Of a DNA stretch of 64,000 bases, positions 1 through 64,000 are shown piece after piece. The position numbers and the translations under genes are program-made. How positions within the stretch are numbered: the first letter of the stretch is position 1; each line of letters starts with the position of its first letter. Under the pieces are notes generated by a model. It was not told the origin of the DNA, searched no databases, and saw nothing but the letters and a program-made list of their open reading frames with translations. This DNA comes from Halomonas sp. (lineage in GTDB: Bacteria > Pseudomonadota > Gammaproteobacteria > Pseudomonadales > Halomonadaceae): the NCBI RefSeq assembly GCF_017983445.1, contig NZ_JAGOBJ010000003.1:124001-188000 (forward strand). Reading direction: 5' to 3'.

Positions 1-201
1 CCAGCGCTCGATATAGTCGTACCCGGCTGGCTGCATACGTGTACGCATATACGGATCAACGCCGATATAGCGGGGGCGTAGCAGCAATGAGGGCTTATCT
101 GGCAGGTTAATCAATGTCTTTTCGATATGCTCAGGGCGTAACGTTCCCTCAGGTAAGCGTGCAAGCTTTAAGCCTATCGTGGTCTTTGTGGATGCGGTCA
201 T
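1..201 (-). CDS. NADP-dependent oxidoreductase, CurA-like MDR family (N-terminal 67 aa, cut by window edge)
   Basis: Only the first 67 codons lie in the window; the rest continues past position 1. The start is the ATG whose complement is at 199-201. The peptide contains LRPRYIGVDPYMRTRM, which matches the conserved N-terminal 'VDPYMRgRM' element of the zinc-independent medium-chain reductases (curcumin reductase CurA, leukotriene B4 12-hydroxydehydrogenase type). Such enzymes reduce alpha,beta-unsaturated ketones with NADPH in the cytoplasm. The family call is fairly secure from this motif, but the substrate cannot be told. It is transcribed away from the next gene, with about 160 bases between them. 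Confidence 0.75.
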   Translation of the reverse strand, partial: MTASTKTTIGLKLARLPEGTLRPEHIEKTLINLPDKPSLLLRPRYIGVDPYMRTRMQPAGYDYIERW

Positions 202-321
202 GGCTACCTGTTCATTAAATTGGCAGCGCTAACGTTACCGCGAATAAAAGTAGAAGACTTATTTAAAAGAGGTATTCAAAACATTATAGCGGGATGAGAA
301 TAAGCAAAACTGGGTAGGAGT

Positions 322-341
322 CCGCCACCCAAGGGTGGCGG
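322..341 (-). terminator. perfect hairpin downstream of the SCP2-like gene
   Basis: CCGCCACC and GGTGGCGG pair perfectly around a CAAG loop. It lies 19 bases past the stop of the 361-717 gene. There is no run of T on either side, so it may be an RNA end-protecting hairpin or a Rho-associated 3' end rather than a classical intrinsic terminator. Confidence 0.35.
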
Positions 342-360
342 GTAACCGCTAGAAGTAGCG

Positions 361-717
361 TTACAGATACTTCAGTAGCTTTTGCAGCTTATTCATATCG
401 GCGGAGTCGCCGACAAGGCGCACCTCGCCGTTGAGCATTCCGTCGAGGAAGGCCTGCTGCGTTGGTTTCCTGAGGATACGTAACGCGGCGTCTTGATCGC
501 GAAAGCGCAACTCAAGATCCAGATCGACCGGTAAGCCTTTACCTGAAGAGATGCCTTTCGGCGTCATTCGGTAGTAACGGGCAACGGTTAAGTCTTCCGT
601 GGCAATACCCCAATCTAGGCCGCGCATTCGTTCCAATTGCTCTTGAAAGCGCGGCTTGCGGCGCAGGGCGCGTTTGAGCATAAAGCTCAGCAGCCACAGC
701 GTCAGCTTGAGCTTCAT
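361..717 (-). CDS. SCP2-like small protein
   Basis: This encodes 118 residues with a basic, hydrophobic N-terminus (MKLKLTLWLLSFMLKRALRRKPR). The C-terminal half resembles the SCP-2 sterol-transfer fold seen in many proteobacterial 'SCP2 sterol-binding domain' proteins, with an ...QQAFLDGMLNGEVRLVGDSADMNKLQKLL-like tail in which a small domain ends in 'G.v.l.GD'. Its ATG overlaps the HU stop codon (TAATG), so the two genes are translationally coupled and probably share a promoter upstream of HU. The lipid-binding role is a family inference. No catalytic residues are visible, and the assignment is moderate. Confidence 0.55.
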   Translation of the reverse strand: MKLKLTLWLLSFMLKRALRRKPRFQEQLERMRGLDWGIATEDLTVARYYRMTPKGISSGKGLPVDLDLELRFRDQDAALRILRKPTQQAFLDGMLNGEVRLVGDSADMNKLQKLLKYL

Positions 718-989
718 TAGGAAACGGCGTCCTTAAGCGCTTTGCCGGGCTTGAATGCCACGTTTTTGCTCGCCGGAATTTGTAGAGGAGCGCCCGTTTG
801 TGGGTTTTTACCGGTGCGTGCTGCACGCTCGCGTACAGTAAAGGTACCAAAACCAATCAAAGCCACATCTTCGCCTTTCGCGACGCTGTTGGTGATTTCA
901 TCCAGAATGACGTTCAGGACCTGGCCTGCTTTGTCTTTGGATAAATCGGCACTTTCAGCGATGGCAGCAGCGAGTTCAGGTTTGCGCAT
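717..989 (-). CDS. hup: HU family DNA-binding protein
   Basis: This is a 90-residue histone-like protein of the usual HU length. It starts MRKPELAAAIAESADLSK, has the helical dimerisation region, then the GFGTFTVRERAARTGKNPQTG beta-arm with its proline at the tip, and ends in the typical AFKPGKALKDAV. It bends and compacts DNA in the nucleoid as a dimer. Whether it is the alpha or beta type cannot be decided by eye. The stop overlaps the start of the SCP2-like gene downstream. In Pseudomonas a HU-like gene also sits next to the rubredoxin reductase and ubiCA, so the location is conserved. Confidence 0.93.
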   Translation of the reverse strand: MRKPELAAAIAESADLSKDKAGQVLNVILDEITNSVAKGEDVALIGFGTFTVRERAARTGKNPQTGAPLQIPASKNVAFKPGKALKDAVS

Positions 990-1094
990 AAGGAATTCCC
1001 CTCATTAAAATTAAGTATAAAGTGTAGCGGTGTTATTAAAAGCGCCACCCAGGCTGGGTTAGCTTCTCTAGCCTAGTCGTGAACGCGGTGAAAA

Positions 1095-2285
1095 TCAGCC
1101 CAGTAATGCAGGTGCCGCTCTGGAAAGCTCCACTTTCCGTCTCACGCAGCCCCCTGTCAACGCAAAACCGACTAAATTCCCGTCTTTATCTTCACCCAGC
1201 GCGGCCATGTTGCCCCCTTCGCCTTCAATTCGCCAGCGTTCGGGTGGGATGAGCGGCGGGTAGGCTACCACTGGTAATAGCGGTGTTTTAACGATAACGG
1301 GCCAGGCGCCGAAGCTTACCGGGGTTGGCGTGCCGACAAGTGTTGCTGCCAGCGCCTTGGCACAGGCTTGCAGTGGCTGCACATACATGGCGTTGATATT
1401 GTCGATACAGGCGGCATCCCCCAAGGCATAGATATGCGGGTTCGAGGTGCGCAGGTAGCGGTCTACCTGAATACCTTGGTCAGAGACGGCAAGCCCTGCC
1501 GCTCTGGCCAACGCCGTTCTTGGGGCAAGGCCTGTGGCCAGTAGAACAATATCAGCGTTGATGATCGCGTTATCGTCCAGTGCCAGCCTGGCGCTGCTGT
1601 CCTCGCCCAAGGCGATATCCTTGAGCGTTCGGCCAAGCGCCAGTCGGATACCCGCTTCTTCAAAGGCTTTGCCCAGTACAACGCCAAGCGGCTCAGGCAG
1701 TAGTCTGGGCAGCGGTGTGGTTTCCGGGGCAATCAGGGTTATCTGATGGCCGCCTGCGTGCAGGTCATTGGCGAATTCGCAGCCCACCAGACCCGCGCCG
1801 ATAATGGCAATGCGCGCTGGTCGCTCATGCAAGGCAGTGTAAAATCGCCGATAGTCATCCAGGTCGTTAATAACAAAAAAGTGCTGGGATACGCTTGAGG
1901 GAATGGCAAACGGTGTCCGGGGCTCGGCACCGGTAGCAAGCACCAGGGCGTCGTAGGTCAACGTTTTTCCATTGCCAAGTTTAACCGTTTGGGTGTCTGC
2001 GGATACCTGCTCTACCGGGGTGTAGGCCATGACCTGGATATCAAGCTCTTCAGCAAGGCCTGCGGCTGTCTGCTTCGCCAGCTGATCAGGTTTGAGCCCT
2101 TTCGCAAAGCCGGTCGAGAGAAGTGGCTTGCTGTAATCATCGCCGCTGTCAGCACTGACCAGCGTGATGCTGCGCTGATCGCCCAGACGGCGCAACGCGC
2201 GGGCAAGCCCAATGCCTGCCATTCCCGTGCCGATAATGATCAGCTCGGCGTGGGTAGTGGAGTCAACCGTATGTGGTGCAGGCAT
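1095..2285 (-). CDS. rubB: FAD-dependent rubredoxin-NAD(+) reductase
   Basis: This 396-residue pyridine-nucleotide disulfide-family flavoprotein has an N-terminal FAD motif, LIIIGTGMAGIGLARALRR (about residues 15-33). A second, NAD-binding glycine motif, IAIIGAGLVGCEFANDL, lies near residues 158-175, followed by the ATG motif 'LLATGLAPRT' and the 'YALGDAA' FAD-binding element near the C-terminus. Rubredoxin reductases pass electrons from NADH to rubredoxin in alkane hydroxylation or oxidative-stress defence. The location next to ubiC-ubiA matches the Pseudomonas arrangement, but there the rubredoxin genes sit alongside and none is found here. The specific partner is therefore unproven. Confidence 0.8.
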   Translation of the reverse strand: MPAPHTVDSTTHAELIIIGTGMAGIGLARALRRLGDQRSITLVSADSGDDYSKPLLSTGFAKGLKPDQLAKQTAAGLAEELDIQVMAYTPVEQVSADTQTVKLGNGKTLTYDALVLATGAEPRTPFAIPSSVSQHFFVINDLDDYRRFYTALHERPARIAIIGAGLVGCEFANDLHAGGHQITLIAPETTPLPRLLPEPLGVVLGKAFEEAGIRLALGRTLKDIALGEDSSARLALDDNAIINADIVLLATGLAPRTALARAAGLAVSDQGIQVDRYLRTSNPHIYALGDAACIDNINAMYVQPLQACAKALAATLVGTPTPVSFGAWPVIVKTPLLPVVAYPPLIPPERWRIEGEGGNMAALGEDKDGNLVGFALTGGCVRRKVELSRAAPALLG

Positions 2286-2371
2286 GCCATCCCCAAATAG
2301 TCAGTGCAACAAAAGCCAATAAGACCACCATGTTACACTAACCGCTCTGTTTTTTTGCCCAGGAGTACTCG

Positions 2372-2929
2372 GTGGCGACTTCCTCTTTTCGGCAAGCACA
2401 CGCTTTCCCTGTTTGGCAGCCCGTGGCCGCGCTGCGCCCCGCCATGAGTGCTTCCTGGTGGCAGTGGGTGGCTTCTACCGACTCGTTGACTGCCCGTCTG
2501 ACGGCAGCAGGCGGCGAAAAGCCGTTTCGTGTGCGCCTGTTACGCCAAGGCGTCGGTATGCCCCAGCCTGACGAGGCACACGCCTTGGGGCTCGCGCTAC
2601 GTCATTATGCCTGGCTGCGTGAAGTGGCACTTTGTGTGGGCGATACGCCCTGGGTAGTAGCTCGCTCGGTGGCGCCTCTGACGCAGTTACAGGGGCAGCC
2701 TCTAGAGAAGCTGGGCGAGCGTTCCCTGGGCAGCTGGCTATTTCGGCAGCCTGATCTGGTCCGCGGCCCGCTTGAGGCCACTGCCTGTGCTCCACGCTTT
2801 GCTTACCCAACGGATGCCGAGAGCCTTTGTGGGCGGCGCTCCGTGTTTCAGCATGCTGGGCTTTCACTGCTCGTCCAGGAGTACTTTTTATCCGCTATGG
2901 CTGATGATCTTCGTCTGCCTTCGCGGTAG
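2372..2929 (+). CDS. ubiC: chorismate--pyruvate lyase
   Basis: This 185-residue protein of the UbiC family converts chorismate to 4-hydroxybenzoate plus pyruvate, the first committed step of ubiquinone synthesis, in the cytoplasm. Recognisable elements are RVRLLRQG (residues 50-57), the [20 protein letters not shown] stretch, and LGSWLF (substrate lid region). The start is a GTG preceded by AGGAG at 2361-2365. It is followed 35 bases after the stop by ubiA, the next enzyme of the pathway, and the two are evidently one operon. The sequence is somewhat diverged from the E. coli enzyme, but the context makes the call firm. Confidence 0.88.
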
Positions 2930-2964
2930 GCTTGCTCGGCATCTCTTCTTTTCGTGAGGTAAGC

Positions 2965-3855
2965 ATGGATCGTTCTTTGTTGCGGCCAACCGGGTGGGCG
3001 CGATTGGCAGATTTTTTACACGTGATGCGCCTGGACCGCCCCATCGGTACCTGGCTATTGATGTGGCCGACCCTGTGGGCACTCTGGGTGGCGGCGGAAG
3101 GAGTGCCGGGCCGTAACGTACTGCTTATATTCGTGGCGGGTGTGTATGTAATGCGCGCCGCTGGCTGTGTGGTGAACGATTATGCCGACCGGCATTTTGA
3201 TGGCCACGTAAAGCGCACCAAAAATCGCCCGCTGGCAACCGGGCGCATCAGCGAAACCGAAGCCCAGCTGCTGTTTATTGGCCTCGTGGCGGTCGCGTTT
3301 ATCTTGGTGCTGCTCACCAACTGGTTTACGGTGCTCTTGTCGCTTGGTGGGGTCGTACTGGCGTTTATTTATCCGTTTATGAAGCGCTACACCCACTTTC
3401 CTCAGGTAGTGCTCGGGGCGGCTTTTTCCTGGGCGATCCCCATGGCGTTTGGCGCCGTATTAGGCCATGTACCGCTGGATGCCTGGCTGCTGTTTTTCGC
3501 CAACGTGCTCTGGACGGTGGCCTACGATACTCAGTATGCGATGGTTGATCGTGATGACGATTTGAAAATCGGTATTAAATCAACGGCTGTGCTTTTTGGT
3601 GATGCAGATCGTCTGATCATTGGCTTGTTGCAGATCGCCACGCTCGCGCTTTTGGCCTGGGTAGGCGTGCGCGTCGGGCTGGGCGGCTTTTTCTGGCTGG
3701 GGCTTGCCGGTATGGCGGCGACGTTTGTCCATCAGCAGCGCCTGATTCGTCATCGTGAACGTGACCCATGCTTTCAGGCATTTTTGAATAACCACTGGGC
3801 GGGGCTGCTCATTTTTGCAGGCATTGCGCTTAGCGAATGGCCGGTTGTGGGCTAA
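2965..3855 (+). CDS. ubiA: 4-hydroxybenzoate octaprenyltransferase
   Basis: This 296-residue integral membrane prenyltransferase attaches the polyprenyl chain to 4-hydroxybenzoate in ubiquinone synthesis. Both Mg-pyrophosphate-binding aspartate motifs are present: [19 protein letters not shown] and the later [21 protein letters not shown]. About eight or nine hydrophobic segments fill the rest. I chose the ATG at 2965 because GAGGT stands just upstream and the family starts this way. An in-frame TTG at 2932 would add eleven residues with no support. It lies in an operon with ubiC. Confidence 0.95.
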
Positions 3856-3877
3856 GCCTGGCCCGTGTGATTAATGC

Positions 3878-3928
3878 TTGTCATAGAAGTGTCATCAAGT
3901 CATGGTGTTATTGTCACTGAGATGTCAT
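3878..3928 (+). promoter_or_regulatory. Pho-box array upstream of phoB
   Basis: There are two 18-base matches to the PhoB box CTGTCATAWAWCTGTMAY: TTGTCATAGAAGTGTCAT (3878-3895) and TTGTCACTGAGATGTCAT (3911-3928). The TGTCAT/TGTCAC half-sites start at 3879, 3890, 3912 and 3923. All lie in one 11-base register, with a degenerate position at 3901 between the pairs. The array ends 35 bases before the phoB ATG. It implies PhoB autoregulation of phoBR under phosphate starvation. Confidence 0.85.
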
Positions 3929-3963
3929 TGAATTTCCTTCTTTGAACACCGTGAGGCCCTGGG

Positions 3964-4653
3964 ATGACCGCCAAGACCGTTTTGATTGTCGATGATGAAG
4001 CGCCTATTCGCGAGATGATCGCCGTAGCGCTGGAAATGGCGGACTATCGCGTGCTCGAAGCGGATAACGCCCAGGATGCCCACGCGCTGGTGGTAGACCA
4101 TCAGCCCGACTTGCTATTGCTGGATTGGATGATGCCGGGCACCAGCGGTATTGAACTGGCAAGGCGCTTGAAGCGTGAAGAAGCGACGGCTGAACTGCCC
4201 ATTATTATGCTCACCGCCAAAGGTGAAGAGGATAATAAGATTCAGGGGCTCGAGTCGGGTGCGGATGATTACATTACCAAGCCCTTTTCACCGCGCGAGC
4301 TGGTAGCACGCCTGAAAGCTGTACTGCGTCGTGCCACCCCGCGCGGCGTAGAAGACCCTATCGAAATCAATGGCCTGCTATTGGATCCGGTTAGCCATCG
4401 CGTGAGTGATCACGGTAAAGCACTTGAAATGGGGCCTACCGAATACCGCCTGCTGCAGTTCTTCATGACCCACCAGGAGCGGGCTTACACACGCAGCCAA
4501 CTGCTGGACCAAGTGTGGGGCGGCAATGTCTACGTTGAGGAACGCACCGTGGATGTCCATATACGACGCTTGCGTAAAGCATTGGGCGAAGTGCATCAAA
4601 ACCTGATCCAGACGGTACGGGGTACCGGTTATCGCTTCTCTGCTCGGGTGTAA
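3964..4653 (+). CDS. phoB: phosphate regulon response regulator PhoB
   Basis: This 229-residue OmpR-type regulator has an N-terminal receiver domain with the acidic pocket D10-D11, phospho-acceptor D54 in [10 protein letters not shown]84 and K86 (MLTAKGE). A C-terminal winged-helix domain includes [14 protein letters not shown] and ends in [13 protein letters not shown]. Phosphorylated by PhoR, it binds Pho boxes and activates pst and other phosphate-scavenging genes. Its own promoter carries a Pho-box array. phoR follows two bases after the stop codon. Confidence 0.96.
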
Positions 4654-4655
4654 TC

Positions 4656-5948
4656 GTGCGCCTGTGGAGCCGTGAACTGTGGCGTATTGCCTGGTTAGCG
4701 ACCATTGGGGTTTGCCTGGGGTGGTCATTGGGTTCGGCAGGGCTGGGGTTGGCGGCCGGATTGGCCGTCTGCTTGTTCTACCATCTACGTCAGCTGCGCG
4801 TGCTTTTTCAGTGGCTAACGCTTAATCCGCATAATGAACCGCCCGCGGCCAGTGGCATGTGGGGGGATCTGCTTGATCGCCTTTATCGCTATCAAAAAAG
4901 CCAGCGTATCACTCAAGGGCGATTACGGGCGACGCTGGCACGTATTCAAGAATCCTCTGAGGCCATGCGCGACAGCGTGGTCATGCTCGACCGGCACGGC
5001 GATCTTGAGTGGTGGAACAGCGCCGCCACGAAGATGCTGGGCCTGCAGACGGCGCATGATCGTGGTCAGCACATCACCAATCTACTGCGTGATCCGGACT
5101 TTATCAGCTACTTCAATGCACGCAACTATAGTGAGCCGCTAACCCTGACCTCACCGATTGATGAGCGTAGCGTTCTGCAATACCAGATTACCCTCTACGG
5201 TGACGATGAGCGCTTGGTGATGGCACGGGATATCACCCGTTTACATCGCCTTGAGCAAATGCGCCGTGATTTCGTCGCTAATGTTTCCCACGAACTGCGT
5301 ACTCCGTTGACCGTTCTTTTAGGCTATCTGGAAACCTATGGCGATCTGGCCGATCAGCTTCCGCCCCGCTTAGGCCGGGGTATTGAGAAGATGCAGGAGC
5401 AGGCTCAGCGTATGCAGAATCTGGTGAATGACCTGCTGCTTTTATCGCGCTTGGAGATCGATCAAAGCGGCGAAGATCATCAGCCGCTATCCATTGAGCG
5501 CCTTCTGGATAGTGTGTCCCAGGACGCACTTGCTCTATCGCACCACCAGCATAGTGTGCGTGTCGAGATTGAAAACGAGGCGGGGCTGATAGGTAGCGAA
5601 CAGGAAATCCGTAGCGCCATTTCTAACCTAGCTTTTAATGCCGTACGATATACGCCGTCATCCAGCCAGATTACCCTGCGCTGGATGACGCTGGCGAACG
5701 GTGATGCCTGTATAGAAGTCGAGGATAATGGCCAAGGGATCGACCCTGTGCATATCCCCCGGCTAACCGAGCGTTTTTATCGTGTTGATAAAGGCCGTAG
5801 TACCACTACAGGCGGCACGGGGCTAGGGCTTGCCATCGTTAAACACGTATTGCTACGCCATGATGCCCTGCTTCAGGTTGAGTCCCACCCCGGTGAAGGT
5901 TCTCTATTCCGCTGTGTTTTCCCCGCCGCTCGATTAACCACACTTTAA
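4656..5948 (+). CDS. phoR: phosphate regulon sensor histidine kinase PhoR
   Basis: The 430-residue membrane kinase has hydrophobic segments near residues 11-41 (two transmembrane helices with almost no periplasmic loop, as usual for PhoR). A PAS domain spans about 100-195. The HisKA region DFVANVSHELRTPLTVLL carries the phospho-acceptor H212. The HATPase domain shows FNAVRYTPSSS (N box), VEDNGQGI (G1) and GGTGLGLAIVKH (G2). The start codon is GTG, two bases after the phoB stop, so translation is coupled. It senses phosphate through the Pst transporter and PhoU, both encoded a few kilobases downstream on the opposite strand. Confidence 0.95.
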   Translation: MRLWSRELWRIAWLATIGVCLGWSLGSAGLGLAAGLAVCLFYHLRQLRVLFQWLTLNPHNEPPAASGMWGDLLDRLYRYQKSQRITQGRLRATLARIQESSEAMRDSVVMLDRHGDLEWWNSAATKMLGLQTAHDRGQHITNLLRDPDFISYFNARNYSEPLTLTSPIDERSVLQYQITLYGDDERLVMARDITRLHRLEQMRRDFVANVSHELRTPLTVLLGYLETYGDLADQLPPRLGRGIEKMQEQAQRMQNLVNDLLLLSRLEIDQSGEDHQPLSIERLLDSVSQDALALSHHQHSVRVEIENEAGLIGSEQEIRSAISNLAFNAVRYTPSSSQITLRWMTLANGDACIEVEDNGQGIDPVHIPRLTERFYRVDKGRSTTTGGTGLGLAIVKHVLLRHDALLQVESHPGEGSLFRCVFPAARLTTL

Positions 5949-6142
5949 GGCCTGCTTTTTCCCCTTCTTAATAATTCTTGTACAAGTGTGTCACGCTGTC
6001 AGTTAATTATGGTCAAAGATTGCTCATGTGCCATTTTTAAACAGTATGTGGCCCAGTGAAAAGGCGAGTAAAAGCTAATTTTGGCAAACAGTTTTTAAGA
6101 TAAATTATTGTTTTAATTGAAATATTTTTTTTATAAGCTTTT
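5949..6142. other. A/T-rich intergenic stretch upstream of the first small secreted protein
   Basis: There is no gene between phoR and the ATG at 6257 (308 bases). The part from about 6090 to 6142 is strikingly A/T-rich, with an eight-T tract at 6125-6132. Together with the -24/-12 element that follows, this is the kind of bendable DNA where IHF commonly assists sigma-54 promoters. I see no clear IHF consensus and no convincing Pho box. It has no obvious terminator for phoR. Confidence 0.4.
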
Positions 6143-6160
6143 TTGGCATCGGTTCTGCAA
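6143..6160 (+). promoter_or_regulatory. candidate sigma-54 (RpoN) -24/-12 promoter
   Basis: TTGGCATCGGTTCTGCAA has GG at 6145-6146 and GC at 6157-6158, separated by exactly ten bases. It fits TGGCAC-N5-TTGC with two mismatches. The predicted transcript start is near 6169, giving an untranslated leader of about 88 bases. The same element, in the same position relative to the gene, stands before the related gene at 7227. Confidence 0.55.
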
Positions 6161-6170
6161 TATCCTAGAC

Positions 6171-6230
6171 AAGGAAGACTACCGCAGGAAATGGTAAGCC
6201 AGGATGGCGCTTCCTTGAAATTATGCGGTA
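6171..6230 (+). other. possible folded 5' leader (crossed 7-bp pairings)
   Basis: Two perfect 7-base complementarities interleave within the predicted leader. AAGGAAG (6171-6177) pairs with CTTCCTT (6210-6216), and TACCGCA (6180-6186) pairs with TGCGGTA (6224-6230). The A-B-A'-B' order is that of an H-type pseudoknot or of two competing hairpins just ahead of the ribosome site (AGGAG near 6245). This is seen only as base complementarity; no structure prediction was run. Confidence 0.3.
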
Positions 6231-6256
6231 TCAAACAGCGATCTAGGAGACGGAAT

Positions 6257-6631
6257 ATGATGTCCAAGGAACTACTCAAGAAAGCTGGTATTTTAGGTGT
6301 GACGTTCGGTCTGATGGCAAGCCCTTTCGCGTTTGCTCAAGAACCAGCTAACCCAAGCGGTAATATTTCTCCAGATGAACAGCCGGTCGAGTCTCAATCA
6401 CATGGCTCCACACAAGCAGGTTCGTCTGACTATGATCAAAATGATCTGATTCACGAAGAAGGCGATAACGCTGCACATAACGATGGTGCAATGGGTTCTG
6501 CAAATTCCGGTACTCATACCGAGAATGATGCAATGGGCTCTGGTCCGACTGGCGAAACCTCGGGCGGCGACACTTCTTTTGAGTCTGACGATTTACCCAA
6601 AGAAAATAGTTCAGTAACCACTGATCAGTAA
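6257..6631 (+). CDS. small secreted acidic protein, paralogue of 7227-7544
   Basis: The 124-residue product has a clear Sec signal peptide, with lysines at 4, 8 and 9, a hydrophobic core, and probable cleavage after ASPFAFA at residue 27. The mature part is disordered-looking, rich in Asp, Glu, Ser, Gly, Asn and His, with no cysteine. It contains Y-D-Q-N-D-L-I-H-E-E-G-D at 59-70 and an internal near-repeat, DGAMGSANSG/NDAMGSGPTG. The ATG at 6257 follows AGGAG; a longer in-frame reading from 6143 would swallow the promoter element and is rejected. I do not recognise a named family. A periplasmic or extracellular ion-binding or structural role is only a guess. It lies between phoR and its paralogue. 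Confidence 0.75.
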   Translation: MMSKELLKKAGILGVTFGLMASPFAFAQEPANPSGNISPDEQPVESQSHGSTQAGSSDYDQNDLIHEEGDNAAHNDGAMGSANSGTHTENDAMGSGPTGETSGGDTSFESDDLPKENSSVTTDQ

Positions 6632-7118
6632 GATTTTAATATTTATAGATGCTCAGGATGAGCTAGTACAGGATAAGGATTTTCTACTGCATGGATGACT
6701 ACTGATTCAAGGAATGAATCAAGTGACGATCAGAACGTTAGTCAGGGTAAATTCCAAGGTTGGAGTCCCGCAAAAGGATAGGAAGCTAGCGTTAGATATT
6801 GTCCATAGGTACGAGATCAAGACCCTGCCACGGCGGGGTCTAATCTTTTCTGTAACAGCAGTATGACATTTTAAAAAGGCACGATTGGCTGCTGTTGCGT
6901 TTATAGCGATCATTAGCCCGGCTTATCTTCTCGCGCTTACTAAGCTAAAACGGTCTATACCTGTATTACAGTGTGCCACTTTAGTTGAATATCGAAGGCG
7001 CATGTGTCATTATTGCACAATATATTAGCGTGCTATCTATTTGCGCAGCGGTGTTTGGCGTGCAATTTTTATTTGGTATATTGCTGATATTTAAAGTTAA
7101 TTATTTCAGGCGAGATTG
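6632..7118. other. long intergenic stretch, no gene seen
   Basis: About 490 bases separate the first secreted-protein gene from the promoter of the second. I find no credible reading frame: the 64-codon antisense frame at 6719-6913 has no ribosome site or protein-like composition. Apart from the hairpin at 6820-6841, the DNA becomes A/T-rich toward 7050-7110, just before the next -24/-12 element, mirroring the upstream region of the first gene. A small RNA ending at the hairpin is possible but not supported by a promoter I can name. Confidence 0.4.
6820..6841 (+). terminator. possible terminator hairpin
   Basis: AGACCCTGCC and GGCGGGGTCT pair with one G-T wobble around a very tight loop. It is followed by TAATCTTTTCTG, a weak T-rich tail. 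It lies about 190 bases after the stop of the first secreted-protein gene, which would give that messenger a long 3' untranslated region. Confidence 0.4.
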
Positions 7119-7135
7119 TTGGCATCTTTGATGCA
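7119..7135 (+). promoter_or_regulatory. candidate sigma-54 (RpoN) -24/-12 promoter
   Basis: TTGGCATCTTTGATGCA has GG at 7121-7122 and GC at 7133-7134 with ten bases between. It shares TTGGCATC-N5-TGCA-N6-TAGA with the element at 6143-6160. The predicted start is near 7145, leaving an 82-base leader, almost the same length as that of the paralogue. A/T-rich DNA precedes it. Confidence 0.55.
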
Positions 7136-7226
7136 GTAGAATAGATGAAAGCAATAGCCGCTAGATGATCAGCTAGGCATTAGCTATCCACCCTATCAGC
7201 GGTATTCATGTTATCAGGAGTAAGTT

Positions 7227-7544
7227 ATGTTATTTAAAGCAATGGTAAAAAAAGTAGGTCTCTTCAGCGTTTCTTTAGGCCTTATCGCAAGCCCGCTGGC
7301 ATTTGCACATAGCTCTATCGAGTTAAACAAAGATCGCGCTGTCGGTGAGATCTCTCACCAGTCAGAGTCGACCCGTACATCGGAGTCAGCCACTTACTCT
7401 GCGAACGAGCTGAACCACGGTGAGCGTGACCGTATGAACAGTAACTACACGCCGACTAGCCATCAAGAGAGTGCCCGTCAAAACGCTAACTCGTATAAAG
7501 CGTCTGATTTGACGCGCGATGAAGGCGACAGCACTGATTGGTAA
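7227..7544 (+). CDS. small secreted protein, paralogue of 6257-6631
   Basis: This is a 105-residue protein whose signal peptide (KKVGLFSVSLGLIASPLAFA, probable cleavage after residue 27) is nearly the same as that of the gene at 6257. The mature part is hydrophilic and carries two copies of the shared motif: Y-S-A-N-E-L-N-H-G-E-R-D at 57-68 and Y-K-A-S-D-L-T-R-D-E-G-D at 90-101. A CAGGAG ribosome site stands at 7215-7220. No cysteines and no membrane segment remain after cleavage. Function is unknown. The shared signal, motif and promoter mark the two genes as an old duplication under common control. A strong terminator follows. Confidence 0.78.
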   Translation: MLFKAMVKKVGLFSVSLGLIASPLAFAHSSIELNKDRAVGEISHQSESTRTSESATYSANELNHGERDRMNSNYTPTSHQESARQNANSYKASDLTRDEGDSTDW

Positions 7545-7622
7545 GCCTTTTCTATCCTAAGTTAATAAAAAGCTAGGGTAGTAAGACACTAAGGTAGCAA
7601 GAAAAGAAGATAGTAAGTACAT

Positions 7623-7647
7623 AAAACCCCGCTCATGCGGGGTTTTT
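7623..7647 (+). terminator. Rho-independent terminator, bidirectional
   Basis: ACCCCGC (7626-7632) and GCGGGGT (7637-7643) form a stem with a TCAT loop, flanked by A's on the left and TTTTT on the right. It stands between the secreted-protein gene (+) and cysZ (-), whose 3' ends converge, and can serve both. Confidence 0.88.
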
Positions 7648-7671
7648 GCGTTTCAGAATTAGCCCGTTAAG

Positions 7672-8421
7672 TTATGCAGAGCTTTGGTGCGTCAGTTCGC
7701 GAGCCGTGCGGTAATATTGATCCCACATCAGTACGGCGCCTGCCACTGCGCCTGGAATCAAAAAGAGATTGGCCAGCGGTATCCAAGTGATCAGAGTAAC
7801 CAAGCCGCCGTAACTAAGGCTTTGCCACCAGCGCTTGGTAAGCCGTTGGCGCATATCCTTGAAGGCGACCTTATTATTATCCATGGGATAGTCCAAATAG
7901 GTAATCGCCATGACCCATGCTGAAAATAGCCCCCATAGCAGAGGCGCAAATAGGTTCAGCCCTGGAATCCAGCTGACAATAAACAGCGCAATGGCGCGCG
8001 GGGCGATATAGCCCAACTTAACCAATTCGCGGCCTATGGCATCGATCGCCGTCTTAGCCAGCCCCCGGTCATCCAGCGGTACTCTTCCAGTGGCTTGAAT
8101 TTCCACTTTTGCCGCCAGGAAGCCGTAAAAAGGCGCCGCGATAAGGTGGGTAATCAGCGTAAAGGTAAAAAACACCACGGCGAGCAGGCTAATCATGAAA
8201 AGCGGCCAGATCAGCCAGGAGAGCCAGTCGAGCCAAGCAGGTACCAAGCTCATCCAATGATCCAGCCAGCCGGAAAAGCGATTGATCACAACGCCTAACA
8301 TGGCGCCATAAACAAGGATATTAACGAGGATAGGCAGGAAAATATACCGCCGCAGACCTTTTTGATATACCAGGCGCGTGCCCCGTTTAAGCGCTGTTAT
8401 CGCATCCAACATGTCACTCAT
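7672..8421 (-). CDS. cysZ: sulfate transporter CysZ
   Basis: This 249-residue inner-membrane protein of the CysZ/EI24 family has several long hydrophobic segments (about 28-48, 68-98, 140-170 and 205-228). Family signatures include the N-terminal GTRLVYQKGLRRYIFLPILVN, LIAAPFYGFLAAKVE, and the end segment FLIPGAVAGAVLMWDQYY. CysZ takes up sulfate for cysteine synthesis. It stands alone between the secreted-protein gene and phoU, transcribed on the minus strand, with 68 bases to phoU. No CysB site was identified. Confidence 0.9.
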   Translation of the reverse strand: MSDMLDAITALKRGTRLVYQKGLRRYIFLPILVNILVYGAMLGVVINRFSGWLDHWMSLVPAWLDWLSWLIWPLFMISLLAVVFFTFTLITHLIAAPFYGFLAAKVEIQATGRVPLDDRGLAKTAIDAIGRELVKLGYIAPRAIALFIVSWIPGLNLFAPLLWGLFSAWVMAITYLDYPMDNNKVAFKDMRQRLTKRWWQSLSYGGLVTLITWIPLANLFLIPGAVAGAVLMWDQYYRTARELTHQSSA

Positions 8422-8489
8422 TCCTCATAAACGCAGACGTCCAGGCCGGTGTCAGCCCAGACGTATTGCAAGAGGAAATGCCCCATGGG

Positions 8490-9215
8490 TCAAGGCTTTT
8501 TCATTACCTTCTGATCGACGGTGCCCAGGTCGCTATGGCGAATATCGAGGCCTTTGACGAGGTACACAACGTACTCCGCCAGGTTGTCAGCATGGTCACC
8601 AACGCGCTCCAGTGCGCGCAGTACCCACATGATGCTGAGGATTGAGCTGATCGAACGTGAATCTTCCATCATGAAGGTCATCAATGAGCGCATGGCACTG
8701 CCGTACTCATCATCAACCGACTCATCTTCACGTACTACCTGCATGGCTAGATCAGTATCAAAGCGGGCAAAGGCGGTCAGCGCATCGCGCAGCATCTTGC
8801 GTACGTGTTCGCTGATATGGCGAACTTCTATCAACCCGCGAACCGGGCTGCTGTTTTCGCTGAGCAGTAGCGCATTGCGGGCAATTTTACTCGCCTCATC
8901 GCCAATACGCTCAAGGTCCGAGGTCGCGCGGATTACGGCGAGCACCAAGCGTAAATCCGACGCTGCCGGCTGGCGGCGTGCCAATACGCGGGTGCACTCT
9001 TCATCGATTTGCAGCTGCAGATCGTTAACCTGGCGATCGTTATCACGCACTTTTTCAGCTAAGCGGGTGTCACCTTCAAGCAGTGCGTGGACGGCGTCCT
9101 GCACCTGCTTCTCCACCAACCCACCCATAGTCATCAGATGGGTTTTCAACTCTTCCAGCTCTTGATTGAACTGGCGTGAGATATGCTGGCTGTGGGTATC
9201 GCTTGTAATATCCAT
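8490..9215 (-). CDS. phoU: phosphate signalling protein PhoU
   Basis: The 241-residue all-helical protein has the two characteristic PhoU repeats: an N-terminal ...SRQFNQELEELKTHLMTMGGLVEKQV and a second bundle with the ERIGDEA and ERVGDHADNLAEYVVY metal-binding E..D motifs. It mediates repression of PhoR by the Pst transporter when phosphate is ample. It is the last gene of the pstSCAB-phoU order, 44 bases after pstB. phoBR lies nearby but on the other strand and is separately promoted. Confidence 0.95.
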   Translation of the reverse strand: MDITSDTHSQHISRQFNQELEELKTHLMTMGGLVEKQVQDAVHALLEGDTRLAEKVRDNDRQVNDLQLQIDEECTRVLARRQPAASDLRLVLAVIRATSDLERIGDEASKIARNALLLSENSSPVRGLIEVRHISEHVRKMLRDALTAFARFDTDLAMQVVREDESVDDEYGSAMRSLMTFMMEDSRSISSILSIMWVLRALERVGDHADNLAEYVVYLVKGLDIRHSDLGTVDQKVMKKP

Positions 9216-9259
9216 TGAGCACTCCTGCGATAGGGTCGGTTAGGCCTGGACTATTGTTT

Positions 9260-10075
9260 TCAAGTCATGCGGCCAGTGATGTAGTTTTCGGTGCGTTGTA
9301 AGCGCGGGTTAGTGAAGACTTGATCGGTCGGGCCATACTCAACAAGTTCGCCATTGTGTAAAAAAGCGGTGTAGTCGGATACCCGGGCGGCCTGCTGCAT
9401 ATTGTGGGTTACAAGAACAAGCGTAAGCTGCGATTTAAGATTACGGATCAATTCCTCGATCTTTAGCGTTGAAATGGGATCAAGCGCTGATGCTGGCTCA
9501 TCAAGCAGCAGCACATCAGGCTGGACGGCTAGCGTCCGGGCAATCACCAAACGCTGCTGCTGGCCACCTGAAAGCTGCCACGCTGAGCGGTGCAGGCGAT
9601 CTTTTACCTCGTCCCACAAGGCTGCTGAAGTAAGTGCCCATTCGATAATGTCATCGCGCTGCCGTTTGGGCAGGCGATGCTGTAAACGTAAGCCAAAGGC
9701 CACATTTTCATAAATTGACATGGGAAACGGGTTGGGAGTTTGAAACACCATCCCCACCCGGCGGCGCAGCTCGGTCACGTTCATCTGCGGGGCGTAGATA
9801 TCCTGCCCTTCAAGCTGAATATGCCCACTATGCGCTACGCTCTCATTAAGATCGTGCAGCCGGTTAATGGCGCGCAGCAGGGTGGACTTACCACAGCCTG
9901 ACGGACCAATAAATGCCGTTACCCGGTGGCGCGGTACGCTCAGCGTTAAGTCACGCAGGGCCGATTTCCCCGCATAAGTGAGGTTAAACTGGTCGATGCT
10001 CAGGGCGCAGTGTTCGGACGAAAAGTGCGTCACCGGCGCCTGAGAGGCAGTGGCTGAATCTAATGACGCTAGCAT
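9260..10075 (-). CDS. pstB: phosphate ABC transporter ATP-binding protein PstB
   Basis: This 271-residue ATPase has Walker A GPSGCGKS at 57-64, the ABC signature [16 protein letters not shown], and Walker [14 protein letters not shown]. PstB powers high-affinity phosphate import on the cytoplasmic face of the PstA-PstC channel. The start overlaps the end of pstA by seven bases, so the two are translationally coupled. The N-terminal ~20 residues before the conserved domain are an ordinary extension. Confidence 0.96.
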
Positions 10076-11478
10076 TCGCTTCCTCGTTGGCGCCTGAAAT
10101 AATGACGCAGAAATATGGCAGTTAGATTAAGCACCAGCACAATGAGCACTAAAAGAAGTGCCGTGGCGTACACCAGTGGTATCGCGGCCTGCACATCCTC
10201 GCCATGAAAGGCGGTATCAAATAGATGATAGCCAAGATGCATGAACTTGCGCTCTAGATGTAAATAAGGGAATTCACCGTCCACGGGCATTTGTGGGGCC
10301 AGTTTGGCGACGCCCACCAGCATCAGCGGCGCCACTTCTCCGGCCGCACGGGCAACCGCGAGGATAACCCCGGTCAGCATGGCGGGTATGGCCATGGGCA
10401 GCACAATGCGCACCAGCATTTCCAGGCGCGTGGCGCCTAGCGCCACCGCCCCTTCTCTCTGGGCATCAGGGATACGTGCCAGCCCCTCTTCGGTCGCCAC
10501 AATCACGACCGGTAGCGTTAACAATGCCAGGGTTAAAGATGCCCACAACAGGCCGCCGGTGCCGAAGGTAGGTGAGGGCAACGTATCGCTGAAAAACCAG
10601 CTATCGAGCGTGCCGCCAATACCGTATACGAAAACGCCCAGGCCAAAAACGCCGTAAACAATCGACGGTACGCCGGCCAGGTTGCGTACCCCAATACGCA
10701 CCAGGCGGGTTAAACGGTTCTGATGAGCGATTTCATTGAGATAGATGGCCGCCAGCACCCCAAAAGGGGTCACGATCACCGACATTAAAATGACCATCAG
10801 TACGGTGCCAAAAATAGCCGGCCAGACACCACCGCCCGTATTGGCGGCACGCGGACCCTGGCTCAAGAACTGCCAGACGTTACGGCTCCAGGTATGTATT
10901 TTCTGCCACCAGGACATGGCGTTAGGCGCCAGCGCCTGGCTGAAATTGCTCAGCGGTTGACGCAGCGTCTGACCATCGGAGGTTACCAGCAGAAGCTCGG
11001 CATCAGGCCGTTCCGCCTGGGGCAGGGCGAGCGCCTGAGTTAGATAACGCCATGCCTGGTCTTCACGGAGCAACTGCCCGCCCGTTTCCACACCGGCTAA
11101 GCGGCCGATAAAATCACCCCACGGGTTACGCTCCAGGCGAATCAGGTCGCTTGGTGTGCTGCGTGAGACGATGTCGTCCAGATTTACCCAGCGCCAGCTG
11201 GCCCCGTCGATATCGCGGTTAGCCGTAAAATAAAGCCGCTCAAAGCCCTCTGCCTGGGGAAGCGGGGCCTCGCGGGTCGGCTGCCCTGCGACGCTATCGC
11301 CTGAGCGCAGGGTAATTTCTTCAAGCGTGGCGGGCCAAAAATGACCTAATCCGCGTACCACCAAGAGCGCTAACAAGGCCGCTAACATTAAAAGTGATAA
11401 AGCGACGCTAGCAGCACATAACCATGGCCAGAGTGCGTCCATCAAGCGTCGGCGAGGCGTATTTGAGAAGCGGTTCAT
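10069..11478 (-). CDS. pstA: phosphate ABC transporter permease PstA (long form)
   Basis: At 469 residues this is much longer than the roughly 300-residue E. coli protein. After the first membrane helix (about 14-40) comes a periplasmic insertion of about 170 residues. The permease domain follows, with its EAA loop ...[27 protein letters not shown]. Pseudomonas-type PstA proteins share this insertion. It forms the membrane channel with PstC. The start overlaps the stop of pstC by one base (TAATG). No key residues appear to be missing. Confidence 0.93.
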
Positions 11479-12590
11479 TAATGGCGCCCCGCTTTATGAT
11501 ACCGGCGTCGCATGCGTGAACGGACTACTTCAGCCAGGGTATTAACCAAAAACGTAAAGATAAACAGCACCAGAGCAGCAAGTATCAAATGATGATAGGT
11601 AAGCCCGCCGGGCGAGGCTTCGGGAAGCTCAATGGCAATGGCCGCTGCCATGGAGCGCATGCCTTCAAAAGGGCTGACACTCAACAACGCCATGTTGCCG
11701 CTGGCCATCAGCACAATCATGGTTTCACCAACGGCGCGGCCCGCGCCAATCATCACCGCCGAGAAAATACCGGGGCCAGCGGCCGGTAAGGCAACTTTCC
11801 AGAGTGCCTGCCAGCGGCTGGCGCCCAGCGCTTGGGCACCCTCCATCAAGCTTGCCGGCACATCGGCTAAAGCATCCTCCGCCAGGGCGTAGATGCTGGG
11901 TATAACGGCAAACCCCATGGCGATACCCACAATCAGCGCATTGCGGGTGGCGTAATCCATCCCCCAGTGCTGCTCAAGCAGGCGGCGCAAGTCGCCGCCT
12001 AAAAAAAACTGCTCAAGCAAGGGCGCAAACCACAGCGCCAAAAGCACCATGCACGCGAGCCAGGGCAAAAGCCACAGCCCGGCCCATGAAATGGGCAGCC
12101 ACCGGCGCCAGCGCGATGCGGCCATGTGCCAGAGAACACCTGCCAAGCCTGCGCTGATAGGTAACCAGATTAGTAGCGCCAGAGTGCTGGCAAGATGACG
12201 CTCTACCCAGGGGGCAAGCACTAAACCGGCAATAAACCCCACCACCACGCCGGGTATCGCTTCCATCATTTCAAGCGCTGGCTTAACGCGGCTGCGTAGG
12301 CGAGCCGACATAAATAGAGCCGAATACATCGCGGCTCCCAGGGCTATCGGCAGGGCAAACAGCATGGCAGCCAGAGCGGCTTTTAACGTTCCCCAGGCCA
12401 GCGGCGAAAGCTTGCTGAAGGCAAACGTTTTATCCCATGCCAGCAGAGGCAACGTTTCCCAAACAAGAAATACGCCGATTGCCAAAATCGCCAGCAGTAC
12501 ACCAATGCCACCCGCGGTAATCAGACCGGTGGCAATGCGGTTTTTTAACTGACGTAGCGGCTGTCGAGAAGCAGCGCGAGGTAGGGTCAT
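11478..12590 (-). CDS. pstC: phosphate ABC transporter permease PstC
   Basis: The 370-residue membrane permease has an EAA loop, LMEGAQALGASRWQALWKVALPAAGPGIFSAVM, followed by GAGRAVGETMIVLMASGNM, typical of PstC. Many gammaproteobacterial relatives with a long PstA also carry a long PstC with a large periplasmic domain; this one lacks it and is closer to the compact E. coli form. The ATG at 12590 has no good ribosome site of its own. The strong AAGGAG nearby belongs to a 12-codon reading frame that ends seven bases upstream, so translation may depend on coupling. Confidence 0.92.
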   Translation of the reverse strand: MTLPRAASRQPLRQLKNRIATGLITAGGIGVLLAILAIGVFLVWETLPLLAWDKTFAFSKLSPLAWGTLKAALAAMLFALPIALGAAMYSALFMSARLRSRVKPALEMMEAIPGVVVGFIAGLVLAPWVERHLASTLALLIWLPISAGLAGVLWHMAASRWRRWLPISWAGLWLLPWLACMVLLALWFAPLLEQFFLGGDLRRLLEQHWGMDYATRNALIVGIAMGFAVIPSIYALAEDALADVPASLMEGAQALGASRWQALWKVALPAAGPGIFSAVMIGAGRAVGETMIVLMASGNMALLSVSPFEGMRSMAAAIAIELPEASPGGLTYHHLILAALVLFIFTFLVNTLAEVVRSRMRRRYHKAGRH

Positions 12591-12597
12591 ATCAACA

Positions 12598-12636
12598 TCA
12601 TAAGAGAGCCGGGGCCGTTATGAAGAGGGTTTGCAT
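12598..12636 (-). CDS. possible 12-residue leader peptide upstream of pstC
   Basis: An ATG at 12636 begins MQTLFITAPALL and stops seven bases before the pstC ATG. It is preceded by AAGGAG at a good distance (eight bases), the best ribosome site in the pstS-pstC gap. In the pstC frame a TAA lies upstream, so the site cannot serve a longer PstC. It may couple or modulate pstC translation. Nothing but the ribosome site and the spacing supports it. Confidence 0.4.
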   Translation of the reverse strand: MQTLFITAPALL

Positions 12637-12655
12637 GGTGCGTTCTCCTTACTCT

Positions 12656-12673
12656 AAGTCATTTTTATGACAA
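12656..12673 (-). promoter_or_regulatory. candidate Pho box between pstS and pstC
   Basis: On the minus strand, TTGTCATAAAAATGACTT matches the first eleven positions of the 18-base PhoB box well and four of seven in the second half. It sits just after the pstS stop and 66 bases before the pstC start. It could support an internal promoter for pstCAB-phoU. I found no comparable box in front of pstS. Confidence 0.4.
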
Positions 12674-12688
12674 TTAGATGATAGTTAG

Positions 12689-13639
12689 CTACCAGGTACG
12701 CTGAGCATCTATATCGTCATCGGGAAGCGGCACAAACCCCGCTGCGCGGGCAATGCGCTGGCCTTCTTCGGTTAAAATAAGTGCTAGCAGTGCTTGGTCA
12801 GCCGGTGGTAGCGAATCGCTGGGCGGTAAATTAACGTACAGGTACAGGTCGCGCGATAGCGGGTACTCGTTGCGCTGAATGGCCTGCTCGCTAGGTGCAA
12901 TTTCAGCCCCTTCCTCGGTAATCAGGCTTAGCGCATGAACCATAGGCGTCAGATGGTTATAGCCTGCATAGCCCATGGCGTTGGGGGATTCTCCCACCGC
13001 GGCGACCACCGCTGAGGAGCCAGGATGTTCGCTGATATCGGGCCTGAAATTGCCGCCGCAAAGCACTTCGGCCTGAAATAACCCGTGGGTGCCCGAGGCT
13101 AAATTACGTCCATGCAGGGCGATGTTTCCATACGGCCAGTCACGTGTGGTGACCAATTCGTCCCAGCGTCTGAGGGGAGCTTCGCCACCACACGCTTGGT
13201 CAGTGGAGAAAATAGCGTCAGCCTGTTTACGTGTGATGGCTCCTAACGGGTTATGTCGGTGCACGACCAGAATCAGTGCCTCTTTTGCTACTCTGAGTTC
13301 CAGCGGCGGATAGCCATAGCGGTCGGCAAACGCCTGACGTTCGCCAGCATACATCGGGCGTGACATGAGCCCCAGCCGGGTAGTGCCTGCCGTCAAGGCG
13401 GGCGGTACGCTGGCCGAGCCCGTGGCTTGAAACTGCAAGTTAACGTCAGGGTAGCGGGCAGTGAGTGACTCGCCCCAGCGCAACATTAGCCCAGCCATGG
13501 TGTCTGAGCCAATAATGCCCAGCGTACCGCTAACCGGTTGAGGTTGCCCCCAGACCGCTGATGCGCATAGCATTAGCGCCATGACGAGCGTTAAACGCAG
13601 ACGCGGCTTCTTGCCCGACGATAAACCGATACGCTTCAA
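12689..13639 (-). CDS. pstS: phosphate-binding protein PstS family
   Basis: The 316-residue periplasmic binding protein has a Sec signal (LRLTLVMALMLCASAVWG, cut near residue 31) followed by GTLGIIGSDTMAGLMLRWGESL and LQFQATGSASVPPALTAGTTRLGLMSRPM. These correspond to the phosphate-contacting loops of PstS-like class II proteins. The start is a TTG at 13639 with a GAGGA ribosome site upstream; no ATG gives a full signal peptide. It delivers phosphate to PstC/PstA. It is the first gene of the pst cluster, about 100 bases before pstC. The sequence is closer to the 'PstS family' of marine bacteria than to E. coli PstS. Confidence 0.88.
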   Translation of the reverse strand: MKRIGLSSGKKPRLRLTLVMALMLCASAVWGQPQPVSGTLGIIGSDTMAGLMLRWGESLTARYPDVNLQFQATGSASVPPALTAGTTRLGLMSRPMYAGERQAFADRYGYPPLELRVAKEALILVVHRHNPLGAITRKQADAIFSTDQACGGEAPLRRWDELVTTRDWPYGNIALHGRNLASGTHGLFQAEVLCGGNFRPDISEHPGSSAVVAAVGESPNAMGYAGYNHLTPMVHALSLITEEGAEIAPSEQAIQRNEYPLSRDLYLYVNLPPSDSLPPADQALLALILTEEGQRIARAAGFVPLPDDDIDAQRTW

Positions 13640-13723
13640 ACGTATTTCCTCTTATGATTAACTAGCGTTTTCATATTGCATTGCAGCAATAGCACAACAA
13701 TAACCTTATTAAGCGACCAACTA

Positions 13724-14137
13724 ATGACACTTTTAGAAACCGACCTGGACGATGTCCCCGCGCCTCAAGGGCAGCTCACCTTAAAATTACTGGCTTCTCG
13801 ACAGGATACCAACCTTTACGGCGATATTTCGGGCGGGTGGCTGGTCAGTCATATGGATCAGGCGGCAGAACTGGCGGCAGGGCGTGAAGCAGGTGGGCGA
13901 ACATCGACAGTGGCGATTGAGTCGATGGATTTTTTAAGCCCGGTACGTGTTGGCTCGATGGTGAGCATTTATACCCAGGTAAAAGAGATCGGCCACAGCT
14001 CGCTTAAAATCGATGTGGAAGTCTGGGTGCGCCCGCCTCTGGGGCGGCGCCTTGAAGAGCGCCAAAAGGTGACCGAAGCACGATTCGTGATGGTGGCACT
14101 GGACGACAATGGGCGTATCCGCGCTGTTCACAGCTGA
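13724..14137 (+). CDS. acyl-CoA thioesterase, hotdog fold (YciA-like)
   Basis: The 137-residue protein has the hexameric hotdog-thioesterase pattern: NLYGDISGGWLVSHMDQAAELAAGR (catalytic Asp/loop and central helix) followed by VAIESMDFLSPVRVGSMVSIYTQV. YciA-type enzymes hydrolyse medium- and long-chain acyl-CoAs in the cytoplasm. I chose the ATG at 13724; an in-frame TTG at 13676 would add 16 unlikely residues. It is divergent from pstS with about 84 bases between, and ends facing the TRAP binding-protein gene. Confidence 0.85.
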   Translation: MTLLETDLDDVPAPQGQLTLKLLASRQDTNLYGDISGGWLVSHMDQAAELAAGREAGGRTSTVAIESMDFLSPVRVGSMVSIYTQVKEIGHSSLKIDVEVWVRPPLGRRLEERQKVTEARFVMVALDDNGRIRAVHS

Positions 14138-14184
14138 TTTTCTGCGCTAATGATTTTCTTCCCTAATCATTGTTCACTTTAACG

Positions 14185-14210
14185 ACCAGGGGCGCCGAAG
14201 CGCCCCTGGT
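14185..14210. terminator. terminator hairpin between convergent genes
   Basis: ACCAGGGGCGC and GCGCCCCTGGT form a perfect 11-bp stem with a CGAA tetraloop. On the plus strand TTCATCT follows, only weakly T-rich. It sits between the 3' ends of the thioesterase (+) and the TRAP binding-protein gene (-), so it can end both transcripts. Confidence 0.7.
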
Positions 14211-14238
14211 TCATCTAAACGTCATCAGTCGATAACGC

Positions 14239-15327
14239 TTAGCCGCCAACCTCGTCGCGGCCTTTCAGGTAGGCATATTCGCCGATATCACTGAAGGGAC
14301 GAATAATCTTCTGGAAGGCCGAGTAGGACTCATAAACGCGACGCGAGTCTTCGTCGTTTTCGACCTGATTCTGAATCACTTGCTGCGATGACTCATAAAG
14401 CGCCTTGATCACGTCTGCAGGGAACTCGCGCAGCTCAACACCGTGCTCATCCACCAGTGTTTCAAGCGCCTGGGCATTGCGGAAGGCAAACTCGGTGTAC
14501 ATGGCCAGGTTGGAGGCGCGTGCTGCTTCGCGGATAACGTCCTGAAGGTCTTCCGGCAGGGCATTCCAGGCATCCAGGTTGATCATGGTCTCAACGGTAG
14601 CCGTTGGCTCGTTCCACACCGTGGTGTAGTAGTAGTCGGCGACCTGATGCAGACCAAACGCCATATCGTTGTAAGGACCTACCCAATCGGCAGCATCCAG
14701 TACGCCAGTTTGCAGCGAGGTGAAAATCTCAGACCCCGGCATGTTGACGGTGCTGACACCGATGCCGTTCATGGCTTCACCGGCAAGACCCGGCAGGCGC
14801 AGTTTGAGACCCTGCATATCGGCTAACGAGTTGATTTCTTTTTTGAACCAGCCTGCCATCTGGGGGCCTGTATTGCCCACGGCAAACGGTTTGAGATTAT
14901 GCTTGGCATAAATCTCATCCCACAACTCCTGGCCACCGCCGTGATACAGCCACGCGTTCATCTCGGTGGTGGTCATACCGAAAGGAACGGCCGTAAAGAA
15001 CTGTGAAGAGGCTAACTTACCGCGCCAGTAATACGGCGTGGAGTGGCCGATTTCAGCCGTTCCGGCGGCAACCGCATCAAACACTTCCAGGGCAGGCACC
15101 AGCTCGCCTGCACCGTGAACGCGGATAGTCATCCGGCCATTGGAAAGCTGCTCAACGCGCTTGGCAAAGTCGTTGGCACCGGTACCCAGCGCGGGGAAGT
15201 TTTTCGGCCAGGACGTAACCATGTCCCAGGTGTAGGTTTCTTGCGCGTGGGCGCTGGTGACGAAAGGCGCGGCGGCGACACCGGCGGCACCTAGGCCGGC
15301 GGTTTTCAGGAATTGGCGGCGTTGCAT
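14239..15327 (-). CDS. TRAP transporter substrate-binding protein, TakP-like, orphan
   Basis: The 362-residue binding protein starts MQRRQFLKTAGLGAAGVAAAP, a twin-arginine (Tat) signal with RRQFLK. The mature part resembles TakP, the alpha-keto-acid/lactate TRAP receptor: WDMVTSWPKNFPALGTGA, AGWFKKEINSLADMQGLKLRLPG, ADWVGPYNDMAFGLH. The ATG at 15327 has GGAG upstream. An earlier in-frame start would add 18 residues before the Tat signal. TRAP receptors normally sit beside dctQ and dctM permease genes. Here the flanking genes are a thioesterase and uvrD, so its membrane partners must be elsewhere or it works alone. Confidence 0.88.
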   Translation of the reverse strand: MQRRQFLKTAGLGAAGVAAAPFVTSAHAQETYTWDMVTSWPKNFPALGTGANDFAKRVEQLSNGRMTIRVHGAGELVPALEVFDAVAAGTAEIGHSTPYYWRGKLASSQFFTAVPFGMTTTEMNAWLYHGGGQELWDEIYAKHNLKPFAVGNTGPQMAGWFKKEINSLADMQGLKLRLPGLAGEAMNGIGVSTVNMPGSEIFTSLQTGVLDAADWVGPYNDMAFGLHQVADYYYTTVWNEPTATVETMINLDAWNALPEDLQDVIREAARASNLAMYTEFAFRNAQALETLVDEHGVELREFPADVIKALYESSQQVIQNQVENDEDSRRVYESYSAFQKIIRPFSDIGEYAYLKGRDEVGG

Positions 15328-15454
15328 GGCGGGCTTAACTCCGAGAAGGTATGATTTTTGTGTAATTGCACGTGAGCGCAAGTTTCCGCTCGTCAGTATG
15401 CGCTAATCCGGTTTTATTGGGCAACCTGCCGATTCATTTCCCTTAATGCACCTG

Positions 15455-17653
15455 CTATAGCGGGACTAGCTTGGCAAACCCCAGCACTAACCATTTAACG
15501 CCATCGCCTTCAAAGCTGACCTGAACGCGCGCGCGGGCGCCTTCACCCTCGGCGTTAAGAATCACCCCTTCGCCAAATACCGGATGGCCCACACGCTGAC
15601 CCACATGCAGGGTCGGCAGGTCGCCATCGCCCTCCACGCGCTGCTGGGCAAAGCTTGTGCGTGCTGCCGTCACAGGGCGCGAAATATGCCCGCGTAAACG
15701 GACCTCTTCCAGCAGATGCGGGGGTAGTTCGCGCAAAAAGCGTGAGGGGCGCGGGAAGACTTCCTTGCCGTGCATGCGACGGGTTTCCGCATGGGTCAGG
15801 TAAAGCTTTTGCATGGCGCGGGTAACGCCCACGTAGCAAAGTCTGCGCTCCTCTTCGAGCCGCCCTGGCTCCTCGATCGACATTTTATGTGGGAACAGCC
15901 CCTCTTCGACACCGGCAATAAATACCACCGGAAACTCCAGACCCTTGGCGGAGTGAAGCGTCATCAGCTGCACGCTATCTTCGAACTCCTCGGCCTCATG
16001 GTCGCCCGCATTAAGCGCCGCTTCGGAAAGAAAGGCTTCAAGCGCGGCCATGCCTTCACCCGCCTCCGGCGTTTCAAACGCATCGCCCTGGGTAAAGGCC
16101 CGGGCAGCGGTCACCAGTTCTTCAAGGTTTTCGACCCGCGCCTGGCCTTTTTCACCGCGCTCGCTTTTATGGTGCTCAATCAGCCCGGTGTGCTCGTTGA
16201 CGTGGTCGATAATCTCGTAAAGGGTTAAGCCTGCTGTATCGTTATCCAACTGCTCGATCAGGTTGGCAAAAGCCTGTACGGCGTTGCCCGCACGGCCTTT
16301 CAGCGTGCCGTCACCCAACGCATCGTGCAGCGCCTGCCATAGCGAGATGCTCCCAAGCCGGGCGCGCTGGCGCAGAATTTCCACGGTGCGGGTACCGATG
16401 CCGCGGGTGGGCACGTTGATCACACGCTCCAGGGAGGCGTCATCGTCACGGTTAAGCAACAGACGCAAATAGGCCAGGGCGTTCTTGATTTCCAGGCGCT
16501 CGTAGAAGCGGTGCCCACCGTAAATGCGGTACGGCATGCCCTGGCGAATCAGGGTTTCTTCCAAAAGCCGCGACTGGGCGTTGGAGCGGTAAAGAATGGC
16601 CACATCACGCCGGTTGAATCCTTCGTCGACCTTTTCCTTGATGGTATCGACGATATAGCGCGCTTCTTCCAGGTCATTAAACCCGGCGTACACCGAAATG
16701 GGTTCGCCTTCGACACCCTCGGTCCACAGGTTTTTACCCAGCCGCTCGCTGTTGTGGCTGATCAACGCATTGGCAGCATCCAGAATAGCGCTGGTTGAAC
16801 GGTAGTTCTGTTCAAGGCGTACCGTATGGGTTTCCGGGAATTCTTCTTCGAAGCGACGAATATTTTCGACCTTGGCCCCGCGCCAGCCGTAAATCGACTG
16901 ATCATCGTCGCCGACGGCGGTCATGGGGGTTTGCATGCCGGTAAGCAGTTTTAGCCAGGCGTACTGCAGCGTGTTGGTGTCCTGAAACTCATCCACCAAT
17001 ACGTGCCCAAAGCGCTCGCGGTAATGATTTAGAAGGGCCGGGTTATCGCGCAGAAGCTCCAGGCTTCTTAGCAGCAGCTCGCCAAAGTCGACCAGCCCCC
17101 CGCGCTCGCAGGTCAGCTGGTAGCGCTCGTACAGCTCAACCATTTGCGCCAGGTAGGCATCGCCATCCACATTGACCTGATGGGGGCGCAGGCCTTCTTC
17201 CTTGCAGCCGCTGATAAACCCTTGCACCTGGCGGGGCGGAAAGCGCTCATCGTCGATGGAATAATCTTTGAGCAGGCGCTTGACCAGCCGGAGCTGATCA
17301 TCGGAATCAATGATCTGGAAGTTTTGCGGCAGCCGTGCATCCTGCCAGTGAGTGCGCAGCAGGCGGTGGGCAATGGAGTGGAACGTGCCTACCCAGACAT
17401 GGCGTAACGAAATCCCCTGCAGCGCTTCAAGGCGCGTGCGCATTTCGCGGGCGGCTTTATTGGTAAACGTGACCGCCAGCAGCGCGTAGGGCGATAAGCC
17501 TTCGGCCTGCATCAGCCAGGCGATCCGGTGCACCAGTACGCGGGTTTTACCGGAGCCGGCACCGGCCAGCACGAGAAGATTACCCTGCGGGGCGCTGACT
17601 GCCTCACGCTGAGCGGTGTTGAGCTGATCGAGTATCGCCGTGACGTCGTCCAT
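15455..17653 (-). CDS. uvrD: DNA helicase II UvrD
   Basis: This 732-residue superfamily 1A helicase is close to the 720 residues of E. coli UvrD. Walker A AGAGSGKT lies at 30-37, followed by the TFTNKAAREMRTRL motif Ia, the VDEFQDTNTLQYAW motif II, GDDDQSIYGWRGA (motif III), LEQNYRSTSAILDAAN (motif IV), LMTLHSAKGLEFPVVFIAGVEEG (motif V) and EERRLCYVGVTRA (motif VI). It unwinds DNA during mismatch and nucleotide excision repair. The C-terminal tail HVGQRVGHPVFGEGVILNAEG is the usual UvrD tudor-like domain. It is a single gene downstream of hexR on the same strand. Confidence 0.95.
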   Translation of the reverse strand: MDDVTAILDQLNTAQREAVSAPQGNLLVLAGAGSGKTRVLVHRIAWLMQAEGLSPYALLAVTFTNKAAREMRTRLEALQGISLRHVWVGTFHSIAHRLLRTHWQDARLPQNFQIIDSDDQLRLVKRLLKDYSIDDERFPPRQVQGFISGCKEEGLRPHQVNVDGDAYLAQMVELYERYQLTCERGGLVDFGELLLRSLELLRDNPALLNHYRERFGHVLVDEFQDTNTLQYAWLKLLTGMQTPMTAVGDDDQSIYGWRGAKVENIRRFEEEFPETHTVRLEQNYRSTSAILDAANALISHNSERLGKNLWTEGVEGEPISVYAGFNDLEEARYIVDTIKEKVDEGFNRRDVAILYRSNAQSRLLEETLIRQGMPYRIYGGHRFYERLEIKNALAYLRLLLNRDDDASLERVINVPTRGIGTRTVEILRQRARLGSISLWQALHDALGDGTLKGRAGNAVQAFANLIEQLDNDTAGLTLYEIIDHVNEHTGLIEHHKSERGEKGQARVENLEELVTAARAFTQGDAFETPEAGEGMAALEAFLSEAALNAGDHEAEEFEDSVQLMTLHSAKGLEFPVVFIAGVEEGLFPHKMSIEEPGRLEEERRLCYVGVTRAMQKLYLTHAETRRMHGKEVFPRPSRFLRELPPHLLEEVRLRGHISRPVTAARTSFAQQRVEGDGDLPTLHVGQRVGHPVFGEGVILNAEGEGARARVQVSFEGDGVKWLVLGFAKLVPL

Positions 17654-17691
17654 AAAAGCCGCTGCCGGATCGAAAATGGGCGCTTAGTCTA

Positions 17692-17715
17692 GCACAGCCA
17701 GTAAACTGGCTGTGC
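17692..17715 (-). terminator. hairpin between hexR and uvrD
   Basis: GCACAGCCAG and CTGGCTGTGC are fully complementary around TAAA. It lies 22 bases after the hexR stop. There is no T-run on the minus strand, so it may only stabilise or partly separate the two transcripts. Confidence 0.4.
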
Positions 17716-17737
17716 ATACAGGCGTGAGCTTTAAGAA

Positions 17738-18592
17738 TTAGTTTTCTTCGGGATAGCGCAGCGTATTGAGGCTTTTCTTCACGGCTTTAAGCTGTTCGGC
17801 CAGTTTAGGGCCACGGGTTTTGGCAACACCCACCGCCAATACATCGATCAACACCAGGTGGGCAATCCGCGAACTCAACGGCGTGTAAATTTCGGTATCT
17901 TCATGAACGTCGATATACAGCGGCAGGCTGACTTCTTCTGCCAAAGGCGAGCCGCTAGGGCATAGCCCAATCACCGTGGCGCCCGCTTCGCGGGCCAGGC
18001 GCACGCTGGCCACTAGCGCTTTGGTACGCCCGGTTTGTGAAATGGCCACCACCACATCGCCCTCCTTAAGCGTTACTGCCGACATATTCTGCATATGCGG
18101 GTCAGCGTAAGCGGAGGTGGAGATCTGCAAACGGAAAAACTTGTGCTGGGCATCAAAAGCGACAGCGCCTGAGGCGCCAAAGCCGTAAAACTCGACCCGA
18201 TTGGCCATAGCCAGCGCATTCACCGCACGGCCCAAGGCGTCGTTATCCAGCCGGTCACGTACAGAAAGCAGCGTGCCGACGGTGGAGTCGAAAATGCTAT
18301 GGGAGAATTCAGCGACGGAGTCGCTATCGTTCATCGAGAACTGCGCAAACTGGCTGCCGGAGGCCAACATTTGCGCTAACTGCAGCTTGAAATCCTGAAA
18401 GCCGTTGCACCCCAGGGCACGGCAGAAGCGCACCACGGTGGGTTCGCTGACACCCGCTTCCGTCGCGAGGTCCACAATCCGCATATGGATGACCTCATCA
18501 GGATTACGCAGAACAAACCGCGCTACCTTTTGTTCGGAGCGACGAAAGTGCTCCATGCGGCGTCTCATCTCATCGAACAGGGCGCGACTCAC
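17738..18592 (-). CDS. hexR: HexR-like MurR/RpiR-family transcriptional regulator
   Basis: At 284 residues this matches Pseudomonas HexR in length. The N-terminal RpiR helix-turn-helix covers about 15-75 (FRRSEQKVARFVLRNPDEV...ATEAGVSEPTVVRFCRALGCNGFQDFKLQLAQ). A sugar-phosphate isomerase domain follows, with EFYGFGASGAVAFDAQHKF and VVVAISQTGRTKALVASV. HexR senses 2-keto-3-deoxy-6-phosphogluconate and controls Entner-Doudoroff genes. I chose the GTG at 18592 because GAGGAG stands six bases ahead; a longer frame starting at 18685 adds an unsupported N-terminus. No HexR operator or target gene lies nearby. Confidence 0.85.
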   Translation of the reverse strand: MSRALFDEMRRRMEHFRRSEQKVARFVLRNPDEVIHMRIVDLATEAGVSEPTVVRFCRALGCNGFQDFKLQLAQMLASGSQFAQFSMNDSDSVAEFSHSIFDSTVGTLLSVRDRLDNDALGRAVNALAMANRVEFYGFGASGAVAFDAQHKFFRLQISTSAYADPHMQNMSAVTLKEGDVVVAISQTGRTKALVASVRLAREAGATVIGLCPSGSPLAEEVSLPLYIDVHEDTEIYTPLSSRIAHLVLIDVLAVGVAKTRGPKLAEQLKAVKKSLNTLRYPEEN

Positions 18593-18865
18593 ATTTAGCT
18601 CCTCGGTTATCCAGTGCGCTGGTCTTGCTGAACGCGCTTTGCTGTATGAAACAGCATTTTCGACAGTATGCCTGAGTGACGGCATAAATGGGCAATGAAA
18701 CGCTTACTTAGCCTTGCGTTTAAAGGGCGTTAAGCAAATTCGTCAACTTTCGTCATCATTTTGTCAAGTAAGGTATAGTAAGAAGTGAAGTGCCGCACTG
18801 CATCATTTATCAGTCGTCACGGATGCAGGTGGACGAAGGCATATTCACCTGGAGGCACGTCGATT

Positions 18866-19084
18866 ATGAAAAACGTCGAACGAATCACCTCGGTTAAAAG
18901 CGAACTGCTGGATATTTTTATGAGCATGGAAGTGGATGAGCATGCTCAGCGTCAACGTAGTGCCGCTCAACGCAACTTGCGCGCGCGTCGAGGGATTGAA
19001 TTGCATCGGGAGTTTCAAAAACTCTATCGGGATATCGCCCCCTTACCGGAGGAAGATGAGCGTCAAGAAGGCGAGTTGCACTAG
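18866..19084 (+). CDS. small conserved-looking charged protein, unknown function
   Basis: The 72 codons begin at an ATG with GGAGG fifteen bases to ten bases upstream. The product is mostly helical and highly charged (SAAQRNLRARRGIELHREFQK), without signal peptide or membrane segment, and ends in an acidic PLPEEDERQEGE tail. The basic 'R..L.ARR.IE.H.E...L' centre recalls small DUF proteins of gammaproteobacteria (the PA3496 group), but I cannot confirm this. It is transcribed divergently from hexR. An extended frame back to 18785 is less likely because the ribosome site fits the inner ATG. Confidence 0.6.
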   Translation: MKNVERITSVKSELLDIFMSMEVDEHAQRQRSAAQRNLRARRGIELHREFQKLYRDIAPLPEEDERQEGELH

Positions 19085-19145
19085 CCGGGTAGATCCTCAT
19101 CTATTGACTGAGCGTGCTGCCCCACCGCTTGGCGGGGCACGTCGT

Positions 19146-19175
19146 GCTAGGTGACTTAAAGCTAGGTGACTTAAA
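19146..19175. repeat. perfect 15-bp tandem duplication at the end of the symporter gene
   Basis: GCTAGGTGACTTAAA occurs twice without a gap, at 19146-19160 and 19161-19175. The second copy contains the stop codon of the minus-strand symporter gene (TTA at 19171-19173). The first copy lies just beyond it and would supply a second in-frame stop. It looks like a recent slippage duplication. Confidence 0.9.
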
Positions 19176-20514
19176 TAAGACCCGTCAGGAAGACGACGAT
19201 CACACCCAGCGGCGCCACGTATTTGGCGAGTAGATTCCACAGCGTGAAATCGTAGATATCCAGACGCAGCTCCTTGCGAGCTTCTTCTTTATCCAGGCAG
19301 ATCGAGAAGAAGATGATCGCGCCCAGGCCCGTCAACGGCAGCAGAATTTTGCTGGTGAAGGTGTCGAGGAAGTCGAAGATATTGAGGCCGAAGAGCAGTA
19401 CATCGGACCATACGTTAAACGACAGCAGCGCCGCCACACCCAATACCCACACCGCAATACCGCTTACCAGGGTTGATCCTGTACGGCTTAACGGTGTGCG
19501 CTCTTCAAGCGTTTCAACTACCGGCTCAAGCAGCGAAATAGCCGATGTCAGCGCGGCAAATGTCAGCAGCAGGAAGAACATCAAGCCTAAAATCGTGCCG
19601 CCCGACATATTGCCGAAGGCAAGGGGCAGCGTCACGAAAATCAGCCCTGGACCTTCACTGGCACTCAAGCCATTGGCGAATACGATCGGGAAGATCGCCA
19701 GACCCGCGAGCAGGGCGATGGCCGTATCCAGGATAATAACGGTACGGGCAGTACTGATCAGGTTGACGTCCTCACCAAGGTAAGAGCCATACGCCATCAT
19801 GATGCCCATACCTAGCGAGAGCGTGAAGAAAGCCTGACCCATCGCTGCAAGTACAACTCCGCCGTCTAGCGCTTCCCAGTCAGGGCTGAACATAAAGGTC
19901 AGCGCTTCACCGAAGTAGCCACTGGCCATGCCGTAGCCGACCAGAACTAACAGCAGCACCACCAGCGCAGGCATCAGAATACGTGATGCCGCTTCAAGCC
20001 CCTTGGTTACGCCGCGTGCCACGATACCGACTACCAACACCATGAATGCGGTATGCCAGAGCAGTAGCGTTGTAGGACTGCCCAACAGGTTATCGAAAAT
20101 GGCACCAATTGCATTGGAATCCTGGCCGTTGAACGTACCAATCACCGAACCTAACGTATAGTTCAACGACCAACCGCCGATAACGCTATAGAAGGAAAGA
20201 ATCAGAAATGCGGCCAGAACGCCGCTTATACCGATGGTTGCCCAGGCCTGAGAGCGCCCGTGGCTATTTGCCAGATCGGCCATAGTATTGATTGGATTCT
20301 TCTGGCCGCGACGGCCGATCATCCATTCCGCTACCAGAATCGGCAGGCCTACCAGCGTGACACATGCCAGATAGACGAGAACGAAGGCTGCACCACCGCT
20401 TTCACCTGTCATGTACGAGAAGCGCCAGATATTTCCTAATCCTACTGCTGACCCTGTGGCAGCCAGCACAAAACCCATACGAGATGACCATTGTGCATGT
20501 GCAAGCTTTGCCAT
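19171..20514 (-). CDS. sodium-dependent transporter, NSS (SNF) family
   Basis: The 447-residue membrane protein opens with SSRMGFVLAATGSAVGLGNIWRFSYMTGESGGAAF, the sodium- and substrate-binding first helix of neurotransmitter:sodium symporters such as LeuT. About eleven to twelve hydrophobic segments follow. It probably imports an amino acid or amino-acid-like compound with Na+, as expected in a halophile. The substrate cannot be read from the sequence. It stands alone, with a DUF72 gene about 150 bases upstream on the same strand. Confidence 0.9.
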   Translation of the reverse strand: MAKLAHAQWSSRMGFVLAATGSAVGLGNIWRFSYMTGESGGAAFVLVYLACVTLVGLPILVAEWMIGRRGQKNPINTMADLANSHGRSQAWATIGISGVLAAFLILSFYSVIGGWSLNYTLGSVIGTFNGQDSNAIGAIFDNLLGSPTTLLLWHTAFMVLVVGIVARGVTKGLEAASRILMPALVVLLLVLVGYGMASGYFGEALTFMFSPDWEALDGGVVLAAMGQAFFTLSLGMGIMMAYGSYLGEDVNLISTARTVIILDTAIALLAGLAIFPIVFANGLSASEGPGLIFVTLPLAFGNMSGGTILGLMFFLLLTFAALTSAISLLEPVVETLEERTPLSRTGSTLVSGIAVWVLGVAALLSFNVWSDVLLFGLNIFDFLDTFTSKILLPLTGLGAIIFFSICLDKEEARKELRLDIYDFTLWNLLAKYVAPLGVIVVFLTGLI

Positions 20515-20666
20515 ACATCACCTACTAGTTAGTTAGATTGTAATAAGCCGCTATGCGCCCCATTTACGCATGTTCGAAAAACGCAGAAACTCGAACGCTC
20601 TTCGAAAGTATGCGCAATTTATCCGATCAGGAGAGCCCATGCCAGTTAGGTTAAATTAACATTAGC

Positions 20667-21521
20667 TTAAAACAGCTGGTTTTGTGTCTCTCCAGGAAAG
20701 GCGTTAAGTGGTGGCAGGCAAGTGAGCTTGCCAAGCGCATTGTATAGCTGGCGGGCCATGTCCGGAGACTCGAGGTTATCGGCAGTATGCACAAATAAGA
20801 AAGGGGTTTTCCCCTGACTTATCCACAGCTTTAGCTGTGTTTTCCAAGGCGCGAAGTAGCCCGTATTAATCGTTTTGTCAATATGGCCAATAAAGCGAAT
20901 GACCGGAAAATTACCTGTGGAAAGCACATGTAACGGGAGTTTCGGCTTTTCTTGCTGGGCGTGAGCAAGGCCTAGATGATCATTGGCCAGCGTTGAAAAG
21001 ACCGGGCGTACATCAAGCATCACCCGGTTGGCCGAATAAGTTATCAACAGGCGGTTAAGGGCTATTTCAGCCACGCCTTTGTGGAAAAACTCAGGGTGAC
21101 GGACCTCGACGGCACACGGTAGGTGCCCAGGCCAGTCCTTTAGTAACGCTGCCAGCTGAGGGAGTTCGTTAGGGCCAAAATCACGCGGTAATTGAACCAT
21201 GGTAGGACCTAGCCGGTCATGAAGCGGCGTCAACGCGGTTAGAAAAGCCCACACGTCGTCGAGATTGGTTAATCGTTGGTCGTGAGTAACGCTTGCCGGG
21301 AGTTTAAAGCAGAAGCGAAAGTGAGCCGGTGCCTGGCGAGCCCAGGCGGCAATCGTCTCCGCTTTTGGGGCGCCGCTATAAAACGTCGTATTGCCCTCTA
21401 CGCTTGAAAACACGGTCGCATAGTCGCTAAGCAAATCACTTTTGGCGTGGCGAGCATAAAGGCTGCCTTGCCAGTCCTGATTCGCCCACATCGGCAGGCC
21501 AAGGTAGAGAGGGAGTGTCAT
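20667..21521 (-). CDS. DUF72 domain-containing protein (YecE-like)
   Basis: The 284-residue TIM-barrel-type protein has DUF72 hallmarks: an early LGLPMWANQDWQGSLYA (the family usually has 'G.sgW....W.G.fYp'), VEGNTTFYSGAPKAETIAAWARQAP near residue 41, FRFCFKLPASVTHD, and AVEVRHPEFF. The biochemical function of the family is not established. It is an isolated gene on the minus strand, divergent from aroQ, with about 97 bases between them. Confidence 0.88.
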   Translation of the reverse strand: MTLPLYLGLPMWANQDWQGSLYARHAKSDLLSDYATVFSSVEGNTTFYSGAPKAETIAAWARQAPAHFRFCFKLPASVTHDQRLTNLDDVWAFLTALTPLHDRLGPTMVQLPRDFGPNELPQLAALLKDWPGHLPCAVEVRHPEFFHKGVAEIALNRLLITYSANRVMLDVRPVFSTLANDHLGLAHAQQEKPKLPLHVLSTGNFPVIRFIGHIDKTINTGYFAPWKTQLKLWISQGKTPFLFVHTADNLESPDMARQLYNALGKLTCLPPLNAFPGETQNQLF

Positions 21522-21618
21522 GGGCCACTAACCTTGATGCATTTATAAAGCGTACTAATGTAGCATGGGTTAAAGGCTTTAACGTGACGAATAACTAACC
21601 GGTAGACAAGGAAACTGC

Positions 21619-22071
21619 ATGACGACTACGCCGCGTGTATTAGTACTCAATGGCCCTAACCTTAATTTGCTTGGCACCCGTCAGCCGGAAATCTACGGCA
21701 AGGAAACGCTTGACGACATCATCAACCGCCTACGCACCCAGGCGTTGATGGTTCAGTGGGAGCTCACTGCATTACAGAGTAATCATGAGGGTGAGCTCAT
21801 CGATGCCATCCACGCCGCTCGCTTAGACGGCACGCTGGCAATCATTATTAATCCTGCGGCTTACTCCCATACGTCCGTAGCCTTGTTGGATGCTTTGAAT
21901 ACATTTGATGGAAAAGTTATTGAGGTTCACCTTTCCAATATTCATAAACGCGAAGCTTTCCGTCACCACTCCTATATATCTCAGCGTGCTGACGGCGTTA
22001 TTGCCGGTTTAGGAAGTTTTGGCTACCAGGCTGCTCTAAACGCAATCGTGGCTACGCTAGAAAATGATTAA
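21619..22071 (+). CDS. aroQ: type II 3-dehydroquinate dehydratase
   Basis: The 150-residue dodecameric-type enzyme starts with [21 protein letters not shown], holding the catalytic tyrosine (Y26) and the lid. It continues with [31 protein letters not shown], and [22 protein letters not shown] with the catalytic histidine. It interconverts 3-dehydroquinate and 3-dehydroshikimate. It is not beside accB, the usual partner of the biosynthetic copy in gammaproteobacteria. It opens a region with quiC, aroE and pca genes, so a catabolic role in quinate degradation is plausible but inferred. Confidence 0.93.
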
Positions 22072-22076
22072 GCCGC

Positions 22077-22109
22077 TGGCTCCATAACGGGTAAACCGGC
22101 GTGGAGCCA
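22077..22109. terminator. hairpin between convergent aroQ and iclR
   Basis: TGGCTCCA (22077-22084) and TGGAGCCA (22102-22109) pair perfectly around a 17-base loop. It begins six bases after the aroQ stop and lies between two converging genes. It lacks a T-run, so termination is uncertain. Confidence 0.4.
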
Positions 22110-22124
22110 TCTAATAAATAAACA

Positions 22125-22904
22125 TTAATTAACGTTTAAACGTATTTGAGCAGCTTTCTTTTGCATGATGGGCAGATAAACACCCAATAATGTATCCATA
22201 TCCACCCTGGCGGCATTGGTACTGACGTTAATTGCACCTATCAAGTGGTGCTTTGCGTCGTATGCGGGTACCGCTAAAGAACGTAAGCCAGGATCAAGCT
22301 CTTGGTCTGCGACAGCATAACCTTGCTGTTTAGCCACTATTATCTGGTTTCTTAACTCAGCGATATCGATAATTGTTTTATCGGTGTATCTTGTTAAATC
22401 AACTTTGGATAAGTAGTTTTCCAGCTCCTCGCTGTCCAGTTGAGCGAGGAGTATGCGGCCTAACGAGGTGTGTGCTGCGGGCAGCCGAGTACCCACAGAA
22501 AGCGTAATCGCCATTAAGCGATGCTTTGCAGCTGAACGTGCTACGTAAATGACATCCTCACCATCCAACACGCCCAAGGAAGAAGACTCGCCAATTTCGT
22601 TTGTAATATCTTCCAAGTACTGTTGTATAACACCGCGATAATTATTGGCAGATAAAAAAGCATAGCCAAGATGCAGCACGCGTGGCGCTAACTCAAAATA
22701 GCGCTGCTGTTTACGTACATATCCTAGTGAATGAAGTGTCAGCAGAAAGCGCCTTGCTTTTGCTCTATTCATTCCTGTTCGTGTCGCTACTTCGCTTAGG
22801 GTCATGCGCGGATGCTCAGAGTCAAAGGCACGGATTACCTCTAACCCGCTGGCAAGCGCTGTGACAAAATCCCGGCTCTCGGGACCCAGAATATCTTCAT
22901 GCAT
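22125..22904 (-). CDS. IclR-family regulator, PcaR/PcaU/PobR subgroup
   Basis: The 259-residue regulator has an N-terminal winged helix (ASGLEVIRAFDSEHPRMTLSEVATRTGMNRAKARRFLLTLHSLGYV) and a C-terminal effector domain with GEDVIYVARSAAKHRLMAITLSVGTRLPAAHTSLGRILLA and QELDPGLRSLAVPAYDAKHHLIGAINVSTNAARV. This is the style of PcaR, which activates pca genes with 3-oxoadipate. I chose the ATG at 22904 with AGGA upstream over a TTG eight codons earlier. It is divergent from tctCBA. A 15-bp palindrome lies in its own promoter, and the same palindrome stands before tctC, atoE and pcaI, so it probably controls all of these. Confidence 0.85.
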   Translation of the reverse strand: MHEDILGPESRDFVTALASGLEVIRAFDSEHPRMTLSEVATRTGMNRAKARRFLLTLHSLGYVRKQQRYFELAPRVLHLGYAFLSANNYRGVIQQYLEDITNEIGESSSLGVLDGEDVIYVARSAAKHRLMAITLSVGTRLPAAHTSLGRILLAQLDSEELENYLSKVDLTRYTDKTIIDIAELRNQIIVAKQQGYAVADQELDPGLRSLAVPAYDAKHHLIGAINVSTNAARVDMDTLLGVYLPIMQKKAAQIRLNVN

Positions 22905-22968
22905 AGTTTTTCCTATCCGCTCTGCCAATGCTTTGTATTAATCACTAGCAATACTTTATCGTAATAAA

Positions 22969-22983
22969 GTTCGTTATGCGAAC
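22969..22983. promoter_or_regulatory. candidate IclR operator 1 (iclR promoter)
   Basis: GTTCGTTATGCGAAC has perfect 5-bp arms GTTCG/CGAAC with a five-base centre. It ends 64 bases upstream of the iclR ATG. The arms are the same as those before pcaI. Autoregulation is the simplest reading. Confidence 0.6.
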
Positions 22984-23120
22984 AATAGGCGGACGTTTTA
23001 GCTTTTTATATAGGGTTATCGGCACTACTTTGCGGACTGCTTTTGGTCAGGTACTACTAAAGTTGTGTTTTGTGTAGAGGTCAGAACGAAGTAGTCTCTT
23101 TGTATGTAGTGCGAATACAT

Positions 23121-23135
23121 GTACGTATCGCGAAC
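23121..23135. promoter_or_regulatory. candidate IclR operator 2 (tctC promoter)
   Basis: GTACGTATCGCGAAC fits GTWCG-N5-CGWAC. It ends 31 bases before the tctC ATG, where it would overlap or adjoin the promoter. It is less symmetrical than the others because one arm has A and the other pairs with T. Confidence 0.5.
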
Positions 23136-23166
23136 AAAAATTAAGTAATCATAGGAATTTAACATA

Positions 23167-24153
23167 ATGAAAAAAATTTTCAGCGCCACATGTATAGCTG
23201 CCTGCAGCGGTGCGTTACTACTTGCTGCTTCGATTTCAACCGCCAGTGCCGCCGAGTGGCCCACGGGTGATGTGCGTCTGGTCGTACCTTACGCGCCAGG
23301 TGGCACCACAGACGTGCTGTCACGCCGTGTCGCTGATTTGCTCAAGGACGCCTTGGACACCAACGTCATTGTCGAGAACCGTCCTGGTGCAGGCTCTACC
23401 ATTGGTACTGGCCGTCTGGCCCGCGGTGGGCGTGACGCTGATCATACGCTTTTAATGGCCTCACCGGGCCACACCATTGGTGCTGCAATTTACCCCGACC
23501 TTCCTTATGACCCGGTCGAAGATTTCGTCTTCATTCAAAATGTCATCGATATACCTAACGTGATGGTAGTGCCGGCAAGCAGCCCTTACCAAACGGTTGT
23601 GGAGTTTATTGAAGCCGCACAGGACCAGAACATGTCGTTCAGCCATAGCGGTGTAGGCAGCTCAATCCACATGTCCGGTGAGCTGTTTAAAACACTTACC
23701 GGATCACAGATGACTGCGGTTCCTTTTGCGGGTAGTGGCGCTGCTTTACCGGCCCTGTTAGGTGGTGATGTAGACGTTTCCTTTGAAAATATGCCAACGG
23801 TGTATTCACATATTAAGTCAGGTGCCTTGCGCGCCCTGGCCGTTACGTCTGCAGAGCGCTCGCCTTACCTGCCAGAAGTACCCACTCTGTCTGAAATCGG
23901 TGAGCACAATCTCGACCAGTTTATTACTACCGCCTGGTTTGGCTTGATTGCGCACGAATCCTTCCCCGAGGAAGGCTATGAAGCCATGCAGACAGCACTG
24001 GACGAAGTTATGCAACGCCAGGAGTTCCTCGACTTCGCAGAGCAGCTAGGTGCTCAACCAGGCCAGGTAGAAGGCGAAGAGTTTAAACAGTTTGTGATTG
24101 ATGACCTTGCACGTTGGGAAGAGGTCGCTCAGCAGGCGGGTATTAGTCAATAA
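23167..24153 (+). CDS. tripartite tricarboxylate transporter binding protein (TctC/Bug family)
   Basis: This 328-residue periplasmic protein has a signal peptide cut after TASA at about residue 28. The mature start, EWPTGDVRLVVPYAPGGTTDVLSRRVADLL, is the signature of Bug/TctC receptors, followed by ENRPGAGSTIGTGRLARG. Such proteins bind carboxylates (citrate, aromatic or dicarboxylic acids) and pass them to TctA/TctB. It is first in tctC-tctB-tctA-caiB, divergent from the IclR regulator and preceded by a candidate operator. A strong hairpin right after its stop probably sets its expression above that of the membrane subunits. Confidence 0.93.
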   Translation: MKKIFSATCIAACSGALLLAASISTASAAEWPTGDVRLVVPYAPGGTTDVLSRRVADLLKDALDTNVIVENRPGAGSTIGTGRLARGGRDADHTLLMASPGHTIGAAIYPDLPYDPVEDFVFIQNVIDIPNVMVVPASSPYQTVVEFIEAAQDQNMSFSHSGVGSSIHMSGELFKTLTGSQMTAVPFAGSGAALPALLGGDVDVSFENMPTVYSHIKSGALRALAVTSAERSPYLPEVPTLSEIGEHNLDQFITTAWFGLIAHESFPEEGYEAMQTALDEVMQRQEFLDFAEQLGAQPGQVEGEEFKQFVIDDLARWEEVAQQAGISQ

Positions 24154-24167
24154 CGACTAAATGAAAT

Positions 24168-24203
24168 AAGAAGGCGAGGGTTGTAACTAACCTTCGCCTT
24201 CTT
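24168..24203 (+). terminator. strong intra-operon hairpin between tctC and tctB
   Basis: AAGAAGGCGAGGGTT (24168-24182) pairs over 15 positions, with one G-T wobble, with AACCTTCGCCTTCTT (24189-24203). The loop is GTAACT and the tail is TTGCTTTC. It looks like a leaky terminator or mRNA-end stabiliser that would favour the receptor over the permeases. Confidence 0.7.
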
Positions 24204-24238
24204 TGCTTTCTTTAGCTTGTCCTCTTGGGGAGGCTGCC

Positions 24239-24739
24239 ATGTTATCTTCCGGTTTAAGCAACGTGAAACAAATTAAAGATACCTTAGATGTTATTACTGG
24301 GATCGTATTGTTACTGATCTCATTGGTATTGGCTTTCTATCTGGTGCCTAATTATATTGGGGAGCCATCTATATTACAAAACCCCATGATGTCACCTAGA
24401 TGGCTTCCCAATATCGTTAGTTGGCTTATATTAGTCTTTTCAGTTCTATTGATTATCCAAGGCGTTTTAGTCCCAAGCGATGCTGAAAATGACGAGCGAA
24501 AGATAATTAAAGGCCCTTACCGGCGCTTTATAATCATGCTTATAGCGTTTTTGGTTTACGTACTGTTGTTTGAGTCATTAGGCGCTATTTTAACCGGTAT
24601 ATTGGCAACGGTTCTTTTATTTTTGGCTCATCCAGTGCGCGTTTGGTGGGCTTATGGTTTTGCGCTTGCGTTTCCTGTTGGAGTAACGCTGTTATTTGTC
24701 AATGTGATGAATGTACCTCTTCCTTTGATGCCTTATTAA
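24239..24739 (+). CDS. tripartite tricarboxylate transporter small membrane subunit (TctB)
   Basis: The 166-residue protein has four hydrophobic segments (about 16-34, 50-72, 92-112 and 116-160 region) and ends ...FVNVMNVPLPLMPY, typical of TctB. It partners the large subunit TctA in Na+- or proton-driven carboxylate import. The ATG at 24239 follows GGGGAGG; an in-frame start at 24203 would fall in the hairpin. It is followed 33 bases later by tctA. Confidence 0.85.
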   Translation: MLSSGLSNVKQIKDTLDVITGIVLLLISLVLAFYLVPNYIGEPSILQNPMMSPRWLPNIVSWLILVFSVLLIIQGVLVPSDAENDERKIIKGPYRRFIIMLIAFLVYVLLFESLGAILTGILATVLLFLAHPVRVWWAYGFALAFPVGVTLLFVNVMNVPLPLMPY

Positions 24740-24772
24740 CTATTTATCGTCAGCGTGCAGCCTTGGTGACAT

Positions 24773-26260
24773 ATGGAAAACATTACTGAAGTTTTACAGC
24801 TATTTTTAAGTATCGATAACTTTATAGCGATCGCTTTAGGCGTCGTTATTGGTGTTACGGTAGGTTCAATACCCGGTCTTACAGCGACAATGGCGGTAGC
24901 GCTCGCGCTGCCGTTTACGTTCTCAATGCAGCCTGTGGCCGCTATTCTCCTGTTGGTAGGTATCTATAAAGGGGGAATGTATGGTGGTTCAATCACGGCG
25001 ATCCTGATACGCACCCCAGGCTCTCCTGCATCGGCATGTACGTTGCTGGATGGCTATCCTATGGCACAGCAAGGGAATGCTAAAAAAGCGTTGAAAGCAG
25101 CGCTTTTCTCATCCGTTATTGCCGATTTTATTTCCAATATTGCGCTGATATTTTTCGCCGCTTACCTGGCGAAAGTAGCCCTTAACTTTGGCGCGCCAGA
25201 ATTCTTCTGGTTAATCTGTTTCTCACTGACCATTATTATTTCTTTGGCAAGTGGCTCTATGATTAAAGGGCTCTTGGCGGCGCTGCTGGGAATTCTGCTA
25301 TCTCTGGTAGGTCTTGACTCGGTATTTGGTTCACAGCGTTTAACATTTGGTAATTATAATTTAATGGATTCAATTTCATTTATTCCATTACTGATTGGCC
25401 TGTTTGCCATACCTGAAATTATCGAGTTCTATAGAAAAAAAGCACTACCGCATATTAAAGCTAAAGCCAGCGGCGTGGGCATGACACTGTCCGAACTTAA
25501 GCGCTGCATGAAAAGTATTATCCGTGGAAGTTTAATCGGTGTCATCATTGGTGCTATTCCAGGTACCGGAGCAACCGCTGCAGCGTTCATTTCTTATGGT
25601 GATGCACGACGCCGCTCCCCGAATAAAGCCAATTTCGGGAAAGGAGAAGTTGAAGGTGTGGCTGCTGCTGAAGCCGGTAATAATGGCGTGGCAGGTGCAA
25701 CCCTGATACCGCTGCTTTCACTGGGTATCCCCGGGGATGTGATCACGGCGATTATTTTGGGCGCCTTTATGGTTCATGGCCTTACCCCTGGCCCCATCAT
25801 GTTCCAGGAAAACCTTTCGCTGATATACGCCCTCTTTTTGGGCATCATGTTCAGTTCCGTAATATTGTTGGTTGTCGGTAATGCAGCCATCAAGTATTTC
25901 TCAATAATCGCCGATATTCCCAAAGCGATTCTCTTCCCGATCGTACTGATGTTTTGTGTTTATGGCGCTTATGCTGTTAACAACATGATGTTTGATATAT
26001 GGCTGATGCTGGCATTTGGCGTAGTGGGCTATCTGTTTAATCGGACAGGTATTCCGGCAGCACCGTTTTTGATCGGCTTCATTCTCGGGCCGATGTTTGA
26101 AGACAACCTGAGACGCTCTCTTCTTATCAGCAATGGCGATATGTCGATCTTTTTCCGTGGGCCGATTACCTGGTTCTTTATTGCCATTACGTTTGGATCG
26201 ATTGCCTTTGCGATATACCGCTTTTTCAAGGATCGGAACGCAAAGCTGATAAGTAACTAA
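24773..26260 (+). CDS. tripartite tricarboxylate transporter large membrane subunit (TctA)
   Basis: The 495-residue protein has about twelve membrane segments. Two TctA signatures are present: GVTVGSIPGLTATMAVALALPFTF...GIYKGGMYGGSITAILIRTPGSPAS near the N-terminus, and the related inverted copy IGAIPGTGATAAAFISYGDARR...GVAAAEAGNNGVAGATLIPLLSLGIPGD in the middle. It forms the translocation path of the transporter. Typical relatives are 490-510 residues, so it is full length. A CoA-transferase gene follows 71 bases later, suggesting that the imported acid is activated as a CoA thioester. Confidence 0.94.
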   Translation: MENITEVLQLFLSIDNFIAIALGVVIGVTVGSIPGLTATMAVALALPFTFSMQPVAAILLLVGIYKGGMYGGSITAILIRTPGSPASACTLLDGYPMAQQGNAKKALKAALFSSVIADFISNIALIFFAAYLAKVALNFGAPEFFWLICFSLTIIISLASGSMIKGLLAALLGILLSLVGLDSVFGSQRLTFGNYNLMDSISFIPLLIGLFAIPEIIEFYRKKALPHIKAKASGVGMTLSELKRCMKSIIRGSLIGVIIGAIPGTGATAAAFISYGDARRRSPNKANFGKGEVEGVAAAEAGNNGVAGATLIPLLSLGIPGDVITAIILGAFMVHGLTPGPIMFQENLSLIYALFLGIMFSSVILLVVGNAAIKYFSIIADIPKAILFPIVLMFCVYGAYAVNNMMFDIWLMLAFGVVGYLFNRTGIPAAPFLIGFILGPMFEDNLRRSLLISNGDMSIFFRGPITWFFIAITFGSIAFAIYRFFKDRNAKLISN

Positions 26261-26331
26261 TGAAGCCTGAATTGTCTTGTAACGTAGACTAGCTTCGTTG
26301 ATAGCGGATTAATAATAAAGAGGAGTGTGTT

Positions 26332-27555
26332 ATGCCAGGGCCGTTAACGGGATTGCGTGTACTCGACTTAAGCCGGGTAATGGCTGGGCCCTGGTGTACG
26401 CAAATATTGGCAGATATGGGCGCCGAGGTTATCAAGGTCGAGCGCCCGATACTGGGCGATGATACGCGTCACTGGGGTCCTCCCTGGCTATGCGATAGCG
26501 CGGGGCGCTCTTCGGGTCAGTCCGCCTATTATCTATCTGCGAATCGTGGCAAACACTCCATCACAGTGGATATCAGCGTACCGGAAGGGCAGGCGCTCGT
26601 TCGGGAACTGGCGGCCGACAGTGATATATTGGTCGAAAACTTTAAAAGCGGCGGGCTGGCTGATAAGGGATTGGATTATCCTAGTCTTGAGGCTATTAAT
26701 CCTGCGCTGATTTACTGCTCCATCACTGGTTTCGGTCAGACAGGACCGATGGCGCATATGGCGGGCTACGATTATCTCATTCAGGCCCAGGCCGGCTTAA
26801 TGAGTATCACCGGTGTGCCTGATGGGGCGCCAGGCGCAGGCCCGCAACGAGTAGGTATGGCAGTCTCTGATTTGACGACGGGGATGAACGCAGTCATTGC
26901 TATTTTGGGCGCGCTGCATCATCGCCATCAAACCGGTGAGGGGCAGTACATCGACATGGCGCTGCTGGATGTACAGGTCAGCTGGCTTGCCAATCAGGCG
27001 CTCAACTATTTCTGTAGTGGTAACACCCCTAAGCGTACCGGTGAATATCATCCTAACCTGGTGCCTTACCAGCCCTTTCCAACCGCAGAAGGTGAGAAAG
27101 TCATCATCGCTATTGGCAATGACGGCCAGTTTCAACGCTTTTGCCAAGCAGTGGGTCAGCCTGAACTAGCGGCCGATGTGCGCTTTAGCACCAACCCGAT
27201 GCGGGTGAAGCATCGGTTAGAGCTTATTCCCCTGCTGGTGGCTATCACTCGGCAGCGTACCAGCCATGAATGGATCGCGTTACTGGCTGATATTGCAGTT
27301 CCCTGCGGTCCAATCCAGAGTATCGATCAGGTTTTCGAGGATCCTCAAGTTCAGGCGCGGGACATGCAAATCGAACAGGTATCTTCCTATGGCAAGGTGC
27401 CCGGCGTCGCTAACCCCATCAAATACTCAAAAACCAAGCTGGAGTACCGAAAAGCGCCGCCATTGTTAGGTGAAGATACCGTCGATGTATTAACCAACGT
27501 ATTGAATAAAACGCCTGAAGAAATAGAAACGTTACGTCTTCAACAAGCGATTTAA
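26332..27555 (+). CDS. CaiB/BaiF class III CoA-transferase
   Basis: The 407-residue enzyme opens LTGLRVLDLSRVMAGPWCTQILADMGAEVIKVERP, the classic family III start. The expected catalytic aspartate is D180 in VGMAVSDLTTGM. GEGQYIDMALLDVQVSWLANQALNY follows. These enzymes transfer CoA from one acyl-CoA (often succinyl-CoA) to a free acid in the cytoplasm. Position after tctCBA suggests it activates the imported substrate. A GAGGAG ribosome site precedes the ATG. The specific acid cannot be deduced; relatives act on carnitine, oxalate, mesaconate, itaconate and benzylsuccinate. Confidence 0.92.
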   Translation: MPGPLTGLRVLDLSRVMAGPWCTQILADMGAEVIKVERPILGDDTRHWGPPWLCDSAGRSSGQSAYYLSANRGKHSITVDISVPEGQALVRELAADSDILVENFKSGGLADKGLDYPSLEAINPALIYCSITGFGQTGPMAHMAGYDYLIQAQAGLMSITGVPDGAPGAGPQRVGMAVSDLTTGMNAVIAILGALHHRHQTGEGQYIDMALLDVQVSWLANQALNYFCSGNTPKRTGEYHPNLVPYQPFPTAEGEKVIIAIGNDGQFQRFCQAVGQPELAADVRFSTNPMRVKHRLELIPLLVAITRQRTSHEWIALLADIAVPCGPIQSIDQVFEDPQVQARDMQIEQVSSYGKVPGVANPIKYSKTKLEYRKAPPLLGEDTVDVLTNVLNKTPEEIETLRLQQAI

Positions 27556-27597
27556 TCAAGGGGCGTATGTGACTTAATCAAGGCTAGGCGGATGGCG

Positions 27598-28311
27598 TTA
27601 GCCTACCGTGACGCCGCCACATACAAAGAGCGTTTGTCCTGTAACAAAACTGCTGCGTGAGTCGCAAAAGAAGCTCACGGCGTTAGCCACGTCTTCAGGA
27701 GCCCCCATGCGCTGCAGCGGAATATTATCAATAATGCGTTTGGCCCGTTCAGAGTCTGGCGGGTTGTTATCCCAGAAGGCCGTGGTCGCAATAGGCCCAG
27801 GCGCTACACAGTTGACCGTAATGCTATCCTGGGCAAGTTCTAACGCCCAGGTTCTGGCCATCGACTGCACCGCTCCCTTAGTGGCACTGTAGAGCGTTCG
27901 CGCTTCCTTACCCAAGACCACTCGGCTTGCATTGAATACGATACGTCCATTCTTGCTGGCCCGCAGGCTTGGTAATAGTGCCTGGGTGCATATCAATGCC
28001 GGGCGCACGTTAAGATGCATCAAGCGGTCAAAATCTTCAAGGCGGGCATCATCGAGCAAGGCAGGTGCCACAATACCCACATTGTTTACCAGACAGCTGA
28101 TAGCATATTTTTCATTTATTGAGTCCAATACTGCTTTTAACGCTTCTATATCTGATAGATCAACTTGATAAGCATCTTCTTTAAGCGAAGCTATCGTAGG
28201 CTCTACGATATCAAGAACGATAACACGGTAGCCGTCCTGTTGAAGACGCTCAGAGATGGCCTGCCCAATATTACGAGCGCCTCCGGTTACCACCGCGCAC
28301 GGCATAGACAT
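27598..28311 (-). CDS. short-chain dehydrogenase/reductase (SDR)
   Basis: The 237-residue classical SDR has the nucleotide-binding start VVTGGARNIGQAISERL, the LVNNVGIV motif, an active site with YSATKGAVQSMARTWALELA (catalytic Tyr-x-x-x-Lys), and CVAPGPIATTAF. It oxidises or reduces a hydroxyl/keto group with NAD(P). It is last in the minus-strand run atoE-yciI-catC-SDR. The catalytic serine of 'NASRVV' is in the expected place. Its substrate is presumably an intermediate of the module, but that is inference only. Confidence 0.9.
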   Translation of the reverse strand: MSMPCAVVTGGARNIGQAISERLQQDGYRVIVLDIVEPTIASLKEDAYQVDLSDIEALKAVLDSINEKYAISCLVNNVGIVAPALLDDARLEDFDRLMHLNVRPALICTQALLPSLRASKNGRIVFNASRVVLGKEARTLYSATKGAVQSMARTWALELAQDSITVNCVAPGPIATTAFWDNNPPDSERAKRIIDNIPLQRMGAPEDVANAVSFFCDSRSSFVTGQTLFVCGGVTVG

Positions 28312-28372
28312 ATGGGGTTTCCTTTAAAATAAAAGTTTGAATATGTAACGCTTACCAAAAGTTTTCGCTTAA

Positions 28373-28663
28373 TCAACTATCATCATCACGAACAGAAGAA
28401 GGGTGGCGGCAAAGAGGCTTTACACTTATTTCCATGTAAGGAAAGAGAGGAAGATTGGCGATAATATCTTGTAGCTCTGCGTTATCAGCGACATCAAAGA
28501 TACTGATATTGGCGTAGCTGCCCGCTATTCTCCATAAATGGCGCCACTTTCCCTGCTGCTGCAAGGCCTGTGAATAGGCCTTCTCTTTTGCCTTGATCTC
28601 TGATGCCACTTCGTCTGGCATATCTGTTGGCAGCTTGACAGTCATCTCAACGTGAAAAAGCAT
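28373..28663 (-). CDS. catC: muconolactone delta-isomerase
   Basis: The 96-residue protein is very close to Pseudomonas CatC along its whole length. It begins MLFHVEMTVKLPTDMP, continues IKAKEKAYSQALQQQGKWRHLWRI and YANISIFDV, and ends LPLFPYM...LCRHPSS. CatC converts muconolactone to 3-oxoadipate enol-lactone, the meeting point of the catechol and protocatechuate branches. It lies in atoE-yciI-catC-SDR with no catA or catB in the window. That makes it an orphan CatC, and its lactone may come from somewhere other than catechol, or catA/catB may be elsewhere in the genome. Confidence 0.93.
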   Translation of the reverse strand: MLFHVEMTVKLPTDMPDEVASEIKAKEKAYSQALQQQGKWRHLWRIAGSYANISIFDVADNAELQDIIANLPLFPYMEISVKPLCRHPSSVRDDDS

Positions 28664-28714
28664 TGTTATCTCTTCTTTTAACTAGTGATTACTGTATTTA
28701 AAAATAAGACGCGT

Positions 28715-29011
28715 TCAGAGAAGACATTGCTTGTCTAAATAAGCCTTCCGCCAGCGAACAATTTTAATGTCTTCAAACAGGTCTGCTATATAGAACGGGT
28801 CATGACGAATAAATGCCTCAGCCTCGTCTCTTGTCTCAAGATCGACTAGATAAAGCCCTCCTGAGGCGGTACTCGCATCGTCAGAAAGCTTGGCCCCACA
28901 GGCAAGTAGCAGAGCACTGTGAGCCTTTAGATAGGCAAGATGTTCATCACGTATTTCAAGCCGTAAAGTGTGGTGTCCTGGCTTATCAAACGTTTCGATC
29001 ATGAATGGCAT
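28715..29011 (-). CDS. YciI-like protein
   Basis: The 98-residue protein has the YCII domain pattern: R.EIRDEHLAYLKAHSALLLACGAKLSDD, GGLYLVDLETRDEAEAFIRHDPFYIADLFEDIKIVRW. The fold is the same ferredoxin-like alpha-beta dimer as muconolactone isomerase, and a few YciI members act on ring or lactone intermediates. It lies directly before catC (51 bases) and after atoE. No certain function; an isomerase, dehalogenase or lyase step on a lactone is a guess. GGGGGA stands as ribosome site. Confidence 0.82.
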   Translation of the reverse strand: MPFMIETFDKPGHHTLRLEIRDEHLAYLKAHSALLLACGAKLSDDASTASGGLYLVDLETRDEAEAFIRHDPFYIADLFEDIKIVRWRKAYLDKQCLL

Positions 29012-29045
29012 GGCAAATCCCCCTTAGTGGTCGAGGTGGGCTGGC

Positions 29046-30380
29046 TTACGCGGCCATATAGCCCCAGATCCAAATGGCAGTGCCGTATATAACGCCCAGA
29101 TACCCGAGTATCAGCACCATATAGCCCATGACATCGCGTAATTTAAGCCCTGAAATAGCCAGTACGGGTAGGATCCAGAACGGTTGAACCATATTGGTCC
29201 ACTGGTCACCCACCTGCACTGCCAGTGCGGTTGCTGCATGTGAAGCGCCTAATGCGGTAGCTGCTTCTATCATGACGGGGCCTTGTACTGCCCATTGCCC
29301 ACCGCCGGAAGGAGCGAGTAGATTGATCACTGCTCCGCTCAGGAAAGACCAGATGGGTAGTGTCTTCGCACTCGAGATATCCACGAAAATATTGGCAAAG
29401 CTCACCATCAGACCAGAGCCGACCAGGATGCCCATGATGCCAGCATAGAAGGGATATTGGACAATAATGCCTGATACGATACGAATGCCGTCATTAAGCG
29501 CTGCCAAATAATTGGCTGGGGAAGCAAAAAGTAAGATACCCAGAAATAAAAACGCAAAATTCACAGTGTTAAGGTTGAGTGACCCGCCGTCCATCGCATA
29601 AAGGGCTATATAAAGCATGCCCAATAAGCCAATTCCAATACCCACAATACGGCTGTGATTAAGTTTATCCGCAAGCGTCATTTCTTTATGATCAGGTTTG
29701 CTGGGTACGCTTGACTTAATCACTGACTCAGGGTTTATCTCAATAATTTCGCTAGGGTTTTTGGGATGTAGCCAGGCATTAAAAAACGGCAGCGTACAGA
29801 TGATAATCGCGCTAGTAATCAATAAAACTGGTGAAAAAATAGTCTCTGATAAGGGAATCAGCCCCATTTCATCCTGTAGAAAGTGACCTTCTGTTGCGAT
29901 TAAAAGTGGAACGCTGCCTGAAAGACCAATTCCATAAAGGGCAAAGCCTGAATAAGCGGCGGCAATCACCAATGGATAGTGTAAGCCTTTGACATTAACG
30001 GCCAGCTTCTGAGCAACGATGCCGCCAATAACTAACCCAAAACCCCAGTTAAGCCAACTACCGATTGCACCAACCAGGGTCGCTACCACAATCGCCATAA
30101 AAGGCGTTTTAACTCGGCTGGCAATTCGGTCCAGAGAACTATCGATTAAAGGGGTTTTAGCCAAAATATAACCAGCCAATAGAATGACGGTCATTTGCAT
30201 GCTGAAAGCAAGCAGACTCCAGAAGCCGTCACCCCAATAACGTGTCGCCTCAAACGGAGACGTACCCTCTACAGCAATAGCCAGTACAACCGTTAATCCT
30301 GTCAGCAGGATGGCGATAACCAAGGGGTCCGGCATATAGCGATTGATCAGCCGGGTGAAAAAATTAGCCATACCGTGCAT
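29046..30380 (-). CDS. atoE: short-chain fatty acid transporter, AtoE family
   Basis: The 444-residue membrane protein of the AtoE family has about a dozen hydrophobic stretches. Family features are FFTRLINRYMPDPLVIAILLT at the start, AIGSWLNWGFGLVIGGIVA, and NLLAPSGGGQWAVQGPVMIEAA with QVGDQWTNMVQPFWILPVLA near the end. AtoE proteins carry acetoacetate and other short-chain acids. It is the first gene of the minus-strand unit, with GGAG seven bases ahead of its ATG. A candidate IclR operator stands 36 bases upstream. Confidence 0.92.
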   Translation of the reverse strand: MHGMANFFTRLINRYMPDPLVIAILLTGLTVVLAIAVEGTSPFEATRYWGDGFWSLLAFSMQMTVILLAGYILAKTPLIDSSLDRIASRVKTPFMAIVVATLVGAIGSWLNWGFGLVIGGIVAQKLAVNVKGLHYPLVIAAAYSGFALYGIGLSGSVPLLIATEGHFLQDEMGLIPLSETIFSPVLLITSAIIICTLPFFNAWLHPKNPSEIIEINPESVIKSSVPSKPDHKEMTLADKLNHSRIVGIGIGLLGMLYIALYAMDGGSLNLNTVNFAFLFLGILLFASPANYLAALNDGIRIVSGIIVQYPFYAGIMGILVGSGLMVSFANIFVDISSAKTLPIWSFLSGAVINLLAPSGGGQWAVQGPVMIEAATALGASHAATALAVQVGDQWTNMVQPFWILPVLAISGLKLRDVMGYMVLILGYLGVIYGTAIWIWGYMAA

Positions 30381-30416
30381 GGCAGTTCTCCAGGAGTTAA
30401 GGTATTTTTAAAAAGT

Positions 30417-30431
30417 GTACGCATTGCGTAC
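30417..30431. promoter_or_regulatory. candidate IclR operator 3 (atoE / HAD divergent promoter)
   Basis: GTACGCATTGCGTAC is a 15-bp palindrome with six-base arms and fits GTWCG-N5-CGWAC. It lies between the divergent atoE (36 bases away) and 3-hydroxyacyl-CoA dehydrogenase (162 bases away) genes, so one site could serve both directions. Confidence 0.6.
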
Positions 30432-30593
30432 TTATGTTCGATTTTGGGGTTTGATGATTGTCCTTATCCCAAGGCATCACAATTCGACGATGGTCGCACG
30501 GCGAAAAACAGCGTCTCACTCACTTTGCTGTGCAAAGAGGCTGCTCTATGAGGCAGCGCATAGCTCAGAAACAATTAACAAGAGGTCAAAGAT

Positions 30594-31517
30594 ATGGCTC
30601 ATAACGTTGGGCGGGTGGTTATTGTGGGCGCGGGCACTATGGGCACAACACTCGCCAAACTCGTGTCCAGCAAGCAGTGGCCAGTACGTATCATCGATAC
30701 TAACCCGGCGGTGTTAGAGCGGTGCCGTACGCAATTAATCGCAGCTTTAGACCCTGAAGTTATGGCTGGCAATCATCTGGATTTTCAATCTCAGTGGGTA
30801 GCGGATGAAAGCGTTACGATCGTCATTGAGAGCGTGACCGAGAACCTTGAAATCAAGCAGTTGGTGCTTGCTCAAGCTGAAGCGCACTGCGGTAAAGACA
30901 CATTAATCGTGACTAACACGTCGGGTCTTTCGATTGATGAGATCGGTCAGAAAATGCAGTATCCCGAACGGTTAGCCGGGGCACACTTCTTCAATCCAGC
31001 GGACCTGATTCCAACGGTCGAGGTGGTGTCGGGTGCCGCTACGCTAGAGAGTACAGTGGAGCGCACATGCCAATTTTTAACGCAGCTTGGCAAGCGCCCC
31101 GCCGTTATTCAAAAGGCCGTGCCGGGGTTTGTCGCCAACCGGATTCAGCATGCCATCATGCGCGAGTGTCTTTCGTTGTTAGAAAAAGGTGTCGTCAATA
31201 TAGAGGCGCTGGATGATATCGTGCAGTTTTCGATTGGCGTACGTCTAGCGCTTAACGGGCCTTTACTACAGCGTGATCTTAACGGCTTGGATACGCATCT
31301 CAATATTGCGCGCTATTTATATAGCGATCTGGAAGATACTCACTTGCCCTCTGCATTGCTTGAAAGCTACGTGGAAAAAGGCTGGCTAGGGGCTAAAGCA
31401 GGAAAGGGTTTTTACGCCTGGAGTGATGAGCAAGTAACGCAGCGCGCAGCAAACGAGGGTAAAAGATTAAGCCAGATTATCGATATAGCGCTTGATAATG
31501 ACAAGGAGCCCAACTGA
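30594..31517 (+). CDS. 3-hydroxyacyl-CoA dehydrogenase family protein
   Basis: The 307-residue enzyme starts VVIVGAGTMGTTLAKLVSSKQWPVRIID (NAD site). The catalytic elements TNTSGLSIDEI and AHFFNPADLIPTVEVVSG (catalytic His of HFFNP) follow, then PAVIQKAVPGFVANRIQHA at the domain junction, and VEKGWLGAKAGKGFYAW at the end. It oxidises an L-3-hydroxyacyl-CoA to the 3-oxoacyl-CoA; carnitine 3-dehydrogenases share this layout. The stop overlaps the ATG of the cyclase gene. A reading frame beginning at 30415 in another phase is not real. In this setting 3-hydroxyadipyl-CoA to 3-oxoadipyl-CoA is an attractive but untested reaction. Confidence 0.88.
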   Translation: MAHNVGRVVIVGAGTMGTTLAKLVSSKQWPVRIIDTNPAVLERCRTQLIAALDPEVMAGNHLDFQSQWVADESVTIVIESVTENLEIKQLVLAQAEAHCGKDTLIVTNTSGLSIDEIGQKMQYPERLAGAHFFNPADLIPTVEVVSGAATLESTVERTCQFLTQLGKRPAVIQKAVPGFVANRIQHAIMRECLSLLEKGVVNIEALDDIVQFSIGVRLALNGPLLQRDLNGLDTHLNIARYLYSDLEDTHLPSALLESYVEKGWLGAKAGKGFYAWSDEQVTQRAANEGKRLSQIIDIALDNDKEPN

Positions 31518-32557
31518 TGGCCACGAAGAGTAATCATCCCCGCTGGGAAAAACGCCCCCAAGGCTCAAATTGGGGTGAGTTTGGGCCTGATGATCAACTG
31601 GGAAGAGTCAATCTGCTTCAGGCGGAGCAAGTGCTAAAAGGGGTCAAGGAGGTAACGGCCGGGCGAACCTTTTGCCTTTCGCTTCCGCTTAATCTGCCTG
31701 GCGGTAATGCGCTTAACCCGCGTCGCTATCCGCCCCGGCTTGCGCCAACGCAGCTTAAAAAAGACCACTACATCAATTTTCCTTTGGCCACCCATCACCC
31801 AGGCTTGCTTGATGTCATCAGTGACGATGAGGTGGTGTTATCACTGCAGTACTCTTCCCAATGGGATTCGCTTGCGCATGTCGGCGCCTTGTTTGATGCC
31901 GATAATGACGGCCATGCCGAACGGTGTTACTACAACGGCTATCAGGCAGAACGCGATATACAGCGTTTGGATAGCTCTGATGCTCATTCCTGCGCTTCTC
32001 ATGCTGCTCGTTTGGGTATCGAGAACATGGCCGTACACGGCATGCAGGGGCGAGGAGTATTAGTGGATTTGACGCGGGTGTTTGGTCACAAGCGCACCAT
32101 CGTCGGGTATGTCGAATTAATGCATGCGTTAAGCGAGCTGGACGTCAGTATCGAGGTTGGAGACATGCTCGTTCTGCGTACCGGATTTGCAGAAGCCATC
32201 CTGCAAATGGATGGCTCCCCTGATCTTGAGCAGTTAAAGCAAACCGGGGCCGTGCTCGACGGGACGGATGAAATGCTGCTGCAGTGGATTAGCGATAGCG
32301 GTATTTCGGCCATCTGCGCCGATAACTATGCGGTCGAAAACGCCGATCGAGAATTAACGCCTACTGATTGCTGTAAATTACCCCTGCATCATCATTGTCT
32401 TTTTAAGCTTGGGTTACCCCTTGCAGAGCTTTGGTATTTAAAGCCTCTGGCCGACTGGCTGCATGCCAATCAGCGCTCACGTTTTTTGCTAACCGCACCG
32501 CCGCTTCGCCTACCCGGCGCGATTGGATCGCCCGTGACACCTGTTGCAACGGTCTAA
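31517..32557 (+). CDS. cyclase-family metal-dependent hydrolase
   Basis: The 346-residue protein belongs to the putative-cyclase/kynurenine formamidase superfamily in its longer form. SSQWDSLAHVGALF carries the expected metal-ligand aspartate and histidine. Later come the conserved GRGVLVDL, VGDMLVLRTG, and ISAICADNYAVEN elements. Members open amides or lactones (N-formylkynurenine, isatin, cyclic intermediates). The start overlaps the dehydrogenase stop by one base with AAGGAG upstream. Given catC and yciI across the promoter, a lactone substrate is conceivable. The exact reaction is unknown. Confidence 0.85.
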   Translation: MATKSNHPRWEKRPQGSNWGEFGPDDQLGRVNLLQAEQVLKGVKEVTAGRTFCLSLPLNLPGGNALNPRRYPPRLAPTQLKKDHYINFPLATHHPGLLDVISDDEVVLSLQYSSQWDSLAHVGALFDADNDGHAERCYYNGYQAERDIQRLDSSDAHSCASHAARLGIENMAVHGMQGRGVLVDLTRVFGHKRTIVGYVELMHALSELDVSIEVGDMLVLRTGFAEAILQMDGSPDLEQLKQTGAVLDGTDEMLLQWISDSGISAICADNYAVENADRELTPTDCCKLPLHHHCLFKLGLPLAELWYLKPLADWLHANQRSRFLLTAPPLRLPGAIGSPVTPVATV

Positions 32558-32591
32558 GTCAATATCAACCGTATAAACTTAGCGCTCAGGC

Positions 32592-32612
32592 AAAACGCCG
32601 TTAGCGGGTTTT
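32592..32612. terminator. terminator hairpin between convergent genes
   Basis: AAAACGCCG and CGGGTTTT pair around TTAG with one bulged G. A-tracts and T-tracts flank it on both sides, so it can act for the cyclase (+) and for aroE (-). Confidence 0.5.
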
Positions 32613-32648
32613 AAACGGTGATGGTTTTAATGCATTAATACCCAAACG

Positions 32649-33527
32649 TTACGGCGTGGCCCGCGTTGGTGAGTTAACTAACTGCTCAATATAATAGGTA
32701 CGTAACGGCATTACATGGGGATCGATTTTTTCAGGGGTGATGCAACTGGCGGTGAAAAAGCGAAACGCATCCACGCCCTGGAAGACAAAGAGATCCACGC
32801 CTGAGAGCGTTTTGGCTCCCGCCTGTTCGGCGGCGTTTAAAAGCTCGGTATGGGCGGGTATATAGACGGCATCAAATACCCAGTGCTGGCTGCCAAGGCC
32901 AGACGTTTCGATTGGGCACCCGGGGTGGTTGATATGCCCAATGGGGGAGCAGTTGACGATACCCTGCCAGTTGGGCAAGCCTTGCTGGGCTTGCTCTGGC
33001 GTGATGCACGTTACGTTGATGCCCATGCTGCCCAGGTCGCGACTCAAATTCTGAGCTCGCGTCGTATCGCGCTCCAGAATATACAGATGGTTGACCGCGA
33101 GCTCACCCAAGGCGCAGGCCACCGCGCGGCCAACGCCGCCCGCGCCAATCAACAGCACTTCGCCTGCGGGCTGGTTGCCAAATGAGTGGCGGTAGGCGCT
33201 GATAAAACCAGTGTAATCGGTGTTTTCGGCGCGCAGTCCCTCGGCATCGAACAGTAATGTGTTGGCTGTGCCTACGCGAAGCACGCCCTCACCGCGGATG
33301 TCGGCCAGCTGCGCGGCTTTTTCCTTGAACGGGAAAGTGACATTAGTGCCCAGATAGCCTTCAGCACGCAACTTTGCGATGGCGCTTGGGAAATCAAAAT
33401 CCGCCACGCCCAGGCTATCCACTAAATCGTAGCGTACAGGCAAGCCAAGCGCTGCACCGAGCCGTTCATGCAGATCGGGAGATTGTGATTTGGCGATGCC
33501 TTCGCCGACCAGTCCGAGCTTGATCAT
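32649..33527 (-). CDS. aroE: shikimate/quinate dehydrogenase, AroE family
   Basis: The 292-residue enzyme has AKSQSP (substrate-binding SxS), LGTNVTFPFKEKAA with catalytic lysine, ENTDYTG with catalytic aspartate, and the NAD(P) loop LLIGAGGVGRAVACALGEL. It interconverts shikimate (or quinate) and its 3-dehydro form. It overlaps the end of quiC by four bases (ATGA) and follows a TRAP transporter, so this copy is likely catabolic. The nucleotide-binding strand ends ILERDTTRA, with Glu-Arg rather than the NRT of many NADPH-specific AroE enzymes; this suggests NAD, though it is weak evidence. Confidence 0.9.
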   Translation of the reverse strand: MIKLGLVGEGIAKSQSPDLHERLGAALGLPVRYDLVDSLGVADFDFPSAIAKLRAEGYLGTNVTFPFKEKAAQLADIRGEGVLRVGTANTLLFDAEGLRAENTDYTGFISAYRHSFGNQPAGEVLLIGAGGVGRAVACALGELAVNHLYILERDTTRAQNLSRDLGSMGINVTCITPEQAQQGLPNWQGIVNCSPIGHINHPGCPIETSGLGSQHWVFDAVYIPAHTELLNAAEQAGAKTLSGVDLFVFQGVDAFRFFTASCITPEKIDPHVMPLRTYYIEQLVNSPTRATP

Positions 33528-35428
33528 GATGCGCTCTCATCTGTGGTGTGGTTAAGCGGGCCTTGATCGTTGCCATCCCTGTGCGCGGCTAGCGTTCCTG
33601 CCTCAAGGCGCTGCTGAGCCGTCACGCGTACAAAGGCATTGGGCGCGCCCAAGCCTTGATAGCCATCACGCTGTACCAGCTCAAAGAAGAATGCCTGATG
33701 GGCAGGTTGCTCAACATACAGCTGGTGGAATTCGCCGCTGCCGTCCTGATCAAACAGAATATGGTGATCCTGCATCCACGCCTGGGTTTGCGCTGGCAAA
33801 TCAAAGCGTGCCGCCAGATCGCGGTAGTAGTTGCCGGGAATGGGCAGCAACGGCGTGCCCGCCTGCCGTAGCGCAGCGCTGGTGGTGCGCATCGACTCCG
33901 TGCGCAGGGCCACATGATGAATCCCCGAGCCGCCGTACTGGCGCACAAACCGGTTGCTGGCAGTATTGGGGGAGGCACTGGCGTTAAGCGCCAGACGAAA
34001 ACGGCCGTTATAGTTTTGCAGCACCTGGCTTTGAATCAGCCCGCGCGGGTCGGTGACATCAAAGGAGGGCGTAATCTCCAGCTGGAAAATGGCGCGATAC
34101 TGCAGCATCAGCGAGAGATAATCGTGATAGGAGAGCGCGACGCTGATGTGGTCGATATCGACCAGCGCCCCATTCGGTACGGGCTGCACATCCACTGGGA
34201 ACTCACGGTCCCAGGTGCGGCTTAGCTGTGAATCGTCAATGATGTAGGAGAGACTGCCATCCACATTGCGCAGTGCGCTCATACGGTGGCTGGCGCCTAC
34301 CTCTTCAGGCTCGACGATATCGTAACCCAGCCTGTCCGCCCGCTTGAAGGCTTCGTAGGCATTGCTCACCTTCAGACCAATGGCGGTAATCGCTGTGGCA
34401 TCGCGGCCCGGCACACGGCCCGTGAACCCCGCCTCGGTGTTAAGCACCAGATTAACGTCGCCTGCCGCCCAGCGTTCGGCATTAAGCGTATGATGACGCC
34501 CGACACACGCCATGCCCAACGCGCTGAGCAGCTCACGTAGGCGTTGCAAATCCTCAGGATCAACGGCAATTTCAAGAAAGGCCACCGACTCAATGGGCTG
34601 GGGAGCGGGAATGCCGCTGCCGTCCTGCATGCTGCGCAGTAAATGGTAAGAGCGCAAGCCATCGCGTGCCGTCTGGTCGCTGTGGCCCATGCGAAAAACA
34701 TCGTTAAAGATTTCGTGAGACAGCGGGCCGTCGTAACGAGTCTCCTGCAGCATGGCCATGAACTTATCCATTTGCAGCTCGCCCTGACCCGGGAAGCAGC
34801 GATAATGGCGGCTCCACGACAGATGATCCATCGAGAGACGCGGTGCATCGGCGGTCTGCACCAGGAAGATGCGATCTCCTGGAATGCGCCCGATGGTACC
34901 CAGCTCCGTCTGGCGCGAGAAGATATGGAACGTATCCAGCACCAGGCCAACGTTAGGGTGCGCGGCGCGGCGAACGACTTCCCAGCTATCGCGGTAATCA
35001 TGAATATGCCGACCCCAGGCCAGGGCTTCATAGGCCACGCGCATGTTACGCCGAGCGGCCCGCTCGCCCAGTTCATAGAAGTCATCGGCGGCGCGGCTCA
35101 AGCCGGGTAGCGAGTCGGGGTGCACTGTACTGCACGCCATCAACAGATCCGTGCCGAGCTCTTCCATCAGATCGAACTTATGCTCGGCGCGGTCAAAGGC
35201 ACGTTCCCGTAAACGGCCCTGCAAGCCTTCAAAATCGCGAAACGGCTGCAGCGTGACCAACTTGAGCCCCCGCGAGCGAATCAGCTCGCCCGCCTCCCTG
35301 GGTGTGCCGGTAAACGCCGTAAGGTCGTTTTCAAATAGCTCAAGCCCTTCAAAACCGGCCTGAGCGATGGCGTCTACCTTCTCTTCCAACGAACCGCTTA
35401 GGCACACCGTGGCAATGGATGAGTACAT
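33524..35428 (-). CDS. quiC: 3-dehydroshikimate dehydratase, bifunctional-type fusion
   Basis: The 634-residue two-domain protein converts 3-dehydroshikimate to protocatechuate. The N-terminal half (about 1-280) is a sugar-phosphate-isomerase TIM barrel starting MYSSIATVCLSGSLEEKVDAIAQAGFEGLELFENDL. The C-terminal half resembles 4-hydroxyphenylpyruvate dioxygenase (VDIDHISVALSYHDYLSLMLQYRAIFQL; GGSGIHHVALRT; FFELVQRDGYQGLGAPN). This is the QuiC1 architecture of Pseudomonas at the same length. I chose the ATG at 35428 with AAGGAG upstream over an extension to 35503. Its product is the substrate of the PcaHG enzyme encoded 10 kb away. Confidence 0.93.
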   Translation of the reverse strand: MYSSIATVCLSGSLEEKVDAIAQAGFEGLELFENDLTAFTGTPREAGELIRSRGLKLVTLQPFRDFEGLQGRLRERAFDRAEHKFDLMEELGTDLLMACSTVHPDSLPGLSRAADDFYELGERAARRNMRVAYEALAWGRHIHDYRDSWEVVRRAAHPNVGLVLDTFHIFSRQTELGTIGRIPGDRIFLVQTADAPRLSMDHLSWSRHYRCFPGQGELQMDKFMAMLQETRYDGPLSHEIFNDVFRMGHSDQTARDGLRSYHLLRSMQDGSGIPAPQPIESVAFLEIAVDPEDLQRLRELLSALGMACVGRHHTLNAERWAAGDVNLVLNTEAGFTGRVPGRDATAITAIGLKVSNAYEAFKRADRLGYDIVEPEEVGASHRMSALRNVDGSLSYIIDDSQLSRTWDREFPVDVQPVPNGALVDIDHISVALSYHDYLSLMLQYRAIFQLEITPSFDVTDPRGLIQSQVLQNYNGRFRLALNASASPNTASNRFVRQYGGSGIHHVALRTESMRTTSAALRQAGTPLLPIPGNYYRDLAARFDLPAQTQAWMQDHHILFDQDGSGEFHQLYVEQPAHQAFFFELVQRDGYQGLGAPNAFVRVTAQQRLEAGTLAAHRDGNDQGPLNHTTDESAS

Positions 35429-35456
35429 GGCATTACGCTCCTTGCATTCAGTAAAA

Positions 35457-36722
35457 TCAGTAGCCAAACAGGCGCGGCAGGAAGGTGACCAGCGTAGGTA
35501 CAAACGTGATCAGCAGCAGAACCAGGAACTGTACGCCGAGCATCGGCAGAATGCGGCGGATAATCGGGCCCATCCCCACGCCGGACACCGAGTCAGCGAC
35601 AAACAGGCAAAGCCCCATGGGCGGCGTGATCAGGCCCATCATCAGGTTGAATATCACCACAATGCCAAAGTGCAGTGGGTCAATCCCCAGTGCCATGGCG
35701 ATAGGGTGCAGAATGGGTACCAGCACCAGAATGGCTGCAATTCCTTCCAGAAACAGTCCTACTACCAGCAGTAGGAGAATGACGGCAATCAGAAAGGTCC
35801 ACTGGGTATCGATACTCATTAGTGCCCATTCGGTGAGCATGTTGGGAATACGATTGAACGTCAGTACCCAGTTAGCCGCTGCAACGGCACCCATAATGAC
35901 CATGATGACCGCGCTATCGCGCATGGCGCGGGCAAAGATGCCGGGCAGGTTGACCAGCTTGATATTGCGGTAGAGCACCACGCCAAGAATCAGCGCATAC
36001 ACCACGGCAAAGGCGGCAGCTTCCGTCGGTGTCACGATACCTGCGAGAATGGCCCCGACCACAAAGACCGGCATAAGCGCGGGCAAAAGGCCATGCAGAA
36101 GTGCGTGACGGCGCGACTGCTTCCTGGACTGCGTGGCACCCAGGTCGCCGGCAAAAAAGTAGACATAGATGGAAAGCCCCAGCGCCAGCAAAAAGCCCGG
36201 CACAATACCAGCCAAGAAGAGCCCTGGCACCGATACGCCTGACACTGTGAGCGCGTAGATGATAACGGGAATACTTGGCGGGATAATCGGACCAATGACA
36301 GATGAGGCCGCTGTAAGCGCAGCAGCAAAATCGCGTGGATAGCCCTCTTTTTCCATTGAGGGGATAAATACTCGACCAAGGGCGGAAGTATCGGCAATTG
36401 CTGAACCAGAGAGGCCTGCAAAGATCACCGAGGCCCATATATTGACGTGTGCAAGTCCTGCTTTAAGACGGCCGACGATGGCCGTGGCCAGGTTAATGAT
36501 TCGGTGCGTGATACCCGCTTCGTTCATCAGCTCGCCCGCCAGAATGAACAGCGGTATTGCCAGCAGTGGGAAGGACTCCATACCGCCAAAAAACTGCTGT
36601 GACACAATGCGGATGTGGTAGGGCAGGTCGCCGGTGCTCATCAGTACCGTGAGAGTACCCAAAATGGCAAAGGCAAACGGTACGCCCAGCAGTATGAGTG
36701 CTACAAGCAGAATAAAAATCAT
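35457..36722 (-). CDS. dctM: TRAP transporter large permease (DctM)
   Basis: The 421-residue membrane protein has around twelve hydrophobic segments. It opens with MIFILLVALILLGVPFAFAILGT, and the GLSGSAIADTSALGRVFIPSMEKEGYPRDFAAALTAASSVIGPIIPPSIPVIIYA block is diagnostic of DctM. It provides sodium-driven transport with DctQ and DctP. The start overlaps dctQ by four bases. quiC follows 28 bases later, so the transporter and dehydroshikimate dehydratase are one operon, and shikimate, quinate or dehydroshikimate is the likely cargo. Confidence 0.94.
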   Translation of the reverse strand: MIFILLVALILLGVPFAFAILGTLTVLMSTGDLPYHIRIVSQQFFGGMESFPLLAIPLFILAGELMNEAGITHRIINLATAIVGRLKAGLAHVNIWASVIFAGLSGSAIADTSALGRVFIPSMEKEGYPRDFAAALTAASSVIGPIIPPSIPVIIYALTVSGVSVPGLFLAGIVPGFLLALGLSIYVYFFAGDLGATQSRKQSRRHALLHGLLPALMPVFVVGAILAGIVTPTEAAAFAVVYALILGVVLYRNIKLVNLPGIFARAMRDSAVIMVIMGAVAAANWVLTFNRIPNMLTEWALMSIDTQWTFLIAVILLLLVVGLFLEGIAAILVLVPILHPIAMALGIDPLHFGIVVIFNLMMGLITPPMGLCLFVADSVSGVGMGPIIRRILPMLGVQFLVLLLITFVPTLVTFLPRLFGY

Positions 36723-37216
36723 GGTGATGGCTCCTCACCAGAACGGTCATTCAACCGCAGTGCGCCCATTACCAGTGCTGAAAGGCTAAGCAGGCCGCCG
36801 CCCATCAGCATGGATGTTTGAAAGACCCACATCGGTATCCCGGTGCTTGATGAGGTGCGGTTACCGCGTGCGGCGATAAATTCAACGGCTGATATCATCA
36901 AGCCAACGCCGACGGCTAACACTACTAGGTCAATAGCAACTGCCTGCCAACGCAGCCAGCGTGGAGGCAATAAGCGACGAATAAGGTCAAAGCCGATGTG
37001 TTTGTCCTGCAGATACGCCCACGCCATGCCAAACATCAAGCCGTAAATCATCAGATAGATGGCGGTATCTTCTCCCCAGCTAATGGAGCCGCCATAGGTA
37101 TAGCGCGCAAAGGCATTGCCCGCGACCAATAGAAGAATCAACACCATGGCAAGGCCTGCCAAGCTGCCATTGAACAGGATCAGACCGCGGTGTAACCGGG
37201 CGAGAAGATGAGACAT
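36719..37216 (-). CDS. dctQ: TRAP transporter small permease (DctQ)
   Basis: The 165-residue protein has four membrane helices (about 13-35, 49-66, 85-105 and 127-148), with the GEDTAIYLMIYGLMFGMAWAYLQDKHIGFDLI motif typical of DctQ. The ATG at 37216 is preferred because GAAGG stands ahead; a GTG at 37246 is possible. It overlaps dctM and stands between the binding-protein gene and the large permease, the common TRAP order. Confidence 0.88.
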   Translation of the reverse strand: MSHLLARLHRGLILFNGSLAGLAMVLILLLVAGNAFARYTYGGSISWGEDTAIYLMIYGLMFGMAWAYLQDKHIGFDLIRRLLPPRWLRWQAVAIDLVVLAVGVGLMISAVEFIAARGNRTSSSTGIPMWVFQTSMLMGGGLLSLSALVMGALRLNDRSGEEPSP

Positions 37217-37308
37217 TAGAGCACCTTCAATCGTTTTGTCAGGCACGCAGGACTATGAATGGGCCTTCTTATAAGACCCATTCACAAAACGTTTTCGATC
37301 AAGCAGGT

Positions 37309-38415
37309 TTAAAAGCGCTGTGACGCTTCATCGACGGCAGATGTTAAACGTTCAATCCACTCTGCATCATCGCCAAGCTCGTCGCGCAGATATGCCTGAA
37401 CCGGCGGTTGCGCCGCTTCTCGGAATGCTTCCATCTGCTCGGCGGTGGGCTGAGTAACTTCCATGCCCGCGGCTTCCAGCTTGGCAATACCTTCTGCGGA
37501 ATTGAACTGCTGAATGGCGCGGCCAGTGGTGCCCGCGACGATAGCGGCGCGCTTCACGGCGGCCTGCTCTTCCTCGTTGAGCGACTGGAAGATGTCATCG
37601 TTGATCAGCAGGTGATCAACGCCATACACGTGGCCATCCAGCGTCAGGTAATCCTGAAACTCGTAGAAGTTGTTGCCAAAAATTACCGAAATGGGGTTTT
37701 CTTGACCGTCTACTACGCCGGTTGCCAGGGCTGTCGGTACTTCACCCCAGCTAATGCCCTGTGGCTCGGCGCCCAGGCCGCGCATCATTTCGATATAAAG
37801 CGGGATAGTTTGTACGCGGAACTTCAAGCCTTTCATGTCTTCCGGCGAGCTGATGGTGCGCACAGAGTTGGTGAAGTGGCGAAAGCCCGTCTCGCCGTAA
37901 GCCAGCGTGCGCAGACCCGTCTGCTCCAGACAGTGCTCAGCAAGCGCAGTGCCGAATTCACCGTCCATCACCTGCCATGCTACTGGTGCCGATGGGAAGG
38001 TATAAGGAATATCCGTCACGGCAACGGCCGGGCAGAAGTTGGCGTAGGAGCCGGAGACCATGGCGATACTGATGGTGCCATCCTGCGCGCCTTCAATCAG
38101 CTCGGTTTCACCACCCAACGAGCCCGCAGGGTATAGCTCCACTTTAAGATCGGTTTCTGCTTCCACCAGGTTCTTGAACACCTGACCGGCCGAACCTTTT
38201 TTCGACGTGGTCCAGTCATCCGGGTCAACGTGGGCAAAGCGTAGTGTCTGGGCATAGGTATTGGCGGCAGCCATTAGCGTGGTAGTGGCAATGGCAGCTA
38301 TCAGGGCCCGCTTCATAAACGGTTGGCTAAATGAAAAGGTAGTCTTTAAAGACTTATGTTTTAAAGACCTAGTTTTTAAAGACTGAGTTTTTAAAAACCT
38401 AGTTTCTAGAGACAT
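37309..38415 (-). CDS. dctP: TRAP substrate-binding protein (DctP) with repeat-encoded N-terminal extension
   Basis: This TRAP receptor (368 residues if the ATG at 38415 is used) has a normal signal peptide beginning MKRALIAAIATTTLMAAANTYA at residue 34. TLRFAHVDPDDWTTSKKGSAGQVFKNL, GLKFRVQTIPLYIEMMRGLGAEP and TGVVDGQENPISVIF follow. The first 25 codons are five 5-residue repeats (consensus K/R-S-L-K-T) encoded by a 15-bp palindromic repeat. The ATG at 38415 has AAGGA nine bases ahead, whereas the inner ATG at 38316 has no ribosome site, so the extension may be translated. The cargo is probably shikimate-like. Confidence 0.85.
   Translation of the reverse strand: MSLETRFLKTQSLKTRSLKHKSLKTTFSFSQPFMKRALIAAIATTTLMAAANTYAQTLRFAHVDPDDWTTSKKGSAGQVFKNLVEAETDLKVELYPAGSLGGETELIEGAQDGTISIAMVSGSYANFCPAVAVTDIPYTFPSAPVAWQVMDGEFGTALAEHCLEQTGLRTLAYGETGFRHFTNSVRTISSPEDMKGLKFRVQTIPLYIEMMRGLGAEPQGISWGEVPTALATGVVDGQENPISVIFGNNFYEFQDYLTLDGHVYGVDHLLINDDIFQSLNEEEQAAVKRAAIVAGTTGRAIQQFNSAEGIAKLEAAGMEVTQPTAEQMEAFREAAQPPVQAYLRDELGDDAEWIERLTSAVDEASQRF
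38341..38415. repeat. five-copy 15-bp palindromic tandem repeat at the start of dctP
   Basis: Five exact 15-base units cover 38341-38415. On the plus strand the first unit contains AGTCTTTAAAGACT, a perfect palindrome, and the others are variants centred on TTTAAA (the last on CTAG). The array is in frame with the minus-strand gene, and the last unit ends in the start codon. Each unit encodes (K/R/Q)-S/F-L-K-T. It could be a hypervariable coding tract, an operator cluster, or both. Confidence 0.95.
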
Positions 38416-38495
38416 TGTTATTATCCTTTAGCAGGGTTATTGGCATTAGGTTTAAAACCGTAAGCAATGGCGTGTTTTATCCTGTCTCAATTAAC

Positions 38496-38515
38496 AATGT
38501 ACGAAATGGTACGTT
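38496..38515. promoter_or_regulatory. candidate TetR operator in the dctP / tetR divergent promoter
   Basis: AATGTACGAAATGGTACGTT has arms AA(T/C)GTAC and GTAC(G/A)TT around six bases, giving an almost perfect 20-base palindrome. It lies 55 bases upstream of the tetR ATG and 80 bases upstream of the dctP start. Operators of this layout are typical of TetR-family proteins. Confidence 0.6.
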
Positions 38516-38570
38516 CAGTCAAGGTATGCCATGCTAGACCAAAGACGGTCACATAATAAAAGGTTAACTA

Positions 38571-39248
38571 ATGGCACCCACTTCCAAAATGCCTCTTCCT
38601 GCCTCTAAACAAAGCCGACGCAAGAACGATCCTGAACTGGTTCAAGCCGATATTCTTGCGGTCGCCACGCGTGAGTTTTCCGAAAAAGGTCTTTCGGGGG
38701 CACGGATCGATGAGATCGCTGATAAAACACGCGCGTCTAAACGAATGATCTATTACTACTTTCACGATAAAGAAACGCTTTACTTGCACACTCTGGAGGC
38801 GGCCTATCAAAAAGTGCGCCTGCAGGAGGCGGAGCTGGATCTAGATCACTTCGCCCCGCTAGAGGCACTTAGCCGACTGGTGCGGTTTACCTTTAACCAC
38901 CATGCTAAAAACCCTGACTTCATTCGCCTGGTAATGATCGAAAATATTCATCATGGCCGTTATCTGGCCCAATCAGCGTTGATTCAATCGCTGAACGCCG
39001 GGGTAATTGATGTTCTCACTAACGTGTATGCCCGCGGGGTGGCAGATGGCTGCTTTCGTACAGGCTTGGACCCACGGGAGTTGCATTGGCTGATTAGCGC
39101 ACTGTCGTTTTTTAATGTCTCAAACCAGCACACCTTTTCGAGAATTTTCGATTGGCAGCAGGCCGCGCCGGAAAATCAGCATAGGTTAGAAGAGCACGTC
39201 ACTGAAATGGTGCTGCGTTACGTGCGAACAGATGAGGCAGCGTGTTAA
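38571..39248 (+). CDS. TetR-family transcriptional regulator
   Basis: The 225-residue regulator has an N-terminal TetR helix-turn-helix at about 25-70 (ILAVATREFSEKGLSGARIDEIADKTRASKRMIYYYFHDKETLYLHTLE). The C-terminal ligand domain is like those of TetR proteins near quinate/shikimate operons (FTFNHHAKNPDFIRLVMIENIHHGRYL). It is divergent from dctPQM-quiC-aroE, with a palindrome between, and therefore likely represses that operon until shikimate or a derivative is present. pcaB follows 61 bases later in the same direction. Confidence 0.9.
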   Translation: MAPTSKMPLPASKQSRRKNDPELVQADILAVATREFSEKGLSGARIDEIADKTRASKRMIYYYFHDKETLYLHTLEAAYQKVRLQEAELDLDHFAPLEALSRLVRFTFNHHAKNPDFIRLVMIENIHHGRYLAQSALIQSLNAGVIDVLTNVYARGVADGCFRTGLDPRELHWLISALSFFNVSNQHTFSRIFDWQQAAPENQHRLEEHVTEMVLRYVRTDEAAC

Positions 39249-39309
39249 GCATCAACGTTAGCTAATGGGATTATTTTTTCTGAACCTGTTATTGGGAGAT
39301 CTGTAGCTC

Positions 39310-40638
39310 ATGCCTAGCGCGTTCTTAAAACATCCGTTTATGAGTCAGCAAGCACTCAGTGAGTGCAATGACGAGGCCATGGTGCGCGCCATGCTGGCGT
39401 TTGAATTAGCTCTGGCAGAAGTCCAGGAAGCCAGTGGCGCCGTACCACAAGGCGCAAGCCAGCAGATGCGTGCCCAGCTTGAGCACGTAACGTTCGATAC
39501 CGCAGCGATTGCAGAAGGAATTGCCAGCGGCGGCAATGCAGCCATTCCGTTTGTTAAGCAGGGGCGCTCGCTGTTACCCGATGAGCTCAAGCGCTACTGG
39601 CACCAGGGTGCGACCAGCCAGGATGTCATCGACTCTGCGCTAATGCTGCTGCTAACGCCACGCTTGCGTGCACTGAATGATTTGTTAGTACGCTGCCGCG
39701 AGGCATCGCTGACGCTAATGGATGCTCACATCGCCACTCCGATGGTGGGGCGCACGCTAATGCAGCAGGCGCTGCCCATCACCTTTGGTGTCAAGGTTGC
39801 CCACTGGGCGATAGGACTTGAGCAAAGTCGTCGGCGCTTGGCGGCTATCGAATTACCCGTTCAGTTTGGCGGCGCGGTGGGTGTCCACTCAGGGTGGGAT
39901 GCCCAAGGGCTTGAGTGGATGGATGCGTTAGCGAAGCGGCTTGGCTTGGCCACATCGGTTTTACCCTGGCATACCGACCGCTACCCAATTCATAGCCTGG
40001 GCACAGCGTTAGACGCCATTGCCGGGGCCGCCGAGAAAGTAGCCCAGGACGTTGCCCTGCTCACGCAAACCGAAGTAGGCGAAGTGGCCGAGCCTTCGGC
40101 ACCTGGAATGGGGGAGTCGTCCTCCATGCCCCATAAGCGTAACCCAGTGCGTAGTGCGCTTATTCGCGGGGCGGCCAGGCAGGTGCATGGTCACACCAGT
40201 GTGTTATTGAACGCTGCCGCACAGCCACTTGAGCGGGGCTTGGGCGAGTGGCATGCCGAATGGGCGCCGTTAATGGAAAGCGCTTTGTTGGTGGAAGGTG
40301 CGCTGGAGCAGATGGCGGTACTTCTTGAAGGGCTTGAGGTATATCCCGATAACATGGAGCGCAACCTGGCGGCCACAGGCGGCGGTATCATGGCCGAGCC
40401 GGTAGCGCGACTGTTAGCCCCTCATTTGGGCGCCGAAGACGCCAAAGCGTTAAGTGCACAGGCCGCCGAGATATCAAGGCGAGATAAGCGGCCTTACGCC
40501 GATGTGCTGGCCGACCATGCCAAGGTAAAAGACCAGATTGACCCGATTACGTTAAGAAAAACATGTGACCCTGCTTTATACCTTGGTAGCAGCCAGCAGC
40601 AAGTGTTGCGCGCCAAACGCTGGCTTATTAATGCGTAA
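39310..40638 (+). CDS. pcaB: 3-carboxy-cis,cis-muconate cycloisomerase
   Basis: The 442-residue member of the fumarase/aspartase superfamily has the signature GESSSMPHKRNPV (superfamily GSSxMPxKxN) and WHQGATSQDVIDSALMLL. It converts 3-carboxymuconate to 4-carboxymuconolactone, step two of protocatechuate ring-fission catabolism. It stands by itself after the TetR gene and about 190 bases ahead of pcaI. That gap carries the IclR-type palindrome, so pcaB is probably a separate transcript from pcaIJF-DC-HG. Confidence 0.94.
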   Translation: MPSAFLKHPFMSQQALSECNDEAMVRAMLAFELALAEVQEASGAVPQGASQQMRAQLEHVTFDTAAIAEGIASGGNAAIPFVKQGRSLLPDELKRYWHQGATSQDVIDSALMLLLTPRLRALNDLLVRCREASLTLMDAHIATPMVGRTLMQQALPITFGVKVAHWAIGLEQSRRRLAAIELPVQFGGAVGVHSGWDAQGLEWMDALAKRLGLATSVLPWHTDRYPIHSLGTALDAIAGAAEKVAQDVALLTQTEVGEVAEPSAPGMGESSSMPHKRNPVRSALIRGAARQVHGHTSVLLNAAAQPLERGLGEWHAEWAPLMESALLVEGALEQMAVLLEGLEVYPDNMERNLAATGGGIMAEPVARLLAPHLGAEDAKALSAQAAEISRRDKRPYADVLADHAKVKDQIDPITLRKTCDPALYLGSSQQQVLRAKRWLINA

Positions 40639-40767
40639 CTTCATGAAATAAATTAATTTTTTAACTTTATCGTTAAGCATGATAGCAATTGACTGGGAAA
40701 TTTCATCGCCTTTAGCCATTTGACCCATTTAGCATTCGGCAGTAATTTGTTCGTATTGCAAATCAAT

Positions 40768-40782
40768 GTTCGTTTAACGAAC
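40768..40782. promoter_or_regulatory. candidate IclR operator 4 (pcaI promoter)
   Basis: GTTCGTTTAACGAAC is palindromic over all but its central base (seven-base arms). It has the same arms as the site before iclR and ends 45 bases upstream of the pcaI ATG. A degenerate half-site GTTCG lies at 40749-40753. PcaR of Pseudomonas is known to bind a related 15-bp sequence at pcaIJ. Confidence 0.7.
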
Positions 40783-40827
40783 AACAAGCATATACGTTCT
40801 GCAACGTTCAGCTAAGAGGCAACCCTA

Positions 40828-41661
40828 ATGGCCGAGTTTCTCAGCTTGCATGACGCGGTGGCGCGCTATGTACAAGACGGCGCCACCGTCGCTATGGAAG
40901 GCTTTACCCATCTCATTCCTTTTGCTGCGGGCCATGAAGTGATCCGCCAGAAAAGGCGCGACCTGACGCTGATCCGCATGACGCCGGATATCATTTACGA
41001 CCAGCTGATCGGCGCGGGCTGTGCCAAGAAAGTCATTTTCTCCTGGGGCGGTAACCCAGGCGTTGGCTCATTGCACCGCCTGCGTGATGCGGTTGAGAAA
41101 GGCTGGCCGCATAAAGTGGAGATTCTTGAACACAGCCATGCGGCCATGGCATGCGCCTTTGAAGCGGGCGCGGCTGGCCTGCCACTGGCCGTTTTCCGCG
41201 GCTACATCGGCAGCGAACTGCCCAGCGTGAACGATCAGATCAAATTCATCGAGTGTCCGTTTACCGGCGAGCGCTTGGCCGCCGTGCCCTCGGTGCGCCC
41301 GGATGTGTCCATCGTTCACGCCCAGCGCGCTGACCGCCAGGGCAACGTGCTGGTGGAAGGAATTGTCGGTGTGCAGAAAGAAGCCATACTCGCCGCCAGG
41401 CACAGCATCGTCACGGTCGAAGAGATCGTCGATGACCTGAAGGCGCACCCCAATGCCTGCGTCATCCCAGGCTGGGCGATCAGTGCCATTGCGGTGGCCG
41501 AAAAAGGCGCGCTGCCTTCTTACACCCACGGCTATTACGGTCGAAGTAACCGTTTTTACAAAGAGTGGGATGCCATTGCCCGCGATCGCGACACCTTTAC
41601 CCAGTGGCTTGATGAGAACGTCTTTAAGGCTGTGCAAAATCATGCAGGGGAGAACGTCTGA
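40828..41661 (+). CDS. pcaI: 3-oxoadipate CoA-transferase, subunit A
   Basis: The 277-residue alpha subunit belongs to family I CoA-transferases. The start, LHDAVARYVQDGATVAMEGFTHLIPFAAGHEVIRQKRRDLTLIRMTPDIIYDQLIGAGCAKKVIFSWGGNPGVGS, is typical. It is longer than the 230-residue PcaI of Pseudomonas putida and closer to the longer CatI-type subunits. With PcaJ it moves CoA from succinyl-CoA to 3-oxoadipate. Its stop overlaps the pcaJ start by one base. It is the first gene of pcaIJF-DC-HG and carries the operator 45 bases upstream. Confidence 0.93.
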   Translation: MAEFLSLHDAVARYVQDGATVAMEGFTHLIPFAAGHEVIRQKRRDLTLIRMTPDIIYDQLIGAGCAKKVIFSWGGNPGVGSLHRLRDAVEKGWPHKVEILEHSHAAMACAFEAGAAGLPLAVFRGYIGSELPSVNDQIKFIECPFTGERLAAVPSVRPDVSIVHAQRADRQGNVLVEGIVGVQKEAILAARHSIVTVEEIVDDLKAHPNACVIPGWAISAIAVAEKGALPSYTHGYYGRSNRFYKEWDAIARDRDTFTQWLDENVFKAVQNHAGENV

Positions 41662-42434
41662 TGAGTCTGGAATACACCTCTTCTGAAATGATGACCGTCA
41701 CGGCGGCGCGCGCGCTGGAAAACGGCACTACCTGCTTTGTGGGCATCGGCCTGCCTTCTGAAGCGGCCAACCTGGCGCGTCTTACCCATGCGCCGGACGT
41801 GGTATTGATCTACGAATCCGGCACGCTGCAAACCAAACCCGACATTCTGCCGCTCTCCATCGGCGACGGCGAGCTGTGCGAATCAGCACTCACTACCGTG
41901 GCTGTGCCGGAAATGTTCCGTTACTGGCTGCAGGGCGGCAAAGTGAACGTGGGCTTTTTAGGCACCGCACAAATTGACCGCTTTGCTAATCTCAACACTA
42001 CACTGATTGGTGATTACAAAGCGCCCAAGGTACGCCTGCCGGGCGGTGGTGGGGCACCGGAGATTGCCACCAACGCCGGTGAGGTATTTATTACCCTGAA
42101 GCACTCTCGGCGCGCTTTTGTAAAAGATGTCGACTTCGTTACCACGCTAGGCTTTGGCCGTGACGGTAAAGGGCGCGATAACGTACCCAATATCGGCAAG
42201 GGTCCTACTCGGGTCATCACCGATTTATGCGTGATGAAGCCTGACCCCGACACCAAGGAGCTGGTCGTGGTATCGCTTCATCCAGGCGTTAATCGCGAAG
42301 AAGTGATGGATGCGACCGGTTGGGAGGTACGTTTTGCCGACCAGCTTGAGAGCACTCCTGAGCCCAGCGAGAAAGAACTTGAGATCCTGCGCGAGCTGAA
42401 AGCCCGCACCGAACGCGCCCACACGGGCGAATAA
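41661..42434 (+). CDS. pcaJ: 3-oxoadipate CoA-transferase, subunit B
   Basis: The 257-residue beta subunit has the family active-site glutamate at E52 in LIYESGTLQ. Further elements are GFLGTAQIDRFANLNTTLIGDYKAPKVRLPGGGGAPEIA and VITDLCVMKPDPDTKELVVVSLHPGVNREEV. It pairs with PcaI. Relatives in the catechol branch (CatJ) cannot be distinguished by eye, but location with pcaF, pcaDC and pcaHG favours PcaJ. It is 10 bases ahead of pcaF. Confidence 0.93.
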   Translation: MSLEYTSSEMMTVTAARALENGTTCFVGIGLPSEAANLARLTHAPDVVLIYESGTLQTKPDILPLSIGDGELCESALTTVAVPEMFRYWLQGGKVNVGFLGTAQIDRFANLNTTLIGDYKAPKVRLPGGGGAPEIATNAGEVFITLKHSRRAFVKDVDFVTTLGFGRDGKGRDNVPNIGKGPTRVITDLCVMKPDPDTKELVVVSLHPGVNREEVMDATGWEVRFADQLESTPEPSEKELEILRELKARTERAHTGE

Positions 42435-42444
42435 GGAGTCGGTC

Positions 42445-43647
42445 ATGACAAACGTTTATTTATGTCACCCACGACGTACCGCTGTAGGCCGGTTTGGCGG
42501 CACATTGGCAAGTGTACGCCCGGACGATTTCGCCGCCACGATCTTCAAGGCAGTGCTGGCCGATGCGCCAGATATTGATCCTGCCGCCATTGAAGAAGTA
42601 TTTATGGGCTGCGCCAACCAGGCCGGTGACGATAACCGCAACGTGGCGCGGATGTCGTCACTGCTGGCGGGCATTCCCACGTCGGTGCCGGGTACCACGA
42701 TGAACCGCCTTTGCGGCTCAGGGATGGACGCGGTAGGCACGGCGTTTCGTGCCATCAAAGCCGGTGAAATGGAGCTGGCGCTGGCGGGCGGCGTGGAGTC
42801 CATGTCGCGTGCGCCTTACGTGATGGGTAAAGCGGATAGCGCTTTCGCGCGTGGGCAGAAAATCGAAGACACTACCATCGGCTGGCGGTTTATCAATCCG
42901 CTGATGAAGAAAGCCTATGGCGTGGACTCCATGCCTGAAACGGCAGAGAACGTCGCCGAGCAGTTCAATATTTCCCGGGAAGATCAGGACGCGTTTGCAC
43001 TGCGCTCTCAGCAGAAGGCCGCTGCCGCCCAAAAAGCTGGCCGGTTTGCGCAGGAAATTACCGCCATCGAGATCCCGCGCCGCAAGCAGGAGCCGCTGAT
43101 CTTTGATACCGATGAACACCTGCGGGAAACCACGCTGGAGAAACTTGCGGCACTGCCTGCGCCCTTCCGTGAAGGCGGCAGCGTCACGGCGGGCAACGCC
43201 TCCGGCGTCAACGACGGCGCGGCCGCCATGCTGGTGGCAAGCGAAGCGGCCGTTCAGCAGCACGGCCTGACACCTATGGCCAAGATTATCGGCATGGCAA
43301 CGGCGGGCGTTGAACCGCGCATCATGGGTTACGGCCCGGTGCCCGCCGTGCAGAAACTGCTCAAGCGCACCGGCATTTCGCTTGATGAGATCGATGTATT
43401 CGAGTTTAACGAAGCGTTTGCCGCCCAGGCGCTTGCCTGCATGCGCGACCTGGGCCTTGAAGACGACGACCCGCGCGTCAACTCCAACGGTGGGGCGATT
43501 GCCCTGGGTCATCCGTTGGGTATGTCCGGCGCCCGCCTGCTGCTGACGGCCGCGCATGAGCTGCAAAACAGCGGCAAGCGCTACGCCCTGTGCACCATGT
43601 GTGTAGGCGTGGGCCAGGGTATCGCCACGCTGATCGAACGCGCTTAA
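42445..43647 (+). CDS. pcaF: 3-oxoadipyl-CoA thiolase
   Basis: The 400-residue thiolase has nucleophile C90 in [42 protein letters not shown] and the second active-site cysteine in [14 protein letters not shown] are near the C-terminus. It cleaves 3-oxoadipyl-CoA into succinyl-CoA and acetyl-CoA, ending the beta-ketoadipate pathway. It could also accept 3-oxoacyl-CoA produced by the 3-hydroxyacyl-CoA dehydrogenase of the unassigned module, which is inferred to share its regulator. Confidence 0.95.
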
Positions 43648-43657
43648 CGGAGGTAGT

Positions 43658-44827
43658 ATGGCTTTTCATACCATCAATGGGCGCAGCGTGGCCTACCGGC
43701 TGCTGGGCGCTGCGGCGAATCCGCTTATCGTCTTGGCTCACCCGCTGGGCATGAGCCAGGCCGTGTGGGACGACGTGATCCCCGTGCTGCTGCCGCGTTA
43801 TCGTGTGCTCACCTGGGACTTACCCGGCCATGGTGCGAGCCAGGCAGTCACCGGCGAGCAGCTTACGCCTGCTGATCTGGCCGCAGAAGCCTTGGCGCTG
43901 GCTGATCTTGCGGGCGCTCAGCGCTTTCATTTCGCCGGCACATCGGTGGGCGGTGTGGTCGGCCAGCAGTTGATTGCCGGGCATGGCGACCGCCTGCTCT
44001 CCGCGACGCTTACCAATACTGGTGCTGTCATCGGCACGCCTGATTTATGGAACACTCGCGCTGGCCGTGTGCGTCAGGAAGGTCTCGCAGCGATGTCATC
44101 AGAGATCGTACCGCGCTGGTTTGCCGCGGCGGCCTTTGAGACAAGCCCCGCGCTGAAAGCGGGCTGGTGCATTCAGATGGGCCGTGGTGACGATGAATCC
44201 TACGCCCAGCTATGTGAAATGCTGGGTCGTGAGACGTTTGCCGGCAAGCTTTCCAACAAGCGTGTGACGGTGCAGCTTCTTGGCGGCAGTGAAGACCTGG
44301 CCACACCGCCGGCGACACTGGAAGTCTTGTCTGCCGAACTTGACGGCGCGCCGCTTGAGATCTTTGACGGGGTAGGCCACGTGCCTTCAGTGGAAGCGCC
44401 TCAGTTAATCGCGAAGATGCTGTTGGGCATGCTGGCAGCGGATCTGGGCGACGTGGCGAACCACGGAGTTGACTACGCGACCGGTCTGGAAACCCGTAAA
44501 CAGGTGCTGGGTGAGGAGCATGTGGCGCGTTCAACCGCCAATGCTAACAGCCTGGATGCTCCCTTCCAGCAGATGATCACGCGCTTGGCGTGGGGCGAGC
44601 TTTGGAGCAATGCTGATCTAACCCGCCGTGAGCGCAGCATGATCACCACCGGTATTTTGGCGGCCCTTGGTCGCGAAGAGCTGACGTTACACTTGAAAAC
44701 CGCCCAGCGTATTGGTTTGAGCGAAACCGAACTTCGCCAGGTACTTATGCATGTGGCGATTTATGGCGGCGTACCGGCGGCCAACCATGCCTTTGCGCTC
44801 GCCAAAGAGCTGGGCTGGGGCGAGTAG
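43658..44827 (+). CDS. pcaDC: fused 3-oxoadipate enol-lactonase / 4-carboxymuconolactone decarboxylase
   Basis: One 389-residue chain carries both enzymes. Residues 1-260 are an alpha/beta hydrolase with nucleophile S96 in FAGTSVGG and the catalytic histidine in FDGVGHVPSVEAP (enol-lactonase, PcaD). Residues ~268-389 are the decarboxylase domain (LETRKQVLGEEHVARST..., LTRRERSMITTGILAALGREELTLHLKTA, LMHVAIYGGVPAANHAF; PcaC). The fusion channels the unstable intermediate and occurs as PcaL in actinobacteria and as PcaDC in some proteobacteria. It is ten bases after pcaF and 46 bases before pcaH. Confidence 0.94.
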   Translation: MAFHTINGRSVAYRLLGAAANPLIVLAHPLGMSQAVWDDVIPVLLPRYRVLTWDLPGHGASQAVTGEQLTPADLAAEALALADLAGAQRFHFAGTSVGGVVGQQLIAGHGDRLLSATLTNTGAVIGTPDLWNTRAGRVRQEGLAAMSSEIVPRWFAAAAFETSPALKAGWCIQMGRGDDESYAQLCEMLGRETFAGKLSNKRVTVQLLGGSEDLATPPATLEVLSAELDGAPLEIFDGVGHVPSVEAPQLIAKMLLGMLAADLGDVANHGVDYATGLETRKQVLGEEHVARSTANANSLDAPFQQMITRLAWGELWSNADLTRRERSMITTGILAALGREELTLHLKTAQRIGLSETELRQVLMHVAIYGGVPAANHAFALAKELGWGE

Positions 44828-44873
44828 GCGCATGAACAGCCAGCATGACAATAACAAATGAGAGGAGAGGGTG

Positions 44874-45596
44874 ATGACTCAGCATGATAAGCGCTTCGTG
44901 GTACGTGATCGTAACTGGCATCCCCCGGCACATACGCCGGGCTACAAGACGTCGGTGGCGCGCTCGCCTCAGCAAGCGCTGATGAGCATGCAGCAGCCCA
45001 CGGCATCCGAGCTGACAGGGCCTGACTTTAGCCACCTGCGCATGGGGCCGCACGACAACGATCTGCTGCTGAATTTTACCCAGGGTGAGGGCCTACCCCA
45101 GGGTGAGCGTATCTTGATGTTTGGTCGAGTCATGGACCAGTTTGGCAAACCCGTTCCCCATACGCTGGTCGAAATGTGGCAGGCCAATGCTGGTGGGCGC
45201 TACCGTCATAGAAACGATAAGTACCTGGCGCCGCTGGATCCCAACTTCGGTGGTGTCGGGCGCTGCTTGAGCGATGACCAGGGATTTTACCGCTTTCGCA
45301 CCATCAAACCGGGTCCTTACCCCTGGCCCAACGATGTCAACAGCTGGCGGCCAGCGCATATTCACGTCTCGGTGACCGGGCCGTGTATCTCCACGCGCCT
45401 GATTACCCAGATGTACTTTGAAGGTGATCCGCTGATTCCGCTGTGCCCCATCGTACAGACGCTAAAAGATTCTGATGCAGTGGACACCATGGTCGGGCGG
45501 TTGGATATGGCCAATAGCAAGCCGATGGATTTTCTGGCCTATCGCTTTGATATCGTGGTGCGCGGCGAACTCCAAACCTACTTCGAAAACCAGTAA
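44874..45596 (+). CDS. pcaH: protocatechuate 3,4-dioxygenase beta subunit
   Basis: The 240-residue beta subunit has all four iron ligands: Y110 (GGRYRHRND), Y149 (GPYPWPN), H162 and H164 (RPAHIHV). It cleaves protocatechuate between the hydroxyls to 3-carboxymuconate. The ATG at 44874, with AGGAG seven bases ahead, is better than the GTG at 44871. Its substrate comes from both quiC and pobA products. It is followed 11 bases later by pcaG. Confidence 0.96.
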
Positions 45597-45607
45597 GGCG
45601 GGGATTG

Positions 45608-46255
45608 ATGATGAAACAGCCTTCTATTCAGCCTAACAGCCAGCCGATGAGTGACCTGATGCTGCGCGAAACCGCCTCTCAAACGGCCGGACCTTACGTG
45701 CATATCGGGCTTGCGCTGGCCGCAGCGGGTAATCCCGTGCGCGACGAAGAGGTCTGGAACGAGCTGGCCAAACCTGGTGCCGAGGGCGAACACATCGAAG
45801 TCGTCGGTACGGTGATTGATGGCAACGGTGACCTGGTTCGCGATGCGTTTATCGAAGCGTGGCAGGCCGATGCCAAGGGTGATTACCAGATCGGCTATGA
45901 TCTGACTAAGCCGTTCAACAGCTTTGGACGTACGGCCACGACCTTTGATCACGGCAGCGAATGGTCGCTTGTGACCATCAAGCCGGGCGCGGTCAAGCAT
46001 CCAAGTGGTCAGCCAATGGCGCCGCACATTAACCTCACGCTCTTTGCCCGTGGTGTGAATATTCATCTGCATACGCGCCTTTATTTTGATGACGAAGCCG
46101 ATGCCAACAGCCAGTGCCCGGTGCTCTCCCGCATTGAGTCTCCGGTACGGCGGCAAACGCTGGTCGCCAGGCGCGAGGAAAAGGGTGGCAAGGTACGCTA
46201 TCGCCTGGATATTCGCCTGCAGGGTCAGGGTGAAACCGTATTTTTTGATTTTTGA
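45608..46255 (+). CDS. pcaG: protocatechuate 3,4-dioxygenase alpha subunit
   Basis: The 215-residue alpha subunit is homologous to PcaH but lacks the iron ligands. It shows ETASQTAGPYVHIGLA at the N-terminus, IEAWQADAKGDYQ (the lost-ligand region) and PHINLTLFARGVNIHLHTRLYF in place of the HIH motif. It forms the heteromer with PcaH. Two adjacent ATGs begin it (45608 and 45611), with AAGGCGGGGA ahead. It ends the pca operon with a terminator about 20 bases beyond. Confidence 0.93.
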   Translation: MMKQPSIQPNSQPMSDLMLRETASQTAGPYVHIGLALAAAGNPVRDEEVWNELAKPGAEGEHIEVVGTVIDGNGDLVRDAFIEAWQADAKGDYQIGYDLTKPFNSFGRTATTFDHGSEWSLVTIKPGAVKHPSGQPMAPHINLTLFARGVNIHLHTRLYFDDEADANSQCPVLSRIESPVRRQTLVARREEKGGKVRYRLDIRLQGQGETVFFDF

Positions 46256-46273
46256 CCGTCAGTTTTTTCAATT

Positions 46274-46303
46274 AAACCGCTTGGCCTGCGTCAGGCGGTT
46301 TTG
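46274..46303 (+). terminator. terminator of the pca operon
   Basis: AAACCGC pairs with GCGGTTT, and the inner TTGG/TCAG extends the stem through G-T pairs around a six-base loop. A short T-run closes it. It lies 18 bases past the pcaG stop and separates the pca operon from the TRAP operon. Confidence 0.65.
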
Positions 46304-46437
46304 AGTATTAAGCACCTTTAAATATTGTAAAAGTCCAATTAAGAGCCGTTCGTATGGCTTATTGATAAGTAATGCCAGTGTTAATATTAGATAATAATTA
46401 TTTAATCAGTAAACACTACTTGTTATTAGCCTTAAAC

Positions 46438-46453
46438 ATCGACCAAGGTCGAT
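46438..46453. promoter_or_regulatory. 16-bp palindrome upstream of the second TRAP operon
   Basis: ATCGACCAAGGTCGAT has perfect seven-base arms around AA. It is 98 bases upstream of the dctP start, in an otherwise A/T-rich intergenic region. It looks like a regulator site. Its owner is not known. Confidence 0.5.
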
Positions 46454-46493
46454 TAGCTCTCTTTGCCTGAGTAGATTAACGTAGCCTGTATGC

Positions 46494-46507
46494 CGAACTA
46501 GTGTTCG
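46494..46507. promoter_or_regulatory. everted CGAAC-N4-GTTCG element upstream of the second TRAP operon
   Basis: CGAACTAGTGTTCG has the same half-sites as the IclR operators but turned outward with a four-base spacer. It lies 44 bases before the dctP start. It may be a variant site for the same or a related regulator, or chance. Confidence 0.35.
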
Positions 46508-46551
46508 CTATAAAAACTAACAAAAATCCAATAAATGTCAGGAGCCTTCCC

Positions 46552-47577
46552 ATGAAAACCAAGTTTGCTTGTTGTGTCTTGGCTGCTTCCATTGCGGCCG
46601 TTGGAATGGCGTCAGCCCAGGCAGCAACCACATTACGCATGGCCCACTTCTGGCCCGGGGCTTCTGGCGTCAATGAAGATATTTTACAGGCTTGGGCAGA
46701 TACCGTTGCCCAGGAGTCGGATGGCGATCTCAACGTTCAGATGTTCCCCTCGGGTACGTTGGCCAAGCCGGACTCCATTTATGAAGCGGCCGCCAACGGT
46801 ATCGCCGATATTGGTGCCACGGCACAGGGCTACACGGCTGGGCGTTTTCCCCTTTCTCAGATTGTAGAGCTACCGGGCATCGCCACCACGGCAACCCAGG
46901 GCGCCTGTGTGCTGCAAACGCTTTATGAAGAAGGCCATCTGGACAGTGAATACGAAGATACACGTCCGCTGTTCATGTTTACTACCGGGCCAGGCGGCAT
47001 TCACACCACTGATACGGATGTACAAACACCTGCTGACCTGGCGGGGCTGCGTATTCGGCGGCCAACCGCAGTGGCGGGTGAGATGCTTGAAAATATGGGG
47101 GCCACCCCTGTAGGTATGCCGGCACCGGATATCTATACCGCCATGCAGCGCGGTGTGATCGATGGCCTGAGCTTCCCATGGGAAGGATTGAAAGGCTTTC
47201 GTATCAACGAGCTAGTCCAATACCACACTGAAGTGCCGTTCTACACACTGATCTTCGTCGCGACAATGAACCAGCGCGCCTATGAAAACCTGACGCCTGA
47301 GCAACAAGCGGTTATCGACAACAACTCCGGCATGAAGTGGGCTGAAAAAGCGGGTGAAGTCTTTGATCGCCTGGACGTAGAGGGTAAGCAGGAGGCTGTC
47401 GATGCCGGGCATACCATTCGCGAAATCGAAAACCCGCTGCAGCATCCTGATTGGCAGGAACCGCTTGAAACGGGCATCGAAAACTACTTAACCGAGCTGG
47501 AAGCGCGCGGCTTAAGCCAAGCACGAGACGTGTATGTGGCAGCGCAAGCCGCCAGCGAGTCCTGTAGCGCACAATAA
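46552..47577 (+). CDS. dctP: TRAP transporter substrate-binding protein (DctP)
   Basis: The 341-residue periplasmic receptor has a signal peptide, MKTKFACCVLAASIAAVGMASAQA, cut near residue 24. TLRMAHFWPGASGVNEDILQAWADTV and the mid-protein ADLAGLRIRRPTAVAGEMLENMGATPVGMPAPDIYTAMQRGVIDGLSFPWEGL are typical of TRAP receptors. The ATG at 46552 has AGGAG at 46540-46544. Its neighbours are dctQ and dctM, making a complete system. Adjacent pca and pob genes suggest an aromatic acid as cargo, such as protocatechuate or 4-hydroxybenzoate, but that is inference. Confidence 0.9.
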   Translation: MKTKFACCVLAASIAAVGMASAQAATTLRMAHFWPGASGVNEDILQAWADTVAQESDGDLNVQMFPSGTLAKPDSIYEAAANGIADIGATAQGYTAGRFPLSQIVELPGIATTATQGACVLQTLYEEGHLDSEYEDTRPLFMFTTGPGGIHTTDTDVQTPADLAGLRIRRPTAVAGEMLENMGATPVGMPAPDIYTAMQRGVIDGLSFPWEGLKGFRINELVQYHTEVPFYTLIFVATMNQRAYENLTPEQQAVIDNNSGMKWAEKAGEVFDRLDVEGKQEAVDAGHTIREIENPLQHPDWQEPLETGIENYLTELEARGLSQARDVYVAAQAASESCSAQ

Positions 47578-47592
47578 AAAAGGTAGCGTGTC

Positions 47593-48120
47593 ATGCAATC
47601 GTCTCTCTACAGGGCCAGCCATTGGCTGGCCCTCGTTTGCCGTTTCATCGCAGGGATTGCGCTCATAGGCTTGTTGATGGTCACGATTGCCGATGTGAGC
47701 ACGCGCTATCTTTCCAGGCTGACGGAAGGCGCTATATCTCTGCGTGTTTACGGAAGTGTCGAGCTGGTCAGCTATTTGATGTTGTTTGCATTACTGGCGG
47801 CCATGGCAGCCAACGTAGAAAAAAGCCAGGTCGTGGTAGAGGCCTTCTCGCACCGGCTGCCTCAGGCGATTAAAAATCGCCTACAAGGCGTATTCTTTCT
47901 AGGTTTCGTGGTGTTGGGGCTGGTTTTATTTGTCGGCTTGCTGGATTCGGCTGCTGCTGCCACGCGTCATGGGACAACGACCCAGGATCTCCGATTACCC
48001 ATGAGCCCCATTTATCATTTAGCGGCTATTCTCAGCTTGCTGCTTGGGTTGCGTAGCTTTATTCATGCGCTTCTCGGCGTTATCTATGCCAAGGGCGAGG
48101 AAGCCGCTCATGGGGAGTGA
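47593..48120 (+). CDS. dctQ: TRAP transporter small permease (DctQ)
   Basis: The 175-residue membrane protein has four hydrophobic segments (about 19-35, 55-75, 95-118 and 138-160), with ATKR-type cytosolic loops and the ELVSYLMLFALLAAMAANVEKSQVVVEAF motif typical of TRAP small permeases. It starts 15 bases after the receptor gene and overlaps the next gene by eleven bases. Confidence 0.9.
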   Translation: MQSSLYRASHWLALVCRFIAGIALIGLLMVTIADVSTRYLSRLTEGAISLRVYGSVELVSYLMLFALLAAMAANVEKSQVVVEAFSHRLPQAIKNRLQGVFFLGFVVLGLVLFVGLLDSAAAATRHGTTTQDLRLPMSPIYHLAAILSLLLGLRSFIHALLGVIYAKGEEAAHGE

Positions 48121-49399
48121 AGTCATTGGAGCCATTGGGCTCGGCCTGCTACTGGTACTCATGATTCTGCGCGTACCGGTGGCTCTCACCATGCTGATTG
48201 TCGGCGTAGTGGGATTTGCCCAGATTATCAGCTGGGACGCCGCGATCGCCCAGTTAAAAACGGTGCCGGTCGAGGTGCTCTCCAACTACAGCTTTAGCGC
48301 CGTGCCCATGTTTATCTTGATGGGCGTATTGGCTGCCCATTCGGGTATGGCCGGTAAGCTTTTCGATTCTACCCGGGTGATTTGTGGTGGCTGGAAAGGC
48401 GGCCTGGCGATTGCCGCGGTAGGGTCATGCGGTATCTTTTCGGCGATTTCCGGCTCGTCGCTTGCCACCGCCAGCACCATGACGCGGGTTGCGCTGCCCG
48501 AAATGGAGCGCTACGGCTATAACCGTGGCCTGGCGACAGGAGCACTGGCGGCGGGTGGCACGTTAGGTATCATGATTCCACCCAGTATCGCGCTACTCAT
48601 TTACGCCATTCTTACCGAGCAGTCGGTAGGCGATATGTTTATGGCAGGCCTGATTCCCGGCTTGCTAGGCCTGGTGATGTATTCCCTAACCGTGACGGTG
48701 GTGATGCATCTACGTCCCACGTTAGCGATTGCCGGCGAACCAACATCGTGGAAGGAAAAGCTGGCCTCCATTTCAGGGCTGGTGCCTTTTTTTGGTGTTT
48801 TCCTGATAATGATTCTGGGCATTTACTTCGGTGTGTTTACACCCACCGAAGGGGCCAGCGTCGGCGCTTTCGCAACATTGCTGTATGCCGTGGCCAAGGG
48901 GATGCGTTTTGGTGGGCTTTGGCGTAGCGTACAGGAAACCTTAGCGCTTTCGGCCGTCGTGTTTTTCATGCTGGTGGGTGCTGAAACGCTGGGCTATTTC
49001 ATTTCCGTATCACGAATTTCCTTCTCGATCAGCGATTTTCTGTATGGACTGGATGTGGCGCCCATCGTAGTCGTGCTGTGCATTCTGCTGCTCTATTTCG
49101 TGCTGGGCATGTTCATGGACTCAATCGCCATGCTGGTGATTACCGTGCCGGTAGTATTTCCGATTATTCAGGCGCTGGGCATCGACCCGGTATGGTTCGG
49201 GATTATTACCGTATTAACCGTCGAGCTTGGGTTGATTACCCCGCCGGTAGGCATGAACGTGTTCGTTATCAAGGCGATGGCACCGCATGTGGGGCTGGGC
49301 GAGATATTTAAAGGCGTAGCGCCGTTTATCGTATCTGATCTTCTGAGATTAGCGTTGCTTGTCGCGTTCCCCGTTTTAAGCACGTTCTTTTTACTCTAA
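48110..49399 (+). CDS. dctM: TRAP transporter large permease (DctM)
   Basis: The 429-residue permease has SAISGSSLATASTMTRVALPEMERYGYNRGLATGALAAGGTLGIMIPPSIALLIYA, the standard DctM core, and GVFTPTEGASVGAFATLLYAV. A second core repeat near the C-terminus, DPVWFGIITVLTVELGLITPPVGMNVFVI, completes the family pattern. I use the ATG at 48110 because it overlaps the dctQ end in the usual way; a frame beginning at 48044 lies deep inside dctQ. Confidence 0.93.
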   Translation: MGSEVIGAIGLGLLLVLMILRVPVALTMLIVGVVGFAQIISWDAAIAQLKTVPVEVLSNYSFSAVPMFILMGVLAAHSGMAGKLFDSTRVICGGWKGGLAIAAVGSCGIFSAISGSSLATASTMTRVALPEMERYGYNRGLATGALAAGGTLGIMIPPSIALLIYAILTEQSVGDMFMAGLIPGLLGLVMYSLTVTVVMHLRPTLAIAGEPTSWKEKLASISGLVPFFGVFLIMILGIYFGVFTPTEGASVGAFATLLYAVAKGMRFGGLWRSVQETLALSAVVFFMLVGAETLGYFISVSRISFSISDFLYGLDVAPIVVVLCILLLYFVLGMFMDSIAMLVITVPVVFPIIQALGIDPVWFGIITVLTVELGLITPPVGMNVFVIKAMAPHVGLGEIFKGVAPFIVSDLLRLALLVAFPVLSTFFLL

Positions 49400-49418
49400 T
49401 CGATTGGCCTTATGGCCC

Positions 49419-49461
49419 GTAGATAGCGGCTGACCCACCTCAAGGTTCAGCCGATATCTAC
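49419..49461 (+). terminator. long imperfect hairpin after the second TRAP operon
   Basis: GTAGATA pairs with TATCTAC and, past one mismatch, CGGCTGA with TCAGCCG; CC/GG closes near the loop. It lies 20 bases past the dctM stop, between it and the converging kinase-like gene. There is no T-run. Confidence 0.45.
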
Positions 49462-49503
49462 GTTAAGCAATTGAAAAGAAACTATAAACGTCTTTAAAAG
49501 ATT

Positions 49504-50205
49504 TTAAAAATGGGGTGCAAGCTTTTCATGCAGATATGCACGGTAAGCTACGCGCTCGATTCGGCTATTGGTCAACATGCTTTCCAGCAGCGCTGCACGC
49601 TTTTTGGAAGAGGCCGGCAGCGCCTTGATATGGGTATCGATCCAGATAAGCTGCTGCTGATCATCCATTAACAGATTATCCAGATGCAGGTCGCGGTGGT
49701 AATAGCCCGCCTTGGCGAGCTGAATGATCTGCAGGCTCAACGTCTCGATAAACGTATAGCGGCCAGCCTCATCCAGCATTTCGAAGTAGGCGCTGCCGGT
49801 CATACAGTTCTGCATATGCTCCATGGCATATAGCGAACCTAACGGATTGAAGAAATTCAGCGCCACGCCGTAACCACGCACATCGACCGTGTGCTGGCCT
49901 AACTGCTCAAGAATACGGCGGCTGGTGAATTCCTTGCGCGCATCGTAGCTGCCTGTCAGACGCTTGGAAATAATATCGCGCCCCAGCCAGCGCCAGAAGT
50001 TCTCTTTAGGGGAGTATTTGTCCCGCACCAGTTTGAATAACGTGCCTGACTGCGCCTGAACGTAAAAGTGGCTGCTGCTTTGGCTATCCAGTCGAGGCAT
50101 TGATTCTAAACCGTGCCAGCTCAACCGCGGTGCATGCTGAACTGTACGAATAAAGTACCAATGAGGCCGGCCAGGAAAGAAAAAGCGTTGCAACTTTTTA
50201 TACAT
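49504..50205 (-). CDS. LPS kinase-like (InaA/WaaP/Kdo kinase family) protein
   Basis: The 233-residue protein has a kinase-like catalytic loop, YYHRDLHLDNLLMDDQQQ (HxDLxxxN), followed by LIWIDTH in place of the DFG region, typical of the Kdo/WaaP/InaA lipopolysaccharide kinases. It would phosphorylate the LPS core or a small molecule at the inner face of the membrane. It stands alone among catabolic genes, converging with the TRAP operon, and has nothing obvious to do with them. The substrate is unknown. Confidence 0.78.
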   Translation of the reverse strand: MYKKLQRFFFPGRPHWYFIRTVQHAPRLSWHGLESMPRLDSQSSSHFYVQAQSGTLFKLVRDKYSPKENFWRWLGRDIISKRLTGSYDARKEFTSRRILEQLGQHTVDVRGYGVALNFFNPLGSLYAMEHMQNCMTGSAYFEMLDEAGRYTFIETLSLQIIQLAKAGYYHRDLHLDNLLMDDQQQLIWIDTHIKALPASSKKRAALLESMLTNSRIERVAYRAYLHEKLAPHF

Positions 50206-50287
50206 GTTAAACCTTGTTAAGAAAATTCAACGCTTGAGTCATTAAAGACTAAAGCACTAGCGGCTAACCGCCGGTCTGAAGGTTGCT

Positions 50288-51187
50288 TCACTGATATGCC
50301 CCTGTTTGGCGCTGCCGAAACTCACGCGGCGCCATGGCAGTGTTGCGCTTGAAAAAGCGCGTGAAGTAGGCCGGCTCGGAAAATCCCAGGCTATCGGCAA
50401 TCTGGGCAATCGTCATATTAGTGTAGGTAAGCTGACGCTTGGCTTCCAGAAGGATGCGTTCGTGAAGCACTTGAAGCGCACTACGATCAACCAGTTTTCG
50501 ACACAATAAATTAAGGTGTGCGCTGCTGATATCAAGCTGGGCGGCAAGGGTTTCAATGCTGGGTTGCTCTCGATAGCGCTGCTCGACCAGCGTTTGAAAT
50601 TGTTCAAGATGCTGGCGGCCCTTCTCACGCCGCTGAGGGCTCAGGCGCTTGGCGCTGGCTTTGGAAGGCATGATTAAACGCTCAAGCTCAACCGTCAGCG
50701 CCTGGGCCAATGCTTCAAGCAGCTGATTTCTACCCAGGGCTGGCTGGCGATACTCCTGGTCGATCTGGGCGACCAGCCGGGCAATGCGCGTTGTGCTCTG
50801 GGCAGACGTCAGGCGATAGAAACCAGCCTTCTTTAACAATCTGCCGTCATTCAATGCATTATGCAGATGATCCGCCAACGGTTTCGCCAGGGTAATAATG
50901 TGGCCCTGTATATCTGATGAGAAGAGAAAACCATGAATCGTCATGGCGGGTACAACGATGGCGGCCGTACTCCCAAGTTGATGGCTGGTGCCTTCCAGCT
51001 CCAGCTCAACGCTTCCCTGGCTGATAAACAGAATATGCACAAGATCAGCATGGCGGTGTGGGCGAATGCGCCAGTCATGCAGACGGCTGCGCTCCGGTAT
51101 CGACTCACAGTGCAGAAGATCCGGAGTGGGCCAATGCTGCATTTCACCGTAGAGCTTGAAAATCGGGATGGCGGTATTGGATGACAT
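50288..51187 (-). CDS. pobR: AraC-family regulator of pobA (PobR/PobC type)
   Basis: The 299-residue regulator has an N-terminal cupin (HRHADLVHILFISQGSVELELEGTSHQLGSTAAIVVPAMTIHGF) and C-terminal AraC helix-turn-helix pair (ETLAAQLDISSAHLNLLCRKLVDRSALQVLHERILLEAKRQLTYTNMTIAQIADSLGFSEPAYFTRFFKR). The ATG at 51187 has GGAG ahead. It is divergent from pobA with 147 bases between, the usual pobR-pobA layout in Pseudomonas. It probably activates pobA with 4-hydroxybenzoate. I found no clear paired AraC site. Confidence 0.88.
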   Translation of the reverse strand: MSSNTAIPIFKLYGEMQHWPTPDLLHCESIPERSRLHDWRIRPHRHADLVHILFISQGSVELELEGTSHQLGSTAAIVVPAMTIHGFLFSSDIQGHIITLAKPLADHLHNALNDGRLLKKAGFYRLTSAQSTTRIARLVAQIDQEYRQPALGRNQLLEALAQALTVELERLIMPSKASAKRLSPQRREKGRQHLEQFQTLVEQRYREQPSIETLAAQLDISSAHLNLLCRKLVDRSALQVLHERILLEAKRQLTYTNMTIAQIADSLGFSEPAYFTRFFKRNTAMAPREFRQRQTGAYQ

Positions 51188-51289
51188 GGTTATCTCCACT
51201 CCAGCATGCGACTAAGGTTGAGGCTTTATGCAGGAAAAGTCCAAATAGTAGCCCGTATACTGCCTTATTATGCCTGTCGTTTTATTTAA

Positions 51290-52519
<1,230 letters not shown>

Positions 52520-52546
52520 ACGTTAGTTACTGCTCGCCTACCGCCT

Positions 52547-52570
52547 AGCCCAGGCACGCCTGGGCTTTTT
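52547..52570 (+). terminator. Rho-independent terminator of pobA
   Basis: AGCCCAGG (52547-52554) and CCTGGGCT (52559-52566) pair perfectly around CACG, and TTTTT follows. It lies 27 bases beyond the pobA stop and 15 bases ahead of the end of the converging sdaA gene. Confidence 0.9.
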
Positions 52571-52585
52571 GATGACACAACCGCA

Positions 52586-53968
52586 CTAACACTCAACTGC
52601 ATTAACCGCCAGCCCGCCCTTGGACGTCTCCTTGTACTTGTCCAGCATGTCCTTGCCAGTATCGCGCATGGTGCGAATAACTTTGTCTAACGAGATAAAG
52701 TGAGTGCCGTCGCCATGCAGGGCCATTTGGGCGGCGTTGATCGCCTTGACGGTGGCGATGGCGTTGCGCTCGATGCAGGGCACCTGAACCAAGCCGCCTA
52801 CCGGATCACAGGTCAGGCCCAGGTTGTGCTCCAAGCCAATTTCGGCGGCGTTTTCGACCTGCTCAGGCGTGGCGCCCATGACTTCGGCGAGGCCCGCGGC
52901 GGCCATGGCGCAGGCCGAGCCCACCTCGCCCTGGCAGCCCACTTCGGCGCCGGAGATCGAGGCGTTCTTCTTGCACAGAATGCCGATCGCGCCAGCGGCC
53001 AGCAGAAAGTCCACCACGTTGCGCTCGCTGGCGCCCGCCTGAAACTTCATGTAGTAGTGCAGCACGGCGGGAATAATGCCCGCCGCCCCGTTGGTCGGGG
53101 CCGTCACCATGCGCCCACCGGCGGCGTTCTCTTCATTCACGGCAAGCGCGAAGATATTCACCCACTCCATGGCGGAAAAGGTCGTGGCGATCAGGCAGTC
53201 GTTCTTCTCGGCCGCCTGCAGACGCTGATGCAGCTGCCTTGCCCGGCGCTTTACATTGAGCCCGCCGGGCAGAATGCCTTCATGTGTCAGGCCGTTATCG
53301 ATGCACTCGCACATCACCTGCCAGATGCGCCACAGCTCGTCTCTCACCTCCTGTTCGCTGCGCCAGGTCTTCTCGTTTTCCATCATCAGACGGCTAATGC
53401 TCATGTTCTCGCGTTTGCAGATAACCAGAAGCTCTTCAGCACTGTTGAAGTCGAAGGGGATCTCGGCGGTATCCATGTCTTCAAGCTTGGCATCCACCTG
53501 GTTTTGATCGACCACGAAGCCACCGCCGACCGAGTAATACGTATTGGCGGTCAGCAGGCTGCCGTCTTCGGCAAAGGCGCAAAGCTTCATGGCGTTGGGG
53601 TGATGGGGCAGGCTCTCTTCGTGAAAGATAATGTCCTGAGCCCATTCAAACGTGACGTCTTTCTGGCGCCCCAGCGATAGCTGCTGGGTGTCTTTCAACG
53701 CCGCAATCGTGGGATTGATAATCGAAGGGTCGATGGTGTCGGGCCGCTCGCCGAGTAAGCCCATGACAATGGCGTGGTCGGTTCCATGGCCAATGCCCGT
53801 GGCGGAAAGCGAGCCATACAGGTGTACTTCCAGGCGGCTCACCTGGTCGAGCGTTTGGCTATCGCGCAGAACCGTCACAAACTTGAAGGCTGCCATCATA
53901 GGGCCAACCGTATGCGAACTGGATGGGCCGACGCCAATCTTGAAAAGATCGAAGACACTGATAGGCAT
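52586..53968 (-). CDS. sdaA: L-serine ammonia-lyase (dehydratase)
   Basis: The 460-residue iron-sulfur enzyme opens [30 protein letters not shown], the standard bacterial type, with the iron-sulfur cysteines in the [32 protein letters not shown] region and [19 protein letters not shown]. It turns serine into pyruvate and ammonia. Placed after glyA-sox-purU, it finishes the route from sarcosine and glycine to pyruvate. A structured 72-base element lies in its leader. Confidence 0.95.
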
Positions 53969-53999
53969 GGAAGACCTCTGAATTGGTAATAAAAAGCCA

Positions 54000-54071
54000 G
54001 CTCACTGTACGTTGGACAGGGTAAACGCGGATTAATGCCGCGTGGCTTACCTGTAGCGCCGAACAGTGAGC
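54000..54071 (-). other. structured leader between purU and sdaA
   Basis: Three nested stems are present. The outer one is GCTCACTGT with ACAGTGAGC (9 bp); the middle is ACAGGGTAA with TTACCTGT (8 bp, one bulged G); the inner is CGCGG with CCGCG around a seven-base loop. On the minus strand the outer stem is followed by TGGCTTTTTATT, then the sdaA start 31 bases on. It may be an attenuator, RNA switch or terminator-like 3' end of the purU transcript. No known riboswitch was recognised. Confidence 0.6.
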
Positions 54072-54121
54072 AGACTTAATTATTGTTCTGCTGATTTGAT
54101 AAATACGTTAATCGGGTAACG

Positions 54122-54988
54122 CTAGTTACCGAACACGACCGTGCGCCCGTTATGCAGGAAAACCCGTCGCTCAAGATGATAACCAATGGCTCGGGCCAGC
54201 GTCAGGCACTCTATATCCCGCCCTTTGGCGACCAAGTCCTCAGGATAGTGCGCATGATCGACCGGCTCCACCCCTTGAGCAATAATCGGCCCCTCGTCCA
54301 GGTCGTTATTGATGTAGTGTGCCGTGGCACCGACCAGCTTAACGCCTTTGTCGTAGGCCTGATGGTAAGGTTTAGCGCCTTTGAAGCCCGGCAGCAGCGA
54401 GTGGTGAATATTGATGGCTCGACCGCTTAAAAGCTCGCACATGCGCGGCGACAGTACCTGCATGTAGCGCGCCAGAATCACCAGTTCCGCTCCAGTGTCC
54501 TCAATGATATCGAGTACCTGGGACTCCTGCTCTGCCTTGGTCTCAGGCGTGATGGACAGATGATAGTAAGGCAGATCATGCCAGCTCGCGAGCGACTCAA
54601 GATCCGGGTGATTGGAGATGATCGCCTTGATATCCAGCGGCAGCTGCCCGGTACGATATCGATAGAGCAAGTCGTTTAAGCAGTGATCTGCCTTGGATAC
54701 CAGAATGACCGCACCTGTGCGCTTGGCTGGCGGGGTCAGTTCAAACGTCATGTTGAAATCGGCGGCGCGGGGCAAAAAATTCTCCTGAAACGCCTGCTCA
54801 TCAAACGCTTCTCGCTCAGGACGAAACTCGGCTCGAATAAAGAAGCGTTCACCCAGCCGATCATCAAACGAGTTAAGTTCGGTGATATAGCAGTGCTGCT
54901 CCTTTAAAAAGCGGGTAACGACATCGACCGTGCCCAAAATGCTGTGGCATTGGGCGGCAAGTATCCAGGTATCCGTCATTCGGCTCAT
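54122..54988 (-). CDS. purU: formyltetrahydrofolate deformylase
   Basis: The 288-residue two-domain enzyme has an ACT-like N-terminus (about 8-85) and a formyltransferase-like hydrolase domain. The latter carries INIHHSLLPGFKGAKPYHQAYDKGVKLVGATAHYINNDLDEGPIIAQ, including the catalytic asparagine/histidine/aspartate of the family. It releases formate from 10-formyl-THF in the cytoplasm, recovering THF for the sarcosine oxidase. It is downstream of soxG (67 bases) in the glyA-soxBDAG-purU operon. A start nine bases later is possible. Confidence 0.94.
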   Translation of the reverse strand: MSRMTDTWILAAQCHSILGTVDVVTRFLKEQHCYITELNSFDDRLGERFFIRAEFRPEREAFDEQAFQENFLPRAADFNMTFELTPPAKRTGAVILVSKADHCLNDLLYRYRTGQLPLDIKAIISNHPDLESLASWHDLPYYHLSITPETKAEQESQVLDIIEDTGAELVILARYMQVLSPRMCELLSGRAINIHHSLLPGFKGAKPYHQAYDKGVKLVGATAHYINNDLDEGPIIAQGVEPVDHAHYPEDLVAKGRDIECLTLARAIGYHLERRVFLHNGRTVVFGN

Positions 54989-55055
54989 GGCGCTTCTCTT
55001 TCATCAGCTTTAACAGCAAGTCGGGGCAGGCCAGCGATGCCGACCTGCCGGCTTA

Positions 55056-55688
55056 TTATTGTGTGTCGATGCCATATTCCGCTGAGGCGTCAAGTAACCA
55101 GCGGTAGCAGTAGTCGGCAAAGCTGCGGCGCACGACCAGCTCCCAGTGCGTCTCGGAAGGGCGGCGCAAAACAACCGTTGCCTTGGCAAACACCGTGGTT
55201 ACGCCCTTGCCGACCGGGAAGGCATTGGGGTGCACATCGTAGGGCGTCGACTTCTTCAGCACGTCAAGCGCCTTCTCGCCGCCAAGCGTGAGTACCGTCT
55301 GGCCGCCACTGGCATTGACGATGCTGAAGTGAGCGTCTCCCAGCGCCTCGCGCAGTGCACGTTCGAGTTTGAACTCCTCGCCACCCGGCACGATCACCAG
55401 CCACTCGTCAGGTGAGAGCCACTGGATGGAACGCTCGCCACTGTCATCATGCTCCAGTGCATTGGGCTTGGCCGGTAGGTTCATACCCAGCGTTGCGCGA
55501 ACCGCTTCATCCAGCACGATGGCTCCGCCACGTAGTACCAGATGACCCATCAGCGCTTTTTCACGCAGGACAACACCTGCCTGGCCGTTAGCGCGGGGCG
55601 CCGGATGCTGCTGGTAGCTCCATGCCATTGGAGATTCGACCTGCGGGTTGCCGTCTGGCACGGTATTAAACTCGCATACATTAGACAT
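55056..55688 (-). CDS. soxG: sarcosine oxidase gamma subunit
   Basis: The 210-residue subunit is of SoxG type, with RANGQAGVVLREKALMGHLVLRGGA, QWLSPDEWLVIVPGGEEF, NASGGQTVLTLGGEKALDVLKKSTPYDVHP and HWELVVRRSFADYCYRWLLDASAEYGI. It folds like the aminomethyltransferase GcvT domain and stabilises the heterotetramer. It overlaps the end of soxA by eight bases. Confidence 0.93.
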   Translation of the reverse strand: MSNVCEFNTVPDGNPQVESPMAWSYQQHPAPRANGQAGVVLREKALMGHLVLRGGAIVLDEAVRATLGMNLPAKPNALEHDDSGERSIQWLSPDEWLVIVPGGEEFKLERALREALGDAHFSIVNASGGQTVLTLGGEKALDVLKKSTPYDVHPNAFPVGKGVTTVFAKATVVLRRPSETHWELVVRRSFADYCYRWLLDASAEYGIDTQ

Positions 55689-58600
55689 GCTGGCGCTCTC
55701 CTTTCGGGTCGATAAACACAGGGCTTACGATTTCAGCTTCATGCACCGTGCCATCGGTCATGGGGATATAGACGGTCTGGCCCATTCTCTCGTGGCCACC
55801 CATCACCACGGCTAGGGCGAAGCCGTGTTTGAGCGAAGCACTGTAGTAGCTCGACGTGACGTGACCCTTCATGTCCATGGGAATCGACTGCTTGCCGTCG
55901 AAGACGATCTGCGCGCCTTCCTCCAGCACTACGCTTGGGTCTTTCGGTTTCAAGCCGACAAACTGCTTGCGGTCCTTGCGCCGGGTATCGGGACGCGACA
56001 AGGCCCGCTTGCCGACCCAGGGGAAAGGCTTGTCGTAGCCGATCGCCCACTGCATGCCGAGATCTTCCGGAGTCACCGAACCGTCGGTATCCTGTCCAAC
56101 AATGATCAGGCCTTTTTCAGCACGCAGAACGTGCATGGTTTCAGTGCCGTAGGGCGTCAGGTTGTACTTTTTGCCGTGCTCGAAAAGCTTCTTCCAGACG
56201 TGCATGGCGTAGTTGGCCTGCACGTTGATCTCAAATGCCAGTTCACCGGTAAACGAGATGCGGAAAATTCGTGCGGGTACTTCGGCGACCGTGGCATCGC
56301 GCCAATCCATGAACTTGAAGTTCTCGCGATCGAGATCCATGTCCGTTAGTTCGGAGAGCAGCTTGCGCGCGTCTGGTCCGGTCACGGTCATGGTCGCCCA
56401 GTGATCGGTCACCGAGTTGAAATAGACCTGAAGCTCTGGCCATTCGGTCTGGTGCCACAATTCCAGCCACTCAAGCACGCCTGCCGCGCCGCCGGTGGTG
56501 GTGGTCATCAGGAAGTGGTTATCACCCAGGCAACTGGTGGTGCCATCATCCATCAGCATGCCGTCGTCTTTACACATCAGGCCGTAACGCACGCGGCCAG
56601 GGGCGAGCTGTGCCCACTTGTTGGTATAGACGCGACCCAGGAACTCGCGGGCATCCGGGCCTTGAATATCGATCTTGCCAAGCGTCGAGGCATCAAGAAT
56701 GCCCACGCCTTCGCGCACCGCCAGACACTCGCGGTTGACCGCATCGTGCATGGTTTCTTTCTTGCCATTCACAGTGCGGGGGAAGTACCACGGGCGTTTC
56801 CACTGGCCCACGTCCTCGAACTCGGCACCGTTTTCCACGTGCCACTGATGCAGCGCGGTGTAACGCTCAGGGTCAAACAGCTCGCCGCAGTGACGACCCA
56901 CGATGGCGCCAAAGGTCACCGGCGTGTAGTTGGGCCGGAACACAGTGGTGCCCACTTCTGGAATTGAGCGCTTCAGGCAGCGTGCAGCAATCGCCATGCC
57001 ATTGATGTTGCCAAGCTTGCCTTGGTCGGTACCAAAGCCGAGAGCCGTATAGCGTTTGACGTGTTCGATGGATTCAAAGCCTTCGCGGGTGGCCACTTCA
57101 ATACCCGCCGCGGTGACATCGTTTTGCAAGTCAACAAACTGCTTGGGCGCACGCAAGGCACTCTTTTCATGCGGCACCTGATAAAGCGCGCAGGAGGGCG
57201 CATCACGCCGCGCTCGCGTGGTGGGCAGTGCCACTTCCCTAGCGTCGTTAAAACCGCACTCCAGCGCTGCTTGACAACCAGCACGCGCGCCATCGGCAAG
57301 CGTTTCGCCGAGGGCGTAATGGCCCGCCACGCCGCCGACAGACTGCATGCCCATGACCTTGCCAGGCACAAAGCCCAACAGCTCTTCATTCCATACCGGA
57401 CGTGTGCCGATGTGTGAGGAGAGGTGGATCACCGGGCTATAGCCGCCGGAGGTGGCGATGGTATCGCACTCAAGCTCTTCGACGTTTCCGGTGACTACAA
57501 AGCGCTCAAGATCGATGGCCGAGACGCGTGCTCCGGTGACGCGCTGGTTGCCGCGCGCTTCGATCACGGCACTGCCGGTGATCACGCGAATACCGCTGTC
57601 GCGTGCCTGGCGAACCAGGTCGCCATCGGGGTTGGCGCGGGCATCGACAATGGCCACTACCTTGCGTCCGGCTTCTTTCCAGTCGAGTGCTGCGCGATAA
57701 GCGTGGTCGTTACTGGTGGAAAGCACCAGACTGTTGCCAGGCACTACCGCATAGCGACGAATGTAGTTGGAAACGGCGCCTGCGAGCATGTTGCCGGGCA
57801 GGTCATTGTTGGCATATACCAGCGGACGCTCATGAGTGCCGCTGGCCAGAACTACCTGGACGGCGCGCACGCGGTGCAGGCGTGCACGTGATTCGCCGGG
57901 GAAGCCTGCTTCACGGGCGGTATCGGCCAAGTGTTCGGTACGCCGCTCGTGCAGGGTGACGAAGTTGTGGTCGTGATAGCCGTTGGCGGTGGTGCGTGGC
58001 AGCAGCGTCACGGTTTCCATGCTGGCAAGCTCATTGAGCGTCTGTTCGACCCAGCGTACGGCGGAAACGCCATACAGCGTCTCGCGGCTATCCAGCAGCG
58101 AGCCGCCCATCTCTTCCTGCTCGTCGCACAGGATCACGCGGGCACCGGAACGCGCGGCAGAAAGTGCTGCGGCCAGGCCCGCCGGGCCTGCGCCAATCAC
58201 CATCACATCGCAGTGATGATGCATGTGATCGTAGATATCCGGATCGGACTCAGTCGGCGCACGACCCAGGCCCGCGCCCATGCGGATATACTTCTCATAG
58301 GTCATCCACATTGAGGCGGGGGCCATGAATGTCTTGTAGTAGAACCCCGGCGGCATGAAACCACCGCCCAGTTTGCCTACCCAGCTCATCACGTCGCGCT
58401 GAACGTTGGGCCAGCCGTTGGTGCTGCGTGCGACCAGACCGTTATATAGGCCTTGCTGTGTGGCGCGCACGTTGGGCACCTGAGTGTCATCCCGTGCGCC
58501 CAGCTGAACCACGGCATTGGGCTCTTCGGCACCGGCAGCAACGATGCCGCGAGCGCGCGAATACTTGAAGCTGCGGTTGACGATATTGACGCCGTTGGCG

Positions 58601-58722
58601 AGCAGCGCCGAGGCCAGCGTGTCGCCCTTGAAGCCTTGGTAGCGTTGGCCGTTAAAGGTGAACTCCAGCACCTGCGAGCGATCGACACGCCCGCCTGCCG
58701 CGATACGATTGGACTGGGTCAT
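55681..58722 (-). CDS. soxA: sarcosine oxidase alpha subunit
   Basis: The 1013-residue subunit has an N-terminal ferredoxin-like segment (about 15-100) and an NAD/FAD-binding domain, DVMVIGAGPAGLAAALSAARSGARVILCDEQEEMGG. Its C-terminal half (about 610-1000) is a GcvT-like folate domain (RECLAVREGVGILDASTLGKIDIQGPDAREFL...). It takes part in oxidising sarcosine to glycine, forming 5,10-methylene-THF and H2O2. It overlaps soxD by four bases (ATGA) and soxG by eight. Full length for the family. Confidence 0.96.
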   Translation of the reverse strand: MTQSNRIAAGGRVDRSQVLEFTFNGQRYQGFKGDTLASALLANGVNIVNRSFKYSRARGIVAAGAEEPNAVVQLGARDDTQVPNVRATQQGLYNGLVARSTNGWPNVQRDVMSWVGKLGGGFMPPGFYYKTFMAPASMWMTYEKYIRMGAGLGRAPTESDPDIYDHMHHHCDVMVIGAGPAGLAAALSAARSGARVILCDEQEEMGGSLLDSRETLYGVSAVRWVEQTLNELASMETVTLLPRTTANGYHDHNFVTLHERRTEHLADTAREAGFPGESRARLHRVRAVQVVLASGTHERPLVYANNDLPGNMLAGAVSNYIRRYAVVPGNSLVLSTSNDHAYRAALDWKEAGRKVVAIVDARANPDGDLVRQARDSGIRVITGSAVIEARGNQRVTGARVSAIDLERFVVTGNVEELECDTIATSGGYSPVIHLSSHIGTRPVWNEELLGFVPGKVMGMQSVGGVAGHYALGETLADGARAGCQAALECGFNDAREVALPTTRARRDAPSCALYQVPHEKSALRAPKQFVDLQNDVTAAGIEVATREGFESIEHVKRYTALGFGTDQGKLGNINGMAIAARCLKRSIPEVGTTVFRPNYTPVTFGAIVGRHCGELFDPERYTALHQWHVENGAEFEDVGQWKRPWYFPRTVNGKKETMHDAVNRECLAVREGVGILDASTLGKIDIQGPDAREFLGRVYTNKWAQLAPGRVRYGLMCKDDGMLMDDGTTSCLGDNHFLMTTTTGGAAGVLEWLELWHQTEWPELQVYFNSVTDHWATMTVTGPDARKLLSELTDMDLDRENFKFMDWRDATVAEVPARIFRISFTGELAFEINVQANYAMHVWKKLFEHGKKYNLTPYGTETMHVLRAEKGLIIVGQDTDGSVTPEDLGMQWAIGYDKPFPWVGKRALSRPDTRRKDRKQFVGLKPKDPSVVLEEGAQIVFDGKQSIPMDMKGHVTSSYYSASLKHGFALAVVMGGHERMGQTVYIPMTDGTVHEAEIVSPVFIDPKGERQHV

Positions 58723-59108
58723 GACGAGGCCTCCTCGTTCAGTGCTTTGTTTTCAGGCCGGGCGCCCACGGTCTGCCAGCCGCCATCGGCCACCTGGACA
58801 CCTTGTTCGTGACGAACGTCGGGCGTTGCCGCCGTAATGGTCGGCTGCTCGCCCATCGGATAGGTCTCGAGAATTTCGTAGGTCGCCGTGTTACGGGTGA
58901 TATTGAAAAACTTGCGACAGCCCACCGAGTGCACCCACATCTCATGGTGAATGCCGCGCGGGTTGTTGCGGAAGAACAGGTAGTCGCCCCACTCCTCGTC
59001 GCTTGCGTTATCCGGGTCAGCGGGGCGCATCAGATGAGCCTGGCCGCGAGCGTGGAACTCCTCTTCCTCGCGGTGCTCCTTGCAGTAGGGGCAGAAGATA
59101 TGAAACAT
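58719..59108 (-). CDS. soxD: sarcosine oxidase delta subunit
   Basis: The 129-residue subunit begins MFHIFCPYCKEHREEEEFHARGQAHLMRP with the zinc-binding cysteine pair CPYC. It then has YLFFRNNPRGIHHEMWVHSVGCRKFFNITRNTATYEI, the usual SoxD pattern with a later cysteine. It is longer than the typical ~90-100-residue SoxD because of a hydrophilic ~30-residue tail. It sits between soxB and soxA. Confidence 0.93.
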   Translation of the reverse strand: MFHIFCPYCKEHREEEEFHARGQAHLMRPADPDNASDEEWGDYLFFRNNPRGIHHEMWVHSVGCRKFFNITRNTATYEILETYPMGEQPTITAATPDVRHEQGVQVADGGWQTVGARPENKALNEEASS

Positions 59109-59120
59109 GTCGGGCTCTCC

Positions 59121-60371
59121 TCAGTGCGCCACGCCAGCGGCGCCGTGTTCATCGATCAGCGCACCGGTATGGAAACGGTCGATGGAAAAAGGCGCAGCGA
59201 TGGGATGCATTTCACCCTTGGCAAGGCTTGCAGCAAACACGTGGCCGGAACCGGGGGTGGCCTTGAAGCCGCCGGTGCCCCAGCCGCAGTTGAAATAAAG
59301 ACCTTTGACCTTCGTCTTGGACAGAATCGGGCAGGCATCCGGGCAGGTATCCACGATGCCGCCCCACTGGCGGTTCATGCGCACCCGAGAGAACATCGGG
59401 AACATCTCGACGATAGCCTGAAGGGTGTGCTCGATGGTCGGGTAGCTGCCGCGCTGGCCGTAACCGACGTAGCCATCGATACCCGCGCCGATAACCAGAT
59501 CGCCCTTGTCGGACTGGCTGATGTAGCCGTGAACGTGGTTAGACATGGTGACCGTGTTGAGAATTGGCTTGAGCGGCTCGGAAACCAGCGCCTGAAGCGG
59601 GTGCGACTCTAGCGGCAGTTTTATGCCTGCCATATTGGCGAGTACGCCTGAATTGCCCGCTGCCACACAGCCTACGGTATTGGCTTCGATATCACCGCGG
59701 TTGGTGTGCACACCCAGTATCTTGCCGTCGCGGATTTTGAAGCCGGTGACTTCGGTGTTCTGCAAAAGATCGACACCCAGCGCGTCCGCGCCGCGCGCAT
59801 AACCCCAGGCGACTGCATCGTGGCGCGCCACGCCGGCACTTTTCTGCCAGGACGCCCCCATGATCGGGTAGCGAGCACGGCTGGAAATATCCAGTTGAGG
59901 CTCGATCTCCTTTATCTGGCCTGGGGTGACCACTTCACTGTCGATACCGTTCAGGCGGTTAGCGTGAACGCGGCGCTGAATGTCGCGCATATCCTGCAGG
60001 GTGTGACCCAGGTTCAACACGCCGCGCTGGGAAAACATCACGTTGTAGTTCAAATCCTGGGAAAGGCCTTTCCACAGATCCAGCGAATGGTTGTAGAGCC
60101 GTCCCGCTTCGTCCCACAGATAGTTGGAACGTACGATGGTGGTATTACGTGCGGTGTTGCCGCCGCCCAGCCAGCCTTTTTCGACCACGGCGACATTCTT
60201 GACGCCGAACTCTTTCGCCAGGTAGTAGGCAGTGGCTAGCCCGTGACCGCCACCACCCACAATGATGACGTCGTAGCGCTTCTTGGGTTCAGGGTTGCGC
60301 CACTGGCGCTCCCAGTTCTCGTGATGACCGAGCGCATGTTTGACCAGTCCGAAGCCGGAATAACGTTGCAT
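59121..60371 (-). CDS. soxB: sarcosine oxidase beta subunit
   Basis: The 416-residue flavoprotein has the FAD motif [22 protein letters not shown] at about 35-56 and a histidine for covalent FMN within [37 protein letters not shown]. It ends in [23 protein letters not shown]. It is the catalytic subunit of heterotetrameric sarcosine oxidase (SoxBDAG). The gene order glyA-soxB-soxD-soxA-soxG-purU is that of the Pseudomonas betaine-catabolic cluster. Confidence 0.96.
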
Positions 60372-60417
60372 AAAGTTTCTCCTTGATCGGCTCCGTGGAG
60401 CCGGCTGGCGGCTATCG

Positions 60418-61743
60418 TCAGGCGACTGAGGCTGCGCTATCGACTACGCGCTCATTGGTGGCTTGGCCATATACCGGGTAGTGGGCACACAGATCGGCGA
60501 CGTTTTCGCGCACCTGATTTTCTACGTCCGTGGTGTCCTGCTGTTCGGCCAGCGCGTCGAGAATGTCGCAAATCCAGCCCGCCAGGTGTTCGCAGTCTGC
60601 TTCGACCATCCCACGGGTGGTTACCGCTGGAGTACCGATGCGCAAGCCTGACGTAACAAACGGGCTTTGCGGATCGTTGGGCACGCTGTTCTTGTTGACC
60701 GTGATATGCGCACGTCCAAGAGCTGCATCGGCGTCTTTACCGGTAACGCCCTGCTTGATCAGCGACACCAGGAACAGGTGATCATCGGTACCGCCGGACA
60801 CCACATCAAAACCACGCTCAACAAAGACGCGGGCCATGGTCTGGGCGTTGGCGATCACCTGGCGTTGATAGTTGACGAACTCCTGGTTCATGGCCTCTTT
60901 GAACGCCACCGCTTTGGCCGCGATCACATGCATCAGCGGGCCGCCCTGCTGACCGGGGAATACCGCACCGTTGAGCTTCTTGTAGAGCGTCTCGTCGCCA
61001 TCGGCGGAGAGAATCAGGCCGCCGCGAGGGCCGCGCAGCGTCTTGTGGGTCGTGGTGGTCACCACGTGGGCGTGGGGCAGCGGGCTTGGATACAGGCCTG
61101 CGGCGACCAAACCGGCCACATGGGCCATGTCGACCATCAGGTAGGCGTCCACTTCATCAGCGATGGTGCGGAAGCGACGCCAGTCGACCACGCGTGAATA
61201 GGCCGAAAAGCCGGCAATGATCATTTTCGGCTTATGCTCACGTGCCAGCCGCTCGACGTCGTCATAGTCGATTTCACCGGTGCCTTCGACCAGCCCGTAC
61301 TGAATAGCGTTGTAGTGCTTGCCCGAGAAGTTGGGCGCCGCGCCATGGGTCAGGTGGCCGCCGTGGGCCAGGCTCATGCCCAGAATGGTGTCGCCGGGGC
61401 TTACCAGCGCCATGAACACCGCGGCATTCGCCTGGGCACCGGAGTGGGGCTGTACGTTGGCGTAGTTGGCGCCAAACAGGCTGCAGGCCCGCTCGATAGC
61501 CAGTGCTTCGACCTTGTCGACGAACTCACAGCCGCCGTAATAGCGCTTGCCCGGGTAGCCTTCAGCATATTTGTTGGTCAGCTGGGTGCCTTGGGCTTCC
61601 ATGACCAGATTGCTTGTGTAGTTTTCCGAGGCGATCAGTTCGATATGGGCTTCCTGGCGGGCTGTCTCTTCAGCAATTGCCGAGGCAAGGGCCGTGTCGT
61701 AGTCGGCCAAGCGGGCTTTGGGAGAAAAATTGTTGTGAGCCAT
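60418..61743 (-). CDS. glyA: serine hydroxymethyltransferase
   Basis: The 441-residue PLP enzyme has [27 protein letters not shown], and the PLP lysine in [20 protein letters not shown]. It is about 20 residues longer than the biosynthetic GlyA, as in the sox-linked copies of Pseudomonas (GlyA1). It combines glycine with 5,10-methylene-THF to serine, coupling with soxBDAG and sdaA. First gene of the minus-strand operon, with 404 bases of intergenic DNA upstream shared with fdhA. Confidence 0.96.
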
Positions 61744-62147
61744 CTGGGTCTCCGGGCTAGTCGCTTTGTTCGGTCTAAGAGTCTTTTAGCGTCGGCAAAT
61801 GCATCGCCGATCAACGCTATCCTGCCGCGATAGTATCGTTGGCCTTGCCCCCCAAGATGCTTGCCCGCGTCACCGCTCGGCGTATTTGCGACATCGGAGT
61901 GAATTTTTTATGAGGTTTCATAAGACGTCGCCCATCTATTGTTCGACGTCGTTTATGAGTAATTGCGGATAGGTCGGGTGCGTCATGCTGCGGCAACAGG
62001 TTGATGTTTTTAGTTGGCCTGCTGATCAAGAGGCGTTTATCGCAGGCGCTTCTTAAATACGCCAGCTCGATTCAAAAATAATGATGCCAGCGCAGTTATT
62101 GAGAACGTCTTCGAGACTGCGCCAGCGCCTAGAAGAGAGGATTCCGC
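61744..62147. promoter_or_regulatory. glyA / fdhA divergent regulatory region with nested inverted repeats
   Basis: The 404 bases hold no convincing gene. At 61908-61923 TTATGA-GGTT-TCATAA is palindromic. Directly after it GACGTCG (61924-61930) and CGACGTC (61944-61950) form an inverted repeat over 13 bases, and another TTATGA follows at 61953-61958. The whole set lies 166 bases ahead of glyA and 190 bases ahead of fdhA. It is likely the regulator site controlling the sox operon and fdhA. A 20-codon frame (61910) here is not proposed as a gene. Confidence 0.5.
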
Positions 62148-63335
62148 ATGTCCAACAATCGCGGTGTTGTTTATATCGGTGACGGTAAGGTCGAAGTCCA
62201 GGATATCGCCTACCCGAAAATGGAAACGCCCCATGGCAAGCCCATTGATCACGGCGTCATCTTAAAAGTGGTGTCCACGAATATCTGCGGCTCCGACCAG
62301 CACATGGTGCGCGGGCGGACCACAGCGCCTACCGGCATGGTGCTGGGCCACGAGATCACCGGTGAAGTGATCGAGAAGGGCAAGGGCGTCGAGTTTCTGA
62401 GCATTGGCGACATCGTGTCAGTGCCGTTTAACGTTGCCTGCGGCCGCTGCCGTACCTGTAAAGAGGGCCACACCGGCCTTTGCCTGCACGTCAACGATGA
62501 TCGAGCGGGCGGCGCCTACGGGTATGTCGATATGGGCGGCTGGGTAGGTGGGCAAGCGCACTATGTCATGGTGCCCTATGCCGACTTCAACCTTTTGAAG
62601 TTCCCGGACCGCGATCAGGCCATGACCCAGATTCGCGATCTGACCATGTTAAGCGATATTCTTCCGACGGGTTTCCACGGCGCTTTAAAAGCGGGAGTTG
62701 GCGCGGGCTCTACGGTGTACGTTGCCGGTGCAGGCCCTGTGGGGCTGGCCGCGGCCGCCTCGGCACGCCTGCTAGGCGCGGCAGTAGTGATGATCGGTGA
62801 CTTCAATCAGGCGCGCCTGGAACACGCTCGCAAGATGGGCTTTGTGCCGATTGATCTGAGCAAGCACGACCGTCTGGGCGAAATGATTGCCGCGGTGGTC
62901 GGCGAGCCCAGTGTAGACAGCGCCATTGATGCGGTGGGTTTTGAAGCCATTGGGCATGGCGGTAAAGAGCAGCCCGCGGTAGTGCTTAACCAGATGATGG
63001 AAGTCACCCGCGAAGGCGGCTCCATCGGTATTCCGGGGCTTTACGTGACCGAAGACCCGGGCGCGACCGAAAAAGCCGCGCAAACCGGAAGCCTCAGCCT
63101 GCGCTTTGGCCAGGGCTGGGCCAAGGGGCTCTCTTTCCATACTGGCCAGACGCCGGTAGTGCAGTACAACCGCCAGCTAATGCAGGCCATTCTGCACGGA
63201 CGCTTGAACATTGCCGAGATCGTCAACGCCCAGGTTATCTCGTTGGAAGATGCGCCAGCGGGTTACGAGCAGTTCGATGCGGGCGTGGCCAGCAAGTTTG
63301 TTCTTGATCCTCATGGCCTGCTGGGCGCTGCCTGA
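62148..63335 (+). CDS. fdhA: glutathione-independent formaldehyde dehydrogenase
   Basis: The 395-residue zinc-dependent medium-chain dehydrogenase has catalytic zinc ligands in NICGSDQHM and GHEITGEV. The structural zinc cysteines are in CGRCRTCKEGHTGLC. The NAD motif is YVAGAGPVGLAAAASARLLGA. It oxidises formaldehyde, released by betaine and sarcosine demethylation, to formate with NAD and no glutathione, as in Pseudomonas putida. It is divergent from glyA-sox. AGAGAGG precedes the ATG, and a strong terminator follows. Confidence 0.95.
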   Translation: MSNNRGVVYIGDGKVEVQDIAYPKMETPHGKPIDHGVILKVVSTNICGSDQHMVRGRTTAPTGMVLGHEITGEVIEKGKGVEFLSIGDIVSVPFNVACGRCRTCKEGHTGLCLHVNDDRAGGAYGYVDMGGWVGGQAHYVMVPYADFNLLKFPDRDQAMTQIRDLTMLSDILPTGFHGALKAGVGAGSTVYVAGAGPVGLAAAASARLLGAAVVMIGDFNQARLEHARKMGFVPIDLSKHDRLGEMIAAVVGEPSVDSAIDAVGFEAIGHGGKEQPAVVLNQMMEVTREGGSIGIPGLYVTEDPGATEKAAQTGSLSLRFGQGWAKGLSFHTGQTPVVQYNRQLMQAILHGRLNIAEIVNAQVISLEDAPAGYEQFDAGVASKFVLDPHGLLGAA

Positions 63336-63370
63336 CTAGGCGTTAAAACGAGCGGGTAACAAACGCTGAT

Positions 63371-63403
63371 AACGCTCATGGCTACGCGCCATGAGCGTTT
63401 TTT
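63371..63403 (+). terminator. Rho-independent terminator of fdhA
   Basis: AACGCTCATGGC and GCCATGAGCGTT pair perfectly (12 bp) around TACGC and run into TTTTTT. It lies about 35 bases past the fdhA stop. Confidence 0.92.
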
Positions 63404-63426
63404 GTCTGTTTATTGTGAATGTAAGA

Positions 63427-63463
63427 CATAAAAACGGATACCGATTGAGGTCGATATCCGTTT
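63427..63463 (-). terminator. Rho-independent terminator of the gbcB-like gene
   Basis: AAACGGATA and TATCCGTTT pair over 9 bp, and inner CGA/TCG extend the stem past one mismatch around a six-base loop. On the minus strand TTTTTATG follows. It is about 31 bases past the stop of the gene at 63495. Confidence 0.8.
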
Positions 63464-63494
63464 CCTGGCAGGCTTTTTCCTTAGGTTTTTCGCG

Positions 63495-64000
63495 TTAGAA
63501 ATCGACTACCAGATTGCCTTTCGGGCGGCTGCAGCAGGACAGAATGTAACCCTCTTCAATATCTTCGTCGGTAATCCCGCCGTTATGTTCCATTTCCACT
63601 TCGCCGGACTTCAGCTCCACGCGGCAAGTACCGCAGATACCCATACCGCAGGCCTTGGGGATGTGCAGGCCCAGTTTGGCCGCTGCGGCGTGGACCGTTT
63701 CGCCTGCTTGTATACGTACACTCTTGTTCGACTGGGCAAATTCGATGTTGATCAGCTCCTCTGGCTCCGCCATTTCGGCCTCTACTTCGGCCTGCTCGGC
63801 AAGTTCCAGAACATCTTCCTGGACGTCCATCGGCGTCGCGCCAAACGACTCTTCATGGTAGTGATCCATGCCGTAGTTGTTGGCGCGCAGAATCGCCTTG
63901 ATGGCGTTCATATAGGGCGTCGGGCCACAACAGAATATTTCCCGTTCAAGGAAATCCGGCGCCATCAGCTCAAGCATGGGCTGGGTCAGGTAACCGCGGT
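63495..64000 (-). CDS. gbcB: GbcB-like ferredoxin reductase, C-terminal part (cut by window edge)
   Basis: The visible 168 residues are the end of a flavin reductase with a C-terminal plant-type 2Fe-2S ferredoxin domain. The NAD-domain end is EREIFCCGPTPYMNAIK. Ferredoxin cysteines are in KACGMGICGTCRVEL and the later CC pair. GbcB is the reductase partner of GbcA, the Rieske oxygenase that removes the first methyl of glycine betaine. The frame is open to the window edge. The family call rests on the arrangement and the neighbours (fdhA, sox), so related reductases are possible. Confidence 0.8.
   Translation of the reverse strand, partial: RGYLTQPMLELMAPDFLEREIFCCGPTPYMNAIKAILRANNYGMDHYHEESFGATPMDVQEDVLELAEQAEVEAEMAEPEELINIEFAQSNKSVRIQAGETVHAAAAKLGLHIPKACGMGICGTCRVELKSGEVEMEHNGGITDEDIEEGYILSCCSRPKGNLVVDF

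Follow-up and report, generated by a model that had tools for sequence, protein, structure and literature searches.

In the 64 kb stretch of Halomonas sp. DNA analysed here, which we call the window, the IclR-family regulator PcaR appears, from sequence comparison, to control a neighbouring uptake and processing module besides the usual genes of plant aromatic-acid breakdown. It is very probable that PcaR acts through four predicted operators and that it would jointly induce a tctCBA–CoA-transferase operon, the divergent atoE and dehydrogenase–cyclase genes, and the pca operons (Table 1).

Table 1. Predicted operators and genes of the putative PcaR regulon in the window
Feature	Position	Strand	Basis
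pcaR (IclR family, TIGR02431)	22125-22904	-	293.7 bits against a cut-off of 284.75
Predicted operator O1 (pcaR promoter), palindrome with two boxes	22969-22983		exact match
TACTAAAGTTGTGTTTT, a further conserved block between pcaR and tctC	23055-23071	+	conservation in relatives
Predicted operator O2 at tctC	23112-23135	+	palindrome 23121-23135 and third box
tctC, TTT solute-binding protein	23167-24153	+	PF03401; closest solved match AdpC (5oei)
tctB (24203-24739), tctA (24773-26260)	24203-26260	+	PF07331, PF01970
CaiB/BaiF-type CoA-transferase	26332-27555	+	485 bits against a cut-off of 750
atoE-like short-chain fatty acid transporter	29046-30380	-	PF02667; TIGR00366 below cut-off
Predicted operator O3, atoE/dehydrogenase divergent promoter	30417-30440	-	palindrome 30417-30431 and third box
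3-Hydroxyacyl-CoA dehydrogenase family protein	30594-31517	+	model match
PF04199 putative cyclase	31517-32557	+	sole solved relative 5ibz, itself uncharacterised
Predicted operator O4 at pcaI	40749-40782	+	palindrome 40768-40782 and half-site
pcaI, pcaJ, pcaF, pcaDC fusion, pcaH, pcaG	40828-46255	+	models and neighbourhood
GTWCG-N5-CGWAC matches	22969-22983, 23121-23135, 30417-30431, 40768-40782		exact pattern search

The regulator is a PcaR orthologue by sequence

The IclR-family protein encoded at 22125-22904 is, by its family score and neighbourhood, the PcaR of this genome. It alone in the genome passes the cut-off of the TIGR02431 (PcaR/PcaU/PobR) model, and both the IclR helix-turn-helix domain (PF09339) and the ligand-binding domain (PF01614) were found in it. 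Its start was taken as the ATG at 22904, while the listed open reading frame opens at the TTG at 22928; in most relatives the alignment begins at residue 7-9. Residues Y151, T177, S240, N257 and S259 of the Pseudomonas putida PcaR, which the available part of PMC12455658 names as succinate/dicarboxylate contacts, correspond to Y128, T154, S217, N234 and S236 here, all five being identical in an alignment read by eye. The same source describes a P. stutzeri homologue that lacks these contacts, so the residues are not strictly defining for PcaR. Family score, sole passage of the cut-off, ligand residues and gene neighbourhood thus bear out the original prediction that a PcaR/PcaU-type regulator lies at 22125.

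Across 82 genomes of the genus, the orthologue and pcaI occur together in 58, the regulator alone in two, pcaI alone in one and neither in 21, counts in which kinship is ignored.

Four intergenic palindromes lie within the window

The palindrome GTWCG-N5-CGWAC occurs exactly four times in the window, each time between genes and at the positions originally predicted, with an expectation given then as about 0.24. Dinucleotide shuffling of the window (100 shuffles) yielded a mean of 0.23 matches, a maximum of two and no case of four or more, and the Poisson probability of at least four is 9.7e-5 at an expectation of 0.23, or 7e-6 when the density seen elsewhere in the genome is used instead. O1 lies 64 bases from the pcaR ATG (40 if the TTG is the start), O2 31 bases from the tctC start codon, O3 36 bases from the atoE start and 162 from that of the divergent dehydrogenase, and O4 45 bases from the pcaI start. 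A search for sigma-70-like promoter hexamers near the sites gave no match on the relevant strand, and hence the position of the sites cannot show activation.

Genome-wide, the exact motif is found at 11 places in 3.90 Mb, a total no higher than chance, and the same pattern read backwards at 25. The seven exact copies outside the window all fall within open reading frames of at least 297 aa (mechanical calls), so that a scan for an excess of non-promoter copies left the window's four as the only intergenic exact copies. The relaxed pattern GTNCG-N5-CGNAC matches 31 places: the four in the window, the seven exact copies elsewhere and 20 that are relaxed only, of which 17 lie in open reading frames of at least 190 aa, two, of uncertain placing, only in frames of 110-128 aa, and one between genes. 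This intergenic site, upstream of putP, was considered as an extra regulon member and is probably due to chance.

The sites are conserved in related Halomonas

In same-genus loci, which were picked for holding these genes and come from relatives of shared ancestry, the site is present upstream of the regulator gene in 57/58, tctC in 29/31, atoE in 13/13 and pcaI in 52/56, the kind of conservation that the original prediction had anticipated. The tctC-proximal site itself is found in 28/31, G028 keeping only the regulator-proximal one, and the dehydrogenase is preceded by a site in 14/15 relatives, the exception being G003. The tctC site is missing in G003 and G006 (contig 17), in both of which tctC lies apart from the regulator gene, and the pcaI site in G003, G020, G021 and G039. 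A site was also newly seen upstream of pcaB in most relatives (32/36), though in the window pcaB has none. Among the control upstream regions, none of the 19 for trapP or the 24 for tetR carries a site (together 0/43; these two share one gap), and one of the 29 for sdr does.

Beyond the genus, 17 of 293 genomes of the order match the PcaR orthologue, 13 of them outside the genus. A pca homologue adjoins it in all 13 and a relaxed site was found in the gap in eight; in the gaps of the other five, whose orthologues are 52-56% identical, no relaxed site was found. The operator form GTNCG-N5-CGNAC stands upstream of pca genes in the window and in relatives.

The gap between pcaR and tctC contains a second conserved block, TACTAAAGTTGTGTTTT, which is not a PcaR box and resembles examples of the ACTU motif of CrbR/ErdR in the accessible text of PMC5715377. 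Another sequence, TTGGTCAGGTACTACTAA, was rejected as the most conserved block of this gap, as it recurs with at most three mismatches in 2/78 loci.

A third half-site marks the structural promoters

One feature is newly seen here: a conserved third half-site accompanies the palindrome at the structural promoters and is missing from the promoter of the regulator, where the best candidate averages 2.8 of 5 letters. At fixed spacing the third box is exact in 49/53 pcaI and 14/14 atoE regions (window included in both), and it is degenerate at tctC (mean 4.0 of 5 letters) and pcaB (mean 4.4; exact in 12/32). Two geometries occur. At tctC, atoE and, mirrored, pcaB, the box lies 9 bp upstream in everted orientation, and at pcaI it forms a direct repeat 19 bp upstream. 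The window's own third boxes are a degenerate CGAAT at 23112-23116 in O2, overlapped by GTGCG at 23109-23113; CGAAC on the atoE strand at 30436-30440 in O3; and the upstream direct half-site GTTCG at 40749-40753 in O4.

Genes downstream of the predicted operators

TctC and TctA are presumably the families COG3181 and COG3333. Against solved structures, the window TctC matches AdpC best (5oei, E 2.2e-49), yet Bug27 nearly ties (1.1e-48) and terephthalate-binding proteins come next (about 1e-43), so the AdpC match does not settle the TctC ligand. AdpC is described in the available parts of PMC8556258 and PMC5812351 as an adipate-binding TTT protein of Rhodopseudomonas palustris. For the CoA-transferase, the nearest NCBIfam model is succinate--glutarate CoA-transferase, whose cut-off it does not reach. 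The site at the divergent promoter stands as originally predicted, and the gene at 30594, then labelled 'HAD', is clarified as a member of the 3-hydroxyacyl-CoA dehydrogenase family. In the pca cluster, pcaF, pcaH and pcaG exceed their model cut-offs and pcaDC reaches 379 against 390; pcaI and pcaJ match their models weakly (40 and 44 bits, below cut-off) and are named by neighbourhood.

Alternative explanations

The sites at tctC and atoE might belong to another IclR-type regulator with the same motif class, leaving PcaR to act only at its own promoter and at pcaI. Five IclR-type loci in the genome do match the TIGR02431 model, GTNCG-N5-6-CGNAC is common to many IclR proteins (PMC8222616, as far as its accessible text goes), and the third letter of the half-site differs, being mostly GTACG at tctC and atoE and GTTCG at pcaR and pcaI. 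The four loci other than pcaR, however, reach 77 to 169 bits against the cut-off of 284.75, the 3.2-3.7 kb stretches around these loci (L013-L017) contain no relaxed site, and many genomes have the tctC and atoE modules flanked by pcaR on one side and pca on the other, all of which renders a second regulator improbable.

It is less credible still that the palindromes arose by chance and were kept through shared descent. The unremarkable genome total and the common ancestry of the relatives would fit such an origin, but the half-sites are identical in 25/25 aligned intergenic regions at O1 and 98% identical at O2, while other columns of the same gap average 52%; a site upstream of tctC is retained in 5/7 loci in which tctC lies away from the regulator gene; and the exact copies elsewhere in the genome all sit in open reading frames. 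We consider it just as implausible that the palindromes are RNA hairpins acting as terminators or attenuators. Although terminator-like stems of 5-7 pairs were flagged on the palindromes at pcaR, atoE/dehydrogenase and pcaI, any palindrome of this kind gives such loops and stems, the T tracts are weak, and conservation reaches half-sites that lie outside the stem, as protein binding would predict.

Comparison with known systems

The closest known system is the P. putida PcaR, whose operator is GTTCGATAATCGCAC (PMC12455658, available part). The two agree in family model, ligand-contact residues, 15-bp operator form and control of pcaIJ, predicted in the present case; they differ in the right half-site, CGCAC there and CGWAC in the window, and in that sites here are also found at the TTT transporter/CoA-transferase operon and the atoE/dehydrogenase/cyclase pair. 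That PcaR/PcaU members bind related sites, as originally stated, is in print: the available text of PMC8222616 gives GTNCG-N5-6-CGNAC as the class motif of PcaR, PcaU, PobR, CatR and others. The same text describes three-box operators of PcaU, PobR and HmgR with a palindrome and an external half-site, as here; unlike in those operators, the third box in our case stands at structural promoters only and in two geometries. It also ties IclR regulogs with COG3181 and COG3333 to aromatic metabolism, linking TTT transporter genes with IclR-type regulators of aromatic catabolism as in the window. Neither the motif class nor the occurrence of TTT-type genes in IclR regulogs is thus new to the literature. 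Halomonas is not named in the accessible main text of PMC8222616. As far as the retrieved records show, the match for PcaR/IclR and protocatechuate in Halomonas concerned a Paenarthrobacter, and a search on pcaR, tripartite tricarboxylate and regulon led to protocatechuate uptake in Vibrio natriegens.

A predicted extension of the PcaR regulon

Conservation of the sites and the identity of the regulator support the original prediction of a single IclR regulon over four promoters. Given the PcaR identity, the conserved sites and the published class motif, the tie of the uptake and processing module, tctC and atoE included, to the beta-ketoadipate genes is likely to be real regulation. The result is well supported at the sequence level as a regulon extension, with no new mechanism implied.

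From the sites and their conservation, the third boxes, the regulator family and the gene linkage we infer a scheme in which PcaR binds the two-box palindrome of its own promoter and probably limits its own synthesis, while it would occupy three-box operators at tctCBA–CoA-transferase, the divergent atoE and dehydrogenase–cyclase genes, and pcaIJF-DC-HG. Once it carries the putative inducer, beta-ketoadipate or a related dicarboxylate, PcaR would turn on these operons jointly, by activation rather than simple derepression, and we propose that acid uptake and CoA activation would thereby be co-induced with the lower beta-ketoadipate pathway. A tentative reading, which we hold to be possible and no stronger, is that PcaR in this genus has grown beyond its role in protocatechuate regulation and controls a route of dicarboxylate scavenging: TctCBA might import beta-ketoadipate, adipate or a similar acid, the CoA-transferase might activate it, and the atoE, dehydrogenase and cyclase-like genes might form an undescribed side branch of the pca pathway.

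The locus gives comparative work a clean example of operons being added to a PcaR regulon, and its operator geometry would predict which promoters are activated. If the scavenging reading is true, three-box and two-box operators would separate the activated structural promoters from the repressed promoter of the regulator.

Copies of the palindrome in the window and genome

The four copies of GTWCG-N5-CGWAC that the original prediction had read at catabolic promoters were confirmed at the same positions, where 0.23 copies are expected in the window. The 3.90-Mb genome holds 11 copies in total and 25 of the pattern read backwards, indicating that the genome total is no more than chance. However improbable by count, the local cluster (P for at least 4 copies in 64 kb: 9.7e-5 from the shuffles, 7e-6 from the density in the rest of the genome) is also distinguished by location: a genome scan placed each of the 7 exact copies outside the window within a mechanically called ORF of at least 297 aa, leaving the window four as the intergenic exact copies. 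For the relaxed pattern, GTNCG-N5-CGNAC, the sole clearly intergenic site beyond the window, GTTCGGTAAGCGCAC (fetched stretch L201, 1501-1515, ~40 bp ahead of putP), was judged to be chance.

Palindromes and conserved blocks in the window
Feature	Position	Location	Core
Palindrome	22969-22983	iclR	
Palindrome	23121-23135	tctC	
Palindrome	30417-30431	atoE/dehydrogenase	
Palindrome	40768-40782	pcaI	
TACTAAAGTTGTGTTTT	23055-23071	between pcaR (iclR) and tctC	ACTAAAGT, 23056-23063, 8 bases
Block around TGTACGAAATGGTACGTTCA	38493-38516	trapP/tetR divergent gap	

The regulator and its linkage to the pca genes

The assignment of the IclR protein to the PcaR/PcaU type was borne out by model TIGR02431 (293.7 bits, cut-off 284.75), which matches five IclR-type loci in the genome, the window protein alone passing the cut-off. 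Five of five succinate contacts of P. putida PcaR (8eju), as listed in PMC12455658 and mapped by eye on the alignment, are identical in the window protein. P. putida PcaR reportedly responds to several compounds, adipate, glutarate and succinate among them (PMC12543098, PMC12455658). The start is most likely ATG 22904: in most relatives the alignment begins no earlier than residue 7-9 of the listed ORF.

Among 82 genus genomes, by counts that take in partial hits, the regulator orthologue and pcaI occur together in 58, the regulator only in 2 (G061, G008), pcaI only in 1 (G021, whose contig ends ~370 bases beyond pcaI) and neither gene in 21. In G052, G037, G038, G048, G068 and contig 17 of G006, iclR and pcaI are adjacent and divergently transcribed, and the intervening gap contains a site. 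An order-wide sample of 293 genomes gave 17 with a regulator match at E <= 1e-75. The 13 of these outside the genus all adjoin a pcaB, pcaI or pcaHG homologue, and thus the usual neighbour of the regulator is the pca cluster. The gap beside these orthologues contains a relaxed site in 8 of 13 and none in the other 5, which are those at 52-56% identity. In the lineage of the window, regulator and pca cluster are separated by transport and catabolic modules; the atoE-dehydrogenase-cyclase set, judged by its dehydrogenase, occurs in only 17 of the 82 genomes.

Conservation and anatomy of the sites

Upstream regions were compared across 57 genomes of the genus, in 78 stretches that contain or join up the regulator, pcaI or the dehydrogenase gene; three genomes in which the regulator hit was partial (G008, G031, G074) were left out. 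Gene labels came from similarity to the proteins of the window, genes lacking the N-terminus or under identity thresholds were dropped, and the interval in which sites were counted ran from 300 bp before each gene to 15 bp within it. In these relatives, which are not independent of each other, the predicted conservation was found: relaxed sites (strict in parentheses) precede iclR in 57/58 genes from 55 genomes (57), tctC in 29/31 (28), atoE in 13/13 (5), the dehydrogenase gene in 14/15 (5), pcaI in 52/56 from 55 genomes (51) and pcaB in 32/36 (32). As the G028 count rests on the iclR-proximal site, tctC has its own site in 28/31. Control genes had no relaxed sites at trapP (0/19) and tetR (0/24), which share one gap, nor at quiC (0/25), aroE (0/23), tctB (0/31) or pcaJ (0/56); sdr had one in 29, beside pcaB, and aroQ had 10 in 46, each time adjoining iclR.

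Counting against the regulon reading are the sites missing in some relatives, the window's lack of a pcaB site and the relatives' non-independence. The only iclR gene without an upstream site is the second copy in G027 (68% identical; L169, 2052-2846), whose 5-kb fetched stretch has no gene labelled as pca. Where tctC lies apart from iclR (7 loci), the upstream site is kept in 5 (G029, G046, G054, G066, G077) and absent in G003 and contig 17 of G006; in the latter, tctC comes after dehydrogenase and cyclase genes, which have a site. Across 25 aligned iclR-tctC gaps, the half-sites match the window at 98-100% identity, against a mean of 52% in the remaining columns.

The palindromes are accompanied by an additional half-site at constant spacing (the window is included in the counts): CGNAC lies 9 bp upstream at atoE (14/14) and GTNCG 19 bp upstream at pcaI (49/53). 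At tctC a degenerate CGAAT occupies the same 9-bp position as the atoE box (mean 4.0 of 5 letters) and overlaps a GTGCG-like box at -12 (mean 4.1); at pcaB the third box is mirrored (mean 4.4 of 5, exact in 12/32). No comparable box was found at iclR, where the best position averages only 2.8. Palindrome plus third box is a known architecture, since PMC8222616 describes PcaU, PobR and HmgR operators as a palindrome with an external half-site. By analogy, PcaR may activate the structural promoters and repress its own.

Possible module roles and extent of the proposed regulon

The closest solved relative of the window TctC is AdpC (2.2e-49), with Bug27 near-equal (1.1e-48) and terephthalate-binding proteins next. 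The CoA-transferase is nearest to the succinate--glutarate CoA-transferase model, scoring under its cut-off, and solved relatives of the dehydrogenase and PF04199 protein give no indication of substrate. A module that takes up and activates a dicarboxylate, induced together with the beta-ketoadipate pathway, would fit; so would aromatic-acid uptake. We take COG3181 to be TctC and COG3333 to be TctA. IclR regulogs linking both COGs to aromatic metabolism have been described, and GTNCG-N5-6-CGNAC is a published class motif (PMC8222616); the finding therefore extends a known kind of regulon. An extension of the PcaR regulon through these putative operators is well supported.

Six relatives have a further PcaR-type site (L122 6749, L126 5428, L127 6690, L131 6703, L140 6683, L143 12661) between second tctC-like and second quiC-like genes, with iclR on the same stretch, which suggests that a dehydroshikimate module joined the regulon in them.

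The ACTAAAGT core near tctC is invariant across 25 aligned sequences, and the TACTAAAGTTGTGTTTT block has no second exact copy in the genome. It resembles ACTU motif examples of CrbR/ErdR, a LuxR-type response regulator, and a second input to the tctC-side promoter is therefore possible. The window has no PcaR-type site at pcaB (39249-39310), whereas 32/36 relatives have one; the window pcaB may be read from tetR or lie outside direct PcaR control. In the trapP/tetR gap, mean identity across 25 aligned sequences is 95-96% for the 20-base stretches that start at 38493-38497, compared with 60% overall, and the TGTACGAAATGGTACGTTCA block is likely the operator of the TetR protein encoded at 38571. 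If so, TetR would govern the TRAP-quiC-aroE operon (shikimate/quinate) separately from PcaR.
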